NCBI GenBank assembly: GCA_918797485.1 | Contig: CAKKNE010000003.1 | Coordinates: forward strand, 2,790,001-2,854,000 | DNA: 64,000 bases | Reading direction: 5' to 3' | Source: Pelagomonas calceolata | Taxonomy: Eukaryota; Sar; Pelagophyceae; Pelagomonadales; Pelagomonadaceae | In this document: in pieces, positions 1 through 64,000 of the stretch | Numbering within the stretch: position 1 is the first letter of the stretch | Layout of the letters: each line of letters opens with the position of its first letter | Notes under the pieces: model-generated | Database searches by the model: none | What the model was told of the DNA's origin: nothing | The model's input: the letters and a program-made list of their open reading frames with translations, nothing else | Made by a program: the position numbers and the translations under genes

Positions 1-437
1 TCCAGCTCACCTGGTCAAACATGACCCAGCTATCCGACGACTGCTCGCGGTCGCGGCTGGACGGCGGCATGCACTTCACGGCCTCCGTGCCGGCCGCGGA
101 GGCGCTCTGCGAGGGTATTGGTGATCAGGGCTTCGCCTTCGCGTCCCTCCTCATCGACAATGACTGGATGCCGGGCGCCAACCCCGCGGCCGCGACGCCG
201 CGACCGACCATCAAGCCCACGTCGAAGCCGACGCCGGCGCCGACGCTCCCAACTTGCCAGTCGCTCTGCCACGCCTGGGCCTCGGCGGCGTACAGCGTCA
301 CGGACACGTCTCCCTGGTGCGGGACTTGCACAAACAACGGCGTCAACTGCTTCACCGGTGGCAACAGCTGCCAGGGGCCGTACGATTCCGGTTTCTGCCG
401 GCTCAACATGGCCGGCACGGTGTGCTCCCGAGACTAG
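1..437 (+). CDS. 3' end of a secreted-type Cys-rich protein gene (5' end outside window)
   Basis: The reading frame is open from the window edge (first full codon at base 3) to a TAG at 435-437, so this is the C-terminal part of a longer protein. A Pro/Thr/Lys-rich linker at about residues 60-77 after the first internal Met is followed by a domain with eight cysteines in about 60 residues (pairs CQSLC and WCGTC, then four single Cys). A linker plus disulfide-rich module is typical of extracellular or cell-wall proteins, but I do not recognise the family. The upstream catalytic or binding part is missing, so no function is given. It faces the next gene tail to tail. Confidence 0.6.
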   Translation, partial: QLTWSNMTQLSDDCSRSRLDGGMHFTASVPAAEALCEGIGDQGFAFASLLIDNDWMPGANPAAATPRPTIKPTSKPTPAPTLPTCQSLCHAWASAAYSVTDTSPWCGTCTNNGVNCFTGGNSCQGPYDSGFCRLNMAGTVCSRD

Positions 438-768
438 ACCGGAGGTCGGCGCGCGCGCAAGGCGCGCGCCGGTCCGCCTCCCACTTCCATACGACCATGT
501 TCATATGCCTGCTTTGGGACATCTGACTGACTATCATCCCCCTCGTTCCCCCGCGCCGGTCCTTCTCTTGGTATAAGTTCACCGTGCTGCGTTCTGTTTT
601 AGCTACTAGTGGTACGAACGCAGTGGCGGCTGCGAGGAGGTGTTGCGTGGAAAGAGGCACTCCTACCCCGCCAACACACTGTCACCCCGCACCGAAATGT
701 AGACCGCACTCTTGCCCGTCGAAACGCCGTCACCGCGACGAGACTCATAAACGAACTATTGTTACATA
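438..768. other. Convergent intergenic region
   Basis: This lies between the 3' ends of two convergent genes. It holds a GC-rich hairpin just after the first stop codon (448-470). I see nothing else that looks coding or repeated. Confidence 0.5.
448..470 (+). other. 3'-UTR hairpin
   Basis: GGCGCGCGC at 448-456 pairs perfectly with GCGCGCGCC at 462-470 around a 5-base loop, 10 bases after the TAG of the first gene. It may be an RNA structure in the 3' UTR. In GC-rich DNA a chance hairpin is also possible. Confidence 0.35.
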
Positions 769-1353
769 TCAGTAGAAGATACCTTTGCCCCCCGCGATGA
801 CGAGCACGGTCATGAGGCCGAAAATACCGAGGTAGAGGTTGCCGCCCCCTTGGTAATCGGCCGACATAGGATCACTTTTCCTCATGTCGGCGACGAGCTT
901 GTTCCGCACCTCGTCGGACAGCTCGTTGAGCTCGTTGAAGGCCTGGACGGCTGCGATGATGTCGAGGTTGTCCCTCGAAAAACCGCCGGCCTTCTCGGCC
1001 GTCGCCAGCGCGATCTGGATCTGCTCCTTGTTGCGGGCTTTCGTGGCCGCCCGGAGCGCTTCCGTGATCTTCTTGCGGTTCTCGATCTCGCGCTGCGTCT
1101 TCTCCTCCGGCGTGAGCTCCTTCGCCTCGACGACGGGCTCGGCGACGGCGACGGGCGCCGGCGGCGGCGGCGCCGGCGCGGGCGGCATCGCCTCGGCGGC
1201 GAGCGCGTCCGCTTCCGCTCGCAAGGCGGCGGCCTGCTCAAGGAGGGCCGTCGCCTCGTCGACGGCGCGCAGCTTGTGCTGCGCTATCCTGGTGACGGGC
1301 GGCACCAAGGCCGTGCCGGTTGCGAGGAGTGCGGTGATTGCGAGACGAGCCAT
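769..1353 (-). CDS. Predicted plastid-targeted or secreted protein with C-terminal membrane segment
   Basis: The protein has 194 aa if it starts at the ATG at 1351-1353. The frame continues upstream, but only with non-ATG starts and no signal peptide. From this Met an N-terminal hydrophobic segment (MARLAITALLATGTALVPP) resembles a signal peptide, as needed for import into a secondary plastid. An Ala-rich helix and an Ala/Pro linker follow, then a charged helical middle (about residues 80-160). The C-terminus has one membrane segment (NLYLGIFGLMTVLVIAGG). I do not recognise the family. A plastid membrane role is inferred only from this layout. Confidence 0.65.
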   Translation of the reverse strand: MARLAITALLATGTALVPPVTRIAQHKLRAVDEATALLEQAAALRAEADALAAEAMPPAPAPPPPAPVAVAEPVVEAKELTPEEKTQREIENRKKITEALRAATKARNKEQIQIALATAEKAGGFSRDNLDIIAAVQAFNELNELSDEVRNKLVADMRKSDPMSADYQGGGNLYLGIFGLMTVLVIAGGKGIFY

Positions 1354-1769
1354 TGTTGCGTTCTTCGACAGCGTTTTGCGGTGCTGCTTCGACAGCGTTT
1401 TGTGGTGCGCGACGGCTTGTGACGGCTGAGTGGCGCTGCTGAGTGGTTTTGTTGCAACAAAAGTGTTGTTGCGACTGCGGTCTTCGACGACTGTTCGTGT
1501 TCTTGCAAAGAGATACTCGCGGAAGACTCCAACGATGTCTGTCTGCGCGAATTTATGCGACGGCGGCTGTGCCACTGCCAGCACGAGCTATCAACAAAGC
1601 TGACGGGGTGCGCGGATCCAACCTGAGGCGCACCGCTCCGGGTACAGGCGCGAGCCCAAGCTTCGGAACAAGACTGCTCTCGAGTAAAAAAACACAACAA
1701 GGGACGCTGCCCGTACGCGGCCCGCGCCCGAACGGCCCGCAAGCAAGACAAAGTAAAACACACTTCCCC
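1354..1769. other. Intergenic region upstream of the 769-1353 gene
   Basis: This 416 bp stretch separates two minus-strand genes and should hold the promoter of the left gene and the 3' UTR of the right one. I see no copy of the palindromic promoter element here and no coding signal. Confidence 0.4.
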
Positions 1770-4040
1770 TTAGAGATACACCGTCTGCACGCGCCGCTTC
1801 GGCCTAAATATTCGATCGGCGGCGACCATGGCCGGCGGCAAGGCGGCCGGCGTCACGGTCTCGGAGCGCGCGCCACCATCAGTAATAGTCCACGAGTCGA
1901 CGGAGCCGCGCGTCTTTAATGAGCCACGGGTAGAAGCGCGAGAAAACGTCGGATACAACTCGTTTTCTGCCGGCTCGGCGCTTTCCTCGACGAAGACGCC
2001 CGTGCCGTCGACGAGGGAAGAAGCCGTCCGCACCGGTGAGCCCGTCGCCTTCCACTCCGAGGGCTCGCCAATGAACGGCGAGGCCCGCGCGTCGAAGTAG
2101 TTCTGGAGATTGGTCGATCTAATATTCGCAACACGCTCTTTCTCGGCCTCTACCGCGGAACGCCACTCACTCAACAACGAAGCCTGCTTCCTCCTCTGCT
2201 TGCTTTCATCCGTTTCCGGTGGTATGGTAGAATCGAAGATGCCCGGGTGGATCGTGAAAGGAGCCTTCTGCGACCGCAACGCCAATACCCGATCCATCTC
2301 ACTGTTCCGGATGAGCTCCACGTCGCGCTCGAGCTCCTCCTTCAGCCGGCGCCGTTCCGCGGCCCGTTCCTTGGAGGCCCGCTCCCGCTCCAGGTGGATC
2401 TTCTCCTCCCGGTCGAACTCCTCCCTCCTAATATGATCTACCAGTCGGATCGCGTTGGACAACTCCTCGTGTTTCACTTCTTCTAATCTCTCTTCAATCC
2501 CGTGCTTCTGCACGTTCGAAATGGCCATGGAGACCCTTTCAGCCAATCGAGCTTCCGCCTTGCGCTTGCGGATGGCCTCCCTTTCTGCTCGTCGCGCCTC
2601 CTGGACCACAGCTTCTCTCGGCCCGCCTCGCGGCGCGCCGGACGCCGCGCCGGGCGGCGGCACGCGGATCTCCTTCAATGCTGAAGCATCGAAGCCCGCG
2701 GGCAGGTCTATGGACGCAGCCGTGGCGTCAAACCCTTGCCGTAGAGGCAGCTCCATCCGCAGGTCAAGTTCTTCTCTTTTCACGAGGTTCACCCTCGTGG
2801 CTTTTGATTCTCTTTCGAGAGCCAGGGCGTCCATCAGAGGTACGCTTCCAGATGATCTTAATGTCACGGCCTCCACATTACGTGTCACGTGGTCCACAGG
2901 ACCAGTCAGTCGAGGCACCTGGGCTTCCGGCACGGAAGAAGCCTCGTAGTACGACCGATGGGCCGCCTCGAAGCGGGACTGGTCCGCCTTGTCCGCCACT
3001 TCGTGGCCTTCCAGCGTTCGCTCATGTAGCTTTTTCCTAGCAGGCAGCGGCAACGGGTCCTGCGGCCGCGGCCGTAAGGGCGGGATCGACGCGACCATTT
3101 GTGCAGCCTCCTTGTCACTGATGACCTCCCCACTTTTACGAAGCTTCTCGATCATCTCCAATTTCTTCTGGACCGCCTCCTTCCTCTCAGCATCTTCCTG
3201 TTTCCACCTCTCCAGATCTTTCCGGTCGGCCTTGATGGCGTCGATCTCCATCCTCCGTAACTTCCTTTGTAGTCTACGTTCGTCCTTTTTCTCCTCGGGG
3301 AGTTCCAGGAAGTCTTCACTCACATGCTTCGCGAGAACATCTTCCTGGAGCCTTTGTGTGTGCGCGAGCGCCTTGCCCGTCTCGGCTTCTCTCTTGAAGT
3401 CAAAGGCCTGGGCTCGCGACTGTTTCCGCCGCATGATCGCGAAGGGGTCGGCCCGCATCTTGCGTTGCAATCTTTTCGCGTTCCGGGGGCCGGCGGCTGC
3501 TTTGATGGCTTCGGGTCTCAACGTGGCCGCAGCGCCGATGAAGGCGTCTTCATCCAAGGCTTGCGAGGGATCTAAAGCAAGCTCGGTCAAGAAGGTAGCT
3601 GCCGCTTCCTGGGGATGGGTCGAACCGGGTGGTGGTGCGTATTTCAGGTCCAGCGCGCGGATCGCGTCGCCCAATCGGGACGTGGCCAAGCCATCCTTGC
3701 CCTTGAGGGCGTTGAAGATGGATGTGAGTTGCGTCGTGACGACCGTGGCCGTCTTGCCGAGGCCCCGAGCCTTGTTGTACTGTTTTTTCGAGGGTTCGGG
3801 ATTAAACTCCTTGGCGAACGTCTTGGCCGCGCGGCCTTGCGTCGACATGGCCTTCGACATATACGAGGTGGGATTCCGTTCCGAGGCGGCGAGCAAGGTG
3901 CGCGTGAGATTGTTTGCCATGAAACTCGTCGAGCGGGGCAGCTCGTCGTCGTCATCATCTTCGTCCTTCGCCTCCTCGTACTCGCCATGGATCTCCTCGT
4001 CGCGGAAGGCTTGCGAGACGCCGCGGGGGCGGCGCTGCAT
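1770..4040 (-). CDS. Large charged coiled-coil protein, function unknown
   Basis: The protein has 756 aa from the ATG at 4038-4040. The frame runs on upstream but without an ATG, into a repeated 5' leader motif. After an acidic stretch near residues 25-34, long Glu/Arg/Lys-rich helical segments (about 220-330 and 490-620) predict coiled coils. No signal peptide, membrane segment or catalytic motif is visible. An EF-hand-like or structural role is possible but not shown. Similar uncharacterised Glu/Arg-rich proteins are often cytoskeletal or ciliary, which is only an inference here. Confidence 0.75.
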   Translation of the reverse strand: MQRRPRGVSQAFRDEEIHGEYEEAKDEDDDDDELPRSTSFMANNLTRTLLAASERNPTSYMSKAMSTQGRAAKTFAKEFNPEPSKKQYNKARGLGKTATVVTTQLTSIFNALKGKDGLATSRLGDAIRALDLKYAPPPGSTHPQEAAATFLTELALDPSQALDEDAFIGAAATLRPEAIKAAAGPRNAKRLQRKMRADPFAIMRRKQSRAQAFDFKREAETGKALAHTQRLQEDVLAKHVSEDFLELPEEKKDERRLQRKLRRMEIDAIKADRKDLERWKQEDAERKEAVQKKLEMIEKLRKSGEVISDKEAAQMVASIPPLRPRPQDPLPLPARKKLHERTLEGHEVADKADQSRFEAAHRSYYEASSVPEAQVPRLTGPVDHVTRNVEAVTLRSSGSVPLMDALALERESKATRVNLVKREELDLRMELPLRQGFDATAASIDLPAGFDASALKEIRVPPPGAASGAPRGGPREAVVQEARRAEREAIRKRKAEARLAERVSMAISNVQKHGIEERLEEVKHEELSNAIRLVDHIRREEFDREEKIHLERERASKERAAERRRLKEELERDVELIRNSEMDRVLALRSQKAPFTIHPGIFDSTIPPETDESKQRRKQASLLSEWRSAVEAEKERVANIRSTNLQNYFDARASPFIGEPSEWKATGSPVRTASSLVDGTGVFVEESAEPAENELYPTFSRASTRGSLKTRGSVDSWTITDGGARSETVTPAALPPAMVAADRIFRPKRRVQTVYL

Positions 4041-4047
4041 CGTGGCT

Positions 4048-4076
4048 AGGCGTCGCGGCGATGGCGTCTGGGCAGC
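4048..4076 (-). repeat. 5' leader repeat, copy 1
   Basis: On the minus strand this 29-base stretch, with core ACGCCATCGCCGCGACG, ends 8 bases upstream of an ATG. It is identical over all 29 bases to 25740-25768, which also lies just upstream of a start codon. A similar core occurs inside the introner introns of this window. Confidence 0.7.
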
Positions 4077-4249
4077 GGCGTCTTGCAAGCCCTGCCCGAG
4101 TGCACAGACTCTGGCGTCGGGGTCGTATCGAAGGACGCGTCGGGGCAGCGACCGGTGTGCTCCGTGCCACAGTGGGAGGCTGCCGGAGGTGGTCAGGGCG
4201 GCCTGGCGTGCCGAGACCAGGCCCTGCTGAACTTAGCGCCGACAATGAG

Positions 4250-4272
4250 GCTAGTATGTCAAGACGCTAGCT
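4250..4272 (-). promoter_or_regulatory. Palindromic promoter element, copy 1
   Basis: On the minus strand the arms are AGCTAGCG and TACTAGC around TCTTGACA. It sits between two divergent genes. The TGACATACTAGCC end is shared with the copy at 9989. Confidence 0.6.
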
Positions 4273-4494
4273 CACTGCTAAGGCGGCTCTCACAAACTCG
4301 GCGCACAGGGGCCTGCAGGCATCACGGATCGCGGCAAGGAGACGTGCACACAGTGCGCTCACCGCGTCCGACGACTGGTGGCTACACGATCACCGGACGT
4401 GCACCGGACTGCACACCTCGGAGCTGCAGCGGCGGTCCGCATCATTTGCACTCGCCGCAGCCGTGTGAACGTGCTACGAGGCTCACGCCAGTCG

Positions 4495-5178
4495 ATGCGC
4501 GCATCAGCGCTCCTCATCATGGCAGCCATGGACATCAGCAGCACGACGGCGCTGCGCTGCGTCATCGTGCCCGGCAACGGCTGCACGGGCCGCGTCGCGG
4601 ACGCGAATTGGTACGGCTGGCTCGAGCGCGAGCTGCGACGCGATTCACCATTCCGGGAGGTCGTGGTCCCGGAGACGATGCCCGACCCGGTCGGCGCGAA
4701 GGAAAGCGTCTGGGTGCCGTTTATGCGCGACACTCTCAAGGTCGGCGCCGACACCGTCGTCGTCGGCCACTCCTCGGGCGCCGTCGCCGCGATGCGCCTC
4801 GCCGAGGAGACACCGGTCGCTGCATTAGTACTAGTGAGCGCGTGCCACACGGACCTGGGCGACCCGGGCGAGCGCGCGGCGGGCTACTACGCGCGACCCT
4901 GGCGCTGGGACGCCATCAGGGCGAATGCTGGGCGCATCGTCCAGTTCCACAGCGACAACGACCCGTTCATCCCGGATACCGCGCGATCGCGGCGTCCTTC
5001 GATCGCGCCATCGATGCGACGTGCCCCTGACGCTGTCGTTCAAACACAGGAGGCGCGCCACGTCGCCGAAAACCTACAAAGCGAGTACTCCGAGCTGCCG
5101 GGCCGCTCCCACTTCTTTACGCCGCCGTTCGCCGAGTGCCTCGAGGTCTGCCGAGAGATCGCAGCTAGCACAACATAG
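4495..5178 (+). CDS. RBBP9/YdeN-type serine hydrolase
   Basis: This is an alpha/beta hydrolase of the RBBP9 (DUF1234) family, a small cytosolic serine hydrolase. The nucleophile elbow GHSSGA, the acid site in HSDNDPFIP and the catalytic His in GRSHFF are all visible. The start could be the ATG at 4495, 4519 or 4528. The first is used, and the last gives the usual family N-terminus. Between FIP and VAENL there is an extra stretch of 23 residues. Its DNA (4981-5049) begins GC, ends AAACACAG, carries the introner-like core and is a multiple of three. Removing it restores the exact family spacing, so it is probably an in-frame GC-AG intron. This is not proven. Confidence 0.85.
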   Translation: MRASALLIMAAMDISSTTALRCVIVPGNGCTGRVADANWYGWLERELRRDSPFREVVVPETMPDPVGAKESVWVPFMRDTLKVGADTVVVGHSSGAVAAMRLAEETPVAALVLVSACHTDLGDPGERAAGYYARPWRWDAIRANAGRIVQFHSDNDPFIPDTARSRRPSIAPSMRRAPDAVVQTQEARHVAENLQSEYSELPGRSHFFTPPFAECLEVCREIAASTT

Positions 5179-5219
5179 CGCTGCAGCAGGGCGCTGCTTG
5201 AGTAAAGAGTGTGTGGTAA

Positions 5220-5237
5220 GCGTCGCGGCGATGGCGT
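5220..5237 (-). repeat. Leader/introner core repeat, copy 2
   Basis: Eighteen bases match the core of the leader repeat at 4048 and follow GTGTGTGGTAAG, which resembles an introner terminal repeat. It lies between the 3' ends of two convergent genes. It could be a decayed introner fragment. Confidence 0.45.
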
Positions 5238-5298
5238 GGTGGTAGCGGGCTAAAACGCCCTCGCCGCGACTCATCACAATATAAGTTACAGACAACAA

Positions 5299-6777
5299 CT
5301 AGTCCCACAACGCCAGCCCCCCGTCCTGGTCCACGGTCGCGAGGATGTCCGCGGCCCACGCCACGGCGTTGACGGGAGGCGCTTCCAGGGAAGACGGTTG
5401 CAACGTGGTCGCACAAGCCCCTGTCCGCGCGTCGAAGACCAAAACGGCGCCACTGACAGAGGGCGCCGCAACGTGCAAGGCGCCGGGCGCCCACGCGATC
5501 CTGCATCGCTCCGGCGCCTTTAGGGCATCGTGTTTCAGGGAGTGCACACACGTAGAGCGCCGCCGGTCGTAGATATACAGAGCGTGGTCCGCATTCAGGG
5601 AAGCCACAAAATGGCCCTCCGCACTAACGGCACGGACGGCCGCCGTGCTGTCGCGCGGCCCCATGTCCAAGGCGCACACTTCGCTCCGCGCATCCCACAA
5701 TCGACACGCGCCGTCGGCGTGGCCCGCGATCACTGAATGGCCGCCCACGCTAGCTAGGGCAGAACCGCCGCTCGGGCACAGCCGCTCCTCCCTCACTCGG
5801 TCGTGGTCCCAGAACTTGACGACGCCGTCACTGGCGCACGTCGCATACGTTGCTTGTGAGAGTAAAACGGCGCCGCCCATCCGCGCTTTCTTTTGGTGTG
5901 AGTGCTGCAGCGACAGGCGGCGCCTCCCATTGATATCCCAGAGCTGGACGGACGTATTTTTCGAAGCGCACAGTATCAGATCATGCTTCACATCGACGGT
6001 GGCGCAGGATTCTCTCCTATCGGTAGTGAGTTTGAGGGACGGCGTCGGCGTCGTCGTAACGTGCCAAACAACAATGGAACCGTCCTCCCCGCCCGAAACC
6101 GCGTGCTTCCCCTCCAGACACACGTCGACCGCTGCGACAGCGTGGGCCCGTCGTACCACGCACCGTGCCTTCGACGGCACCGCCTCGACCACTGACCACT
6201 CCTTCTCGTTCTTCAGATCCAGATCGCTCCGCAACCGCTCCACGACCTCGGTCATCGCATTGAGCTCCCCATTCTTTTTATCTTTGTCGGAGATGACTCT
6301 TTGTATGAGTGAATCGTGCTCCTGCTTTCTTAGTCTTGATTCTTCCTCGTGGCGCTTGGCCTTGGATCGCTCCGCGCTCAATTTTGAGACGGCCTCGTCC
6401 CGCTCCTTGCGCAACCTATCAGAGTCCCGTCGCAGCGTCTCCAGTCTCCGGTCGCGCTCGTGGAGCGCATCGGCCAAAGCGACGCGTTCCTTGTCCAACG
6501 CTCGCGCGGCCTCGTGCGCCGCGCTCAGGTCCCGCTGGAGCGACGCGTTCTGCTGCTCGAGGCGCCGCGCTGCGGTCTGTGCTGCTCGCGCCGTCATCGT
6601 GTCGTCGGCCTCGCTTCTCAAAGTCGACAACGCGGCCGCTTGCCGGGCGATGGTGTCCTCGTGTTCCAAGATACGCTCGTTCAGGGCGCTGTTCTCTTGG
6701 ATGATGGCTCTGAATCGGTCGACCTCGGCGTCCTGCTGGGCTAGGGCTCGGCGCACCGATTCTAAGTGTGCTGCCAT
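5299..6777 (-). CDS. ATG16: ATG16-like autophagy protein (coiled coil plus WD40)
   Basis: The 492 aa protein starts at the ATG at 6775-6777. Residues 1 to about 205 are a long coiled coil, and the rest is a WD40 propeller. The join VPSKARCVVRRAHAVAAVDV and the blades GHADGACRLWDARSE and INAVAW-like VNAVAWAADI match the ATG16L1 pattern in order. In the family, ATG16 binds ATG5-ATG12 and directs lipidation of ATG8 on forming autophagosomes. The N-terminal ATG5-binding segment is short and divergent here, so the call rests on overall architecture and the C-terminal blades. Divergent from the ankyrin gene. Confidence 0.8.
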   Translation of the reverse strand: MAAHLESVRRALAQQDAEVDRFRAIIQENSALNERILEHEDTIARQAAALSTLRSEADDTMTARAAQTAARRLEQQNASLQRDLSAAHEAARALDKERVALADALHERDRRLETLRRDSDRLRKERDEAVSKLSAERSKAKRHEEESRLRKQEHDSLIQRVISDKDKKNGELNAMTEVVERLRSDLDLKNEKEWSVVEAVPSKARCVVRRAHAVAAVDVCLEGKHAVSGGEDGSIVVWHVTTTPTPSLKLTTDRRESCATVDVKHDLILCASKNTSVQLWDINGRRRLSLQHSHQKKARMGGAVLLSQATYATCASDGVVKFWDHDRVREERLCPSGGSALASVGGHSVIAGHADGACRLWDARSEVCALDMGPRDSTAAVRAVSAEGHFVASLNADHALYIYDRRRSTCVHSLKHDALKAPERCRIAWAPGALHVAAPSVSGAVLVFDARTGACATTLQPSSLEAPPVNAVAWAADILATVDQDGGLALWD

Positions 6778-7120
6778 CTTTTTTGGTTTGGCGGCGTAGC
6801 GATGCTCAGGCCTCGTGCAGCGGTCGGAGCTTGACCTCGGCTACCTCTTGGGTTTGTAACAGAGAGTGGGTCGAACTTGTTGTTCTTTGCCCAGAAAAGT
6901 CGTGTGCTAAATTGGTGCTAGTGCCTTTACAGACACTACTTCACTAGCTTTGTTTGGTTTGGCCGCGGAGCGGACGCAGGCGTTAAAAATCGGTATCTCG
7001 GTTATTATCCTGACCCAGAAGTCAACGCGGACCGCGGCGGGCCGCGCCGGAAAGCGCTCTTACATTTGAAAATTGAAATCAATCTCGATCTGCCGCGCGC
7101 GCAGAGGGGTTGACGGAGCG
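6778..7120. other. Divergent promoter region
   Basis: This lies between ATG16 (minus) and the ankyrin gene (plus). It holds a palindromic element at 6917-6939 and no coding signal. Confidence 0.5.
6917..6939 (-). promoter_or_regulatory. Palindromic promoter element, copy 2 (diverged)
   Basis: The minus strand reads TGTAAAGGCACTAGC at one end, but the other arm is GTAGTG instead of GCTAGCG. A further CACTAGC follows at 6942-6948 on the plus strand. Divergent gene pair. Confidence 0.5.
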
Positions 7121-7936
7121 ATGGAAGACGACGGCGTCCCTGAAAGAATCTTTGACGCGGCGTGCGACGGCGACCTGGAAGAAGTGCAAAAATTTCTAGC
7201 CAGCGTCGCCACGCCGCGAGACGTCGTGAACAGCATAGATCCTGCTGCGCCTGGCAGCAATGCAACGCTTCTCTCTTGTGTGACCTGTGAAGTTCGCAAC
7301 AACGTGAGGCACGTCAAAATCGTGAGACTGCTCATTTCCCACGGTGCTAACGTGAATCAAATCGAGACGGGCGGGGCATCGCCGCTACACAACGTACTGC
7401 ATTTTTTTGGCCATGGGTGCTCGGGAAAAGCAGTTATCGATGTGGTCAAGTCTCTCCTGAGGGCAGGGGCTGATGTTAATCGCGCAGGTGGAAGGTACGT
7501 AGGCCTTCCAATCACGATGGTCATCGAAAAGTTGGCGAAACGACGTCGTCCTGACAGTGCGGCGCTTGCGGAACTTGTGAAAATGCTCCTGCGTGCGGGT
7601 GCCTCCGTAGATAGTTCTAGTGAAGGGAAATTGACTGGGTGGCAAAGTATGCGGAATGTTTGGCTTACTGCTGTTCGGACACATCGGTACGACGACGACG
7701 GCAGGTGCGCCGAGCTCCTTGCCGATCCCCACTTCATCACGATCAAAGCCCAGATAGACGGCGTCCACGCGCACGGTTCCTGGCGCGCGTACATCATGGC
7801 GCCGCGGTTGGAGGTCTTGACCCTCCGCGGTCTCGCGAACCGCGGCAAGATCCGCTCGACGGACCCCGCGCTGAACAACCTCGTCGCGCTCCCGAATGAG
7901 CTCATCTGCCAGGTACTCGCGTTTTGGTCCGGCTAG
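7121..7936 (+). CDS. Ankyrin-repeat protein with C-terminal F-box-like tail
   Basis: The protein has 271 aa from the ATG at 7121. The frame extends upstream only to a non-ATG start. Ankyrin repeats are visible at about residues 8-165: FDAACDGDLEEVQKFL, VRLLISHGANVNQ, VKSLLRAGADVNRAGG and VKMLLRAGASVD. The tail ends in LPNELICQVLAFW, which resembles the first helix of an F-box. Ankyrin repeats bind proteins, and the tail may link to an SCF ubiquitin ligase, an inference. Large ankyrin families are common in algal genomes. Confidence 0.8.
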   Translation: MEDDGVPERIFDAACDGDLEEVQKFLASVATPRDVVNSIDPAAPGSNATLLSCVTCEVRNNVRHVKIVRLLISHGANVNQIETGGASPLHNVLHFFGHGCSGKAVIDVVKSLLRAGADVNRAGGRYVGLPITMVIEKLAKRRRPDSAALAELVKMLLRAGASVDSSSEGKLTGWQSMRNVWLTAVRTHRYDDDGRCAELLADPHFITIKAQIDGVHAHGSWRAYIMAPRLEVLTLRGLANRGKIRSTDPALNNLVALPNELICQVLAFWSG

Positions 7937-8022
7937 CGGCGCAGCCACGTAGCCGAGAGCGTGACTCAGTACAAGACTGATGAAGCAAGCGCACAAGGCG
8001 CTACCAAGATGACTAAGAAAAC

Positions 8023-9846
8023 TTACACAGAACATCCCACCTCCCCCAGCGACGCGTCGACGGCAATCCGCCCGCCGGGCGCCCGCGGCGCCGCGTTCGG
8101 TCGCTCCCACCAGTCCTTCCCCGCGCAGAGCGTGCCCTTCGCCCGCATGTCGTCGAGCAGCGCGCGGTGCTCGGCGACGCTCACCAACGCGTTCGCGACG
8201 AGGATGCCGCTCGCCGCCGCGGCCGGCAGGCCGATGCCCGGGAACTGCGAGTCGCCGACCTGCCAGAGGCCCTTCACGGGCGTGCCGCCGTCGCCGAAGC
8301 CTTTGAGGTCGCCCTCGACGGTCGCGCCAGCTGGCCCGTAGGTGCCCATATGCCTATTGTTGAACCGCGCATGCGTCAGCGGTGTCCCGATGGTCGTCAT
8401 CTCGGCGCGCTGCCGCACGTCGGGCACGACGGCCTCGAGCGCGCGCCAGAGCGGCTCGGCGGCCGCGAGTTTTTTTTCTTTGTACTCGGCGCTCTTCCGG
8501 TCGAGCGCCGCCCACGCGTCGTACGGTTCGGTGGCCGCGGCATATACATGAGCCAAATGTTTTCCTGCAGGCGCGAGCCCGGCGTCGAAGAGCGTCGGGA
8601 TGGAAATGATGTACATATTCCTCTCCGCGTCGAGGGCCGCGCAGTCGTCCTCGAGCAGGCCCTCGTTGAAGACGCTGTGGTGGCAATCCAAATCGGAGGG
8701 TAAACCAGCGGCATCAAACCCAACCCACAAGTGAACAAAACTCCGCGTCGGTACCAATGCCTTCTGCGACGCCTGCCAAGCGGCAATCTGGGGCAGCGGC
8801 GACGGTTTGAGCAGTCTCGTCGCCGTCGTCCAGGCGTCGGCGTTCGAGATGACCGTGTCGCACCGCACCTCGTCGCCGCTTGCCAGCCGCACGCCCGTCA
8901 CGGACCCGTCCCCATTCACCAAGATCTCGTCGACGCGGCACCGCGTCCGCACGGCGCACCCCGCTTGATCACTGATGTAGTCCGCGAGGGCCTCGCAGAC
9001 GGCGCCGGAACCTCCCACAGGATAATCGAGGACGGCGTTCGGGCGGTGCAGGTCGCCGAGCGTGTAGGCCACGGCGGCGCCGACCGTGCCGTCGGCGGGC
9101 AGGCCCGACAGCGCGAACGCCAGATAGTCGATCCACCGCTCCAGGAAGTCGTTATCCGCTTCAGCGAGGTCGAACAATTGCGACGACGCACCCGTCAATA
9201 AATCCGGAATGAACGTCTTCGCCTTCAGCGACGCCTTGAAGATCGCCGGCAACAGGTAGGGCACGAGGGCCGTCTGCACAAACCCCAAAGGATCCGCCCG
9301 CAGCGCCATGGGCGGGCAGGCCATCGCCGCGTCGACGACGGGCTCCGAACCTTTCAATAGAGATCGCCAGGCGCGCTCTCCATTTGAACCGCCCAGTTCT
9401 TGCATCACGTCCCCAAAAGCGTCCGGGCCGACCGTCATGCGCCACCTTTTATCAGCTTTCAAATCATGCAAACCCCAGCCGTCGTACTGGATCCAGTCGA
9501 CGTCGCGCCCGATCGCGTCGAAGACTTGTCTTAATGGAGATGTCGACGGCTGCGCGCAGCCCGCCCACAGGCTCGGGCCGCTGTCGCACGTGTAGCCACC
9601 TCGGGCGAAGGAGTGGGCGCAGCCGCCGACCACGTCGTGTGCCTCTACGAGGAGCACGCGGCGATCGTATCGCGCGAGCAGCGCCGCCGTGCAGAGGCCG
9701 CCGACGCCGGCGCCGACAACGACGGCATCGTAATTTTCATCGGTCTTTGCTCGCAGCGCCTGGCCGCGTCGTTGGCGTATTGGCACGAGCGGTCGTAGCG
9801 CTTGCGTGCACGCGCCGAGCAGCACGGCTGCTGACCACAGCATCAT
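8023..9846 (-). CDS. CRTISO-like carotenoid isomerase / phytoene desaturase-family flavoprotein
   Basis: The 607 aa protein starts at the ATG at 9844-9846 (a second ATG is adjacent). An N-terminal hydrophobic segment of about 16 residues suggests targeting. An FAD/NAD-binding fold follows (VVVGAGVGGLCTAALLA, about residues 41-57). The C-terminal GLWQVGDSQFPGIGLPAAAA is the flavin-binding end typical of carotenoid isomerase (CRTISO) and related desaturases. These enzymes act in plastids on polycis-lycopene or related polyenes. The exact substrate cannot be told from sequence. CRTISO-like paralogues of unknown substrate are common in algae. Divergent from the 10154 gene. Confidence 0.85.
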   Translation of the reverse strand: MMLWSAAVLLGACTQALRPLVPIRQRRGQALRAKTDENYDAVVVGAGVGGLCTAALLARYDRRVLLVEAHDVVGGCAHSFARGGYTCDSGPSLWAGCAQPSTSPLRQVFDAIGRDVDWIQYDGWGLHDLKADKRWRMTVGPDAFGDVMQELGGSNGERAWRSLLKGSEPVVDAAMACPPMALRADPLGFVQTALVPYLLPAIFKASLKAKTFIPDLLTGASSQLFDLAEADNDFLERWIDYLAFALSGLPADGTVGAAVAYTLGDLHRPNAVLDYPVGGSGAVCEALADYISDQAGCAVRTRCRVDEILVNGDGSVTGVRLASGDEVRCDTVISNADAWTTATRLLKPSPLPQIAAWQASQKALVPTRSFVHLWVGFDAAGLPSDLDCHHSVFNEGLLEDDCAALDAERNMYIISIPTLFDAGLAPAGKHLAHVYAAATEPYDAWAALDRKSAEYKEKKLAAAEPLWRALEAVVPDVRQRAEMTTIGTPLTHARFNNRHMGTYGPAGATVEGDLKGFGDGGTPVKGLWQVGDSQFPGIGLPAAAASGILVANALVSVAEHRALLDDMRAKGTLCAGKDWWERPNAAPRAPGGRIAVDASLGEVGCSV

Positions 9847-10153
9847 GTGTGTGGTGTGAGTAAGCTATGATCTGTGCTCTGCTGCGCACGACTGCAGAAA
9901 TGGTCCGGTTGCAGTACTACGTGCCTGCTTGTGCTCCGTGACCGCCCTGGAAGTGCTTTATCAGCGCCACCTCCTTCACGGAGCAAAACTAGCGTACTGA
10001 CATACTAGCCCGGAGAGCAAAACGCAGCGCCGAGGGTCAAGAGCAGTCCCTAGCCACCCGAGCGCACCGTGAGGAAACCGGAGAAAGTGCACGGGACCAC
10101 AGAAGCCAGAGGAAACGCTCGGGGCAGCCCATCACGGACCAGGAGCGAGCATA
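9847..10153. other. Divergent promoter region
   Basis: This lies between the carotenoid isomerase-like gene and the 10154 gene. It holds a palindromic element at 9989-10009. Confidence 0.5.
9989..10009 (+). promoter_or_regulatory. Palindromic promoter element, copy 3
   Basis: CTAGCG, then TACTGACA, then TACTAGC, between divergent genes. Its end TGACATACTAGCC equals that of copy 1 read on the other strand. Confidence 0.6.
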
Positions 10154-11398
10154 ATGGAGGGAGATGAGTTCTCCCTGCGGACATCGTCGCCGCGCATCGT
10201 ATCGAAAGCACCCCCCAAAACGCCGGAGAAGCTCCAATTACCGCAGCTCTCCACAAGTTCGAAGGGCCTCTCGAACGTTGAGATCGCGCGCCAACTCTTG
10301 AAGGAGGAGCTCGCGCAGCACAAACAGAAAAAACCACCAGCGGAACCAACAGCCTTCTCCCGCCTAAGCGTGAGGAACCTACCTTGGAAACGCAAGGGCT
10401 TCCTCAAGGACCACCGCAAGCCCTGGGAGCCGCCGAAGATTGCCCTTAAGCAGACCATCGTCCGCGACAAGGCCGCGAACTGTATAATAAAGTGGTGGTG
10501 TTATCATCGTCAGACTTTGTACATGTATCGGTTGCGGGTGCTGTTCTACCAGCACCATAAAGTATCAAGAAGGCGCGTCGTGCGCTTTGGCGAGGAGCAG
10601 AGGTGCGCTTTAAGGGCGCAGGCCCAGAGTTTCAAGGACCATGCGGACGCGCTGTGCGGCGAAGCCTCAAAACGGGGCGGCGACTGGCGTCAGATGTTAG
10701 ATGACCTGGCGGCGACGCGGCATCAGATAGCGAGCCAGCGGAGTGACAACGCGAGGGAGCACGCCGAACAGAGCGAGCGGCGGGCGCGCGACATCGACGA
10801 CGAGGAAGAGCGACATAAACGTGAGGCAAAAGAAGCTGCGCAACAACGGACGGAGGCATTCAACGCCGAGCGGGAGGCTTTGGCAGCTCGAAAGGCGGCG
10901 GACGCTCATAAACTTGCCGTCGACCGGGCCGAGATCAAGGCCAACATGGACTTCAAGTGCGGCGTCGACCCGGTCAGACGGTTCCTCGCGGGACTCGCGG
11001 GCAGCGTGGCGGACAGAGTCCAGCTCGCCGAGGCGCCCGCGCCGGCACCCCTCGTCGAGGCGCCGGCGCCGGCGCCCAACGCCGCCGCGCCGGCGCCGGC
11101 GCAGGGTGGCGTTTACGTGGATCCGATGACGGGCGTGTCTTACGGAGCGGACTACGTCGTCGGCCCGCCGGCGGACGAGGCCGACCTGCGGGAGAAGATG
11201 CGCGCGGACTTTATTCTGTTGATGCGGGCACAGTCATTACTACCCGCGCCGACGAAGGCCCTGCTCAAGTTCTATGCCAAGGCCTGGGACGAGGCGCCGC
11301 CGGCGCACTGGTCCGACGTCATCCGCGGGTTGTGTGATGAGGGCCTCGTCCAGGCCACGCGCGACGCGGCGGGGGAGCCCGTCGAGGTCTGGTTCTAG
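10154..11398 (+). CDS. Coiled-coil protein with basic IQ-like segment, function unknown
   Basis: The 414 aa protein starts at the ATG at 10154. A segment at about residues 105-145 (AANCIIKWWCYHRQTLYMYR) looks like an IQ-type calmodulin-binding helix. A charged coiled coil covers about 150-275, followed by an Ala-Pro repeat linker (about 295-320). A folded C-terminal part of about 85 residues ends in EVWF. I do not recognise the family. The coiled coil plus IQ layout suggests a structural or cytoskeletal protein, which is inference. It ends 21 bp from the stop of the convergent MYND gene. Confidence 0.75.
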   Translation: MEGDEFSLRTSSPRIVSKAPPKTPEKLQLPQLSTSSKGLSNVEIARQLLKEELAQHKQKKPPAEPTAFSRLSVRNLPWKRKGFLKDHRKPWEPPKIALKQTIVRDKAANCIIKWWCYHRQTLYMYRLRVLFYQHHKVSRRRVVRFGEEQRCALRAQAQSFKDHADALCGEASKRGGDWRQMLDDLAATRHQIASQRSDNAREHAEQSERRARDIDDEEERHKREAKEAAQQRTEAFNAEREALAARKAADAHKLAVDRAEIKANMDFKCGVDPVRRFLAGLAGSVADRVQLAEAPAPAPLVEAPAPAPNAAAPAPAQGGVYVDPMTGVSYGADYVVGPPADEADLREKMRADFILLMRAQSLLPAPTKALLKFYAKAWDEAPPAHWSDVIRGLCDEGLVQATRDAAGEPVEVWF

Positions 11399-11419
11399 TC
11401 GTCTAAATAATCGCTGTGT

Positions 11420-12547
11420 TTACTTACGCGAAGCCGCAGTAAGTATCGCCCGGGAGCTCCACCGCAGGTCTCCCTTAATTCCCTCTGTGAGCGGGTGCGC
11501 GCCACCGAGCACTTGCCGCGCGGTCCGTCCCGCGTCCTCGAGTGTATTCACGGCCTCGCGGAGGTCGTCGAGCGTGGCGGCGGAGTTCTTGTAGAGCCCC
11601 TTCGCGTAATTCCACCTCAACCTGAGCGTAAGATCATTACCCTCTCCAAGAACGCGCCGCGCCACCGGCATCGTCTTGCGCAGCACCGACTTGGCTTCTT
11701 CGAAGCGCTCTAGAGTGACAAGAGTCGACGCGTAGTTGTTGGCCGAAATAAGGGTTCTCTCGTTTTCTTCGCCATAGAGTTTCAAACGTCCAGAGTAAAC
11801 TTCCTGCCGCATGCGTAGGGCCTCTTCGACGCGTCCTAGCTTTTCATAGGTGTTTGCAAGATTGTTCTGCGCGACGAGTATGTTTTCCTCTCGTGAGCCA
11901 AGTCGCCGCTTCATAGCCAACTCGGCCAGTTGCACGGACAACGCGGCCTCGTTGTCTTTTGAGCCGAATAAACCGTTCCCGAGCACCTCTATCGCCAAGC
12001 GCCGAGCCCAGTCCGTCTCCGGCCGCCCCGCGTACGTCTTCCAGCACGCCCACCCGAGCGCGCACTTCACGTCGCCGTGGTAGCGTTGCTCGCACAGGCT
12101 GCACGAGTACCACCGCGCCCATCTCTCATTCACGACTTTCTCACCCCAATTGTTCTCCACGGCCTCCTCGAATAAAATCTTCGCCTGCTCCGCCAAGCAC
12201 GACACGTGCGCGAAGCCCGCCGTCCCGCGGCACGCGCACCCGCGCACGAGGCCCTCCTTTGTCTTCCAGTGGAGGGCCTGCGTGCAGATGAAGCACGTCT
12301 GGCCCTCCGTGTCATCCGCGCACGCCTCCGCCGCGACCGCGACGGCCTCCGTATACTTCGTATTTGCGTTGTATTGCTCTGCGCCGCCTGCTTTCTTTAT
12401 TTTCTTGCAGAGATTATCGTGGCCACCCTCTTGCCAGTGCTGCACCTGGCATTCAGCCCCACAATAGCGCGTGCTGCAGCGGCCGCATTTCTTGCCCAAA
12501 GTTAGGCCAAGGTCGGTGGCGCAGACGGCGCACTGCGTGAGGATCAT
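11420..12547 (-). CDS. MYND zinc-finger and TPR protein, copy A
   Basis: The protein has 375 aa from the ATG at 12545-12547. The upstream extension starts at a non-ATG codon. A MYND finger covers about residues 5-46 (CAVCATDLG, CGRCSTRYCGAECQVQHW, H and C ligands). A second Cys-rich block at about 80-165 (CFICTQAL, GCACRGTAGFAHVSCL, CSLCEQRYHG) resembles a RING-CH or RING-variant domain. TPR-like repeats follow (NNLANTYEKLGRVEEALRMRQEVY and related). MYND and TPR modules both bind proteins, and the RINGv part suggests ubiquitin ligase activity, unproven. It is a close paralogue of the gene at 37310-38494, with matching upstream DNA. Confidence 0.8.
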   Translation of the reverse strand: MILTQCAVCATDLGLTLGKKCGRCSTRYCGAECQVQHWQEGGHDNLCKKIKKAGGAEQYNANTKYTEAVAVAAEACADDTEGQTCFICTQALHWKTKEGLVRGCACRGTAGFAHVSCLAEQAKILFEEAVENNWGEKVVNERWARWYSCSLCEQRYHGDVKCALGWACWKTYAGRPETDWARRLAIEVLGNGLFGSKDNEAALSVQLAELAMKRRLGSREENILVAQNNLANTYEKLGRVEEALRMRQEVYSGRLKLYGEENERTLISANNYASTLVTLERFEEAKSVLRKTMPVARRVLGEGNDLTLRLRWNYAKGLYKNSAATLDDLREAVNTLEDAGRTARQVLGGAHPLTEGIKGDLRWSSRAILTAASRK

Positions 12548-12849
12548 CTTGCACGCGGTCAAATCGCTCGGGGGCAGCCGTACGAAGCAAAACGCGTCTT
12601 GGTCTCTCTGAGCTAGTGCCTTACAAGACGCTAGCTAAAGCTGCGCCGGTGCTTGAGCTCGGCCCCGCAGCGCTCCCAGAGAATTGGCCGTTGCGGAGGT
12701 GAAGACCTCAAGTAGTACTGCGGCCCTCCTCCCGGAGCGGCGGGGCGCGTCCCTGAAACGCCAGAGACTGCTTTCAGGTCAGGTGGACTCCACGCCACGC
12801 AAAGAACTCCGCGCGCGGACGCGCGTTAGGTCACAAGCACCCAAGAACC
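12548..12849. other. Divergent promoter region
   Basis: This lies between the MYND/TPR gene copy A and the HECT gene. It holds a palindromic element at 12611-12636. The first about 90 bp resemble the upstream region of copy B. Confidence 0.5.
12611..12636 (-). promoter_or_regulatory. Palindromic promoter element, copy 4
   Basis: The minus strand reads AGCTAGCG, TCTTGTAAGG, CACTAGCT, a nearly perfect 8-base inverted repeat. It lies 63 bp upstream of the MYND/TPR copy A ATG. The paralogue at 38494 has the same element. Confidence 0.7.
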
Positions 12850-15714
12850 ATGTTCGACGGCAGCGCCGTCGAGAAGCGCAGCGTGAACCTCGGCGGCCGC
12901 CGCCGCGACAACGCGAGCGCGTCGGAATTAGCGAGGCGCGCCCGCGTCGAGCGCGCCGCGCGCGCCGCCGAGGCGAAACGACTCAAGAGTGCGCAGTGCG
13001 TCCAGAGGTGGTACCGCGGCCGCCGAGCAGCTAAAAGGTGGCGCGCCGAGTTAAGACGCAACTTCGACGCGCGCGTGCAAGATTTAGAGAGGGTCCGCGC
13101 CGCGCTCGCGGCGCAGCACGTGCCCTTCGCGCCTCCAGAAAACGTGGCGGCGAAGCTCGTCGCGGGCTTCGTGGCTTTTGATAGTGGCGCTTCGGACGCG
13201 ACGCGCCTCGAGAGCGCCTGTACCTTATTTCTGGGCTGTGCCTCGAACCCGCCGTCGCGGGCGCGCGGCGTCATCCAGAGCTGCGTCTCGGCTTTGGAGC
13301 GCGGCGAAAATGTAGGAGCGGGCGTCCAAGGCGCCCTGAACGCGCTCCAGGACCCGACGCTGTTGGTCGAGGTCGGTCCGCGCTGCTGCGCCGTCCGTAA
13401 TTCTTTAATCGCATCGCGGGTCGCGGCGGCGGCCGTGCGCATTGGAGGCGAGGGCCCCCGCGCGGATGCTTGCAGAGCCGCTTATTTACATTTGCTCGCG
13501 TCGACGCAACGGACGCGGCGCCTCGACGCGCCTTTATTGGAGGAAGCAGGCGTATTACGGAGGGCCTGCGACGCGCTTACATCAAAGGCCGACGCGCGGA
13601 TCCTTGCCGTGTTGATGGACTTGGCGCCCAAGGCGCCGGTCGACGACGCGTTGCCATCAAGCGTCGCGCGCGCGGCCTCGATGCTCGTCCAGACGCTGCC
13701 GCTTGAAATACAAGGAGAGAAGATGGACGATTCGTCGGACTCGGACGACGACGCGCGGCGGGGCACGCTGTTACTCGCCGACGCTTTGTCTGACGCCTTC
13801 GCGGCGCGCGACAGAAGGGCCCCCCGAGGGTCCATAGACCTCGCACGCGTCGCGAGACCTTTTTGTGCTTGGCTCTGCGACAAGGCTACTGTCTCATCAG
13901 AAGCGGCGCGCGCGGCCGCGGGCTTTGGTTCTGCAGTTTTAGCAAGGTGCGCGACGGCACAAGCCCTACTAGGCAAGGCGACGGCCCAGCCCTTGCTGGC
14001 GGAAGCGGTCTTAGACGCGGCGGCCTTCTCCCGAGAAAGGGGCGCGGTAGTGAGGGCACTGTTCGCGGAGGTCGATAATGAGGACGCTCTGCTACTCTTC
14101 GCGGCGTCTTTCGCGTTGTTGCTACGCGCGTTGGACGATGCTGCTTTAGCGGCAGGCTGGTCCGGCGACGACCTGCGAGGTATCGTATCATTACTATCGA
14201 AGTTTCTGAGGAGAGAAATGTGGGACGAGCCGATACTACAAAAAGACCCCGACGCCAAACGGCTCGCCACGGTGGCGGTCTGCGCTAGACTGTTTTCGCA
14301 GCTGAGAGATAGGGTGGCGAGGCAGTTAGATGATGATCAGTTGTGGCTCTGGGACGGCGTTCGCGCGGCTTCTGTCGAGATCCAGGCGCCCCCACCTCCA
14401 CAAATGGAGGAAGATGATGATGAGGACGCCATGGACGTCGACGGCGACCTGCCCTGGGCTAGAAGACAGCAACCACAACCTATGCCGAGTGAAAGGCCGC
14501 CCCTACACGCTTCGCTCGAACCTAGAGTAGCCCAAACGTTAGCCGCGTGCCCGTTTGTGGTAGGATTTCAACAACGAGTAGCTCTATTTCAGGGCAGAGT
14601 AGAGAAGGACAGGCAACAGCGCCAGAGCGACGCCGGGTTTGATATGTCGATGCGACCTCTGGGGTTCAGGGTCAAAGTCCGACGCGACCAGATCTTCGAG
14701 GACGCGTTCCGCCAGCTCCACAAGTTATCGAGTGATCAACTCAAGGGCCGCGTGCAAGTCACGTTCATCAGCGAGACAGGACAGGAGGAGGCGGGCATTG
14801 ACGGGGGTGGGGTGTTCAAGGAGTTCCTCGATCAACTGACCAAGGCCGCCTTCGGGTCTTCGGGATTGTTCAAGGCCTCGCCTACTACTGGGTTATTGTA
14901 CGCTTCTGGCTCGTCCGATCTAGCTCGCTATGAATTCTGCGGTCGTATTATTGGCAAAGCGTTGTATGAAGGTGTCTTGGTCGAACCTAGGTTCGCGCGC
15001 TTCTTCCTCAACAAGGCCCTAGGCAAGTACAACTACTTCGACGATCTTAGGAGTTTAGATGGCGATCTATATGGCAATTTGGTACGGTTAAAACACATGA
15101 ATCCATCGGAAGTAGATGCTTTAGATCTTAGTTTTGCTATCACGGTAAACGGTAGAGATGTACCTCTATCGGATACCGAGACGAAAGTAACGGCAAAAAA
15201 TCGAAGCAGATACGTCCAACTCGTGGCGCACCATCGCCTGAACGTGGAGCCCGCGAAGCCCTGTGCGGCCTTCTTGAAAGGTCTGAGGGCCGTGATAGAT
15301 GCGACGTGGCTTAGAGCCTTCGATCCAGATGAACTACAAGTTTTAGTGAGCGGTGCCGACGTCTCCGTAGACGTAACAGACTGGCAGCGCCACACGCACT
15401 ACGGGGGCGGCTACCACCCCTCCCAGCCTTTTATTAGGTGGTTCTGGGAGGTCGTGTCGGAGTTTGATGATCACGACCGGGCGGCATTACTGAAATTTGT
15501 GACGGCTTGCAGTCGGCCGCCTCTGCTCGGGTTCCGCATGCTGTCTCCCTCGATATCTATTCATCAAGTCAGTATACATGCGGATGATGATAGATTGCCC
15601 ACAGCAGGAACGTGCATGAATCTGCTGAAGCTACCGAGGTACACCTCGAAAGAGGTCTTGAGGGAGAAGCTGCGCTACTCGATCCACAACGGCGTTGGGT
15701 TCGAGCTGAGTTAA
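12850..15714 (+). CDS. HECT-type E3 ubiquitin ligase (UBE3B/UBE3C-like)
   Basis: The 954 aa protein starts at the ATG at 12850. An IQ-like helix near residues 45-62 (QCVQRWYRGRRAAKRW) is followed by a helical middle. A HECT domain covers about the last 370 residues. The catalytic Cys is at about 922 in TAGTCMNLLKLPRY, and the end GVGFELS matches UBE3C (ASTCMNLLKLP ... GFELS). HECT ligases take ubiquitin onto this Cys and pass it to substrates. UBE3C relatives make branched chains on proteasome-bound proteins. An acidic insert lies near residues 515-530. The gene ends 13 bp from the convergent RING gene. Confidence 0.95.
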   Translation: MFDGSAVEKRSVNLGGRRRDNASASELARRARVERAARAAEAKRLKSAQCVQRWYRGRRAAKRWRAELRRNFDARVQDLERVRAALAAQHVPFAPPENVAAKLVAGFVAFDSGASDATRLESACTLFLGCASNPPSRARGVIQSCVSALERGENVGAGVQGALNALQDPTLLVEVGPRCCAVRNSLIASRVAAAAVRIGGEGPRADACRAAYLHLLASTQRTRRLDAPLLEEAGVLRRACDALTSKADARILAVLMDLAPKAPVDDALPSSVARAASMLVQTLPLEIQGEKMDDSSDSDDDARRGTLLLADALSDAFAARDRRAPRGSIDLARVARPFCAWLCDKATVSSEAARAAAGFGSAVLARCATAQALLGKATAQPLLAEAVLDAAAFSRERGAVVRALFAEVDNEDALLLFAASFALLLRALDDAALAAGWSGDDLRGIVSLLSKFLRREMWDEPILQKDPDAKRLATVAVCARLFSQLRDRVARQLDDDQLWLWDGVRAASVEIQAPPPPQMEEDDDEDAMDVDGDLPWARRQQPQPMPSERPPLHASLEPRVAQTLAACPFVVGFQQRVALFQGRVEKDRQQRQSDAGFDMSMRPLGFRVKVRRDQIFEDAFRQLHKLSSDQLKGRVQVTFISETGQEEAGIDGGGVFKEFLDQLTKAAFGSSGLFKASPTTGLLYASGSSDLARYEFCGRIIGKALYEGVLVEPRFARFFLNKALGKYNYFDDLRSLDGDLYGNLVRLKHMNPSEVDALDLSFAITVNGRDVPLSDTETKVTAKNRSRYVQLVAHHRLNVEPAKPCAAFLKGLRAVIDATWLRAFDPDELQVLVSGADVSVDVTDWQRHTHYGGGYHPSQPFIRWFWEVVSEFDDHDRAALLKFVTACSRPPLLGFRMLSPSISIHQVSIHADDDRLPTAGTCMNLLKLPRYTSKEVLREKLRYSIHNGVGFELS

Positions 15715-15727
15715 ACATATTGTTCAC

Positions 15728-16102
15728 TTAACTGTCTCTCCCTCTTTTTTTGGGTCCAGGCGTCCCCGCCATCGCGACGCACGGCCTCGCCGCCGCGACG
15801 GCTCTCTCTAAATCGCGCGCCACGTCCCGTCTAGATGCCCCGCGCGGGTCCGCCGCCGTGCGACACTTCGGGCACGACGGAGTATTTGCCAACCATTCCA
15901 GCGCGCACTTGCGGCAGAGCGCGTGGCCGCAGCCGAGCGCGATCGGGTCCGAAAACCAATCATGACAGACCGGGCAGGACAGGGCCTGCTTCAGCCTCAA
16001 GGAAGCTTCGCGGATGCGCGCCCTCAACTCGTCGTTGTCGCCGGCGGGCGTGCAGGGCGGCGGGTCGCTCGCCTTGCGGGCGCGGCGCGTCGCCGTCGCC
16101 AT
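15728..16102 (-). CDS. Small RING-finger protein
   Basis: The 124 aa protein starts at the ATG at 16100-16102. A C3HC4 RING covers about residues 43-82: CPVC, CGHALCRKCALEWL and CPKC give all eight zinc ligands. A short helix precedes it and a basic tail follows (GPKKRGRDS). Such small RING proteins are typically E3 ubiquitin ligases. The substrate is unknown. Next to a HECT ligase gene, but convergent, so joint regulation is not implied. Confidence 0.85.
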   Translation of the reverse strand: MATATRRARKASDPPPCTPAGDNDELRARIREASLRLKQALSCPVCHDWFSDPIALGCGHALCRKCALEWLANTPSCPKCRTAADPRGASRRDVARDLERAVAAARPCVAMAGTPGPKKRGRDS

Positions 16103-16438
16103 CCCAACGTTTCACGTCTCGCGTTACAGTGCGGGAGCTCGCGCAGCTATTATTTCGCGAATTATACGTAGCGCGGAATTGATGTGGCCGCGGGCTCCGC
16201 GTCAACGCCAACTTTGGTGCACAGCTGCAAACACTTTGCTCGGGGCGCAGTTCTTGGACAGGAGCCGACGCGTGGGCGCGCTCGCTGCGCGCGTCAATGT
16301 CACCAAGTCTTGCGCTGGCTCGTGCCGTCTGTCAACCACACAGGGCCGACGCAAGATTTTGGTTCTGCAGCTAGCGGCTGTAAGGCACTAGCAAGCAGAA
16401 AGCTATCACACAAAGTTAAGGTTACCCGCGAAGCTCGC
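16103..16438. other. Intergenic region upstream of the RING gene
   Basis: This lies between two minus-strand genes. It holds a palindromic element at 16369-16392, which is 267 bp upstream of the RING start and close to the 3' end of the ferredoxin-domain gene. Confidence 0.45.
16369..16392 (+). promoter_or_regulatory. Palindromic promoter element, copy 5
   Basis: AGCTAGCG, GCTGTAAGG, CACTAGC. This is a near-consensus copy upstream of a single minus-strand gene. Confidence 0.6.
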
Positions 16439-17659
16439 CTAGAGCTCCACCGACGTCTGCCGCACGCCCGAGATGCGCTCGACGTCCTCCCGCGCGCGCT
16501 GCTTCCGCTCGACGGCCTTCGCCTCCGCCTTCATGCGAAACTCGTCGTCCTCGACGATCTCCTCGAACTCCTGCACGCGCGAGAAGCGCCCGCCGGCCGA
16601 CGACGTCATCGACGCGACCATGATGTTTTTGCCCTCGGCCCGCGCCATGTTCCGGCCCGCGAAGTTTATTACTTGGTCCCGCCTCTCAATCTCCAGCCTC
16701 TCCAATTCATCGAAGCTCACGGCGTGGATGCAGTCGACGGGGCACGTATCAATAGCTTCTTCGATAATCTCCGCCGCATCTCCATGTTGATGAAAAACTC
16801 GAGCCGAGCCGTACGTGTCCTCCATGAAGAAGGTGGCGGGCGCGACCATCGCACAATTATAGCAGCCGACGCACGTCTGTTCATCCACATATGTATAACC
16901 CGCGTGGGCCGGCCTCCCGTTCTTATCTCGCTCTATGAGTAAATGGGAGTCGACCTCGCCGTATTCAACTGATTGCTCCTCGGGCACGGCCTGGATCTTC
17001 GTGATCAGATCGAGGTCCGGGATTCGTACCCGAGTCACCTCGACGACTTCCGGCTCGAAGCCCTCGCCGTAGTCGGCTATACAAATGCCGAGGCCGACCT
17101 CTTTCAACGTCGCCTCGTACCAGACGCCGTCGTCCTCGCAAAGGACTTCCACGGAATCGCCGGCGTTGAGCTGCGGGTGGCTGAACTCCACCCCTGCATT
17201 TTTTGTCGCGCTCCGCGGCGTCGCGAGAACATCCAACGCGAGCTCGGCGTCGTCCGTGGGCTTCATGACGAGCTCGTCGTCGTCGTCGTCGTCGAGGCTC
17301 TCCGTCGCGCTCCGCGGCGTCGCTAAAACGTCGAGCGCGAGCTCCGTGGCGGCGTCGTCCTCGAGGCTCTCCCACTCCGGCCCGCCGAGACCCTCGGGCA
17401 CGAAGGCCGGCGCGGCGTCGGCGACCCAGGCGCCAGTCTCGACGGCCGGCGCGTCCCAGCCGCCGGCCCAGTCCGCGGCGGGCGCGGCGGGTGCGGCGTC
17501 CTCGGGCGCCGTCGCGACGACCGCGTCCGGGTCGAGCTGCGTGAAGAAGTCGTCGAGCGCGTCCGTGTCCGGCGCGAACGGCTTCGCGGTCGGCTTTGGC
17601 CGCCGGCCGGGTGGCCGCAGCGCGCCGGCGCTTACGAGCCACACAATAACGCTGCGCAT
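16439..17659 (-). CDS. Ferredoxin-domain protein with Tudor-like module
   Basis: The 406 aa protein starts at the ATG at 17657-17659 with a short hydrophobic leader. An acidic, Ala-rich region carries a tandem duplication of ALDVLATPRSAT (about residues 109-151). A Tudor/SH3-like module follows (GDSVEVLCEDDGVWYEATLKEV ... ADYGEGFEPEVV, split here by a short gap). Then comes a single [4Fe-4S] ferredoxin domain: CVGCYNC plus DTCPVDCIHAV. A plant plastid ferredoxin-like protein has the same kind of cluster domain, so a plastid electron-transfer role is likely but inferred. The C-terminal 80 residues are charged and helical. Confidence 0.8.
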   Translation of the reverse strand: MRSVIVWLVSAGALRPPGRRPKPTAKPFAPDTDALDDFFTQLDPDAVVATAPEDAAPAAPAADWAGGWDAPAVETGAWVADAAPAFVPEGLGGPEWESLEDDAATELALDVLATPRSATESLDDDDDDELVMKPTDDAELALDVLATPRSATKNAGVEFSHPQLNAGDSVEVLCEDDGVWYEATLKEVGLGICIADYGEGFEPEVVEVTRVRIPDLDLITKIQAVPEEQSVEYGEVDSHLLIERDKNGRPAHAGYTYVDEQTCVGCYNCAMVAPATFFMEDTYGSARVFHQHGDAAEIIEEAIDTCPVDCIHAVSFDELERLEIERRDQVINFAGRNMARAEGKNIMVASMTSSAGGRFSRVQEFEEIVEDDEFRMKAEAKAVERKQRAREDVERISGVRQTSVEL

Positions 17660-18061
17660 GCTTACAAGGCTACACGTCGCATTTTGCTCGTGCGCGGCGC
17701 GAACGCTACTTCAAACTGATCGACGAGGGTACAGAGATGCCCAGGAGGTTGTCCGCGCCGTTTCGCAACGAGTCGAGGCGAATTCGACGCGGTCGTGGCC
17801 AGCCGCTCGTCTTTGCTCTGCTCAAAGGCACGCGCGCTTGGGGTCGGCATCTGAGGGCCCGTTGGAACGAGTTGCTATTGACTTCCCCGCATTGCTTGAC
17901 GCACGGATCCTCGGGCGCCTCATCCCCATTGCAGCGCGGAAAGTGAGCACAAGTCGACCCGCGCGGCCCGGGAAACGAGTCACATCCCCCCCAGGGGCTC
18001 CGCCCACTAGTCCTAGCCTCGTAACAATACGTAGGTAAAAGAGTCACACACAAACACTTAC
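17660..18061. other. Intergenic region upstream of the ferredoxin-domain gene
   Basis: This 402 bp stretch separates two minus-strand genes. I see no palindromic element, intron signal or coding frame that I can support. Confidence 0.4.
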
Positions 18062-19342
18062 TCACGCACAAACGTGCGCATGCAACAGCCGCTTCGACAC
18101 TTTCGTCTCATCCTTCAGCTCCGCCCGGAGCATGTACGCGTGGAAGTGCGACACGTCTCCGCGCTCGCGACAGAACCACGCGTAGACTCTTTCCACTTCC
18201 TCGGCGGGCGCCTCGCCGTCGCCGAGCATCGGGAAGGAGCGCCACCGTCCGGACCTCGCAGCTTTTGCCGGTTGCTTCCAGCTTACCGGTTGTTGCGACC
18301 ACAGATCCACAATCGCGCCAGAATGCGTGCGGGCAGGCATGATCTCCCACGTGACGTGGTCCTCGGCGCCGGCAAACACGTTCCAGCGGTTGTGGAAGAT
18401 TGCTTTGAGAGGTTCCTGCGTGGCGTCCCTACAACTCGCCATATCAAGGACGCCATGCGCTATGGAACCCAAGGAGAAGAGAACGATCACGACGACGCCG
18501 CACCAGTCCCGGTAGGAGGCCCGTTTTTGTTCCTTGGCCGGTAGAGGTGGCTCGACGAAGAGCCACGCCGCGCACGCAAAGGCTGAGAGCAAACCAGCAC
18601 CGTTCATCGAGAGGCCGATGCCGGCGTGGAGGAGGACTATCGTTGCTGAGGCGACACGTCGAAGGCGATGCCATTCAAGGTAGAAGGCCGCGCAGGCGAC
18701 GACCGGCGCGAAGGCTTCAACGTATGGCACTACAATTGTAGCATACCGCACGCCGCGATCTCCTAACAATGTACGTGTGGTCTCGCCCACGAAGGTATGC
18801 CTCAAATAGGCGTCCAGGGCGTTTCCCTCAAAAGACCATCCGTGTAACGGGTCCCGTATTTTCGCCCGGCCCGCGTCCCAATAGATCCAGAGCAGCTGGC
18901 CCCACCTCAATATATATGAAGCCGTCCGCGCGCGCGTCGGCTTCGCCAGGGCGTCGGGCGCCGCACAGAGCCACAGCAGCAGAATGTGCGCGTAGCGGTC
19001 GAGGATGAAAGCTAATTTGGCGTGCCGCGCCGTGACACTCGCGTAGAGCCAGAGCGAGAGCACGGCGCAGCGGCGCGGCTGCCTGTTTAGCGCGAGGCCC
19101 AGGGCTAGTAAAACTTGGAGCAGGGCGAGGCCGCGCTGCCAGGTTATTGAACCGGACCAGGCGTGGACGACGAGCAGTCGGTGGAGCGCGTCGTTGTTCA
19201 CTTGTGCTTGCCAGTTTGCGACGGGCAGGATGCCCTCGTCGCTGTAGCAGGCTTCGAGGACGTCCCAACGTTGCACTACGGTGCAAATTATGAGCAATGC
19301 CACCGCTTGGCGGGCGCGCGCGTCGGCGTCGTGGGCAGCCAT
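18062..19342 (-). CDS. HTTM-domain membrane protein (gamma-carboxylase-like)
   Basis: The 426 aa protein starts at the ATG at 19340-19342. The frame extends 6 codons to a GTG. Several hydrophobic helices fill residues about 15-300. The pattern, with HAKLAFILDRYAHILLLWL and DAGRAKIRDPLHGWSFEGNAL, resembles the HTTM module of vitamin K-dependent gamma-carboxylase relatives. A soluble C-terminal part of about 110 residues follows. Whether it is a carboxylase is unknown, because catalytic residues cannot be fixed by eye. It may sit in the ER or another membrane. Divergent from the 19594 gene. Confidence 0.7.
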   Translation of the reverse strand: MAAHDADARARQAVALLIICTVVQRWDVLEACYSDEGILPVANWQAQVNNDALHRLLVVHAWSGSITWQRGLALLQVLLALGLALNRQPRRCAVLSLWLYASVTARHAKLAFILDRYAHILLLWLCAAPDALAKPTRARTASYILRWGQLLWIYWDAGRAKIRDPLHGWSFEGNALDAYLRHTFVGETTRTLLGDRGVRYATIVVPYVEAFAPVVACAAFYLEWHRLRRVASATIVLLHAGIGLSMNGAGLLSAFACAAWLFVEPPLPAKEQKRASYRDWCGVVVIVLFSLGSIAHGVLDMASCRDATQEPLKAIFHNRWNVFAGAEDHVTWEIMPARTHSGAIVDLWSQQPVSWKQPAKAARSGRWRSFPMLGDGEAPAEEVERVYAWFCRERGDVSHFHAYMLRAELKDETKVSKRLLHAHVCA

Positions 19343-19486
19343 GTGGTTTTGGTGTAGCACTGATCGAAAAACGCTGCGATTTGGAGTGCGCGCGAGTTTT
19401 GTGGTTGCTGTGAGTCTTAAAAACGCACGCCTGCCGGCAAGGGGGCTGTAGCAGCTGATCTTTGCAAAGCGCGTGAAAGCTGAAAA

Positions 19487-19508
19487 CTAGCGTATACACA
19501 CACACTAG
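19487..19508 (+). promoter_or_regulatory. Palindromic promoter element, copy 6 (diverged)
   Basis: CTAGCG, then a TATACACACA run, then CACTAGC, between divergent genes. Arms are kept and the core has changed. Confidence 0.45.
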
Positions 19509-19593
19509 CAATCCAAAAACGAAGCCGGCAGCACCTGTGCCGCTTGTATCCACGCGCCGTGGCATTGGGCAGCCTCCATAACTCAGGAGCAAC

Positions 19594-20094
19594 ATGGCCA
19601 GCCTCCCCAAGCCACCGATCAACAACGAGAACGCCCCACCGACGCCACCCCATGCACCAGTCCAGGAGGTCGAGGAGGTGGACGCCGCGCCCGCACAAAC
19701 GCACGAGCACACGAACGGAGAAACGGACATCCTCGACCAGCAGCTCGAGTGCCTCGAAGGCAGCCTCCGGAGCGCGGATGTTGACGAGACCGCGTTGAGC
19801 CTCGCGACGGCGCTGGCCGAGAAAGGAGACGACGCGTCGATCATGCGCGCGCACGCCGTGCTCGCGGAGTGCGGCGTGGCCATGGGCCTCTGGGACCTGA
19901 ACAAGTTGCCGACGAAGGCGTCCGGGGACGCCAGGCCCGTCGGTGCTATGTACTCGACGACCGCAGAGGTCCCGCGGCCGCGCTACTACAACGCGACGCA
20001 AATCCAAGCCAAGGAAACGAGGCGCGTCTCGCTGGACCTCGCGAACGCGTCGACGACGAGCTTGAAGAATGCGCCGAGTCTATCAGGAGAGTAA
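19594..20094 (+). CDS. Small acidic hypothetical protein
   Basis: The 166 aa protein starts at the ATG at 19594. A Pro/Glu-rich disordered N-terminus (about 1-45) is followed by a helical part (about 46-95) and a Ser/Thr-rich basic tail. There is no signal peptide, membrane segment or known motif. I do not recognise the family. It ends 18 bp from the convergent USP gene. Confidence 0.6.
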   Translation: MASLPKPPINNENAPPTPPHAPVQEVEEVDAAPAQTHEHTNGETDILDQQLECLEGSLRSADVDETALSLATALAEKGDDASIMRAHAVLAECGVAMGLWDLNKLPTKASGDARPVGAMYSTTAEVPRPRYYNATQIQAKETRRVSLDLANASTTSLKNAPSLSGE

Positions 20095-20112
20095 ATCAAA
20101 TCACAGTCAATC

Positions 20113-22296
20113 TTAAAACACGCCTCCCCCGCCCATCCCTCCGAAGCCCGCCGCGCCGCCGCCGGCGAAGGGCTCCGGCGGCCCTCCAGGCGGCGGCTGG
20201 GGCGGCCTATTGACAGGCCCAAACGCCGGGCCGTTCGTCAAGAGGAGCGGCGGCGTCGCCGGCCGCGTTTCATTCAAGGCCGCCTCGTTGTCGCGGTCCA
20301 CAAAGCCCCGCAAATCCGCGCTCCACTCACCTTCAGATAAATCCTCGTCGTCGTCGCGCGCGTAGAAGAGCAAGTAGGGCGACCTATTGATGCGGTGCTC
20401 CAAAGGCTCCTTCTCGTCGCAGTCCTCGACCGATTCATCGTCGAACTTCCGCCACCGACCTTCTGCGGACGACGAGTCGCGGCAGTACGCGTAGTAGTGG
20501 CCGTGGTGCGGACTACTCCCAGAATGGACGACGACCGCATACAACTTGTACTCCGTATCTACTAAATGCAACGCGAGGGGGCAGTCGACCTTCGTGGACA
20601 CTTTCCGTCTCGTTTGACTAGAAGCGTCGTACTGAAAGCAAGCGAGGTTGATGATCAGATGTCTAGGTGCTTGCGCTATTCTAGAGGTCCGATGAGCTTC
20701 TTCTACTTTCTGAGAACAAATCTCGCACTCGTAGGCGTCCTCTCCACTTAGTGTTTCGGACGCTAGATACTGGTCCCGGATCAAGTGGTATAACGGAGAC
20801 GGCTTCTGCAACGTGTTCAGCACGGGCTGGGTCTCGTTCTTCCTCAGAATACGATCGTCCGGTACAGAAACGGTCAAAAGACCATTCAACTCCGTAGAAG
20901 AGCTGCTCTGGTTGTGACATCGTTGGCACGTTATTAATGTTTCCAACTGCCCCCCAAAGACATTATCCAATGAAGCTTTCGAAACGGAATTCTCCTCGGT
21001 CTCGAGGGCGTCGAGGACGTAGTGCAGGAACTCCGCGGCATCCTGTTGACCGTAGGAACAGAAGGGCTCCGCTAATCTTTTGCGGAACTGTTCCGGTCGT
21101 ATATATGATCTAGTAGATCCTGACAACAACGCGGCGAGCTTCCGCAGTTCGGACGAGACGGGCGCCTCGGCGTCCATTTTTGCCTCTTGGAGTAGCAGTC
21201 TTCGCAGCGGCGCCGTCGCGTGCAGCGCCCGACAGACCGCATTCGCGTAGCAGGAATTCCCCAGATTGGCGAGGCCCGGCGGCTGCTTCCTCTTTTCTAC
21301 GGGTGGCGCCGTCTTCGTGACCGAAGCGCGTTCCAGCGCCGCCCTATCCGCCGCAGCGTTCGGTCCTAGAGTCCTTAGCCAGGCGCCGCGCATCTGCGGC
21401 TTCTTCACGAGTAGATAGCGCAAACACGCGTCTACTCTAGCTGTCTCTTCACCAGACGTCGACCGGTCCCTCAATACATTTGATAACACTTCTGCAGCAG
21501 AAATGCACGGCTCCCTAGAACATTCAATCAACCGCTCGGCAACATTCAAATTCGCATGCGTGGCGGCGTAGTGCCGCGCGGCTCCTAATGCTATACCTTC
21601 AGTTCTCACGCAAAAGGCTGCTAATCCGATCGCGCCGTTGCGACCGAGGCACCAGCCCGCTTTTTCTAATTGTTGTGTAGGGACGTCGTCGAGCCACGCC
21701 AAGAAGTTCTCGGGAGGCGCGCCCGCGGAGTCCTTCGTGAGCGACTCGAGCGCGTCGACCAGCACGCCCGACGGTGATTCCGCCTTGCAGAGCCGTTGGA
21801 GGCCGCACGCGACGACCGCCGTCTTGTCCTGTATTCGGTCTCCTAGTAACGCCAGGACCTGCTTTCTCAATAAATCAGACTCGCGCGGGTCGGCGAGCAC
21901 TTCGACGGCCGCCGTACTTATTGTGGTCGCGTCGATTTGGGAGGAGGGCCAATCAGCAGGAAGCAGCTTCTGGAGTAGAGCGACGCCGGCGACGGCGTGG
22001 CTTCTTTCTCCTACACAGGTGAGGCAGACGCGTCCTATGTTATCACTTGTCGTGAGGCGTTGCCGACACAAAGCGAGTAATGAAAAGCCCGCGTCGCGGC
22101 GGTGGTCTCCGATCAAGTCGAGGGCGACCTTCAAAGCTGTTGTGGCTTGCGCTTCGGTCCAGGTCTTCGCGGCGTCCGGCAGCGTGTCGGGCGTCGTTAG
22201 AGCCGCCATTCTTAGCATCCCTTCCATGACGTCCGGTAAGACCAAATCGGTAGGCCCGGCCTCGTCGTCGACGTCCATTGGTGTGGGGTCGGCCAT
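20113..22296 (-). CDS. USP-family deubiquitinase (USP35/USP38-like)
   Basis: The 727 aa protein starts at the ATG at 22294-22296. Upstream codons lack an ATG. A helical N-terminal half (about 1-320) is followed by a USP catalytic domain. The nucleophile is Cys349 in LANLGNSCYANAV, and the His box is HHGHYYAYCRD with the following DDE. A finger-type zinc site may be formed by CQRCHN and CEICSQ. The C-terminus is Pro/Gly-rich. USPs remove ubiquitin from proteins by cysteine proteolysis. A long helical N-terminus with a late catalytic domain fits USP35/38, a tentative choice of subfamily. Confidence 0.9.
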   Translation of the reverse strand: MADPTPMDVDDEAGPTDLVLPDVMEGMLRMAALTTPDTLPDAAKTWTEAQATTALKVALDLIGDHRRDAGFSLLALCRQRLTTSDNIGRVCLTCVGERSHAVAGVALLQKLLPADWPSSQIDATTISTAAVEVLADPRESDLLRKQVLALLGDRIQDKTAVVACGLQRLCKAESPSGVLVDALESLTKDSAGAPPENFLAWLDDVPTQQLEKAGWCLGRNGAIGLAAFCVRTEGIALGAARHYAATHANLNVAERLIECSREPCISAAEVLSNVLRDRSTSGEETARVDACLRYLLVKKPQMRGAWLRTLGPNAAADRAALERASVTKTAPPVEKRKQPPGLANLGNSCYANAVCRALHATAPLRRLLLQEAKMDAEAPVSSELRKLAALLSGSTRSYIRPEQFRKRLAEPFCSYGQQDAAEFLHYVLDALETEENSVSKASLDNVFGGQLETLITCQRCHNQSSSSTELNGLLTVSVPDDRILRKNETQPVLNTLQKPSPLYHLIRDQYLASETLSGEDAYECEICSQKVEEAHRTSRIAQAPRHLIINLACFQYDASSQTRRKVSTKVDCPLALHLVDTEYKLYAVVVHSGSSPHHGHYYAYCRDSSSAEGRWRKFDDESVEDCDEKEPLEHRINRSPYLLFYARDDDEDLSEGEWSADLRGFVDRDNEAALNETRPATPPLLLTNGPAFGPVNRPPQPPPGGPPEPFAGGGAAGFGGMGGGGVF

Positions 22297-22732
22297 TTTT
22301 CGTTGTCGCGCTGTGACCTTCCGGCGAGAGGCCTCTTTTGTATAAGTTGGTGCGCCGCGGGCCGCGGCGCTCACGGGGCTGAGCTGAGGCTTTCAGTAGG
22401 CTGCTGGGGAGCCAGTGCGCGTCCGTCAGCGTTCAGGCAAGTCGATTCTCGTGTACACAACGCGCTGAGACTCGGGTCAGCTATCTGATCAAGCTAGCGG
22501 TAAGACACTAGCGAGCAGCCAAAAAAGCTCAGAATCGCTGCACGCGCAGCACAAACGTCCCCACTGCACGCAGACACGCGCAGATCTTTCCTATTGCAAG
22601 CTTACTACAGCCAAACTTCGTTGCGGCCCCAAAAAACGCGCGCCAAAGGCCCTCTCCCATAGGCTGCTACCACAAGGCAAACACAGCGCGACGCACGCCG
22701 GACGCCGTCGACACGCTCCTACAAAAGCTACC
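22297..22732. other. Divergent promoter region
   Basis: This lies between the USP gene and the dehydrogenase gene. It holds a palindromic element at 22492-22512 and no supported gene. Confidence 0.5.
22492..22512 (+). promoter_or_regulatory. Palindromic promoter element, copy 7
   Basis: AGCTAGCG, GTAAGA, CACTAGC. This is a copy with a shorter core, between divergent genes. Confidence 0.65.
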
Positions 22733-24007
22733 ATGACGCTCCTCGACCACGCCCGAGCCCAGGAGCGCGACGACGCCGCGGCTTCACACGAGAAGGACGC
22801 CAAGCACGGCCTCCTCGTCCAGAAGAAACCTCCACAATACCCGCAGGACGGCCTCAAATTCGCGATCGCGGGCACGGGCGCCATGGGCCTGGAACACATC
22901 CGCAACATTTCGCTGTTGAGAGAACGAGGGTCCACAATAGTAGCCGTGGCGGACTCCGATCAGCGCGCCAGAAAGGAAGCCAGAGCTGAATTAGATAAGT
23001 GGGGCTTTCCACAAGCGAAAGTCATGTCGGATTGGCACTCTTTGTTCGACTGCGGCTGCGACGCGTTCATCGTCGCCACGCCCAACTATCAGCACCATGA
23101 ACTACTAGTAGAACTACTACCTCTCGCGAAAATGCACGTGCTGTGCGAGAAGCCCCTCTGTACGACCATCCAGGACTGTCTGGATGTGGAAGCACTCGTC
23201 AAAGAACACTATGCACAGAGTGACTATATGTTCATGGTCGGCATGGAGTACCGGTGGATGCCTCCGATTGCCAAATTAGTAGAAACGGTCGATAGTAACG
23301 TATTAGGTACGACGAAGATGGTCGCTATTAGGGAACACCGCTTCCCCTTCCTCCACAAGGTCGCGTACTGGAATAGATTTAATAAGTGGACCGGAGGTAC
23401 ATTAGTTGAAAAAGCCTGCCACTTTTTTGATTTGATGCGGCGGATTGTGGCACACGACGGATCGTGTGATGCGGTCTCGGTCTACGCGTGTGGGGGCGGC
23501 GGCGTGAACCATCGCGACGAGGACTACGACGGCAAGCAGCCGGACATCCTGGACTTCGCCCACGTCATTGTATCGTTCTCCAATGGCTGTTCGGCATCAT
23601 TAGACCTGTGCATGTTCGCCGAAGACATGCAGACGGAGTATGTGGGAGTGGTAGGTACCAAAGGTAAAGTCGAAGCAAGGTGCCCGGAGTGCCAGTTCCG
23701 CTTGACGACGCGATCGGCGAAGTCCATCGCGCCGGGCCGGACGCCGCCCTTGGAAGCTGAGAGGAACAAGCCCATTGTTAGTCATATCCACCCGGACGCG
23801 AAGATCAAGGAGGCCGGCTTTCACGAGGGCGCGACGTTTTTTGAATTGTCGGCCTTTGTGGAAGCTGCGGTCGGTAGTAAGGTGCCACCCGTGTCCGTGC
23901 GCGACGGTTTGATGGCCGTGGCTCTGGGCGTGGCGGCTCATAGATCTTTGGACGAGAAGCGGTGCGTTTTGATTTCCGACGTCCTGCCGGGCTACGCGCC
24001 GCCCTAG
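22733..24007 (+). CDS. Gfo/Idh/MocA-family NAD(P)-dependent oxidoreductase
   Basis: The 424 aa protein starts at the ATG at 22733. A Rossmann nucleotide site lies at about residues 42-55 (FAIAGTGAMGLEHIRNI), followed by the family's CEKPL motif with the conserved Lys and a later HFFDL with the likely catalytic His. The family includes inositol and glucose-fructose dehydrogenases, which oxidise sugars or polyols. The substrate cannot be named from sequence. No targeting peptide is obvious. The first 35 residues are disordered. Confidence 0.9.
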   Translation: MTLLDHARAQERDDAAASHEKDAKHGLLVQKKPPQYPQDGLKFAIAGTGAMGLEHIRNISLLRERGSTIVAVADSDQRARKEARAELDKWGFPQAKVMSDWHSLFDCGCDAFIVATPNYQHHELLVELLPLAKMHVLCEKPLCTTIQDCLDVEALVKEHYAQSDYMFMVGMEYRWMPPIAKLVETVDSNVLGTTKMVAIREHRFPFLHKVAYWNRFNKWTGGTLVEKACHFFDLMRRIVAHDGSCDAVSVYACGGGGVNHRDEDYDGKQPDILDFAHVIVSFSNGCSASLDLCMFAEDMQTEYVGVVGTKGKVEARCPECQFRLTTRSAKSIAPGRTPPLEAERNKPIVSHIHPDAKIKEAGFHEGATFFELSAFVEAAVGSKVPPVSVRDGLMAVALGVAAHRSLDEKRCVLISDVLPGYAPP

Positions 24008-24064
24008 TAGGCTAAGTATCATCGTACGTTTACGGAGGGGAAAGGGGCAAAAAGAGGGGCTCAT

Positions 24065-25399
24065 TCACTCGGGCGACACGAGCGCGTAGTGAGGCACCGG
24101 CGTCGCCGGCTTCTTCGCCGGCTTCTGGGGCGACGCGGCCCAGTGGTTCCGCAAGGCCTGTCTCAGGCGCCGTTCAACGGGCGTGTTCCCCAGGGCCTTC
24201 CTTTGAGGACAGGAAGCGAGGTGCGCGTTGAGCTTCGAAACATGAGAAGGTTGCCCGCAGTAGCAGCAGAAGACGCGCGGCTGCTGGGGCGGCGGCGACT
24301 CCCCGAAGTTGGCTTCAGATAGAGGCGTCCGTCGCGGCGTGCCCAGGCGGCGGGGCTTTGGTAAATCGTGGGGCGTCACGGCCGTCGACGGCTTGCGCAC
24401 CTGTTGCGGCGTTTCCTCTGATGGAGGGGGTCGCTGGGCCCGCGCGGCGAAGCGCGCTCGCAACGACTGCAGGTCCTTCTTGGGCTCCGGTTGAGGCGGC
24501 GTGCGCACAGGCATTGGTGAAGGAGGCGCGGCCCGCGCCTGGGGCTCCTCCCGGACGGGCGTGCGCACGGCCGGCGCGGCCTCCTGGGGCGGCGGCGTCC
24601 GGGGCCGCTCGGGTGTTGATGGAGGCGGCGTCGCCGGCGCCACTTTACACGCCGGCGAGAACACGCGTTCTGGCGTCGAGGTAGTCGCTTCACGTAAAGC
24701 AGCGGCCAAATCCGGGAACGGCGACGCCGTGCGGGGCGGCGTGCGCGGTATGGAACGCGCCTTTTGGGCCATGGAGGCGGCCTGTTGGGCGGCTTGCGTG
24801 CACCGCTCGATGTCGACGCTTCGCTCGATCGTTCTGTCGCGCGGGGCCACGATTCTACTGATACCATCTCGCTCCACCGTCACGGCACCCCTCGGTAGCT
24901 CCCAGGCCACTCTCCTAATTCTCCGGTTGTAGTAGTACGTGTCGCCGTCCTCGTCCTCCGCGCTTCGCCATTCATCTAACGCCCTCACACTTTGTTTGTT
25001 GGGCGGCACGTTCTCCTTGTCGTCAAACAACTTCTTCGAGACGTCGTCATCTAAGGTCGACAGCGGCCGGTTGTAGGCCGTTCTTACGGGCGTGTTCCTT
25101 TCTGATTTTGCGGGTGTATGGACTCGGGGCTCGCTCATGACCGGTGACGGGGATCTGGGAGGCCGCGCTAATGATAATCCGGAGATGGACCGCTCCAAAG
25201 CTCTCTCATCTTCTTCGGACGATCGCAACGGCGTCGCCGGCGCTCTACTGCTTCGGAACTGCGACGCGAGCGCCTCGAACACCGCCTCGTCGTCGGTCGA
25301 CTCCCTAGAATCGTCGTGGAAGGCGGAGGGAGGCGGCGTGCAGGCGTCGTGCTGGCTCGGCAGGGTCTCCTCCAAACAGTCCTGCTCGACGTCGGTCAT
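24065..25399 (-). CDS. WW-domain and C2HC zinc-finger protein
   Basis: The 444 aa protein starts at the ATG at 25397-25399. A WW-like domain lies at about residues 140-168 (DEWRSAEDEDGDTYYYNRR ... AWELP). A long Pro/Arg-rich disordered region with many TPP and SP sites follows (about 210-360). A C2HC-type zinc finger sits near 380-405 (CCYCGQPSHVSKLNAHLASC). The end is a basic tail. WW domains bind proline motifs, and the zinc finger resembles the ZC2HC1 family, which is often linked to cilia or centrosomes. That link is inference. Many SP/TP sites suggest phosphorylation. Confidence 0.75.
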   Translation of the reverse strand: MTDVEQDCLEETLPSQHDACTPPPSAFHDDSRESTDDEAVFEALASQFRSSRAPATPLRSSEEDERALERSISGLSLARPPRSPSPVMSEPRVHTPAKSERNTPVRTAYNRPLSTLDDDVSKKLFDDKENVPPNKQSVRALDEWRSAEDEDGDTYYYNRRIRRVAWELPRGAVTVERDGISRIVAPRDRTIERSVDIERCTQAAQQAASMAQKARSIPRTPPRTASPFPDLAAALREATTSTPERVFSPACKVAPATPPPSTPERPRTPPPQEAAPAVRTPVREEPQARAAPPSPMPVRTPPQPEPKKDLQSLRARFAARAQRPPPSEETPQQVRKPSTAVTPHDLPKPRRLGTPRRTPLSEANFGESPPPQQPRVFCCYCGQPSHVSKLNAHLASCPQRKALGNTPVERRLRQALRNHWAASPQKPAKKPATPVPHYALVSPE

Positions 25400-25818
25400 T
25401 TTGAGCGCTGTGGTATTTTTGTTGTGTCGCTTGTACGGCGTCCACGGGCCGCGGTTCGCGCCGCGCTGCTGGCTGCAGTGCAGGGATACGGTGAGGTCAC
25501 TGCTGAAGACGCGCAGCAGTCAAACGTAGTCCGAGGCTCGTGTATGAGCTCAGGTCAATTCAATTCATCTCTGAACTGATTTTTGAGTGCGGGTGCAGTT
25601 TAAATTTCAGCTGTACGAAATCGACCACAGACGCCACGAAGAGAGTCGTCGGCCCAACATAGCCGCTGATAGGGCTCCTGCGGCAGAGCCCGCACCTCCA
25701 GAGGAGCGCCTGCAGGCTGCCCGGCTTGGCAGGACGCCGGCTGCCCAGACGCCATCGCCGCGACGCCTCGGCGTTCCGACCATACCATCACTGCGGCAGC
25801 AGGCCAGCGGCATATATC
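25400..25818. other. Divergent promoter region without palindrome
   Basis: This 419 bp stretch lies between the WW/zinc-finger gene and the introner-split gene. It holds the 29-base leader repeat at 25740-25768 but no palindromic element, one of the few divergent regions without one. Confidence 0.5.
25740..25768 (+). repeat. 5' leader repeat, copy 3
   Basis: These 29 bases are identical to 4048-4076 (read on the other strand). They end 50 bases upstream of the ATG at 25819. Confidence 0.7.
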
Positions 25819-27668
25819 ATGTCTCGCGAGGGCAGCCCAACACGAGATGTAGTGGAGGGCGGCCGCGCGACGACCCCATCCTCAGGCCTGCGGGGCTCCA
25901 TGGACAGCCTCTTCTCGAAGGCGTCTTCTTCAATTCAGAGCGCGGCGCAGTCGGCCGCGCAAGCCGTCCAGGACACCGCGCAAAGCGTGGCCCGGAGCCC
26001 GGCGCGGCGGCGCCCGACACGAGAGGAAAACGCGACGAAGACCCCGCCGCCCTTCTTCAAGACGGCAGCCGCAGCTAGGAGAGCCGGCGTCTTTCCGTCC
26101 CAACCGAACAATGCGAGAACCGTGAACTCGAAGGAGTTCTGGGAGGAGCCTTATGATTATACGAAGGGCGCCAAGTTTATTGGTCCTGCCATAAATGACG
26201 GCGGTGCCAAACCCGAACGCAAGGACCAGAGAGGCTTGTATGTCAGGGTGAGGCTGAAGGGCGGCGAGCCCCCTGCGGATGGCTTCACGAGTCCGCCACC
26301 GCCTCCAGTGCCCACCGAGGTGAATAAGGAGGGCAAGCAAGTGCCCCGGACGAAGTTTTCGAAGGAGGAGTGGGATTTATCGCAACAAGAGTTGGATGAG
26401 CGGCTCGAAGCGATGGGCTTCGAACCCACTTATCACGCTCGTATAAGGAAAGCTCAGCGGGAAGAAGCGAAGCATACCAAATGGGAGGTGGACCATGGGC
26501 CTCGACAGGCGCAGTGGGCCGACTACCTGCGGGAGCACCCGAATCCTTTCAAAGATAGGCCTGACTTGTTCCCGACGCATCTCGGGCGGCCGCGGCATGA
26601 TCCTCTCGGTGGGGAGCCGTCCATGTTCGAGCATTTGTTCAAGAACAAGGATGGTACTGATAAGCGGCCGTTCACGATCGTTCATGAAGACGAATTTCAA
26701 CGAATCGTGGAGCAGAACGCGCGTGAGGAAGAAAACTGGGAGCCCAAGGAGCCGGAACCGGGCTGGGAGGTCACGGAGCATCCCTCCGTGGCCGAGGAGG
26801 CTAGGATCGCCGCGGAGGACGCGCAAGCGGCTCTCGAAGGCCGAAAACTGGACTTCGGCAACAACCCGTGTGGAAATCTTCGCGTCGACCTCCACGCCAT
26901 CGACGCGACGCCTGCTCGATGGCGTGACGATGCCGGTTCCTCACCGTTCGATGGGGCCAGCACGGCCGCGTCGTCGCCGAGAAATGACTTAGTGAAGAAT
27001 CATCGGCATCCGACTCACTGGTTGATTTACGCACAGGCAACGACTTCGGGAAACCAGGCAAGGTCTACCCCAAGTTCAAGTGGCCCTCGGAGGAACTCTA
27101 CCCCGACCAAGCGCCGAGTGGTGAGGATATCGACGCCTCGTCCGACGTCGACGCCTCGTCCGACGTCGACGCCGCGTCTGATGACGAGGACGACGCGCCG
27201 GGCCCCATCGAAGACTGGTTAAATGAAAATGTACCTGCGGTGATGGAGGCCGCGCGGAAGAATGGTGGCGACCCGGAACGACTGAAGGAGATCCATATCC
27301 TATACAAAAAAATGATGGTGGCGCACTGGGAGGTGTTTGCCAATGACCTCGGGCCGCGGCGCGATCGCTTCGTGCGGGCGTGGCCTGGTAGAAACCAGGA
27401 GCAGATGTGGCAGGTCGTCTGGGACCTATTTTGTGGCGTCCACGAGATCGAGCGGTTCGTGAAGATCTGTCGCGAGTACGCGATGCAGGAGACGGACGAT
27501 GAATACGCCAAAAGGACGGCCAAGGGCGAGATGCACTGGTCGCACCCCATGTGGAAGCCGCCCTCCGAGCGGCGGCGGAACGCGATCGCGTTCGTGCCCG
27601 GCGAGGATGGCGAGGCGCCGCCGTCGACGGCGCGGTCGGACTCGACGGCGAGCGTGGATAACTGGTAG
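25819..27668 (+). CDS. Unknown protein, split by an introner (exons 25819-26857 and 27037-27668)
   Basis: The spliced protein has 556 aa from the ATG at 25819 (upstream codons only offer a TTG). The intron 26858-27036 has GC at its 5' end and AG at its 3' end. Splicing joins LDFG to NDFGKPGKVYP and keeps the frame open to 27668. Exon 1 has an Ala/Ser helix near residues 35-65 and a charged middle. Exon 2 has an acidic DASSDVDASSDVD repeat and a helical conserved-looking end with many Trp. No known domain is recognised. The GT donors inside the repeat run into a stop, so the GC donor is preferred. Confidence 0.75.
26866..27035 (+). mobile_element. Introner element forming a GC-AG intron
   Basis: About 170 bp, flanked by near-identical 9-base target copies (26857-26865 and 27036-27044, one mismatch: GGCAACAAC and GGCAACGAC). 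The ends are GTGTGGAAATC and GATTTACGCAC, an imperfect inverted repeat. The 3' end carries ACTCACTGG, a branch-point-like stretch, and the acceptor. The inner core CCACGCCATCGACGCGACGC is shared with the introner at 59838. The target lacked GT, so the donor is GC. Established knowledge: introners with these features are known in Aureococcus. Confidence 0.8.
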
Positions 27669-27681
27669 TATTGTGTTACTG

Positions 27682-28338
27682 TTACAACTTAAACGCGCCC
27701 GCCCACGGGTCTTTTTTGGGAGCCGCCGCCTCTTCCTTCCCGGAGGGCGGCGGCTGCCTTCGCAATTCCTCGGCGAGCGCCGCGCTGCCCCGCGCGTCGC
27801 AGGCGAGAATTGCGGCGGATAGGCGCGCCCGATGCGTCACGATGGGCTCGCCGCGGCCCAATGCGGTCAGGTCGGGAAATTCGATTTCCGCGAACCCGAA
27901 GCGCTCGAAGGCGTCGGACGTGTACAACGTCGCCGAGGCGCCGAGACTCTCGAACTCGTCGTCTCCCAAGTTCTCGAGCCAGCATTCTAACAACTTTTCT
28001 ATGCATGCGTCCATCGACGCGCCGCAGCGGTCGACCTGCTCCTTGGCGATCGAGGACCGCAGCACATCAATGACCGGGTTCGGTCCTGGACGGAGGCGGC
28101 CGCAGGCCGCGGGTGCTCCTACGACTATAGATGGTTCACTGGTTGCGGCGGCCATGGCGGACGTCAAGTCCAATGATGGTGCCGCGTTCTCAGTAACCTT
28201 GACCCACACGTCGCCGTCCACTGGTTCTGATGGGCTCGCGAGCTCGGATACTTCGTCGTAGGTGCAACGTGTTGCTGTGAAAGCTGGGCCGCCGAGCAGT
28301 GCGGCTGCAATGTTTGGTAATAGGAGTGCACGGAGCAT
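27682..28338 (-). CDS. Hypothetical protein with targeting-type N-terminus
   Basis: The 218 aa protein starts at the ATG at 28336-28338. The first 20 residues (MLRALLLPNIAAALLGGPAF) form a hydrophobic leader followed by TATR, like a signal peptide with plastid-type F at the cleavage region. The body is acidic, with a helical stretch near 95-125 and two Cys. No known domain is seen. A secreted or plastid protein is inferred. It ends 13 bp from the convergent gene. Confidence 0.65.
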   Translation of the reverse strand: MLRALLLPNIAAALLGGPAFTATRCTYDEVSELASPSEPVDGDVWVKVTENAAPSLDLTSAMAAATSEPSIVVGAPAACGRLRPGPNPVIDVLRSSIAKEQVDRCGASMDACIEKLLECWLENLGDDEFESLGASATLYTSDAFERFGFAEIEFPDLTALGRGEPIVTHRARLSAAILACDARGSAALAEELRRQPPPSGKEEAAAPKKDPWAGAFKL

Positions 28339-28440
28339 ATCGATGCGTTACGGCTCTGTTGATGAGCGATGCCGTCTACTGCTGTGGCCGAGCACCGAAA
28401 GCGATCGATTTTGGGCCTGCAATCGAAAGCTGCACAGACT

Positions 28441-28466
28441 AGCTAGCGTGCAAAGACACACTTAGC
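28441..28466 (+). promoter_or_regulatory. Palindromic promoter element, copy 8 (diverged)
   Basis: AGCTAGCG, TGCAAAGACA, CACTTAGC. The left arm is intact and the right arm has an insertion. Divergent pair. Confidence 0.5.
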
Positions 28467-28542
28467 GAGATCAGCAAACGTCATCAACGCACCGGCAAAC
28501 GCTAGTTATCCAACAAACACTGCCTGACCGCAGCCGCAGCAC

Positions 28543-28705
28543 TCGTCGGGACGCTATCGACGCGTGACGCGTGCAACTCGATATACTGCCGTGCTAACAA
28601 AGCCTCTCTGAGAGCACTGCACTACAACTCGCAGCGACGCTATCGAGGCGTGACGCTTGCACTCAGCGCTTCACACTGAGAACACTGCCACTACAACTAA
28701 GCAAC
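28543..28705 (+). repeat. Diverged tandem repeat, unit about 86 bp
   Basis: A 26-base stretch (GACGCTATCGA, then GCGTGACGC) at 28550-28575 recurs at 28636-28661 with 2 differences, and the similarity reaches outward to a shared ACTACAACT at the unit ends. It lies in the 5' leader or promoter of the 28715 gene. Confidence 0.6.
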
Positions 28706-28714
28706 TTCACAACA

Positions 28715-29177
28715 ATGGGAAAGGGCTCCAACGTCGCCAAGGCGAACGCCGCGCGCGCGCGCAACGCCAAGGAGCAGGGCAAGAGCAAGGAAGAACGAGA
28801 AGCGTCCAAAGCGAAAGCCGAGAAGGACCGCAACGCCAAGAAGTGCCTCGTCTGCCTGCAGACCTTCATGATCTCGTCGAAGGACAAGCTTTTGTACGAC
28901 CACGTCGTCGCGAAGCACGATAAATTGATCAAAGAGCCGGAGAAGTGCTTCCCGCACCTCAAGGGTTTTGATCCCAACGCGCCCGAGCCGACGGGCATCG
29001 CCGTGGCCCAGGCCGCGGCGAAGAAGAAGGTCAAGAAGGTACGACTCCGGCGTCTTCGACTCGACCCCCGCGCGCCGCCGGCGCGACTCACCGCTTTGTA
29101 TCCCCACGCAGAAGAAGGAAGAAGATTTGTCCGATTTGCTGGCCGCGGGCCTGAACGTGGGTAAGAAGAAGAAGTAG
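28715..29177 (+). CDS. Small Lys-rich zinc-finger protein (At2g23090-like), two exons
   Basis: Exons 28715-29038 and 29112-29177 give 129 aa. The 73-base GT-AG intron (29039-29111) has CGACTCACC as a possible branch point and CCACGCAG at the acceptor. The N-terminus is MGKGSNVAKANAARARNAKEQ. A C2H2-type finger covers CLVCLQTF ... HVVAKH. CFPHLKGF follows. This pattern matches the small eukaryotic At2g23090-like family, whose function is poorly known. The end KKEEDLSDLLAAGLNVGKK is only reached by splicing. The intron has no clear terminal repeats, unlike the introners. Confidence 0.85.
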
Positions 29178-29190
29178 TCTAGCACATACT

Positions 29191-31122
29191 TTACTTGCCG
29201 CCGTCCAACCCGTCGAGGAACGACTCGAAGTCGTCGACGTCGAAGGCCGCGTCCGCGGGCGCCGGCGCGGCCGCGGAAGCCGGCGCATCCCCCAGAACCT
29301 CCTCGAGGTCGGCGAGGATGTCCGTCGTGTCGCGCCGGCCGGGGCTCGGCGGCCGCGGCGGCGCCGGTGCCGGCGGCGGCGCGGCGGCCGACGCGAAGGC
29401 GCCGAACGGGTCCTTCGACGGCGTCATCGTTGCAGGCGCGGGCGCCGGCGGTGCTGGCGGCGGCGCGGGCGGCGGCGCAGCGGGCGCGGGCGCCGCGGCC
29501 GGCGCGGACTCAAAAGAAGCAAACTCTTCAACAGGCGGCGTCGACGCGAACGCAGCGAAGTCGTCGCTCATCGGCGGCGCGTCCGCGAGCTGTTGCAGTT
29601 CCAGCAGCGACGGCGCCGGGTCTCCCGAACCAAATAAAGCGTCCGCGTCGGCGAGCTGCCGGACTAGATCATCAGTGTCCAGCAAGTCCGGCGTCGTCTG
29701 CGTTTTTGGTTTTTCAGACGGAGTCTCCTCGCCAATAGCAAACACTGGACCTTCTTGCTTTTTGGTCCGAGGTGATGGTGCTCTCCTCAGAGGTTCAGGC
29801 GCCGCCGCGGCCGCCTCGGCAGCTCGAGCGTTCGCCGTCCGCGCGGGCCGCGACGCCCGTCGTTGCTGCGCGCGTCTCTTCCGATCCTCGACGTCCTTCC
29901 AGAAGGCCGAGTCCTTGGCCAACAAGGCGTCGTACGCCGCCGAGAAGCCTCCTTCCTCATTCGACACTCCTGTCTCGAGGGCTTGAGCACTGCCGCTACA
30001 CGCCTCAAAAATTAAGTCGACAAAAAAGTCCCCATCGAAGCGGTCGTCGCCGCACGCGCCGTCGAGCTGGTCCCTCGTTAATCTCAAAACACCTGTAGGT
30101 GCGAAACCGACGTGTAGGGCCGCCCTAAACATGGAGGTCCTTCGCTCTCGATCGTCGACGTGTCTGCATCGTACTAACAAGTCGCCGTGCACCACACAAT
30201 CCACAGGGAAGACCAACGAACCCTCAGAGGGTGCCGCCCACGATTTGTCATCTTGCGAGCCTTCCCACCTGGCTGTGTGTGCTAGCTTACCGCTCCGGAA
30301 GAATTGCAGGTACGGTCGACACCCAGGTTTGTCTTGACTGCCAAAATTGGGTATGGTGTGCATGATGCACCTTCTCAAGAGTAGGGGTTCGCCGCGCGGC
30401 GCACACCCATCCAACACGTTCGCGAAATAGCCGACGTATCTCCTCTGCGAAGGTATGGTTAATCTCTCCACATCATCCTTCCTGCGCTCAGCGACATGCC
30501 TCAGCGCCACGACGGGGTTCGCCTCGAATTCTCCCAACCAAGCGAGAGCGCAAGCTACTACGACAGAAGTTCTACCCCTACCAGTGAGACAGTGGACCGC
30601 AACCACGTTCTCGTGGTCCGCGTCCAGCCACGACTCTAGCGTCGTACATATCTTCACCAACATGCCCAGCGGCGGCGCGGGATGCCCCGGGAACTTGAAC
30701 TCGAGGACATTATCTTCAAACCGTCGGTAGTCGTAGGTTTCTTCGCTCACATTAAGAACCATGAAGTGGCCGTCATGATAAGTCTTCAGGTGTTTCGCGA
30801 CGGCTGTGATAGGATTAGCACAAGCTCTGGCTGCGGCGCTACCAGGAGCGCCTCGGCGAGACGCGGGAAAGCCCATCGTTACGAAACGGTCCGTGACGTA
30901 CGTCAAGTCGATGATCTTTGATTGGTCGGGACCCGGGGCCTCATCGATAAACTCATCTAGCGTTCTTCCAACCTTCTCGGCGAACTGCTGCATCATTTGC
31001 TTGTTACCCTCGGTGTCTTCGAGGCGCTCCTTCGCCTGTTCGGCCAGCTTCGTCGCTGTAGCTTTGGCCTTCGTTGTGGCGTCCTTGGCCATCCTTGACA
31101 AGGCGGCGAAGTCCATGTTCAT
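29191..31122 (-). CDS. PTEN/tensin-type phosphatase-C2 protein with long disordered tail
   Basis: The protein has 643 aa from the ATG at 31120-31122 (an ATG two codons on is also possible). Residues about 1-55 form a helix, 60-240 a PTEN-like phosphatase domain and 245-380 a C2-like domain. The P-loop is HCLTGRGRTS, so the catalytic Cys and Arg are present. The PTEN loop that normally carries the acid Asp reads FPGHPAPPL, with Gly in its place. The tail has Ala/Pro repeats and acidic DLL/DDF-like short motifs. The layout resembles auxilin/GAK or tensin, where the domain binds phosphoinositides, but no J domain is visible. Likely a vesicle-coat adaptor, by inference. Confidence 0.8.
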   Translation of the reverse strand: MNMDFAALSRMAKDATTKAKATATKLAEQAKERLEDTEGNKQMMQQFAEKVGRTLDEFIDEAPGPDQSKIIDLTYVTDRFVTMGFPASRRGAPGSAAARACANPITAVAKHLKTYHDGHFMVLNVSEETYDYRRFEDNVLEFKFPGHPAPPLGMLVKICTTLESWLDADHENVVAVHCLTGRGRTSVVVACALAWLGEFEANPVVALRHVAERRKDDVERLTIPSQRRYVGYFANVLDGCAPRGEPLLLRRCIMHTIPNFGSQDKPGCRPYLQFFRSGKLAHTARWEGSQDDKSWAAPSEGSLVFPVDCVVHGDLLVRCRHVDDRERRTSMFRAALHVGFAPTGVLRLTRDQLDGACGDDRFDGDFFVDLIFEACSGSAQALETGVSNEEGGFSAAYDALLAKDSAFWKDVEDRKRRAQQRRASRPARTANARAAEAAAAAPEPLRRAPSPRTKKQEGPVFAIGEETPSEKPKTQTTPDLLDTDDLVRQLADADALFGSGDPAPSLLELQQLADAPPMSDDFAAFASTPPVEEFASFESAPAAAPAPAAPPPAPPPAPPAPAPATMTPSKDPFGAFASAAAPPPAPAPPRPPSPGRRDTTDILADLEEVLGDAPASAAAPAPADAAFDVDDFESFLDGLDGGK

Positions 31123-31488
31123 GGCTGCGCTCGGCGGCGTCCGGCGTCGGCCGGTCAAATGGCTTTTGGTCGCTTCCGCAGCGGCGGCGCGGCGTCGGGT
31201 GCGGCGCAGAGGTCGTGGGCGCTTTCGAGCAAACAAATGCTACGCTGAGATCGCTCGTATGTCCGCAAATACTACAGCTTGCCAAAAAAACCGCAGGCTC
31301 TCGATTATGTAATTTTTGTTAGGTTATAGAGATACTAGAATTAGCGCTGCTCTCGTGAAGTGCTCTCCCGGCCAATCTCTGGCACGAGGCAGGCAGAAAT
31401 TAGTAAGGGAAGTCCAGGCCCCCTCTGTCGAGGAGCGGAACCGGACGGGGCAGCCCGCGGCCCGACCAAGGACACGAACAGACATAAC
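31123..31488. other. Divergent promoter region without clear palindrome
   Basis: This lies between the PTEN-like and kinase genes. A loose stretch ATACTAGAATTAGCG near 31331 has parts of the palindrome arms, but I do not count it. Nothing else is seen. Confidence 0.4.
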
Positions 31489-32661
31489 ATGCGCCGCCGC
31501 GGCCGCTGCGTCTGCGGCAACCCCGACTGCGACTGGCAGCCCGTCCCCGGCGGCCCCGGCCACCCACCTAGAGAGCGTGACCGGCAACAAGACGACAGCC
31601 AGGCTTGGGATGAAGAGGTGCGGCGCTTCTGGACGCCGGGCGCGCGCATCTCCGACCCCTTCGCTTCACAAAGTCAATCCCAGTCGCGCCGCTCGTCTTT
31701 ATCAGGACCGGTCGGTTCCTTCTCGAGGACCTTAACCCTGGCGTCGAAGAGCAACGGCCAAACCACAGAACTCTGTTTCGACGAATACAACGAAGAGGCT
31801 GTCGTCGTCAAGAGCTACTCGAGGGATCGGTGCTACCCGGCGGCTGTGGTTGCGGAGCGGGACGCTCTTAGACAAGTAAACCACCCCTTGATCGCTTCTT
31901 TGGTACGAACCGCGAAGGACGATGCTAGGATTTATATCGTCACGTCTGCCGCATTAGGAGGCCCTCTATACAAGCATATAAGGGCCGCGAATGGCTTCCA
32001 GCCGGAGCGCGCGTTGTATTACGCGGCGCAGACGGCCGACGCCTTGGCGCATTGCCACGAGTGGGGCGTGCTCCACAGGGACGTCAAGGCCTCGAACGTG
32101 GTCTTGGACGGCGATGGACGAGCTGTGTTGGTCGACTTTGGCGCGACGGGGGTCTTCGATCGCGACCGCCCGCCAGGCGTCGACGGCGAACCGAAGCGCG
32201 AGACGTACTGCGGCACGCCTCACGCCATGGCGCCCGAAATGGTCACGCGTTCAGGCCACGGGTGTGGGGTGGACTGGTGGTCTCTTGGGGTATTGTTGGT
32301 GGAGATGTTGAAAGTTGATTGGCCTTTCTCGGACGACGACCCTAATGAGTTGTTGAGGAAGATCCGTGGAGATGACGAGCCGAATTTGGACGGTATTAGT
32401 GACGAGGGCGCGTTGGCCGTGATCGACGCTTTGCTGACGAAGAGAAAACCGAAGAAGCGGCGGATCCTGGCGGAAAGAGCGTATGTGGGAGGCACGGCGG
32501 TGTTCAGCCAGGACGTCTGGAAGATTTCGCTCGTCAGTCCGCCGCCGCGCTTCGCTCCTGAATTAGGACACCTGGGCTGGCTCGACGGCGCGTCCGACGT
32601 CGATCCGTCGTCGCCCGTGCGCGGCGGCGACGACGACGACGACCCGTGGGCGGGCTTCTGA
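31489..32661 (+). CDS. AGC-like Ser/Thr protein kinase
   Basis: The protein has 390 aa from the ATG at 31489. The upstream frame has no ATG. An N-terminal Arg/Cys-rich segment (CVCGNPDCDW) may bind zinc. The kinase domain covers about residues 75-340. The ATP Lys is in AVVVKSY, the catalytic loop HRDVKASN, the metal site DFGA and the P+1 end APEM. YCGTPHAMAPE resembles the AGC activation loop of PKA/PKG. The C-terminus ends with an acidic DDDDDPWAGF. The G loop is poor (GSFSRTL), so ATP binding may be atypical. Confidence 0.85.
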   Translation: MRRRGRCVCGNPDCDWQPVPGGPGHPPRERDRQQDDSQAWDEEVRRFWTPGARISDPFASQSQSQSRRSSLSGPVGSFSRTLTLASKSNGQTTELCFDEYNEEAVVVKSYSRDRCYPAAVVAERDALRQVNHPLIASLVRTAKDDARIYIVTSAALGGPLYKHIRAANGFQPERALYYAAQTADALAHCHEWGVLHRDVKASNVVLDGDGRAVLVDFGATGVFDRDRPPGVDGEPKRETYCGTPHAMAPEMVTRSGHGCGVDWWSLGVLLVEMLKVDWPFSDDDPNELLRKIRGDDEPNLDGISDEGALAVIDALLTKRKPKKRRILAERAYVGGTAVFSQDVWKISLVSPPPRFAPELGHLGWLDGASDVDPSSPVRGGDDDDDPWAGF

Positions 32662-32759
32662 CGATCCCCCCCCCGCATAAGTTCAAGACATGAATAGATA
32701 CACGCGGGCCCGGCGTCGGGGACGGCTCGGCGGCCTAGCTCTAAGCAGATACATGAAAT

Positions 32760-34286
32760 TCACTTACTACACTTGAGCTGCTCGAACGCGTTCGATAGGC
32801 GCGCTCGCACGCGCGCGAGCTGCTTCTCGACGACGGCGCGCGCCTTTTCTCTAGCTTGCATCGCCTCGCGTTCGAGACCGTCGCGCAGCGCGGGCACGTC
32901 TTCCCTAGAGTCGCAGTCGAGGAAGAGGTCATCAGAGCCCTGGGACGTCGCGGACCGGACCCGCAATCGGTGCTTGCGTCCCCCCACCGCTACGACCGCT
33001 TCCACGGCCACGAGGGAAATCGCGCCGCCCTCTCCCGCGTCATTTTCCAACGGCGCCGACCACTCCAGGTGCCCCCTCCTTAAGGTAACGCGGCGGCGGC
33101 ACGGCGGGCCGCCCGTCGCCATGCCGCCCAAGCACAGCACCGTGCCATTTATCAGTCGCGCTACAACATCATCATCATCACCGTCGCCCGACGGCAACAC
33201 ATCTAGTTTAGGTTCGAACGTGTCCACGGACGCCGGCGAGTTATCATCATCCTCACAAAACGACTCGCCGTCGCCCGACGGCAGCGCCGCGTAGCGGGCC
33301 GGGTCCGGCGGCGGCGGCTCCGCGAAGCTGCAGAACGACACGCCGTCGCCGGAGGGCAACGTCCCGTACCTCGAATGCTGCGGCGTCTGGGGGGTCGGCG
33401 GCTGCGGCATCTGATACACATCATCCTCGCAGAACGAGATGCCGTCGCCGCTCGGCAGCCCCTTGGGTATCATGGGGACGACCGGCTTCACCGGCGTCTT
33501 GTCGTCCAGTTTTTCGGCGAAGCGGACCCTCCTTCGAGGCTTGTCCGCCGTCTTGCGCGAGCCTATCGAAACTTGCGGCCCGAGCGTCGGCGTCTCGTCG
33601 CCGCTGTCGTCGAGGTAGCCCGAGGCCTGCTCCTCGAAGGCGACCGCGGGGCGGCCGGGCGGCGTCGGTGGCGTCGGCTCGAAGGGCAGCTCGTCCTCGG
33701 CCGCGGGCGCGCCGCCGCCTTCAACTGTTTTCGGCCCCGGTGAATGCGCCGCCTCATAAGCAGCGCGCGCGCGCAGGCCGTCCGACACCCTTTTCGCCGC
33801 CGCCGCGCACCGCGCGACGCGCCAGAGCTCGCGCGACTGAGATGCGGCGGTCCGCGCCACGACGGCGCCGGCTTGCTTGCCCGCTTTCACCGAGGCGTCG
33901 CCCAGCGAGTCCAGGCCCCGGCGGATCTTTGCCTCTCGGGGCGCGAGGAAGCCCTCGAGCGCCACATACAAGTCGTCGCAGAGGTTCGTGGTCGCGAGGC
34001 GCTCCGCCACCAGGAACCGGAGGACGGCCAAACCAAGCACGCGCGCGTCGCCGCCCGTGAGCGTGAGCGCCCCATAGAAAAAGCGGCCGAGGGCCGACGC
34101 CTCGAGCGCGAGCAGCGGGCCGGCGACGCACCAGTACCTCAGCCAGCTCCGCGCGCGGCGCCGGTCCGCGCCGTCGGCGCCGACGGCGCAGCGGACCGTG
34201 ACGAGCGCGGGTAGTAGCACTGATGCTGCGAAGGTCGCGTGCGCGAGCGCGGCGGCCAGGCGCAGGGCGAGGGGAGGGTGGTCCAT
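32760..34286 (-). CDS. REEP/TB2-like membrane protein with repeats and PH-like domain
   Basis: The 508 aa protein starts at the ATG at 34284-34286. Residues about 10-125 have hydrophobic hairpins and the pattern WLRYWCVAGPLLALE ... LYVALEGFLAPREAKI, which resembles the TB2/DP1/HVA22 (REEP) family that shapes tubular ER. A disordered region then carries four copies of LPSGDG, three followed by (I/V/E)SFC. A PH-like region lies at about 390-480 (TVLCLGG ... RRGHLEWSAPL). The end is a helix. REEP proteins bend ER membranes. The repeat may be a phosphorylation or binding site, unknown. Confidence 0.65.
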   Translation of the reverse strand: MDHPPLALRLAAALAHATFAASVLLPALVTVRCAVGADGADRRRARSWLRYWCVAGPLLALEASALGRFFYGALTLTGGDARVLGLAVLRFLVAERLATTNLCDDLYVALEGFLAPREAKIRRGLDSLGDASVKAGKQAGAVVARTAASQSRELWRVARCAAAAKRVSDGLRARAAYEAAHSPGPKTVEGGGAPAAEDELPFEPTPPTPPGRPAVAFEEQASGYLDDSGDETPTLGPQVSIGSRKTADKPRRRVRFAEKLDDKTPVKPVVPMIPKGLPSGDGISFCEDDVYQMPQPPTPQTPQHSRYGTLPSGDGVSFCSFAEPPPPDPARYAALPSGDGESFCEDDDNSPASVDTFEPKLDVLPSGDGDDDDVVARLINGTVLCLGGMATGGPPCRRRVTLRRGHLEWSAPLENDAGEGGAISLVAVEAVVAVGGRKHRLRVRSATSQGSDDLFLDCDSREDVPALRDGLEREAMQAREKARAVVEKQLARVRARLSNAFEQLKCSK

Positions 34287-34449
34287 TTTGCTGCTGAAAT
34301 ATGGCCGGCTCTTTACAGCGGTGCTCTGGCCCTGACAGATCTAACTTTGTCACCGCAGCGGGCAGACGCACTGCGAATAACGCTGTTCAGCGCGCGCGCG
34401 GCGCCAGAGCATGCGCTGGCGCCGCTGCGCTTGGCCGACTAAAAATCCG

Positions 34450-34473
34450 AGCTAGCGGTCTGTAACATACTAG
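34450..34473 (+). promoter_or_regulatory. Palindromic promoter element, copy 9
   Basis: AGCTAGCG, GTCTGTAACA, TACTAG. It lies 163 bp upstream of the REEP-like gene, in a region with no divergent partner on the other side. Confidence 0.55.
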
Positions 34474-34545
34474 AAGCACGCTTTCGACGCGAGCAACAGA
34501 CGCATACACCACTGAACTAGACTGTACAACACCACATTAGTCAGA

Positions 34546-35184
34546 TCAAGCGACGCGCACACCCCGCGCCGCGCCCGCCGCCTCGACGAGTGCGCGCGTC
34601 CGCTTCGCATACCTTTCGAACAACTGCGGATCGGCGGGCACGCCGTCGTCGCCCTTGCGGAACATGACCGCCAAGTTGTGGCAGGCCGGCGCGTGGCCGT
34701 CGGCGCACGCGGTCTCGAGGTAATCTTTCGCCTTCACGGCATTCCTGGAGGAACCCGGTCTCAATAAAGCACCGCCGAGCACGTGGCAGGCCTGGGCCAG
34801 GCCCTTCGTGCACGCTTTGTCCAGATGTTTCTTGCCCGTCCTTTCGTCGCCTCGACCGAACGCAAGCAGGCCGAGGTGGTGGCAGCTCGGCGCGTGTTCC
34901 AAATCGCAGCCCTTCTTTAGAACGCGTTCGCCGCCTTTCTCATCAGTAGAACCGCCCTTGCCGCCGAGCAACAACCTACCAAGAGCGAAGCACGACGCGC
35001 CGTGGCCCTTCCCACAATTGCGCTCGAACTGCTTCCTCGCTCCGACGTGGTCGTTCTTCACAACCGACAAAAACTCGCCGACGGCGTGGCAGGCGTCTCC
35101 TTGACCTTGACCGCGGTCGCAATCTAACTTAGCTGCTAGCATCCTTTCCTCGTACTGCGGTGGCAGGTCTTGGGTGAGCTCCAT
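34546..35184 (-). CDS. Sel1-repeat protein, COA7-like
   Basis: The 212 aa protein starts at the ATG at 35182-35184. Five or so Sel1-like repeats carry paired Cys (GDACHAVGEFL, HGASCFALGRLLLGGKGG, HAPSCHHLGLLAF, LAQACHVLGGALL, HAPACHNLAVMFRKGDDG). Spacing and Cys placement match COA7 (RESA1), a heme-binding factor for cytochrome c oxidase assembly in the mitochondrial intermembrane space. No clear targeting peptide is seen, as in COA7 itself. Length is close to the human protein. Divergent from the band-7 gene. Confidence 0.75.
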   Translation of the reverse strand: MELTQDLPPQYEERMLAAKLDCDRGQGQGDACHAVGEFLSVVKNDHVGARKQFERNCGKGHGASCFALGRLLLGGKGGSTDEKGGERVLKKGCDLEHAPSCHHLGLLAFGRGDERTGKKHLDKACTKGLAQACHVLGGALLRPGSSRNAVKAKDYLETACADGHAPACHNLAVMFRKGDDGVPADPQLFERYAKRTRALVEAAGAARGVRVA

Positions 35185-35619
35185 TGTTGCGTAGCGATGT
35201 GTGCGAGCCGTGCAAGTTGTAGTAGTGATGCGTGAGGTCTGTACTAATGAGTTATAATGAACAGTGATGGCCTTGCAGCGATTTTATTAGGCTAATGCGG
35301 CCGGCAAGAGAGCTAGCTGCTGTAAGACACTAGCCAGCATGCGGCCCGACGTCTCCCTCGGGCCGTCGAGGAGTCGTGCTAGGACAGATGCGCCTCCAAA
35401 GACCGGTCTTTGTACGCCTCACTCCTCTGCAAATTTCCTAACAAACTCCAAAACCCTAGGCCAAGCTGGCTTTTGTTTCTCCGCCGTGACAAATCGCAAC
35501 GCTGCCCAACCACGAGGCAGCCGCCGCTCGCATCGTTGGCGCACTCCGGACGCCATCGACGCAGCTCCGGACGCCGTTCGACGCGCCAGCTTGGCCACAG
35601 AGCAAAGCTGAGCAAGTAA
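35185..35619. other. Divergent promoter region
   Basis: This lies between the Sel1 gene and the band-7 gene. It holds a palindromic element at 35311-35334 and a leader-like GGACGCCATCGACGCAGC near 35548. Confidence 0.5.
35311..35334 (+). promoter_or_regulatory. Palindromic promoter element, copy 10
   Basis: AGCTAGCT, GCTGTAAGA, CACTAGC. One change in the left arm. Divergent pair. Confidence 0.65.
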
Positions 35620-37224
35620 ATGTCCACGGCCCGCACGCCGCTGGAGCAAGCCATGTTACTGGATGATCAAAAGGGCGAGGCGCGCATCAGCCCGCGCTTC
35701 GACACCATGGACCGCGGCGCGCCCGCCGGGAGGGCCGAAGACACCCCCGCGTACATCGCTTTACGAAGGGCCGGTGTTTTATGCACGGAGCACCGCCGCA
35801 AGGACATCGAGGACATCTTTACCGGTTTAGACCTCAAGCAGAACACGGACCAGTGGAAGAATATTGTAGCACGGGCGAAGAACTGTTGTTGTTTGGTGCC
35901 TTGTGCTTATTATGCCTGCCATACCGAAATGTTCGTGCCCGCGGGTCACGTTGGGTTCCTCATGGACCAGCAAAACCGCTACTTGTTCGCGCAGCCGGGC
36001 ATGCACAACATCAACTCCATGTTCATTCGCGTGACGAGTGAACCGAGGCCGCTGCGGGGCCACATCAAGCACGGCAATCGCACGATAGTAGTAGTGGATC
36101 AAGGGAGTATTGGCTACGCGTCGGACAACGGTCAGCCCGTATTACTCCCACCTGGTATACATGTCTGGACGTCCGAGAGTATGGATTTCGTGTCGCAATT
36201 TCATTTAAATGACCACATCATCGAACTCGGTCCTTATACCCTTGTTACCGTAAATGAGGGGTATTCGGCCGTGACCCAGAACAATGGGAAACAAGTCATA
36301 CTCGCGGGCGGGCATACGCACTTCCTCACCCATAAGAACTGGAAGTTCGAGAAATTTATAACCCTCAAAATCCAGACGGATGAGCTCGAGAGAATCCAAG
36401 CTACAAGTGCGGACAACATCAACATGTTGGTGAATTCTACGGTGAATTGGCGCATCGTTGATGTGGAGGTCGCGGCGACGATGGCGGCCGAGACGATGGC
36501 GCAGAGCGGCAAGGGCAAGATCGCCGCGGACATCTCGAAACTAAGGAGAGATGTTCTCAAACAAGCATTAGCTTCGTTGGCGGCGTTCATCGGCTCCGTG
36601 AACTACTCGGAGTCGTTCCACATGAGTGCGGCGGCGCAAGCTGCTGGAAGAGAGGCACCTGTCGCCGCCGCTACTCTCGTAGAAGAGACGCCCGCAACCG
36701 TCGGCGCCTTCGCGGACAACCCGCTCTACAACCTGGAGAAGATGGGCAGCGCGGTCGAGCACGCTAATAGTGTAACGAGGAGCTACGGCATCGAGATCAT
36801 GTCGATCAATATTATTTCAGCTGCTCCTGTTGATGATGCTTTGACTAAATCGTTAGCGTCTGGTGCGGTCGCGTCGGCCGAGGCCCTCATGGCCGAGACA
36901 ACCGCTAGAGGCCAGTCGCGCGCCGTGACCATCGCGGCGGAAGCCGACGCGGCGGCGTTACGCATCCGCGCCGAGGCCGACGCCGAAGCTGAAAAGCTGA
37001 GAGCCGAGGGCCGCGCGGAAGGCCTCAAGGCCGTCTCCGACGCGCTGACGGCGGCCGGCGGCGAGCAGGCCATGGTCCAGAACATCGCCGAGAAGTACAT
37101 CGCCTCGCTGAGCACGATGGCGAACACGGCGAACATGATCATCGTGCCCGACAAGCCCAACGACGTCTCGGGCGTCGTCACGACGGCGCTCGCGCTCGGC
37201 AAGCAGGTCGCGGCGAAGGCGTGA
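35620..37224 (+). CDS. SPFH/band-7 domain protein (flotillin/stomatin superfamily)
   Basis: The 534 aa protein starts at the ATG at 35620. A Cys-rich hydrophobic patch near residue 88 (NCCCLVPCAYYAC) is a likely palmitoylation or membrane-contact site. A band-7/SPFH domain follows with MFVPAGHVGFLMDQQ, GIHVWTSESMDF and a coiled stretch AEADAAALRIRAEADAEAEKL near 440-470 (read in parts). The C-terminus has AEKYIASLSTMA, as in flotillin-like proteins. SPFH proteins scaffold membrane domains. The role here is unknown. Confidence 0.8.
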   Translation: MSTARTPLEQAMLLDDQKGEARISPRFDTMDRGAPAGRAEDTPAYIALRRAGVLCTEHRRKDIEDIFTGLDLKQNTDQWKNIVARAKNCCCLVPCAYYACHTEMFVPAGHVGFLMDQQNRYLFAQPGMHNINSMFIRVTSEPRPLRGHIKHGNRTIVVVDQGSIGYASDNGQPVLLPPGIHVWTSESMDFVSQFHLNDHIIELGPYTLVTVNEGYSAVTQNNGKQVILAGGHTHFLTHKNWKFEKFITLKIQTDELERIQATSADNINMLVNSTVNWRIVDVEVAATMAAETMAQSGKGKIAADISKLRRDVLKQALASLAAFIGSVNYSESFHMSAAAQAAGREAPVAAATLVEETPATVGAFADNPLYNLEKMGSAVEHANSVTRSYGIEIMSINIISAAPVDDALTKSLASGAVASAEALMAETTARGQSRAVTIAAEADAAALRIRAEADAEAEKLRAEGRAEGLKAVSDALTAAGGEQAMVQNIAEKYIASLSTMANTANMIIVPDKPNDVSGVVTTALALGKQVAAKA

Positions 37225-37309
37225 CTTGTGTGCTTTTCTTTCCCCCCTGCCCCCCCCCCCGCTGCCCCCGCTGCTAAGATTGATTTTTGCTTTACGTTTT
37301 GTGCGGTGC

Positions 37310-38494
37310 TTAGGACCCGTCCAGTAAATTCACAGCGGCCACCGCCTCGCAGACAGAGGTCACGCAGTCACCTTCGCGGGCGGCGAGCGCGGCCCCCGCG
37401 TCTCGCAGGGCATTCTCAATTCCTTCTGTGGTCGGATGTGCGCCGCCTAGCACGCGCCGCGCGATCCGTCCCGCGTCCTCGAGCGTCGACACGCCCTCGC
37501 TGACATCGTCGAGCGTGGCACTGGGGTCACAGCAGAGCGCCAGCGCATAATTCCACCTCATTTTGAGCGTGATTCTATGTTCTTCTCTGAGAACGCGTCG
37601 CGCCACGGGCATCGTTTTGCGTAGCAACGCCTTGGCTTCTTCGGAGCGCTTGAGAGTAAGAAGGGACTTCGCGTAGTTGTTGGCTGCTGAGAGGACATTA
37701 TTATCTTCTTCACCAAAGAGCTTTAATCCTCCGGCGTATGCCTCTCGCCGCAAGCACATGGCCTGGTCAAGCCGTCCAAGCGCCTGATACGTGCTCGCAA
37801 GATTAGTCTGCGCGACGAATATGTCGCTATTGTCTGAACCGCCAATTCGCCGCATCATGGACAACTCGGCCTCCATCACCGACGCCGCGTCCGCGTGGTG
37901 TTCCGCACTGTATAAACCGCCCCCAAGCAGGTTCATCGCAGTTCGCCGAAGCTTGTCTGTCTCCGGCCGACCCAAGTATGTCTTCCAGCACGCCCACCCG
38001 AGCGCGCACCGTACGACCGTGTGATAATCTTGCTCGCACAGGCTACACGTGTACCACCGCGCCCACCTCGGCACAAACTTATCAGAGCCCAAAAAATTAT
38101 TTTCCTCGGCCTCCGCGACCAAAATCTTCACCTGCTCTGCCAAGCACGACACGTGCGCGAAGCCCGCCGTCCCGCGGCACGAGCACCCGCGCACGAGGCC
38201 CTCTTTCGTCTTCCAATGGAGGGCCTGCGTGCAGATGTAGCACGTCTGGCCCTTTGTGTCGTCGGCGCACGCCTCCGCCGCGCGCGTTACGGCCTCCGTG
38301 TACTTCTTATTTGCGTTGTACTGTTCCGCGCCACCAGAGCGCTTTATTTTCTTGCAGAGCTGGTCGTGCCCGCCTTCTTTCCAGTGCTGCACCTGGCATT
38401 CGGGGCCACAGTAGCGCGTGCTGCAGCGGCCGCATTTCTTGCCCAAGGATAAACCAAGGTCGGTGGCGCAGACGGCGCACTGCGTGAGGATCAT
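37310..38494 (-). CDS. MYND zinc-finger and TPR protein, copy B
   Basis: The 394 aa protein starts at the ATG at 38492-38494 (MILTQCAVCATDLGLS). It has the same domains as copy A at 11420-12547: MYND (about 4-46), RING-variant Cys block, then TPR-like repeats. The first about 165 residues are nearly the same in both, and the C-terminal part has diverged and is longer here (AAREGDCVTSVCEAVAAVNLLDGS). The upstream DNA also matches copy A, including a palindromic element. A C-rich tract lies just past its 3' end (37244-37260). Confidence 0.8.
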   Translation of the reverse strand: MILTQCAVCATDLGLSLGKKCGRCSTRYCGPECQVQHWKEGGHDQLCKKIKRSGGAEQYNANKKYTEAVTRAAEACADDTKGQTCYICTQALHWKTKEGLVRGCSCRGTAGFAHVSCLAEQVKILVAEAEENNFLGSDKFVPRWARWYTCSLCEQDYHTVVRCALGWACWKTYLGRPETDKLRRTAMNLLGGGLYSAEHHADAASVMEAELSMMRRIGGSDNSDIFVAQTNLASTYQALGRLDQAMCLRREAYAGGLKLFGEEDNNVLSAANNYAKSLLTLKRSEEAKALLRKTMPVARRVLREEHRITLKMRWNYALALCCDPSATLDDVSEGVSTLEDAGRIARRVLGGAHPTTEGIENALRDAGAALAAREGDCVTSVCEAVAAVNLLDGS

Positions 38495-38538
38495 CTCTTG
38501 TGAACAAAACGCGACGGGGGCAGCCCTACTCGAGTAAG

Positions 38539-38563
38539 GCTAGTGCCTTACAGGACGCTAGCT
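38539..38563 (-). promoter_or_regulatory. Palindromic promoter element, copy 11
   Basis: The minus strand reads AGCTAGCG, TCCTGTAAGG, CACTAGC. It lies 44 bp upstream of MYND/TPR copy B and matches the copy at 12611. Confidence 0.7.
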
Positions 38564-38759
38564 CTATGTTTTTGCGTCCACCGCCCGTAGCCATCGCTGG
38601 TTGATTGTTTGCGGGTGCTATCGGCATCTCGGACGTCGCTCATAACTTGCGCAAGCCGCGGCGATCGCTGCTTGACCGGCGCGTTACACTAGGCGTAGGT
38701 CCCCACTGAGTGGCCCTCACCACTGGCTGAATAAGCGCGAGGACACGCGGCGGGGAAAG

Positions 38760-39668
38760 ATGAGCCTCTCGAACCGCAACAACAACACCAAGACGGACTA
38801 CGCGTCCATCGAGGGTGGATATGATGGGAGCCCGCGGCCGCCGCGGCGCACCGACAGCGTCATGGACAAGCTCCACCAATTGCCGCAGCGCTACTTCAGC
38901 CCGGCGGCGTCGCGCCAGCAGGTCTGCGCCTATATACTGTCCGCTTGCTTATTTCTCTCGACAACATGCATCGTGCTCTTCGAGCCGTGGCTGCGGCCGG
39001 CCTGCGACGAGGCCTTGGTGGATGCGATCTTCCCGAAGCACGACGCGCCCTTCGTCAATCCCCACTACGACCCGGGCTGCCGGAACGTGCGCTACATCCA
39101 ACTTTTGAATTTGACGCAGCGCGAGTGCGACCTCGGGCGACGCATCTTATTCTCGATCCTGTGCGGCGGCGCCGTCGGTTACGAGAGGAGGAGGGGAGAT
39201 AGACCAGCGGGCATTCGGACCATGGCGCTGGTGGCGCTCGGCGCCTGCATCTTCACGATCACGTCCCTCCTCGCCTTCGAGGACGGCCCGATGGCCTGGG
39301 ACTCGTCGCGCGTCGCGGCGGCCATCCCGTCGGGCGTCGGTTTTCTGGGCGCGGGCCTCATCTGGAAGGCCTCGACCAAGACGGGCCGCGGCACGGAGCA
39401 GCAGCACGTCCACGGCATCACGACGGCAGCCTCCACCTGGGTCTCCGCGGCGATCGGCGTCGCGGCCGGTGGGGCCATGTACTTCGTCGCTTTTTTTTCG
39501 GTCCTCACTTTGCTGTTTGTGTTGCGGTTTGGGCCGCGCGCCAGGGACATCCAGGGCTCGGAGCCCGAGGCGTCGGGGTCGGAGAATGATCTGGTGGAGC
39601 TCGAACGGCGGCGCGAGGGCGGGGGCTGCTTTGCCGTGCCGCCGCCGCGGACGACGTACCACGCTTGA
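38760..39668 (+). CDS. MgtC/SapB-family membrane protein
   Basis: The 302 aa protein starts at the ATG at 38760. A cytosolic N-terminus and one membrane segment (about 55-75) precede an MgtC core: LCGGAVGYERRRGDRPAGIRT (in parts), ALVALGACIFTITS, then PSGVGFLGAGLIWK, TTAASTWVSAAIGVAAG. The bacterial family has GYER(E/R) and GIRT motifs like these and is tied to Mg2+ limitation and virulence, with unclear transport activity. Eukaryotic members are few. Old gene transfer is possible. Ends with RTTYHA, whose DNA is in a short direct repeat with the region 73 bp downstream. Confidence 0.85.
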   Translation: MSLSNRNNNTKTDYASIEGGYDGSPRPPRRTDSVMDKLHQLPQRYFSPAASRQQVCAYILSACLFLSTTCIVLFEPWLRPACDEALVDAIFPKHDAPFVNPHYDPGCRNVRYIQLLNLTQRECDLGRRILFSILCGGAVGYERRRGDRPAGIRTMALVALGACIFTITSLLAFEDGPMAWDSSRVAAAIPSGVGFLGAGLIWKASTKTGRGTEQQHVHGITTAASTWVSAAIGVAAGGAMYFVAFFSVLTLLFVLRFGPRARDIQGSEPEASGSENDLVELERRREGGGCFAVPPPRTTYHA

Positions 39669-39681
39669 ATTCATTGACATA
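39648..39681 (+). repeat. 34-base direct repeat, copy 1
   Basis: This covers the last codons and stop of the MgtC gene. It matches 39721-39754 at 31 of 34 bases. Confidence 0.65.
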
Positions 39682-39720
39682 AAAATGTTTGAAGATTACT
39701 AGAGCGACGATATCTTCTTG

Positions 39721-39754
39721 CGGACGACGTACCACGCGTAAATTCAATGACATA
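39721..39754 (+). repeat. 34-base direct repeat, copy 2
   Basis: It sits 3 bases before the TAA of the convergent acetyltransferase gene, 73 bases after copy 1. Confidence 0.65.
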
Positions 39755-39757
39755 CAC

Positions 39758-40459
39758 TTAAAACGAAGAGAGCTTCCTGCGGAACCACGTCCCGGCGAGG
39801 CCCCGCGCGTCGCGCGCGCCGGGCTCGACGGGCACGCGGTCGAAGCCCACGCCGCTCCAGAACGGCAGCGCGCGCTCGTCGACGACGCGCGCATACAAAT
39901 AATCGTCCTCGTCCGACACGAACTCGCGCCACGCCCGCCAGGACGCGTCCGTCTTGAGGCGCTCCGCGACGGCGTCGACGATGGCGCGGCCGGCGCCGTA
40001 GCGCCGCGCCCGCGGCGCCACGGCCACGTTCGCCACGGTGGGCACGTCCGGCGCGCGGAAGGACACATCATCAATATCGACGCCGCGCCAGGCGGCCGAC
40101 GCCTCGGTGGCCGCCGTGCCCGCGGCGCCCTTGAATCCCGGTGGTGCTGGCAACAAACCCACCTCGGCGCAGCCGACGACGTCGCCCCTCCGTCCATTAA
40201 CCTCCGCGACCACCAACGAGTGCGGCACCAAATCGCCGCCGCGCATGCCCTCGAACCGCTGCGCTATCGTCGCGGCCCACTGCAAGCGTACGACCGGCGC
40301 CGGATCGTCGTAGAACGACTGCGCCGCGACGCCGGCGATGGCCCAGGCGTCGAGGAGGCGCGCGTCGCGGCAGACGACGGGTGTGCGCGTTCTGTCTGGC
40401 GCGAGTGCTCCAGCGGTGTGGATCGTGATCAGCCAGAGAGCTGTAACGCGAGGATGCAT
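39758..40459 (-). CDS. GNAT-family N-acetyltransferase, targeting-type N-terminus
   Basis: The protein has 233 aa from the ATG at 40457-40459. The upstream frame has only a TTG. The first 17 residues (MHPRVTALWLITIHTAG) are hydrophobic and could be a signal or plastid leader. A GNAT fold follows: VPTVANVAVAPRARRYGAG is the acetyl-CoA pyrophosphate loop (the usual Q/RxxGxG/A reads RRYGAG), and ALPFWSGVGFDRVP is the C-terminal FY-type motif. It transfers acetyl from CoA to an amine. The substrate is unknown. Plastid GNATs acetylate proteins in algae, an inference. Confidence 0.8.
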   Translation of the reverse strand: MHPRVTALWLITIHTAGALAPDRTRTPVVCRDARLLDAWAIAGVAAQSFYDDPAPVVRLQWAATIAQRFEGMRGGDLVPHSLVVAEVNGRRGDVVGCAEVGLLPAPPGFKGAAGTAATEASAAWRGVDIDDVSFRAPDVPTVANVAVAPRARRYGAGRAIVDAVAERLKTDASWRAWREFVSDEDDYLYARVVDERALPFWSGVGFDRVPVEPGARDARGLAGTWFRRKLSSF

Positions 40460-40824
40460 CGTTATGTGATGCGCACCGTCAGCTTGAATCGCGCAATGCA
40501 ATCGCGCAGCAATGCAGTATTTTGAATCCAGCGAGAGCACCAATGCGATTATCGCGTGTGGAAGCGCGCAGCCCGATCCTGCCGCCGCAATACCTCGTCT
40601 TCAATGCCCCGCTGTCCTGCTAGTTGCAATAGTATCAACTGCAGGCGAAATGCTGCAGCGACTCTAAGTTTTCGGTGCTAGCTGTAGTAAGACACTAGCC
40701 AGCTCTCTGAGGCCTAGCCCCTGGATCTAGCCACTATCAGGCACTTCGGGAGACGCCTTTCTACGTCTGTCATTGATTATAAATTTAGGAGAGCCGCGGA
40801 CCTCGCGGAAATCGTGTTAAAGGC
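40460..40824. other. Divergent promoter region
   Basis: This lies between the acetyltransferase gene and the NEMP-like gene. It holds a palindromic element at 40676-40699. Confidence 0.5.
40676..40699 (+). promoter_or_regulatory. Palindromic promoter element, copy 12
   Basis: TGCTAGCT, GTAGTAAGA, CACTAGC, between divergent genes. Confidence 0.6.
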
Positions 40825-41984
40825 ATGAAACTCCTCGCCGCCTTCATGTGTGTGGTAGCGGCACGCAAAGCGCCAAAGAAATTCGAGAGCGCCTTGGAGA
40901 TGACTCTAGACGCGCCTGCGATCGAAGCCAGCAAGGATCAACTCTTTTGCGTGGCCCCGCCGGACGCGCCGGCGGCGTCGTTGATCTTCGGCTCCATCAC
41001 GTGGGACATTGAGTTCGGCAAGGCGGGCGGCCGCGCGCGCGCCGTCAGCGACGACGATTTTCACGAGGCGGGGCGTTCGATAGTGGGCAAGCTCATCGGC
41101 GCCGAGCCCGGCAACCTCGGCAAGGAGCTTGATCAGAAACTGGCCAGGAGGCCATTGTTCCCCATGCCGTGGGACAGCTGCCCGAACCCGTTCTCGGACT
41201 GCGTCCTGGACCTGTCGCCCTACGGCAATTCGTGCGCGCGTGTATCATCTCGGGAGCCGTACAAAATAAAGGTCGTCGTCGATCGTGGCTTCCAGTGCGG
41301 AAATCAACCAGTGCGCCAGGCCGGCCTGGATGTATTATTTACTATTCTGGCCGCCTCGACGCAGCGCGAGAGTGCTTGGCGTCCTCGCACGAGGCGTCTT
41401 AGGCTTACTCACGGTACTCACCCCGGAGTCACACGTTTGATTTCCGCACAGGTGGCTTCCCGGTCCGCCCGCTCATGGTCCTCGCCGGCGTCGCCCTGCT
41501 CGCGGCGGCCCATGCGTTGTCAGCGAACGTGCCCTTCCAGTACGGTTCGGCCGTCGTCATGGGCGAGGCGATCGCTCTCTGCCTCGTGGTGCTCTACTTG
41601 ATCCGCCGCGCGGGCGGCGGCTTCAAGTCCAAGTTCGCGGCCGCGGGGCTTTACACACTACTCGTGCTGAGGAAAGGCGGCACGATCGTCCGGAAGACGC
41701 TCCTCGACCACTGGGAGCTCGCGTTCGTCTACATGCTCGTCGTCGCGGCGGCGTCGTGCTGGGTCGTCGGCGTCTCGCGGAAGTCGAAGAACTTCCACGA
41801 GACGGTCCGCGTCGCCACGAAGTGGACGCTCCGATGCCTCGCCGTCGCATTGTTACACAACGCCTTCAAGGCTCCCGCGGCGCAGTTCGTCGTCTACGCG
41901 GTCCTGGTCGCGCTCTACGCGCGGACGCGCCTCTTGAAAATGACCGGCAAGAAGGAGTACTACCGCGAGGAGAAGACGGAGTAA
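40825..41984 (+). CDS. NEMP-like (TMEM194-type) membrane protein, split by an introner (exons 40825-41284 and 41452-41984)
   Basis: The spliced protein has 330 aa from the ATG at 40825. Splicing joins VVVDRG and FPVRPLMVLAG and keeps the frame open to 41984. A leader of about 16 residues and a luminal N-terminal domain with several Cys precede about five membrane helices (VLAGVALLAAAHALSA, AVVMGEAIALCLVVLYLI, LAFVYMLVVAAASCWVVG and others). The pattern resembles the NEMP family of nuclear-envelope proteins. The match is by pattern only, so moderate. Without splicing both parts would be cut short. Confidence 0.6.
41294..41451 (+). mobile_element. Introner element in the NEMP-like gene
   Basis: About 158 bp with ends AGTGCGGAAATCAA and TTGATTTCCGCACAG, a nearly perfect inverted repeat. 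It is flanked by a perfect 9-base target copy GTGGCTTCC (41285-41293 and 41452-41460). The intron is 41285-41451, 167 bases, GT-AG, with GT from the target copy and AG from the element. Splicing restores the sequence before insertion. CTCACC near the 3' end may serve as branch point. Confidence 0.85.
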
Positions 41985-42004
41985 GTCCTTTCGTGGGGGT
42001 AGAG

Positions 42005-42028
42005 AGCTAGCGGCCTGTAAGGCACTAG
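42005..42028 (+). promoter_or_regulatory. Palindromic promoter element, copy 13
   Basis: AGCTAGCG, GCCTGTAAGG, CACTAG. It lies 141 bp upstream of a plus-strand gene with the 3' end of another plus-strand gene on its left. Confidence 0.65.
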
Positions 42029-42168
42029 GGATGCCTAGCAAAACGCTCTGCGAGCTTGCGCTGCGCGGTCCTTAGATTCGAGGGAGGGCAGCCCAATCAC
42101 CGTAGAAATAAAGTCGTCAAGCACACAAGTCGCAGTCCTGCACCCGGGGGCTGCCCACTCTCTCCGCC

Positions 42169-43911
42169 ATGAGGCAAATCGTCAAGCCCAGGGACTTGCA
42201 CGGGGACCAGATCGAGGCCTGGCAAGAGAAGCAGGTCGAGCTGGCCGCCCAGCGCTGGATCGCCGACGGCGACGCCCCGCTGCCGCGCGAATTCGAGAAG
42301 GTGGCGGACCTCACCAGCTTCCTGGCGAGCGTGGGCCTGCGCGAGGTCTTCAAGAGCGAGCGGAAGCGAGTAGACAAGCAGCGGCGCGTCGACGCCGTCG
42401 TCGCGGCCATCGTTTCCGAGCGGCGCCGCGTGCGCCTCGCCGGGCCCACGGCCTTCCTCTTCCGGAACCGCAGGCTGGAGCTGCCTCAGCCGGTGGGGCT
42501 GCAGTTCCTCACGGTCCGGGAGCTCCTCCAGTTTCGCGCGGTCGATCGGTCGGCGCGGCGCGCGGGCGAGCAAGACCACCACTGGATCCCGCGCCTCCGC
42601 GCGGCCGGCGTCACCGCCGACGCACCGGGCGCCGCGCCCGTGGAGACGGATTGGGATTGGCGCGACATCTACAGAAGTCTCGATAAGTTCCGCGGTATCA
42701 AAAACGTGGAGCGCGATCGCGCGGACGCGGAAGCCAAAGCCATGGCGCAGAATGATCCCGCGGTGCTGGCGTGGCTCCGGGCAGAGGTTGAAAAGGTGGT
42801 TAGGCCTCCGAGGCCAGGGATGCCCCCCGACAGAATCGATTACATCACGCAGAGCATCACGCAAGCCCTCCTGGATGCGACGTCGGCTGAGAGCGTCAAG
42901 CGTAGGGCTGCAAAGGACCTCGGCCCATCGTTCGCGAGCGCGACGCTCGCTCGCGACCTCTGCGTGAAACGCGGCCTAGAGTCTGCCTGGCGTCCCGTGG
43001 CGCGGGGCGGCATGCGCTGGCCGCGGACGAGGGCCATGGATAGGTTCCTCGAAGCCGTACTCTACCGCTGGTCCCACGCCAAGAGCGGTGAGAAGGTCGC
43101 ACTCACGCATGGTCGCTATAGAGACAAAACCCCGTGGTCGACACCGTACGCGGCCGCGCGCCGCGCGAGCTACCACGATTCTCGCTGCCTCGAAGTCAAA
43201 CGGGGCCGCGACGAATTCATCGGAAAGACCTTCCGTGCCTCGTGCTCGGAGAAAAATGGGTGCCAGTGCGAGTCGGCGAACTACGGGCGGCATCCTACCG
43301 TTTGCCTCGGCAGCTCGGCCCTTTCTGCCGGGCGCCACGCGTGGTGGATCAACTATTCCACAAGGAGAGTCTTTAAGCGGTCACGGACGCTAGGCTCGAG
43401 TTGGGCCGACATCCATCTGTACGTAGGCATCGCGACGACCGCGGTCGATCGCACGCGTCCGCTTGGCTTGGATGGGGCGGGCTTCGGCGTCTGCGTGGAG
43501 CGGCCCATCGGCGCCTGCGCCTTTCACGACGGAAGGTGGCTAGACGCGCCTTACATCCACGGGGGGAAAGCCCTGCTTGCCCTCGAGATTAAGGAGGACG
43601 GATCCGCCACGCTGGCGATATCGAGCAAGGGCTGGGCCGACCAGACGCCGAGGATTATCGCCGAAGGCCTACGACTCACCGGCGGTCCGGCGTTGCGTCC
43701 GGCCGTGTCGTTCTGCGACGGTGCGCTGGTCGACATTGAGCCTCTCGTCGAACCGCCCCGGAACCTCATGGCCCCGGGACCACCCCCCGGTGGTGACTGG
43801 TGGCACCACGTCCAGACAGAATGCCTTTGCGGTATTTCCTGTCTTTGCGAGCATGAGTCGGAGCACCGTGACCCAGTGCGGATGCCCCGGCCCCGGGGGC
43901 GCTCGGGCTAG
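42169..43911 (+). CDS. Protein with SPRY-like C-terminal domain
   Basis: The 580 aa protein starts at the ATG at 42169. The N-terminal 250 residues are helical and charged with no known domain. Residues about 370-540 look like a SPRY/B30.2 fold: GRHAWWINYS, VGIATTAVDR, GFGVCVE, ALEIKEDGSATLAISSKGW and LRPAVSFCDGALVDIEPL follow the strand order of that family. SPRY domains bind proteins. A Cys-rich end (CLCGISCLCEH) may bind metal. No E3 or F-box part is clear. Confidence 0.6.
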   Translation: MRQIVKPRDLHGDQIEAWQEKQVELAAQRWIADGDAPLPREFEKVADLTSFLASVGLREVFKSERKRVDKQRRVDAVVAAIVSERRRVRLAGPTAFLFRNRRLELPQPVGLQFLTVRELLQFRAVDRSARRAGEQDHHWIPRLRAAGVTADAPGAAPVETDWDWRDIYRSLDKFRGIKNVERDRADAEAKAMAQNDPAVLAWLRAEVEKVVRPPRPGMPPDRIDYITQSITQALLDATSAESVKRRAAKDLGPSFASATLARDLCVKRGLESAWRPVARGGMRWPRTRAMDRFLEAVLYRWSHAKSGEKVALTHGRYRDKTPWSTPYAAARRASYHDSRCLEVKRGRDEFIGKTFRASCSEKNGCQCESANYGRHPTVCLGSSALSAGRHAWWINYSTRRVFKRSRTLGSSWADIHLYVGIATTAVDRTRPLGLDGAGFGVCVERPIGACAFHDGRWLDAPYIHGGKALLALEIKEDGSATLAISSKGWADQTPRIIAEGLRLTGGPALRPAVSFCDGALVDIEPLVEPPRNLMAPGPPPGGDWWHHVQTECLCGISCLCEHESEHRDPVRMPRPRGRSG

Positions 43912-43923
43912 AAATAAATAAGT

Positions 43924-46131
43924 TTACTGTATGAACACGACCACGCCGCCACTCGTCGGGCGCGACAGCTCGGCGCGGGACCGCGGCCCAGCGCTCCGCG
44001 GCCGCGGACCCGTGTGGCCGCCCGGCAGCGGCGACTTCCGGGCCCGCGGCCCGGTCCGCGACGGCGTCCGCTGCGGCGTGCCCCGCGCGAGGCGCGCGAC
44101 GCCGCGGACGCCGTCGGGCGTCCAGGGCTCGGGCGCGCGGCGGCCCGTCGTCGTCTCGAGCAGCCGCACGCGCGCCTGGAGGTCCGCGAGGATCTGCGCC
44201 ACCTTCGTCGACGGCCTTTTCCGCGGCGGCGTCGCGGGCACCGGCTCGGGCTCGGGCTCCTCCTCCGCGTCCGGAGCGCCCTCGGCAGACGCCTCTTCTT
44301 CGGCGTCGTCCGACGCATCTTCGGCGTCGCTCTCCGACTCGGAGGCGCTCTTCTCGGGCGTCAGGAACGGCGTCGGGGACGGGCCGAGGCGCCTCGGCGG
44401 CGCCGACGCCGGCCGCGGCACGCGCGCCGGCGGCGCCTCCTGGAGGACCTCAGGTGAGACGACGACGCGCGCCCGCCGCACGGCGTCGGCGGACTTGGGT
44501 CTGGAGATACGCTCGGGCTCCTCCTCCTCCTCCTCCTCAGAATCGTCCTCGACGACGAGCGCGTCCTCGTCGTCGTCGACGACGCGCCGCCGACGACGAC
44601 AAGCGTCCCGCGCGAGACTCACGAACTCGGGCGCGAAGGGCCGGTCCCACGTCGAATTGTTAGAAACGAGGTCGTGGAAGAAGGGCCTCCCGTCCTTCGC
44701 GTGCGACCGCACCCAATTCGGCGGCAGGTCACTCTGTAACGCGCGCCTCGCCACCCATAAGGCGTGGGTATCTGTCAAACATCTCAAACCCAAACCGCGG
44801 CAGGCCTCGACCAATTCTTCGTCCAATTCATTCGGCCAGTAGCCCTCCTCGTCGACCTGGTCGTACGCCTCCTCGGCCTCGCGCGCGACTTGTAGTACTC
44901 GTTTTCTCGCCTTCGCGGCGCGTTTCCAGGCTCCGGACTTTGTAATCCTCTTGACGAAGGCTCGCGCGTGGACGCGGCCGTCTCCATTGAGATCGTAGGC
45001 CGTCGTCAGGCGCTGGACGACGTCCGGCGCGACGCGGTCGAGTTGCAAATGGCGCAGTCCGTCGGAAAAGGCCCGCCTCGTAACGAAGCTGTCGCCAAAC
45101 AGGTCGCGCAGTTGGTGAACGGCGTGATTGGTAGGATCGCACTGCGCGTAGGATGTAACAGGAGGCGGCGGCAGTAATCTCGAGGCCGCGCCCGCGCAGA
45201 CCGTATCTTCTAAAGACGCGAAGTCCGGATCGTCGAGGAACACTGCCAAATCAGAGCACCGTAGCTCCTTTCCTCGCGCTATTGCTTTGACGAGCCCCTG
45301 CGCATCACCTAAAGTCGCCGCGATGCCCAGTGACCGGAGCCCCTCGTAGACGTCCCTAGGGTCGGCCTTCCGTCTCACTCGCCTATCAAAGAGGCGGAAG
45401 AGTTGCGAGACGGGCCGCCCGCCCCGCTTCGACAGTAACCGCGCGCGCAGCTCCCTGACCAGTTGCGACACGCGCGTGTCGACCGTCGGTTCTCGCCTTG
45501 ATGTAGGCCGCTGCGTCAGCGCCACGACGCCGCCACGTGATGCTTTCATAGTAAAACCTCCCGTCCAGGCGTGGATCGCCTCCTCGAAGCCGTCCTCGTT
45601 ATCGTCCTCGACAATACCTAAAGCCGCCTCGTCGTCGCGCTCCGGCCGCACCCAGCCTACCGAAACCTTGGCCTGGGCCGAGAGCGGCCTCGTCGCTGAA
45701 GGCTTCGGACGCCGTTGCAACGTCGCCGTGCGCGGCCTTTGCAAACGCCGCGACTGCGCCAGCTCCTGGATTCGGGTCCGGGGCGGGAATTGAGGCGCGC
45801 TCCTCCCATCCAAGCGCTTCCGACGCGTGTAGGTGTCGAGCTCCCGTCGCCTATCTCGCAGCGGCTTCGAGACGGGCTGGGGGTCGGCCGTCGCGCCGTC
45901 CGCGGGCTCGGACTCGTCCGCATCGATCAATGCTTCTTCGATCAGTTGATCGGCCTTCTTGCCGGCGGCATCGAGCAACTCCAAATCTTCGACCTGCTCG
46001 AGGCTCAGACCGATGGGCGACTGGCGCCGCTGCTTCAGGCGTCTTGTCCTTGTGACTCTGTCCGTCGGCCTTACTCTTGGTCTTTGCGCCTCTTCGATGG
46101 TGACGCGGCCGGCGCTGGCCGGGCGCGGCAT
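43924..46131 (-). CDS. EF-hand and WW-domain protein
   Basis: The protein has 735 aa from the ATG at 46129-46131 (the frame extends 5 codons to a TTG). A disordered N-terminus is followed by a calmodulin-like EF-hand part (about 240-400) with the loop DLNGDGRVHARAF, which fits a Ca2+ site. A WW domain is near 480-510 (PPNWVRSHAKDGRPFFHDLV). The C-terminus is long, acidic and Pro/Arg-rich with SxxPxR motifs. A Ca2+-regulated binding or scaffold role is likely. RPKSA/RPASA motifs near both ends resemble those of microtubule-associated proteins, a weak hint. Confidence 0.7.
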   Translation of the reverse strand: MPRPASAGRVTIEEAQRPRVRPTDRVTRTRRLKQRRQSPIGLSLEQVEDLELLDAAGKKADQLIEEALIDADESEPADGATADPQPVSKPLRDRRRELDTYTRRKRLDGRSAPQFPPRTRIQELAQSRRLQRPRTATLQRRPKPSATRPLSAQAKVSVGWVRPERDDEAALGIVEDDNEDGFEEAIHAWTGGFTMKASRGGVVALTQRPTSRREPTVDTRVSQLVRELRARLLSKRGGRPVSQLFRLFDRRVRRKADPRDVYEGLRSLGIAATLGDAQGLVKAIARGKELRCSDLAVFLDDPDFASLEDTVCAGAASRLLPPPPVTSYAQCDPTNHAVHQLRDLFGDSFVTRRAFSDGLRHLQLDRVAPDVVQRLTTAYDLNGDGRVHARAFVKRITKSGAWKRAAKARKRVLQVAREAEEAYDQVDEEGYWPNELDEELVEACRGLGLRCLTDTHALWVARRALQSDLPPNWVRSHAKDGRPFFHDLVSNNSTWDRPFAPEFVSLARDACRRRRRVVDDDEDALVVEDDSEEEEEEEPERISRPKSADAVRRARVVVSPEVLQEAPPARVPRPASAPPRRLGPSPTPFLTPEKSASESESDAEDASDDAEEEASAEGAPDAEEEPEPEPVPATPPRKRPSTKVAQILADLQARVRLLETTTGRRAPEPWTPDGVRGVARLARGTPQRTPSRTGPRARKSPLPGGHTGPRPRSAGPRSRAELSRPTSGGVVVFIQ

Positions 46132-46207
46132 TGTGTGGTGTCCCAAACGCGCTGCTGGTGGCTCCGGGGCAGCGCTTTTGGCAGCCCCGACTGCGAAACG
46201 AACGCTT

Positions 46208-46227
46208 GCTAGTGTGCTTAGCTAGCG
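46208..46227 (-). promoter_or_regulatory. Palindromic promoter element, copy 14 (short core)
   Basis: The minus strand reads CGCTAGC, TAAGCA, CACTAGC, with perfect arms and a core shortened to 6 bases. Divergent pair. Confidence 0.55.
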
Positions 46228-46352
46228 CGCCGCGGGTCAGCGCTCCGAGAGCAAAAACGGGGTGCGTAAGCAGCGAGAGAGAGAGCGAGCAAAAAAGTGC
46301 ACTCCGAACGTAATACGCAGCCCGAACGACGTCGCGGCATCAATTCCTCACC

Positions 46353-47543
46353 ATGGACGCCCCCCAGAAGCGTGCGCGCGACGAGGAGGCGGCCACGGAG
46401 CGCCCGAACAAGAGGTACAAGTGCGAGCCCTCTCTCGACACGGCTGCGAAGCAAGAGGACCTCTCGGCGCTCTCCAAGCCCGAGCTGCGCGCCCTCGTCG
46501 CGTCGGCGCGAGCCCTGGCGCGGCGCGCCGACGGGGAGATCGCGGCGCGGCACGCGTCGTTCCCGCGGTGCCTCCCGCCGCAGTTCGTCATGGCCTGGCT
46601 GCCACTCGGCGACCTGCCCTGCGCCCTGCGAGTCTCGAAGGCCTGGCACGGCGCGTCCGAGGCGCTGTTCCAGGTCGTCTTCCGGGAGAACGGGCTCGTG
46701 GACCGCGTTGGTACGTGGCGGGAGTCCGTCTTTAGCTACGCGCGCGAGATACGCTGGGCCGGGAGCCAGCCGAGCTATTATCCTTGGAAGGAGCTCAACG
46801 GTCCTGCCACGGTCACGAACCGCGAAAAGACCCTTATGTACTTCCGCGGCCGCGCGATCCGCCTCTGGCCCGGCTGCACGACGTCGTGGCGGGTACTCGT
46901 GGAGAAACCGTCGGACGGGAGCGGAACTTACATCAACGCGGTCGGCTTTGCGATCTTGGACCCCAGTAATCCCGGGAAGGTCCTCGCCGCGTACGAATGG
47001 AACGAGGACGGGCAACCGTATCCCATGGACGCCGTCCGGTGCAGGAACGCCGGCGGCTTTCCGGTGCGAGACTTAAAGATTAATTGTGGTATCCGCCCAT
47101 TCTTTCGGAGCGACGACGTGATCGAGGTTAAGGTCACTTACGAGGGCCCCCTACGCATCACGGCGACGGTCGAAGTCGACGGAGAAAGCGCTCGGAGTGG
47201 GATTGAAATGCGCGACTGTGGCAAGTCTACGATGCTCCGCGTCGAACCGTTGGAGCGCGACGGCCGGAAGGACGACGTCGCCCCCGTGCTCGGCAGGGAG
47301 GGGACCCTCGTCGTGGCGCCGTTCTGCGACCTATGCCGGGGGTCCTCCGCGTCGCTCACTTGGAGTCCTCTCGCGCACAGCAACTCTTGGCAGACGTGGC
47401 GCGAGCACAAAGAGGGAAAGAAGACCTGGTATGAGCCGCGCCTGGCTCCCCCACTTCCCCCGCGAATGGCTCAGGCTCTGGCTCAGGAAAGAGGTCCAAT
47501 AACACCGGCACGGAGAGCACGTCTCCCCAGAGCACGTCGCTAG
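46353..47543 (+). CDS. F-box-like protein, function unknown
   Basis: The 396 aa protein starts at the ATG at 46353. A basic N-terminus (nuclear-signal-like RPNKRYK) is followed at about 70-110 by LPLGDLPCALRVSKAWHGASEALF, which resembles an F-box (LP, then VSKAW). The remaining 280 residues are beta-rich without a known domain. F-box proteins recruit substrates to SCF ubiquitin ligases. The similar layout at 52236-53162 suggests a family of such proteins here. It ends 23 bp from the convergent GBP-like gene. Confidence 0.55.
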   Translation: MDAPQKRARDEEAATERPNKRYKCEPSLDTAAKQEDLSALSKPELRALVASARALARRADGEIAARHASFPRCLPPQFVMAWLPLGDLPCALRVSKAWHGASEALFQVVFRENGLVDRVGTWRESVFSYAREIRWAGSQPSYYPWKELNGPATVTNREKTLMYFRGRAIRLWPGCTTSWRVLVEKPSDGSGTYINAVGFAILDPSNPGKVLAAYEWNEDGQPYPMDAVRCRNAGGFPVRDLKINCGIRPFFRSDDVIEVKVTYEGPLRITATVEVDGESARSGIEMRDCGKSTMLRVEPLERDGRKDDVAPVLGREGTLVVAPFCDLCRGSSASLTWSPLAHSNSWQTWREHKEGKKTWYEPRLAPPLPPRMAQALAQERGPITPARRARLPRARR

Positions 47544-47566
47544 TAGGCTCCATAAGTCAACAATTT

Positions 47567-50329
47567 TTACGACCCCGACGACGACCGCCGCGCGTGCTCC
47601 TTCGCCCGCTCCCGCAGCGGCTTGGGCACACTCCTATCCCGCACCGGCGTCGCCGCGGCCCGCGCCGGGATTTGAACATTCTCCTCCTCGTTGAGCTCCT
47701 CGTCCACCAAGTTGAGGAAGGACGACGCCACGGACTCGATCTTCTCGCTGCCGACGCTGAAGAGTTTCCGCGCCGACCCGCCCGCGCGGAACGGCGAGAA
47801 GAGGCCGGGCGACGACTGCTGTTGAGCCTTCTGGGCCTTGCGCTCCGTCTGCAGCAGTTTCGCGGAATAGTAGGCTTCTCTCCGCTCCAGTCGCTGCGAC
47901 GCCTCGACCTTCGCCACCAGTGCTGCGACACAAGCTTGCGACGCGCAAGCGATCGCCGCGGCTCCTTCTAACCTAGAGCGCTCGGACGCGCCCTCCATCA
48001 TCAGACTCAGATTGCGCGCGTCGGCGTCGGCTTGAGCTTGGGCGTTGGAGCGCGTCAATTCGTCGAGGTCATCAGAAAGCTTCGCGGCGTCGGCCTCGCT
48101 TTCGTTTAGCCGTCTTCTTAACTCAGCAAGCTCCTTTTCTCGCTGCTCGATGGCGTCGCCGTGCCGCAGCGCCGCCGCCGACGCGTCGTCCTCCGATCTC
48201 TTGAGACGACCGTCCAAGTCAGCGACGCGGTTTTGCAGCTGCTCGAGCGACTGTGTGAGAGTCGCACTCATCTCGCGCTCGCTTCTCAATTCCCGCCGCG
48301 TCGCCTCGAGGGAAGCTTCCGCGTCGCCCGCTCGACTCTCGGCGTTCGCCAGGTCGTCGGTCGTCGACGCGAGCTTCTTCTGCGTCTCTTCCAAGGAGCT
48401 TTGGGTCCGCGCGACGTCGGCCTCCAAATCTTTTGCCGTGCGTTTGCTATCAGCGAGCGCGTCGTCGACTTCTCGCTTCGCGCTCCGCAGTTCATCGACG
48501 TCGCGTTCCGTTGCGGCGAGTTTCGTTGATACAGTTTCGATCTCCGTTGTTAAACGAGACCGCTCGGCCGACGCGCGCGCCTCGGCCTCGTCGAAGCGCT
48601 TCTTGGCCTCGGCGCGCTCATCGCTCTGCTCTTTCTCGAGGCGCTTTTGTAGTAACACTCGGGATGCGGCGCCCCTCCTCAGAACCTCGGCCACGGCCGG
48701 TTCTACTAACCGCGGCACCGCGGTCGTAGATAGCGCATCCACTAAACGTGCTTCCCGTCGGGGCCCGCGGAACTTTGTCGTTAGATCGTCGCAGAGCGGC
48801 TCCCATAAACCAGTGCGCGCTCTTTCCACGACTAGACCGCCGTGGGACTCGTCCTCCTCCGCGTCGGGCAGGCCGGCGAAGGCGTCCCTCTCGGCCAAAT
48901 TTCTCAGTGCCGCGTCGCAGCTGGCGTCGGAGCGCGCCTCTAAATCACGTCGCGCAGTGTCACAGAGCTTCGCGAGCTGCGCCTCCAGCGCGCTTCGCGC
49001 TTCGGCCCGATCTGAGCCGTCGCACGACCGCGTATCGAAGACTCGCAAAGCCGCGTCGCACGCGTCTCGGCAGGCCGCGTCCGCACTTAAAGCATCGGAC
49101 AACACAGGTGGTTCTGGTAACTCACCTTCTGGTATGGCCAGGTTGTCCTCAAAAGCCTCCAGCGCTTGTTGCGACGCCCGCGCGTTCAGTTCTCGAGAGG
49201 CCGCGTCCCACGCTCCTCTAATAGAGGGCGCGGCGCCGTTGTTGATCGCGTCCACATGATGTCTAGCTAACGCGGCCAAGGCGGAAGCGGAGCACGGCGC
49301 GCCTAAGACACTTTTCCCTCGGATGGTTGTCACACCTATCTCATCTCTACCATCAACAAGTGAGCTCCTCAATAACTTAAGCTTCGCCACGAACTCCTCC
49401 CTCAACTCTTCATCCTTCAACGCGTGGGCCCGTCTCAGAGATGCTTCATCTAACGCCGGTCGCACGAGTGTCGTACACGACCGCCGGCCCCGCGGGAACA
49501 ACCGCCGCAATGCTTGTCTCGTTTCGTTGCGCCGCTCGTGCCGCTTCTGGCCCGGCGTCCCGCGATCTCTTAATGCATCTTCCAAGTACTCTTGATCAGA
49601 TATGGCGACGCCGTCCCTCGTCGGCGTCAACGCGAAGTCCCGCACCAACACGAGCAAAGGTGGAAAGTGGTCCTCTACTGAACCTTCAGTAGCGATGCGC
49701 TTCGTGACCTCCGTCACCAGATGTAATCTCTCTATGGTACTATCATCAATGACGCCCACCACGTTTAAAACAAAATAAGAAGACAGTAGTAGCGCTAAAG
49801 CAAAGACCTTGGCGTCATACGTCTCGTCTTGATCTGCTGATGCGAGGCCCTCGGTGTCCATTAACAACAGAGTGGCACCGTCACTCGTCTTCAGGTCGGG
49901 CCGGTGCCACAACCACACGCCTCTGGTGCATGGTTCTGTGGTCTCGCCGACGCCGAAGCCTCCTTCACTTCCGGCCAATCTATTGAGAAAGAAGGACTTG
50001 CCCGTGCGGTACATGCCCGCTACAGAACATACAGCTACTCTCGTCTCGTTCAGGCTTTCTAGTAATTGTAAGCCCTCCTCCTCTACTCTGAGCAACGCTT
50101 CGCCGTCGTCGCCTACTTCGTTTTCGTCCTGGGTGATCAATCGGACGACGGTCGGCGTGTCGTCCCGCTTGACCTTCGCGCCCGGGAGGCGGTGCGCGGC
50201 GCCCGAGCCTTCCTCCTCGAGTGCATACGTGCCGTCTCCGTGAATCGCGGTGACGACGCCCCGGTGGACGGACTTGTCGGGCAGGCGGAAGCGCGCGCGG
50301 TCGCCCACGGCTAGTGCGGAGCCGTTCAT
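47567..50329 (-). CDS. GBP/atlastin-type GTPase with long coiled coil
   Basis: The protein has 920 aa from the ATG at 50327-50329. The frame upstream has only a GTG. Residues 7-55 form a Tudor/KOW-like strand module (DRARFRLPDKSVHRGVVTA, in parts). A large GTPase domain then shows GMYRTGKS (P-loop, 105-112), LLLMDTEGLAS (G3) and LLVLVRDFALTP (G4, RD as in GBPs). After a helical region, a long coiled coil fills about 590-840. GBPs hydrolyse GTP to GMP and act on membranes. The role in algae is unknown. No C-terminal CaaX box (ends RSSSGS). Confidence 0.85.
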   Translation of the reverse strand: MNGSALAVGDRARFRLPDKSVHRGVVTAIHGDGTYALEEEGSGAAHRLPGAKVKRDDTPTVVRLITQDENEVGDDGEALLRVEEEGLQLLESLNETRVAVCSVAGMYRTGKSFFLNRLAGSEGGFGVGETTEPCTRGVWLWHRPDLKTSDGATLLLMDTEGLASADQDETYDAKVFALALLLSSYFVLNVVGVIDDSTIERLHLVTEVTKRIATEGSVEDHFPPLLVLVRDFALTPTRDGVAISDQEYLEDALRDRGTPGQKRHERRNETRQALRRLFPRGRRSCTTLVRPALDEASLRRAHALKDEELREEFVAKLKLLRSSLVDGRDEIGVTTIRGKSVLGAPCSASALAALARHHVDAINNGAAPSIRGAWDAASRELNARASQQALEAFEDNLAIPEGELPEPPVLSDALSADAACRDACDAALRVFDTRSCDGSDRAEARSALEAQLAKLCDTARRDLEARSDASCDAALRNLAERDAFAGLPDAEEDESHGGLVVERARTGLWEPLCDDLTTKFRGPRREARLVDALSTTAVPRLVEPAVAEVLRRGAASRVLLQKRLEKEQSDERAEAKKRFDEAEARASAERSRLTTEIETVSTKLAATERDVDELRSAKREVDDALADSKRTAKDLEADVARTQSSLEETQKKLASTTDDLANAESRAGDAEASLEATRRELRSEREMSATLTQSLEQLQNRVADLDGRLKRSEDDASAAALRHGDAIEQREKELAELRRRLNESEADAAKLSDDLDELTRSNAQAQADADARNLSLMMEGASERSRLEGAAAIACASQACVAALVAKVEASQRLERREAYYSAKLLQTERKAQKAQQQSSPGLFSPFRAGGSARKLFSVGSEKIESVASSFLNLVDEELNEEENVQIPARAAATPVRDRSVPKPLRERAKEHARRSSSGS

Positions 50330-50735
50330 TTTATCGGTGCGGCGTGCCGCGTCCGCAGCGCCGCGCCGCGCCGATTTGTTTTTTGTAAATTTGCAACTGC
50401 TGTGCTGCTGAGCGTTGCTAGAGCACAGCTGGAGCTGCGCGCGCTGTCTGCGCACTGCTGGTGGGCACTTACGCTCGTGTAAAGCGCTATTGGCTCAAAC
50501 TTCCATGACTTTGCTGCGCCGCGCAATTGCAAAAATTTAATGAATTAATTGCTTTAGTGCCTTACACGCTACCTCGCCGCCGCCGCCTCCGAGCTTTGAG
50601 GGCAACGCTGGTTTAGCATACTCTCAAACGCTGTAATTGGTCCGAGGAGCTTTTCGGCAGCCAGCCGCAGTCGCCTGCCGGCTGGCAGCTTCTAGGATTC
50701 AGCACAGACCCCTCTGACAGGGACCAGCCCAAAAC
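50330..50735. other. Divergent promoter region
   Basis: This lies between the GBP-like gene and the GNAT-CPBP gene. It holds a diverged palindromic element at 50551-50572. Confidence 0.45.
50551..50572 (-). promoter_or_regulatory. Palindromic promoter element, copy 15 (diverged)
   Basis: The minus strand reads GTAGCG, TGTAAGG, CACTAAAGC. Both arms carry changes while the TGTAAGGCACTA core is kept. Confidence 0.5.
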
Positions 50736-52220
50736 ATGATCACCAGGCGACTCTTGGTGATCGCGGCCACGGCCCGAGCCCTCCACGTCACACCACCCGG
50801 GGTGAGACGACGAACGAGACTCGCAGCGGCGACCGTCTCGACAACAACAGAACGGACCCTCGCCGTCGCGTCGAACCGAGGCGATTTGAGAGCGGCGGCG
50901 GAGCTTTGTGGTGTCGCGTTTCCGCCGGCGTCGGCGGACGAGCACTTTCGGGTGCTAAGCGACCCGGCCTGCCTCGCTAATGTTTTCTTTGATGTGCGCG
51001 GGAGGGCCTCCGTCGCGCTGCTCCGCGAGGACGGCCTGTCGATCGGCTGCGCCCAGGTCGTGCCTTGTGCTGTCCGGAAGGAGGCTTCTTCCTCTTCTAT
51101 AGGTAAACCGGTGCTCTGGGTCCAGTGCCTTTGTGTGACGCCGACCTCACGCCGTACTGGAGCCGCCAGAGCATTAATGGCCTGGGCCGAGCGCGAGGCG
51201 AGCAGTGCCGCCCAGGCGTCCGGGGTATCAGATGCGGAGATCTGGCTTGCCGTCCAGGAGGCCAATAATGCGGCTCGAAGTCTCTATGAAGGCCTCGGCT
51301 TTACGAATGACGAGGGCGGTTTGCGGCTAGGCCATGCCGTCATGCGGAAGAGCGTACCAGCCGCGGCTGCCGCTGTTACAGGGGACCCGCGCGGCCCCGC
51401 GGCCTCTTTTGACTTAGTGGCGGCCGAGACGCCATCATCAGGACCTCCCTTGGACAAGGCGCTCCAGGAGGCGGCGCCCGCCGGGTTGGTCGGCGTCGTC
51501 GCTTTGCTGGGTGCCTCGGCGTTGGTCGCGCCCTTCTGCTACGGCGGCCTCGGAGAACCGGCACCCTTGGCCATGTGGAAGTCGTGGATAGGCGGACCCT
51601 TCTCAATAATCTCCGACGTCGCTCTCGGGTTGGTGGTCGCCTGCGGCGCGGAATTAGCGAGGAAAACGCTGGCGAACGACGATGCTGACGACGACCCCGT
51701 TGCTGCTTTGGAACAGAACCCGTCGCTCGCGGGCCAAAAAGCCGCTCTGTGGCGCGTCACGGGCGCGGCGACGGCGTCGCCGGCGGATGCCGTCACGGCG
51801 ATTGCGGCCTGGCAGTTGCTGGTGGCGCTGTCCGAGGAGCTTTATTACCGAGGCTTGATCCAGAACGGCGCGTACCACGCCGTCGGCGCCGCTACTGGTA
51901 GTGGTCTTGTGGGCGACGCCGTGTCTCTCCTAGGAACGTCGGCCCTCTTCGCCGTGGCGCACGCGGGCTTCGTCCAGGACGTCGAGGACGGCGAGGGCGA
52001 GATGTCGCAGTCGGAAATCATTCAAGATTGGATCGTCGACGTCGCGCCCTTCGGCGCGATGCTCGCGTTAGAATTTGCTGTGACGGGTCACAGAATAGTG
52101 GCGCCGTTGGCGACGCACACGGCCCTGAACACGTACTGGTCCGCGCTCGACGCGGCGAAATTAAGGGCTGCCCCTGATAGGGAGCGGCTCGCGGCGCTGC
52201 TGGGGGAGGCTAAGTCGTGA
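50736..52220 (+). CDS. Fusion of a GNAT acetyltransferase and a CPBP (CAAX-type) membrane protease
   Basis: The 494 aa protein starts at the ATG at 50736 with a hydrophobic leader (about 1-16) that may target the plastid. Residues about 45-210 form a GNAT domain (VTPTSRRTGAARALMAWAE, NNAARSLYEGLGF). Residues about 235-490 have several membrane helices and the three CPBP motifs: EELYYRG (EExxxR), FAVAHAGF (FxxxH) and HTALN (HxxxN). The CPBP family includes Rce1-like and plastid proteases. The two domains in one frame are uninterrupted, so this is a real fusion unless the sequence is misassembled. Function is unknown. Confidence 0.85.
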   Translation: MITRRLLVIAATARALHVTPPGVRRRTRLAAATVSTTTERTLAVASNRGDLRAAAELCGVAFPPASADEHFRVLSDPACLANVFFDVRGRASVALLREDGLSIGCAQVVPCAVRKEASSSSIGKPVLWVQCLCVTPTSRRTGAARALMAWAEREASSAAQASGVSDAEIWLAVQEANNAARSLYEGLGFTNDEGGLRLGHAVMRKSVPAAAAAVTGDPRGPAASFDLVAAETPSSGPPLDKALQEAAPAGLVGVVALLGASALVAPFCYGGLGEPAPLAMWKSWIGGPFSIISDVALGLVVACGAELARKTLANDDADDDPVAALEQNPSLAGQKAALWRVTGAATASPADAVTAIAAWQLLVALSEELYYRGLIQNGAYHAVGAATGSGLVGDAVSLLGTSALFAVAHAGFVQDVEDGEGEMSQSEIIQDWIVDVAPFGAMLALEFAVTGHRIVAPLATHTALNTYWSALDAAKLRAAPDRERLAALLGEAKS

Positions 52221-52235
52221 GTCACACAGTTATAC

Positions 52236-53162
52236 TTAGGCGTCATCAGACTCGTACCCGACCTCGACGACGCCGATGTGTGCCTCGCCGTCGTGGAAGT
52301 TGTAGATTTTCACGACTTCGAGGTCACCCGCACGGCACGGGATTAAGGTAGTAGCCAAGGGAAGCTGGCCGAGCGGGGTGACATTGACCGCGGCGGTCAT
52401 AAGCTCATCGTCGCCCTTTTCGGAAAACGATGCTGTGACCTCGTAGCAGACGCCTGGTTCAACCGTGCACAATTCTGTGCACTCGTTAGTCCATTCCCCG
52501 CTTTCATCCTGCTGGGTTGCGATCCATTTCAGCGTCCCCACGCGATCCTCTGGTTCAATTTCTTGCACATCGATGTCCTCTCCCCTATAGCAGCCGTAGA
52601 TACCGCCAATGGCCTCGCAGCCCTCGTTTCTATTTGGGTCGCGGCAAAGCCAGATGTACCCGGAAGCGCCAGACGCGGCACCGTTTGGAAATGTAACTTG
52701 AGCGCGAAAGCTTTTCACGGCTAGCGATCTGCCAGCAGAGCGAGGGAAATGGTGAAAGAGCCCGGTGTGATCTTCGTTGGTACCACGCAGGCGTAGGTGC
52801 GGCGGCGATCCTACTGTGTCTGCCCTGAGGCCCTCTCCATCGGCCCTGAGCCACCGCGCTAATCCTCCGTCCCACGTCTCGCGGAAGATATTGTGTTCCG
52901 GGCTTGCCTCGCGCAGCACGTCCAGAAATGCGTCCTGGGCCCGGTCGAGCACCTTGAGCCGCCGCGCCGCCGTAAAGAGGACTAATGGTTGCGCGGCGCG
53001 GAATGATTTTGAAATGACGGGCAGCCTCGATAGATTGGTGCCAGGTAGAAACGCGACGACGCTGTCCGCTAAATCGTTCTGTCTCCACAGCGAGACAAGC
53101 GGCGGTCGATACGGCACGCTCGCGCGCTTTGGAGCTGGAGCAGCGGCTGGATCTGTGGACAT
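52236..53162 (-). CDS. F-box-like protein with beta-rich C-terminus
   Basis: The 308 aa protein starts at the ATG at 53160-53162. Near residues 28-60 NDLADSVVAFLPGTNLSRLPVISKSF (in parts) resembles an F-box. The rest is beta-rich (GYIWLCRDPN, VCYEVTASFSEKGDD) with no known domain. It looks related in layout to 46353-47543. Function unknown. It ends 15 bp from the convergent fusion gene. Confidence 0.55.
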   Translation of the reverse strand: MSTDPAAAPAPKRASVPYRPPLVSLWRQNDLADSVVAFLPGTNLSRLPVISKSFRAAQPLVLFTAARRLKVLDRAQDAFLDVLREASPEHNIFRETWDGGLARWLRADGEGLRADTVGSPPHLRLRGTNEDHTGLFHHFPRSAGRSLAVKSFRAQVTFPNGAASGASGYIWLCRDPNRNEGCEAIGGIYGCYRGEDIDVQEIEPEDRVGTLKWIATQQDESGEWTNECTELCTVEPGVCYEVTASFSEKGDDELMTAAVNVTPLGQLPLATTLIPCRAGDLEVVKIYNFHDGEAHIGVVEVGYESDDA

Positions 53163-53386
53163 CTTGTTGCAAAAGAGCGCCGCGTTTGAGCTGGTGTTAG
53201 ATGACCCGCAGCAGGGCTACGCGGCTCCAGGCCCCATAGACGTTTTTTTCGCCTGTTCGACAAATGCGCGTCGTTTGGGCCGATATCAGCGCCCTGGCAC
53301 GAAACCCGATTTGAAAACACCAACACGCCTCACGCCATCGCCGCGCCCCCACCCCCCAACGACGTAAGACTACATACGAACGACAC

Positions 53387-53599
53387 TTACTTGACGTCCT
53401 TGCGCTGCAGCCCCGGCGGCAGCGACTGCTCGAGCTTCGCGGCCTTCTCGCCGTCCTGCACCCGTAAAGTATAAAGGTAGCGGCTGCAGCGGATCTTGAA
53501 CTTCGTCATGCCCCGCGTCGTCTTGATGGTCACGGCCTTCGCATCTCGTCGGCGCGCCTTCTGGAGGAAGTCGCGGATGTCGGTGATTTCCTTGGGCAT
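53387..53599 (-). CDS. RPL38: 60S ribosomal protein L38 (eL38)
   Basis: The 70 aa protein starts at the ATG at 53597-53599. It matches eL38 along its whole length: [20 protein letters not shown], then [15 protein letters not shown], then [20 protein letters not shown]. eL38 is part of the large ribosomal subunit. Length is the same as in other eukaryotes. No intron is seen in the coding part. It is the clearest sign that this DNA is nuclear. Confidence 0.97.
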
Positions 53600-54218
53600 C
53601 TTTGGAACAGCTTTTCTATGACCTGCGACGGTGGCGGGTGACGGCGCGGTTGCCTCTCGTCAGTCTCTCCGCTCGTCTCTCTCGTGGCGGCGGCGCCCGG
53701 GGGGCGCCTCGAGAGCGGCCGGTGGCGGCGGAGCGCCAGCAGTTCGCTTGGAGTGCTGGCGGCCGCAGTGGTGGCCGCGCAGGCCTCGGAGGAGGTCTGT
53801 GGTGCCAGCGGGTGCGCAGCGGCCGCAGCAGCGGTGCAAATGCCGCTTGCTGCTAGTCCCTCGCTTACGGCGCCACAGGCGTCTCAGCGAGCAGCGTGAA
53901 GCGCTGCAGCTTGCCGTCGCGGTTAAAGCAGTCTCTCTCGCCAGTTCTTTTGGTCCCACACTGCGTCGCACGTCTCCTATTTCAGCCTCGCCGTCCACAG
54001 CACGCAAAAAGGGCGACTCGAGCCTGGACCGCGCACCCGTCCCGCCGCAAACGCGCCTTCCCAGCACTCAATGGAGTAGTCTGGAGGCGCAGGGCTCTGC
54101 CCGGTCAACAGGAGAGCCAAAATGCGCATCGGCCGCGCGCCGGCAACACAGAAACGTCCGAAAGCCGCCCACGCCGTCGCCGCGACGACTCTGAACAAAC
54201 AACTTACAAACAAGGGGG
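53600..54218. other. Long intergenic region upstream of RPL38
   Basis: This 619 bp stretch is the longest gap. It should hold the RPL38 promoter and 5' UTR and the 3' UTR of the methyltransferase gene. It has a core match, ACGCCGTCGCCGCGACG, near 54168. I see no palindromic element and no supported gene. Confidence 0.4.
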
Positions 54219-55138
54219 CTAGGAGAAGTCCACCCGCGCGAACCGCTCCTTCCCCGCCAAATCAACGAAGCTTTCGCACGCGAAAGACGGCTTCAGCAGC
54301 GCCGGCCCCGTCTCATCCAATTCGAGCCACACGCCCTTGCGATCCCCCCGCAAGACCAAGGGCGCCCGTGCCAACAACTGACGCGCGACCACCAAACCGT
54401 CGGCACCACCATCTAAAGCTCGCGGGTCCTCAAAGTCAACGACCTCGGCGTCCAAGCCTCGGAGATCCTGAGACGGGATGTAGGGCGGGTTTGATACAAT
54501 AAAGTCGAAGGCGCCCTCCAGCTGATCGGCCGATTGGCGCGACGCGTCGTATACGGATGAAAGGCCCAATTTTTTAGCGTTCCGTTTTGACAGGGAGACG
54601 GCCTCTTGTGAAATATCAATAGCGGTACAGGAAGAGCCTTCCGGCAGCTTGTTTAGTAAAGCCAGTCCGAGGCACCCGCTTCCGCAGCCGACATCCGCGA
54701 AATGTGCCGTAGACGAACCCCACCAGTCCAGCACCAAATCCACCAACTCCTCGGTCTCGGGCCTGCGGCGGCGAAGCGTCGACGGCGTTTCAGTGGACGC
54801 GCTCACCTCGGGATCAGCGTCGGCGGCTCCAACTCGAGTTCGACGTCGTGGAAGGCCCACGTGCCCACGATGTACTGGACGGGCTCCCTCGTTAATCGCC
54901 TTTCAATAAATGCGGAGAACTGTGCTTGTTCTGATGCGTCGAGGTCTCGCTTCGTCGCGATCGCGCGTGTCACCGAATTCCGGTCCGACTCGCCTAGGGC
55001 GTGGACCAGCAGCCACTCGGCCGAGGCCTGGGCCTCCGGGACCTTGGCCTTATGCAACGCGGCGACGGCGTCGCGCAGGGCGGTCCGCACCGCTACGGAC
55101 GAGGCGTGGCGGAGTAACATTGCCAGAACGAGGCGCAT
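54219..55138 (-). CDS. PrmC/HemK-family protein glutamine methyltransferase (exons 54807-55138 and 54219-54762)
   Basis: The spliced protein has 291 aa from the ATG at 55136-55138. The 44-base intron 54763-54806 is GT-AG. Joining gives LIPRPETEELVD, the exact PrmC family signature, and keeps the frame. Motif I is ADVGCGSGCLGLAL, and the catalytic NPPY is present in IVSNPPYIPS. The N-terminal helical domain (about 1-85) is the usual PrmC one. PrmC methylates the GGQ Gln of release factors. An organelle location is possible, but no clear leader is seen. Divergent from the SLC35-type gene. Confidence 0.92.
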
Positions 55139-55677
55139 CGATGCGGTCGTCAGTCGGTGGATCCAAGGCTACTCTTCGCACCCTCCGGCGACCGCTGCCG
55201 TACGCGTAGAGGCCAGCTGCAGTGATGAGAGTGCTGCACTGCCGCAATTTCTGCGAGAGTTATGCGCTGCGGCCGCGTCCAGCGACTGTAGCCGATACGT
55301 ATAGGTAGCTAGACTCAGATGCAGCCCGCAGCTATCCACGGGCGGCACTCTGCCGAGTTCAAGGCAATAATGCAGCTAGCGGCCGTGAGACACACTAGCC
55401 AGCTCGGCCAACGTAGAGCTACGCCCGACCGGCGGCGCTGGGCCGACCTGTTATTTGTTTCGGAGTTGTTTGAGCTTGTATCAAAGCCACCTGCCGCGTG
55501 CCGAAGCGCCACAGCGCACCGCCCGCCGCATACAAGACTGCCTACTGAGCAGGCGACACAGCACGCGAGGCGAGCGCGCGCGAGCATATATACGGGACGC
55601 CCGACGCCCGTCGACGCCGCACGTAACGCGTAACTAAGCACCGGTAAAAAGCGACGCGCGCCGGCGGACACAACACC
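55139..55677. other. Divergent promoter region
   Basis: This 539 bp stretch lies between the PrmC gene and the SLC35-type gene. It holds a palindromic element at 55374-55399 and no other supported feature. Confidence 0.5.
55374..55399 (+). promoter_or_regulatory. Palindromic promoter element, copy 16
   Basis: AGCTAGCG, GCCGTGAGACA, CACTAGC, between divergent genes. Confidence 0.65.
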
Positions 55678-57081
55678 ATGCTCGACGCCGCGCGGCGATT
55701 AGTGGAAGCGGTCGCGGACGCAGCAACAACCGACACACATAACCCGACGAAGGAATTAGCAAGGAAGTTGGGGGGCGGCAATCTAGGCGACGAGCTCAGA
55801 GTATTAGCCTCGAACTTTCTACTGTATGTTACATTAGTGATCGCGTGCGCCGGCCTGCAGCACTACTACTTCCCCGACTCCATAGCAAGGGCCCACGTCG
55901 TGCCGGAGACGGAGACGGCTGATGATAATGACGAAGAGCCGTTAGTGGATGAGCAGGGCGCCGGCCCGCCGTCACCCTTAGCGAGGAGGTCCTCGACGGA
56001 AGCAATAGCGTCTTTGTTTGATGATACCAAATTCAACCAAGAACACGCCACGAAGAAGGAGGTTCTTACACGATTGGGCGTTTGTGTGGCTGGTCTACTC
56101 ATCTCCTTTCTCGTGTGGGGCGTCTTGCAGGAGCGGATGCTGACCAAACCGTATGATGGGGACTACTTCACGTCGTCCTATGGCTTGGTCTTCTTGAATA
56201 GGTTGGGAGGCTTCCTCATCTCAGGAGCGATGCTCTATGTATTTTCTCCACCAGGGCATAACGCGATCGCGTATAGATTTGCCTTCCCATCAGTATCCAA
56301 CATGTTGTCGTCCTGGTGCCAGTACGAGGCCCTGAAATACGTGTCGTTCCCGACCCAGATGCTCTTCAAATGCTTCAAATTGTTTCCCATAATGGCCATG
56401 GGTAAATTGCTGGGCAACAAGAATTACCCGTCCTACGACTACGGCGTCGCTGCGGCCATTGGTGTTGGGATTGCGGTCTTCAGTGTAGCGACGGAAGACC
56501 TGGAGATCGGCCAGGACGCGATAGGAGAGATAGAAAATGTGGGAGGCACGGTCTGCGGCATCGTCCTACTGTTATTCTTCTTGGTCTTCGACTCGTTTAC
56601 GGGCCAGTACCAAGCGCGATTGTTCAACGAACACCCCGACATCTCGCCCTATCACATGATGTTCATGGTGAACACGTTTAGCATGGTCTTCTCCCTGATC
56701 ACGCTAGTGCATACGCACGAGCTCGAGTCTGCCGTAGATTTCGTGGTCACGCACCCGGCGATGCACATCCACCTCGTAGTTTTTTCATTGTGTAGCACGG
56801 TGGGCCAGCTCTTCATCTTCAAAACCATCAAGGCCTTTGGACCCGTCGTTTTCGCCATATGCATGAACACTCGTATAATAGCATCTATATTGCTATCAGC
56901 GGTGGTCTATTCCCATGACATCTCGATCACAGGCTTCATGGGTTTGGTGATCGTGTTCGGAGCAATAGCATACAGAATCAAACGCAAGATGGGCAACCAA
57001 GCGCTCGTCACGTGGGCGGAGCCGGACGATACCAAAAGCATGGACGTGTTCCACGAGTGGCACGAGCACTGCGACATGTAG
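55678..57081 (+). CDS. SLC35B2/B3-like PAPS (nucleotide-sulfate) transporter
   Basis: The 467 aa protein starts at the ATG at 55678. About ten membrane helices are seen. The pattern WGVLQERMLTKPYDGDYFTSS (in parts), VFLNRLGG, SWCQYEALKYVSFPTQMLFK and QYQARLFNEH follows the SLC35B family, whose members move PAPS into the Golgi for sulfation. A long acidic loop at about 75-110 is not usual for the family. The substrate is inferred from this family, and UDP-sugar transport (B1-like) cannot be ruled out. Confidence 0.85.
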   Translation: MLDAARRLVEAVADAATTDTHNPTKELARKLGGGNLGDELRVLASNFLLYVTLVIACAGLQHYYFPDSIARAHVVPETETADDNDEEPLVDEQGAGPPSPLARRSSTEAIASLFDDTKFNQEHATKKEVLTRLGVCVAGLLISFLVWGVLQERMLTKPYDGDYFTSSYGLVFLNRLGGFLISGAMLYVFSPPGHNAIAYRFAFPSVSNMLSSWCQYEALKYVSFPTQMLFKCFKLFPIMAMGKLLGNKNYPSYDYGVAAAIGVGIAVFSVATEDLEIGQDAIGEIENVGGTVCGIVLLLFFLVFDSFTGQYQARLFNEHPDISPYHMMFMVNTFSMVFSLITLVHTHELESAVDFVVTHPAMHIHLVVFSLCSTVGQLFIFKTIKAFGPVVFAICMNTRIIASILLSAVVYSHDISITGFMGLVIVFGAIAYRIKRKMGNQALVTWAEPDDTKSMDVFHEWHEHCDM

Positions 57082-57465
57082 TCTTCGGCGCGTAAGGATG
57101 TGAGTATATGACTCCTTTCGCTCGCGGTGTTTTTGTCGCGGTGCTAGGACTAGCGGCCGGCGCGGCGACGGCGTCGACCTGAAACCCGTCGGGCGGCCAT
57201 CTGTCAGTTTGAGGGTGTACGCTCCGGGGCGCGGCTTCCAGTCAGCTAGCGGCTGTAAGACACTAGCAAGCCAGCAAGCCCAATTTTGCTAGGCTGCTGT
57301 GGCCCGCGTCGTGGCATTTGGCAGCGTGAATTGCACGTGGTAGATCAATACCTGCTGTGCATTCATCAATTACGCCACGACACTGCAGTTTAAAGCACCG
57401 TAATTGCTCCACAAGCTGCATCGGTGATCCGTAATTTTTTCAGCGGAGCGTCAGCAGAGGCTACA
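57082..57465. other. Intergenic region upstream of the exostosin gene
   Basis: This lies between two plus-strand genes. It holds a palindromic element at 57244-57267, and a pyrimidine-rich stretch with CAG near 57440. Confidence 0.45.
57244..57267 (+). promoter_or_regulatory. Palindromic promoter element, copy 17
   Basis: AGCTAGCG, GCTGTAAGA, CACTAGC, the consensus form. It lies 198 bp upstream of the exostosin gene, with no divergent partner. Confidence 0.7.
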
Positions 57466-59253
57466 ATGCGCGCCCCCACGACGCTAGGACTCGCTGCGCT
57501 GCTGCTCCTGGCGCTGGGCGGCCTCTACCTCTCGCACGTGTCGCTCGCGGCCGACCCCGCACACCACGCGCCGCAGGGCGACCTCCTCGCGCGCCTGCGG
57601 GCTACGGAGCAGCGCGCGGCCGCAGCTGAAAAACTCGCGGCCGACGCCATCGCGCACGCGCGCGAGATGCGCCTCGCGCGCGACGCGGCCGCCGCCGGGC
57701 GGCCCGCGCCCCAGGCGCCTGTCGTCGCCGCATCAACGCATCGGGACGCGCCGCCCGCGGCACAAAGCGTCGAGGCGGCCATCGAGTCCTGGCTCGCCGC
57801 GCCGCCCTCCTTACCGGCGCCGCCGGCCGCGCCGCCTAAACGGACGCCGGGCCCGCTCTCTACCTATGAGCCGCCGGCGCCGCCCAAACGCGTTCATGAC
57901 GGCGGCGCATCGACAGAGAAGAAGTTGACAATAGCGCAAAGCCTCGGCCGCAAGCGCGAGACCATCGCCGACCGCGTCACGCACACACCACCCGCAAAAA
58001 AAGGACCAGTGAGCCCGTACAACCCGGTTAAGCCCTACCCTGGAAGCTTGGACGTGTGCTACGACCACGAGGGTGAATCTGAGAGAGTCTGCGTCTCCCC
58101 GGAGATCCAGTTCCGCACGCGCAGCAAGGTCCACTGGATTCCCGCGGACCCGTCCAAGCCCGGTTGGCGCTTCCATTTACTCGTTGAAGATGGGTTTGCG
58201 AAGCACCCTTTTATTGAACCTGTTATGGATGCAACAGGGGCGGACTTCGTTTTATACTTACCGGTCTCGACGCGGACGCCTCCTTCGTGGATCAGAGACA
58301 AGAAGGAACAACGACAATTAATCGTGCTAGACGAGGGCGACGGCGCCGGCTATTTTCCCGCCGTGAAGCAAGATGATTACTTGGCGTATTTCAAAAGATC
58401 CTGGGTGTCGAAGCGAGATGGCGCGTATACCGGGCACGGTCGACGGTACCAGCGGCACTACTACCCGTTAGCTTACTCCATTGCCGATTCCTACTTTGAT
58501 GCGGCGAACATGGGCAAAATGGCAAGAACCATCGACATCTTGTGTAGCAACCGGCCCCACGAGCGCCAGCCGACTAGATCACGAATCGTGAGCTGGATCC
58601 ACGACTACCTCGAGAAGCATGCCGACGTGAAGGGTATTGCTGGAGATGTGAATAGCGGCGGTCGCAGAGAAATCAACGAGGTCTACTTCAATTCGATGCG
58701 GAGGGCGAAGATCGTCGTGACGTGTAATCCGAGCCATTGGGAGGGCGACTTCCGGACGTTCGAGGCGCTGGCTTCCGGTGCTTTGGTGTTCGTCGACGAG
58801 ATGTACACGCCGCACCCGCGACCGTTTGTGGATGGGGAGCACGTCGTTGTTTACGACAACTCGGATCCGGACGCGTTCTTCCAGAAGCTGGACTATTATC
58901 TTTCTCATCCTCAAGAGGCGCAGAAGCTCGCCGCGGCTGGCTTGAGACATGCTCTTCGCTATCACAGAGCCGTGTCGCGGCTGGACTTTGTGTTGCGGAG
59001 CGCGCACGAGCTGCGAGCGGAGGAGTCGTCATATACTTACACTGCTCAACAAATAAAGGACGACGTCAAGGCTACCACGCAAGTAGAACCTATCGTCGAT
59101 ATCGGCGGCGCTTATCGGGATGTCAAGTCCGTGAGTGCGACCGCGAACGTGGGGCGGAGGAAGAAGCCGGCGCCGCTGTCGAAGGACGACATCCAGCGGC
59201 TCGTGCAGCAGAACCGGGCCCACCGGAAGAGCCTCGGGTTCAAGCGCCGTTAG
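57466..59253 (+). CDS. Exostosin-family (GT47) glycosyltransferase
   Basis: The protein has 595 aa from the ATG at 57466 (upstream frame starts with GTG). It is a type II membrane protein: one helix at about 8-25, an Ala/Pro-rich stem to about 140, then an exostosin domain. The body holds LDICYDH-like segments and IVVTCNPSHWEGDFRTFEALASGALVFVDE (in parts), which resembles the donor-binding part of GT47. Such enzymes add sugars to cell-wall or matrix glycans in the Golgi. Substrate unknown. Confidence 0.8.
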   Translation: MRAPTTLGLAALLLLALGGLYLSHVSLAADPAHHAPQGDLLARLRATEQRAAAAEKLAADAIAHAREMRLARDAAAAGRPAPQAPVVAASTHRDAPPAAQSVEAAIESWLAAPPSLPAPPAAPPKRTPGPLSTYEPPAPPKRVHDGGASTEKKLTIAQSLGRKRETIADRVTHTPPAKKGPVSPYNPVKPYPGSLDVCYDHEGESERVCVSPEIQFRTRSKVHWIPADPSKPGWRFHLLVEDGFAKHPFIEPVMDATGADFVLYLPVSTRTPPSWIRDKKEQRQLIVLDEGDGAGYFPAVKQDDYLAYFKRSWVSKRDGAYTGHGRRYQRHYYPLAYSIADSYFDAANMGKMARTIDILCSNRPHERQPTRSRIVSWIHDYLEKHADVKGIAGDVNSGGRREINEVYFNSMRRAKIVVTCNPSHWEGDFRTFEALASGALVFVDEMYTPHPRPFVDGEHVVVYDNSDPDAFFQKLDYYLSHPQEAQKLAAAGLRHALRYHRAVSRLDFVLRSAHELRAEESSYTYTAQQIKDDVKATTQVEPIVDIGGAYRDVKSVSATANVGRRKKPAPLSKDDIQRLVQQNRAHRKSLGFKRR

Positions 59254-59495
59254 AGGTAATGTGTGTCGTTTGTTGAGTATGTGTCCCCTACACCCAAAAA
59301 CCCGTTTTGCCACGGCCCGACCGCGTCGTCCGCGGTCCGGCGCGTCTCGCGTCGGCTTGCCACCCTTGATTCTGCGAGCACGCCTCGTCGTCGTCTCGAC
59401 GCGCTGGCATAGTTACATCTCTTGTAACTCAAATCACTGAAATCAGCTTGCTTAAGTTGGTTTCACTCCTCTCGTTATCGCACACGTGGACAGGG

Positions 59496-60579
59496 ATGCG
59501 GGCGCTCGCCGTCCTGGCCTTCGCGGCGGCGTGCCCGCGCGCCGCAGCGCTGGTCGTGTACTACAACGTTTTCAGCAAGAACGTCGCGACGGCCGTCGAG
59601 ATCGTCTACGAGCAGCTCACGGAGCTGAGAGCGGCGCCCATCTGGGACGATGTGGAAGAAATCCGCTACAGCACGATCGGCAAGGGCAAGATGCGAAACC
59701 ACGTCGAGAGGATCTGCCGCGAGGTCAACGCGACGACGTGTCGACGCCTCGGGAGCCACAAAACGGGCCACGAGGAGCGGACGCTGACGCCTCTCCACGC
59801 GTTCTGCACGAAGAACCCTGAGGCGTCGGTCGCTTACTGTGTGGAAATCAAAATTCAGACGCCCCACGCCACCGACGCGATGCAACCTAACTCACTGGTT
59901 GATTTCCACACAGGTCGCTTACCTGCACGACAAGGGCTCCTTTCGGAACGTCTTCAATCGCTCGGTCCGCGGGCGCCAGAAACGGCTCCGCCAGGCGTTG
60001 TTGCGCGGCCTCGGCAGCGTCGGCTGCCTCGCGGCGATCACGAAGGGCGACGCCTGCGACGTCTGCTCGACGCACTTCACGGCGCTCCCGCACCAGCACA
60101 CGAAGGGCAACATGTGGCTCGCCTCGTGCCGCTACGTCGCCACGCTCCTGGCGCCACCGTCGTTCCAGAAGGGCATGGACGCGTATTGGGGGCGGCTCGG
60201 CTTCGACAAGGGCGGCACGCTGCTGGGGACGCCCTGGGTCGGCACGGGACGGTACGCCATGGAGCACTGGGTCCACTCGCATCCGTCCGTGCGACCGTGC
60301 GACGTCTCCGAGAAGCCCCTGGAGACGCTCGAGGACATGATCCAGCTCGCGTCGGGCGGCTGGGACTCGTCCGTCGCGACGGCGGCGCCGCGCGTCGACG
60401 CGACACATCCGGGCGCCGGCGAGGCGCTCGGCGAGCGCATCCGCGGCCCGATCCCGAAGAACAAACGGAACTTCAGTACGATCGTGGGCGAGTGGCAAAC
60501 GCTGTATGGAGAGGTGCCCCCCGAGTCGTCGCTCCTGTTGCGGAAGTACCGGCAGATGTACGGCGTGCCTGCCCGATAG
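59496..60579 (+). CDS. Secreted-type protein with YLHDKGS motif, split by an introner (exons 59496-59828 and 59914-60579)
   Basis: The spliced protein has 332 aa from the ATG at 59496. A signal peptide covers about residues 1-18. Splicing joins NPEAS and VAYLHDKGSFRN. YLH(D/N)KGS and CDVCSTHFTALPHQHTKGNMW (in parts) recall a stramenopile protein family sometimes listed as glycosyltransferase-like, but I cannot name the enzyme. It has many Cys in pairs, as expected for a secreted protein. Both halves are out of frame without splicing. Confidence 0.75.
59838..59912 (+). mobile_element. Introner element with perfect 14-base inverted repeats
   Basis: A 75-base element with ends TGTGTGGAAATCAA and TTGATTTCCACACA. 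It is flanked by perfect 10-base target copies GGTCGCTTAC (59828-59837 and 59913-59922). The intron is 59829-59913, 85 bases, GT-AG, with GT from the target copy and AG shared by the element and target. Splicing restores the original coding sequence exactly. ACTCACTGG near the 3' end may be the branch point. The inner core is like that of 26866. Confidence 0.92.
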
Positions 60580-60608
60580 GCCGCGACTAACTTGTACACG
60601 TTCCTAGC

Positions 60609-60632
60609 AGCTAGCGGCTGTAAGACACTAGC
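60609..60632 (+). promoter_or_regulatory. Palindromic promoter element, copy 18
   Basis: AGCTAGCG, GCTGTAAGA, CACTAGC, identical to the copy at 57244. It lies 184 bp upstream of the pyrophosphorylase gene and 29 bp after the previous stop. Confidence 0.7.
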
Positions 60633-60816
60633 TTCCCAGGGAGAGAGGAGCCGACGCTTAACTCTAGGCAGGAGTGCGGCTGGGCGCATAGAGAGCCGTC
60701 AAACCGTTTCTCGCATCGATCCAACCGCGTCGACGAGCTGTGCTGAATCGGCGCGCACGCAGTCGCACAGTAAAGCTGCATCACTGACAGCACACAAAAG
60801 CAAGACAAAAGCACAA

Positions 60817-62754
60817 ATGGGTGCGGGAGTGAGCGGCAACCAAGGCAAACCATCCATCCTCGCGGGCGCCGGTCGCGGCCGCGCCTTCGATGCCGAGACC
60901 GACGCGGCCGCGCTGCGGCTCCTCGAAGAACAGAAACATGTGTTCGCCGACTGGTCATCAGTACGACAGAGCTTAGAAAATGGTGCAATCATACAAGGCC
61001 GCGACCGCAACATCCTGGACGCACTCGTGGAGCTCGACGCGCGCCTCGACTTAACAGCATACACGACGACCGCGAAGCGATTACTACAGGACGCGACGAA
61101 CAAAGTAAATCCCTTAGAAGGCTGGACGCCGTCCGTGCCGCAAGGCGATCTGCTAGAAGCCCATTCCGAAGAGTGGCGAGCCATGGAGCGTGTCGGTTTG
61201 CGCGAAGTCGGTGCGTGCGCGTTTGTGCTAGTTGCTGGTGGGTTAGGTGAAAGACTAGGCTACGACGGCATCAAGGTTTCTCTACCAGCGGAAAGCACGA
61301 CGGGGACGTGTTATCTGGAGTTGTACATCAAGACGATCCTCGCGTTCGAGCGTAGAAGTGCCACTACTCAACTACCTTTATGTTTGATGCTCTCCAAGGA
61401 CACGGAAGCCGCGACGCGCGCTCTACTAAAAGAGCATAACAACTTCGGCATGCGTGCCGACCAGATTTCGTTCGTGGTCCAGGCGGGCGTGCCGGCGCTT
61501 AGCGACGACAAGGCTCGTTTCGTGTTAGATCATGACAATATACTGTGCAAGCCCCACGGCCACGGCGACGTCCATTCGCTACTAGCACAGAGTGGCTTAC
61601 CGAAGAAATGGCTCGACCGAGGGTTGAAACGCGTGTTTTTTTTCCAGGACACGAACGCGTTTGCCCTTCGAACACTACTCCCAGCTCTCGGTAGCGCCGC
61701 GTCGCGAAACTTAGATGTATGTTCTACATGTGTTGAAAGGAGAGCGGGCGAGGCCATGGGCGCCTTATGTCTCCTCAAGAAAGATAATAAGTCACTGTTG
61801 AAAAACGTGGAATACAACCAGTTGGAGCCGTTGCTCCTCGCAGCGACGGGCAAGGGCGACGTCGAGACTCCATCACCGTACCCGGGCAACACGAACCAGC
61901 TCATCATCTCATTACAAGGTGAGCACGGCTACGTTGCTACCTTAGAAAGGACGGGCGGTAATGTACCAGAATTTGTGAACCCGAAATTCAACGCAAATAG
62001 AACCTTCAAGAAGCCCGCTCGTTTAGAATGCATGATGCAGGACTACCCTCAGTTACTACAAGGTGGTTCGGTGGGCTTCGTTACTTTATCCCGGAAAGCT
62101 GTGCGCGAGTACGCCCCGGTCAAGAACTCTCCGGCAAGTGCGATCGATAAAGTGAAGCAGGGGCTGGACGCGCACTGCGCTTCTTCGGGTGAGGCCGACT
62201 TCTACGCGCTTCACGGCGATTTTTTGCGTTGCGGTCGCGACGTCGTGATTGGTGGCAAAGAACCTGGCGTATACCGAGGTCTATCTATCGAAATGCCGCC
62301 GCGCATTGTTCTCTCTCCCTCGTTCGCTTTGATTGAGGATGATGTCATCAGTAAAGTAAAGGGCGTCACTGTGAAACAAGGAGCTACTCTAGTGATCGAG
62401 GGCGAAGGCTCGGTCGAGCTCGAGGATGTTATAGTAGAGGAGGGTTCTGCATTGCGCATTTCTACTGGTGAAGGGGTGGTGCTGCGCGTGCTGGGTTTGA
62501 AAGTTGCGAACGCCGGGTATCGGGTCGAGGCTCCGGGTGTTACAAAAGCGGAGGTGATCCGAGGCTTCCGCATTGTGAGAAGGGACGAGACTCATCTGAA
62601 ATTTGAGGAGCCGGGGTCCTACGCCGTCGCGCCTTTGGATTTGAGTAGTGACGACGAGGACGAAGACGACGCGTCGCGCCTTCCTCTAATACTCGGCGCG
62701 GCGGCGGTGGCGGTTTTGGCTGTTCTGTTGATGCGGTATCGTAGGATAAGTTAG
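60817..62754 (+). CDS. UDP-sugar pyrophosphorylase, membrane-tethered form
   Basis: The protein has 645 aa from the ATG at 60817. The frame upstream starts at a TTG. The nucleotidyl-transferase core shows VAGGLGERLGYDGIKVSLP, TGTCYLELYI and YPGNTNQLIISLQ, as in plant UDP-sugar pyrophosphorylase (USP), which makes UDP-sugars from sugar-1-phosphates and UTP. The N-terminus MGAGVSGN fits an N-myristoylation site. The C-terminus has a membrane helix LPLILGAAAVAVLAVLLM with an RYRR tail. Plant USP is soluble, so this dual tether is unusual. Confidence 0.9.
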   Translation: MGAGVSGNQGKPSILAGAGRGRAFDAETDAAALRLLEEQKHVFADWSSVRQSLENGAIIQGRDRNILDALVELDARLDLTAYTTTAKRLLQDATNKVNPLEGWTPSVPQGDLLEAHSEEWRAMERVGLREVGACAFVLVAGGLGERLGYDGIKVSLPAESTTGTCYLELYIKTILAFERRSATTQLPLCLMLSKDTEAATRALLKEHNNFGMRADQISFVVQAGVPALSDDKARFVLDHDNILCKPHGHGDVHSLLAQSGLPKKWLDRGLKRVFFFQDTNAFALRTLLPALGSAASRNLDVCSTCVERRAGEAMGALCLLKKDNKSLLKNVEYNQLEPLLLAATGKGDVETPSPYPGNTNQLIISLQGEHGYVATLERTGGNVPEFVNPKFNANRTFKKPARLECMMQDYPQLLQGGSVGFVTLSRKAVREYAPVKNSPASAIDKVKQGLDAHCASSGEADFYALHGDFLRCGRDVVIGGKEPGVYRGLSIEMPPRIVLSPSFALIEDDVISKVKGVTVKQGATLVIEGEGSVELEDVIVEEGSALRISTGEGVVLRVLGLKVANAGYRVEAPGVTKAEVIRGFRIVRRDETHLKFEEPGSYAVAPLDLSSDDEDEDDASRLPLILGAAAVAVLAVLLMRYRRIS

Positions 62755-62865
62755 ACTTACATTAGACTTGCGCGAATCGCGGCAGTATATATGAACAGGA
62801 CATGTACAGGTGGTCGTATGCGTCAATATGTGCAGGGGTATGGACAGGGCATCAAGACCAGAGAA

Positions 62866-63450
62866 TCACTCCGCGATCTCGGGCGACGCCGCGGAGTTGT
62901 CGGCGGCGACCTGCTCGATGAAGGGCAGGAACTTCCCGTTGAACGTGATGACGACCCGCTTCTCGCCCATCTTGCCGACGGTCCCGCCCACCGTCATGTA
63001 GAAGTCGATGGCCGACATGATGCCGTCGCCGAACTTCTCGTTGATCAGCAGCTTGATGGCGTTGCCGTAGTGCGTGATGGCCTCGTACGTCCGGTAGACG
63101 TTCGGTTCCTTGAGGATTTCCGGGTCCCAGCCGCGGAAGGGCGCCTTGCTGATGGTCTCGAGGTCGGCGGCGGAGATGCCGGGCACGGCCTTCTTGAGCT
63201 TGGGCAGCGTCTCCGGTTTCAATTGGGCCTGTCCTAACAAAAGTTGCGTCGTGTACGTGTTCGTGAAACCCAGCTCGTCGGCGATCTGGTCGAAGGTCTT
63301 GCCCGACTTCTCCTTGGCGCTCAAGAGGCGATCAGCCAAGTCGCCGATGGGCGGCTCGGCCATCAGACGCGTACTACGGATGGCCGCACGTGGCGCCAGC
63401 AGTGCGGCGACGGACGTGAACATCAGGGAGAGCGAGAAGAGGGGGGCCAT
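62866..63450 (-). CDS. cynS: Cyanate hydratase (cyanase) with N-terminal leader
   Basis: The protein has 194 aa from the ATG at 63448-63450 (the frame upstream begins with TTG). Residues about 1-30 form a hydrophobic leader (MAPLFSLSLMFTSVAALLAPRA). The cyanase body follows: KTFDQIADELG, QAQLKPETLPKL, then the catalytic region YRTYEAITHYG (Arg and Glu) and FGDGIMSAIDFYM (Ser). Cyanase turns cyanate and bicarbonate into ammonia and CO2. Many marine algae use cyanate as a nitrogen source. The leader suggests plastid or secretory targeting. Confidence 0.93.
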   Translation of the reverse strand: MAPLFSLSLMFTSVAALLAPRAAIRSTRLMAEPPIGDLADRLLSAKEKSGKTFDQIADELGFTNTYTTQLLLGQAQLKPETLPKLKKAVPGISAADLETISKAPFRGWDPEILKEPNVYRTYEAITHYGNAIKLLINEKFGDGIMSAIDFYMTVGGTVGKMGEKRVVITFNGKFLPFIEQVAADNSAASPEIAE

Positions 63451-63786
63451 TTTCACTATATGTGCTGCTGCTGTGTGCAAGGGTTACGTACAAAGGGCTA
63501 TGCGACAGGAGTTTGGGCGTGTGGAACAATTGCACGGAGAGCGGCACTTGTGACAGCGATTTCGGGTTTTTCGTTGCACCACCGCCTCATCGCATACCGG
63601 CCCGCCCTCGGACGCATCGTAGATGCCCCGGGACGACTGGGCGTTTGCTTCGAATCGGCGCTTTCATGGCTGGGCCATCTCTTGGCTTGGCAAAAGAGGA
63701 TAAAGCCGCTCCGCCCGCGGCGTCGACGCAGCCCTCGGCACGAACGAAGCGGCAGCCCCAGCAAACGGGCTGCCCCGGCACCAGTC
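63451..63786. other. Divergent promoter region without palindrome
   Basis: This lies between the cyanase gene and the start of the last gene. I see no palindromic element or other repeat. Confidence 0.4.
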
Positions 63787-64000
63787 ATGGGGCTCCGCCT
63801 CCTCGCGGCAGCCCTCCTCACGGCCACAGCGCACGCGGCCTGCGAAGTATGCATGAAATACCTGGACGAGACCTGGGCGAACCGCAGCAAGTACCCATGC
63901 AATCAAACGTGGGCGGAGGCGCAAGGTTACGATGATTGTTCTCCACAAACATTAAGCTTTGAACAGGGAATGTACCTCGAAAGGACGTGCTCGGAGAACG
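63787..64000 (+). CDS. 5' end of a secreted Cys-containing protein gene (3' end outside window)
   Basis: An ATG at 63787 opens a frame that runs to the window end without a stop (71 codons seen). The start MGLRLLAAALLTATAHAA is a good signal peptide. It is followed by CEVCMKYLDETW and other Cys (YPCNQ, DDCSPQ, ERTCSEN), as in secreted or luminal proteins. The CxxC near the cleavage site recalls saposin- or ARMET-like proteins, only weakly. It is divergent from the cyanase gene. Confidence 0.6.
   Translation, partial: MGLRLLAAALLTATAHAACEVCMKYLDETWANRSKYPCNQTWAEAQGYDDCSPQTLSFEQGMYLERTCSEN

Follow-up and report, generated by a model that had tools for sequence, protein, structure and literature searches.

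A recurrent asymmetric promoter element in the genome of Pelagomonas calceolata

Introduction

The yeast general regulatory factors Reb1, Abf1 and Rap1 have sites in promoters. The Pelagomonas element described here resembles these sites in that a promoter has a single, well-placed site, often lying between divergent genes, in either orientation and at genes of mixed function. The sequences are, however, not known to be related, and the Pelagomonas site is longer, with about 28 bits in two blocks. In vertebrates, the ZNF143 and NRF1 sites are known as bidirectional-promoter motifs, and the ZNF143 site is long and composite. The likeness lies in their presence at many genes whose promoters are TATA-less and bidirectional, which is a feature of these vertebrate motifs. 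The CGCG element TCTCGCGAGA, also of vertebrates, is reported as another bidirectional-promoter motif of this kind (PMC6192621). It is a perfect palindrome of different sequence, whereas the Pelagomonas site is asymmetric by rule.

The motif GCTAGC is reported for the apicomplexan AP2 factors PF11_0442 and TgAP2XI-5 (PMC2965767, PMC6631176, PMC4035076). The same six-base core is present in the left half-site of the Pelagomonas element, and AP2 domains are encoded in the Pelagomonas genome. The apicomplexan motif is a single short palindrome, whereas the site in Pelagomonas is a composite of ~24 bp with a fixed asymmetry.

The published assembly of P. calceolata RCC100 is described as comprising six nuclear contigs with a total of 32.4 Mb, together with one plastid and one mitochondrial contig; 16,667 genes were predicted, and a 393-kb region is duplicated between contigs 1 and 5 (PMC9481584). 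The same paper describes the introner elements of pelagophytes, which, like the motif, are dispersed in many copies in this genome (PMC9481584). Unlike the motif, which is short, intergenic and without homology in its flanks, an introner is an intron of about 210 bp whose interior is homologous to that of others (PMC9481584). The words ‘motif’ and ‘palindrom’ do not occur in the main text of the genome paper (PMC9481584). No description of the element was found in full-text literature searches, judged by titles and the first lines of abstracts among the papers listed; the literal motif string is present in a paper on diphthamide (PMC3709272).

Sequences and Gene Models

The window, i.e., the whole stretch of DNA to which the original observation refers, has a length of 64,000 nucleotides (C3:2790001-2854000) and belongs to a genome with 8 contigs and a total of 32,445,274 bases. 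The detailed survey was carried out on 264 kb, which consist of the window and C1:1-200000. Gene models and start codons in this sample are predictions of a coding HMM trained in the present analysis; 185,867 of the 264,000 bases are predicted to be coding, and the end of the gene is uncertain at some gaps. There are 45 gene segments in the window, and 22 of the 30 proteins tested matched Pfam at an E-value of 1e-5 or better, with functions that are mixed and unrelated. A two-block profile of the element was trained on the 264 kb, with a threshold of 17.5 bits for a copy and the reversed, uncomplemented sequence as the control. C1:1-200000 probably lies within the region duplicated between contigs 1 and 5, with paired matches on C1 and C5, and duplicates are therefore counted in the genome totals.

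Occurrence and Copy Number

The recurrent promoter element of the window is real, and it extends far beyond the window. The pattern GCTAGCG-N(0-6)-GTAAGRCACTAGC matches 1,505 times genome-wide (766 and 739 on the two strands), while the same pattern read backward has no match on either strand. The looser CTAGCG-N(6-14)-CACTAGC gives 2,886 matches (1,436 and 1,450) against 19 (9 and 10) for the backward-read pattern, and TGTAAGRCACTAGC gives 683 and 665 against none on either strand. Within the window, seven exact matches to GCTAGYG-N(2-14)-CRCTAGC were found, compared with none in 100 shuffles.

At 17.5 bits or more, the profile identified 51 copies in the 264 kb and one in the reversed sequence. 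As this sample contains 31 strict copies, extrapolation from them leads to an estimate of ~4,700 copies genome-wide. Under a second-order model, words of the motif are among the most over-represented words of the divergent and tandem gaps. Beside them stand CGTCGACG and further words of introner-like or GC-repeat type, which are still over-represented after masking of the motif. With a higher Markov order, even the motif is barely conspicuous.

The motif had no match in viral contigs, and the six stretches matched among the searched genome contigs are at about chance level by our own rough estimate. The loose pattern was not enriched in six MAGs, with 18 matches versus 202 for the reversed control, and these matches served as pointers to contigs only. 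No Rfam match was found in the window or in the contigs L030, L065, L066 and L068, which are described below.

The window was originally reported to hold 18 copies (Table 1). Fourteen of them score at least 17.5 bits. The four listed at 6917, 28441, 46208 and 50551 are degenerate, with gapped scores of 12.5–14 versus 7.5–9.5 for the reversed gaps; they are probably decayed copies and are less certain one by one. The two copies that were said to be identical, at 57244 and 60609, are so, at 57245 and 60610. As originally stated, 13 of the 18 lie between divergent starts, copies upstream of a single gene occur as well (five), and predicted coding sequence holds none; gaps between convergent genes hold none either. 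When the divergent gaps of the window were aligned to the consensus, 13 of 15 reached a score of 11 or better, compared with 0 of 15 reversed gaps. The two gaps in which no such alignment was found are 25400-25899 and 31123-31488.

A gene region of ~1 kb is duplicated in the window (11463-12447 and 37404-38394, 72–87% identical); matches to TPR and MYND were obtained for the second of the two. A motif copy lies just upstream of each region (12612 and 38539), both with GTAAGGCACTAGC.

Table 1. Coordinates of the motif copies, the ~156-bp repeat and the open frames with two AP2 matches. Positions without a contig name are those of the window.
Feature	Position	Strand	Location	Score	Distance to ATG
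Motif copy	4250..4271	-	divergent gap 4041-4494	27.9 bits	
Degenerate copy	6917..6940	-	divergent gap 6778-7648	14.4 bits; gapped 14, reversed gap 8	
Motif copy	9988..10009	+	divergent gap 9847-10153	23.5 bits	
Motif copy	12612..12635	-	divergent gap 12548-12849	31.6 bits	
Motif copy	16370..16392	+	upstream of minus-strand gene segment 15894-16102	30.1 bits	267 bp
Motif copy	19486..19509	+	divergent gap 19343-19593	21.5 bits	
Motif copy, spacer 0	22493..22512	+	divergent gap 22297-22732	31.4 bits	
Degenerate copy	28442..28465	+	divergent gap 28339-28714	10.3 bits; gapped 12.5, reversed gap 9.5	
Motif copy	34451..34474	+	upstream of minus-strand gene ending at 34286	29.1 bits	164 bp
Motif copy	35312..35334	+	divergent gap 35185-35652	30.1 bits	
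Motif copy	38539..38562	-	divergent gap 38495-38759	31.6 bits	
Motif copy	40677..40699	+	divergent gap 40460-40824	30.1 bits	
Motif copy	42006..42029	+	upstream of plus-strand gene at 42169	28.3 bits	139 bp
Degenerate copy	46208..46233	-	divergent gap 46132-46352	<8 bits by profile; gapped 13, reversed gap 8	
Degenerate copy	50553..50573	-	divergent gap 50330-50735	10.7 bits; gapped 12.5, reversed gap 7.5	
Motif copy	55375..55399	+	divergent gap 55139-55677	27.5 bits	
Motif copy	57245..57267	+	upstream of plus-strand gene at 57466	33.2 bits	198 bp
Motif copy	60610..60632	+	upstream of plus-strand gene at 60817	33.2 bits	184 bp
~156-bp repeat	L030:299-455				
~156-bp repeat	L030:2050-2172				
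~156-bp repeat	L065:5285-5348				
~156-bp repeat	17985-18026				
~156-bp repeat	C1:25749-25869				
~156-bp repeat	C1:27104-27173				
~156-bp repeat	C1:48383-48538				
~156-bp repeat	C1:51072-51149				
Two-AP2 open frame	C5:1432792-1433214				
Two-AP2 open frame	C1:927014-927445				
Two-AP2 open frame	C3:3483267-3483704				
Two-AP2 open frame	C3:427864-428268				

Structure of the Element

In the profile of 51 copies, the left block GCTAGCG is conserved at 77–97% per position (pseudocounts included), and ACTAG of the right block GTAAGACACTAGC is conserved at 97% at each position. The whole site measures roughly 24 bp and carries about 28 bits in its two blocks. The right block, in the form GTAAGRCACTAGC, contains a second, inverted half-site that reads GCTAGTG on the opposite strand. 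The spacer before GTAAG, said to be 1–4 bases, is actually 0–6, with a mode of 4, and several of the listed starts include the A before GCTAG. Among the 100 strict matches listed, all on the forward strand of C1, the distance from CTAGCG to CACTAGC is 10 in 57, 9 in 23 and 8 in 12, and more rarely 11 (three), 12 (three) or 6 (two). The predominance of one strand among the places listed is attributed to the listing, since the genome-wide totals of the two strands are balanced. The arms are thus conserved around a spacer that varies in both length and letters. The G and T of GTAAG are present at 62% and 69%, respectively. An A is preferred just before the left block (37 of 51 copies), and a weak AAG follows the right block (26, 33 and 24 of 51 copies per position). 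The remainder of each 60-bp flank holds almost no information, and homology ends at about 28 bp.

The outer arms were originally taken for a palindrome, a description that does not stand. Position 6 of the left block is C, and it faces an A in 50 of the 51 copies, so that the arms form no true palindrome. The symmetric form GCTAGCG-N(6-14)-CGCTAGC has 19 sites genome-wide, each on both strands, compared with 7 + 7 in the control, and is more than 100 times rarer than CTAGCG-N(6-14)-CACTAGC (19 vs. 2,886). The element is an asymmetric site of two related, inverted half-sites. This asymmetry favors a multi-domain protein or a mixed complex over a plain homodimer as the candidate reader. Of the original prediction, the symmetric palindrome is unsupported and so is the plain homodimer that goes with it; the other part, a promoter-associated bidirectional element compatible with the site of an abundant factor, is supported by the positions of the copies, their indifference to orientation and their counterparts in a relative.

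Position Relative to Genes

None of the 51 copies in the 264 kb lies in predicted coding sequence. Copies occupy 30 of 47 divergent gaps, 16 of 51 tandem gaps and 0 of 49 convergent gaps (Fisher’s test for divergent vs. convergent, 4e-13). The convergent gaps are short and add up to 8,766 bases; by length only, the probability that all 51 copies miss them is 0.002. Four of 54 intron-like gaps hold five copies, one such gap having two. Each of the 46 occupied divergent and tandem gaps contains a single copy. Elsewhere, a pair of copies 37 bp apart is found at C1:575887 and C1:575924. A gapped search at a score of 12 found the element in 33 of 47 divergent gaps (three when reversed) and in 0 of 40 convergent gaps (0 when reversed). 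At a score of 11, the numbers were 37 of 47 (six) and 4 of 40 (two).

The distance from a copy to the ATG is tightly constrained, with a median of 192 bp and quartiles of 157–233 bp (n = 71). In the tandem gaps, all 16 copies are 139–267 bp away from the ATG downstream; their distances to the upstream gene range from 6 to 1,765 bp. Overall, 72% of the 71 distances fall within 120–260 bp, compared with 36% when copies were placed at random within these gaps; none of 5,000 random trials was as clustered, for a range that was picked after the data had been seen. Both sides of a copy are equally far from the ATG, and there is no effect of orientation: the tandem gaps hold 10 sense and 6 antisense copies.

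These data also bear on the idea that the motif is a 5' splice site of 5'-UTR introns, which had been raised originally, or an RNA hairpin in 5' UTRs. The similarity of GTAAGA to the 5' splice consensus, arms that could pair and an ATG distance compatible with a position in the UTR would all fit. Nevertheless, both forms of the idea are hardly credible. The GT is not invariant, the tandem copies show no sense bias, and a copy between divergent genes can be sense for only one of them. A hairpin would carry a C/A mismatch in its stem in 50 of 51 copies, while symmetric versions are the rare ones.

Base composition changes around the site. A+T is ~40% within 100 bp, where the central bins contain the site itself, and mostly 33–37% beyond 200 bp. 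The A-over-T skew in the direction of the gene is weak around the site up to 120 bp: within 60 bp it is negative or close to zero, at 60–90 bp it is positive, and from 120 bp onward it is consistently positive. Such a profile would be expected if transcription starts flank the site.

Counterparts in a Related Lineage

The bacterial MAG ‘Spirochaeta sp. MED672’ includes the contig L030, which aligns collinearly with C6:2236569-2246679 at 83–94% identity; the relative that it represents is about 84% identical. Judging by this alignment, L030 is a misbinned pelagophyte contig; L029 also aligns, in part, as pelagophyte. Four more contigs of the MAG (L065-L068) are collinear with the genome at 75–87%, with one 255-bp piece at 96%. 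At least five contigs of this MAG (L030 and L065-L068) are thus pelagophyte contamination, and they are a useful source of a related lineage.

Each of the four P. calceolata copies within the range syntenic with L030 is matched by a copy in the corresponding gap. The L030 copies at 2198 and 4290 align directly with P. calceolata copies, the weak copy at 7635 pairs with one of equal orientation in the same gap, and the copy at 5352 with one that is in the same gap but inverted. One of the five L030 copies, at 461, is without a P. calceolata counterpart above 10 bits. A copy at C1:1469790 sits where L068:495 maps, and the spacer differs. L029:2146 matches the copy at C1:2154907 letter for letter, L029 being from a near-identical strain. 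Altogether, 38 kb of the MED672 lineage hold 12 profile copies, none of them in coding sequence, while the reversed control has none. Where a facing start was seen, these copies are 90 to 496 bp from it, a wider range than in P. calceolata.

Dispersed Repeats

Another explanation is that the copies belong to a short repeat, either MITE-like, as had been raised originally, or derived from an introner, which would insert preferentially in promoters without itself having a function. Thousands of dispersed copies are what such a repeat would produce, introner-type repeats are reported in this genome (PMC9481584), and a ~156-bp repeat ends 6–35 bp from a motif copy in five cases. We regard this explanation as very improbable, since the lack of homology beyond about 28 bp, with 60-bp flanks almost free of information, and the conservation of the arms around a variable spacer argue against it. 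The same applies to the counterparts at orthologous promoters of the relative, to the distance rule and to the absence from 49 convergent gaps. Moreover, three of the five copies of the ~156-bp repeat in the 264 kb have no adjoining motif.

The ~156-bp repeat has at least 39 matches in the genome at 80–88%, without an Rfam match in the searched loci. Of the eight places in Table 1, five have the repeat ending 6–35 bp from a motif copy and three do not. Introner-like repeats with many genome copies were also observed at L066:1484-1545, L066:2251-2400, L068:1503-1613 and L065:6251-6303. Some of these share the words GCCATCGACGCG or the complement, and related words are over-represented in gaps. 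The gaps concerned may hold unpredicted introns.

Proposed Role

We consider it likely that the element is a composite, directional binding site, used in either orientation, of an abundant promoter factor or complex, with about one site per promoter in the middle of mostly bidirectional promoters. The left half-site GCTAGCG, usually preceded by A, the spacer and the right block would together form the DNA-binding site. An abundant, sequence-specific candidate factor or complex would bind it, as a rule once per promoter. The site would mark the middle of the promoter at about 190 bp from each start codon and may act like that of a general regulatory factor, maintaining a nucleosome-free gap. 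Transcription would begin from this gap on one or both sides, some 60–120 bp from the site. Promoter enrichment, a constrained position and occurrence in either orientation, which were all found here, are typical of general regulatory factors. The position rule, the single copy per promoter, the independence of orientation, the conserved arms with their flexible spacer and the mixed functions of the targets suggest a DNA-bound factor that serves promoters generally.

The predicted ATG faces a divergent or tandem gap in 136 genes; in 70 of these, a copy lies no more than 400 bp away, and the element is therefore not universal. The 66 genes without a copy in this range would fit a single transcription factor whose regulon is very broad yet specific, e.g., growth- or light-driven genes. 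In apicomplexans, single AP2 factors are reported to bind GCTAGC (PMC2965767, PMC6631176, PMC4035076), and AP2 matches were also obtained in Pelagomonas. This explanation is unlikely in our view, as a single copy in each occupied gap, divergent or tandem, and window genes of mixed function look general. The scope of the factor, i.e., a broad regulon or promoters in general, is nevertheless where the strongest rival lies.

A bolder version of the promoter-factor reading is put forward tentatively, at somewhat less than even chances. The element might be a lineage-specific, promoter-defining element of Pelagomonas, perhaps of all pelagophytes, in which a long composite site without symmetry, present once in each promoter, lets an undescribed multi-domain factor or mixed complex open the bidirectional promoters of about half of the genes, replacing canonical signals. 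If this is true, a site of ~24 bp predicts the position of the promoter for thousands of genes of an ocean alga. It would also help to correct gene starts, offer parts for genetic tools and raise the question of which protein reads the site and when the site arose.

As for candidate readers, the genome has 27 AP2 matches, five of which are over the curated cut-off. Four times, two matches are paired in one open frame of 260–305 aa (Table 1); one of these eight matches is over the cut-off. As a lead only, the two-AP2 frames are candidate readers of the two half-sites.
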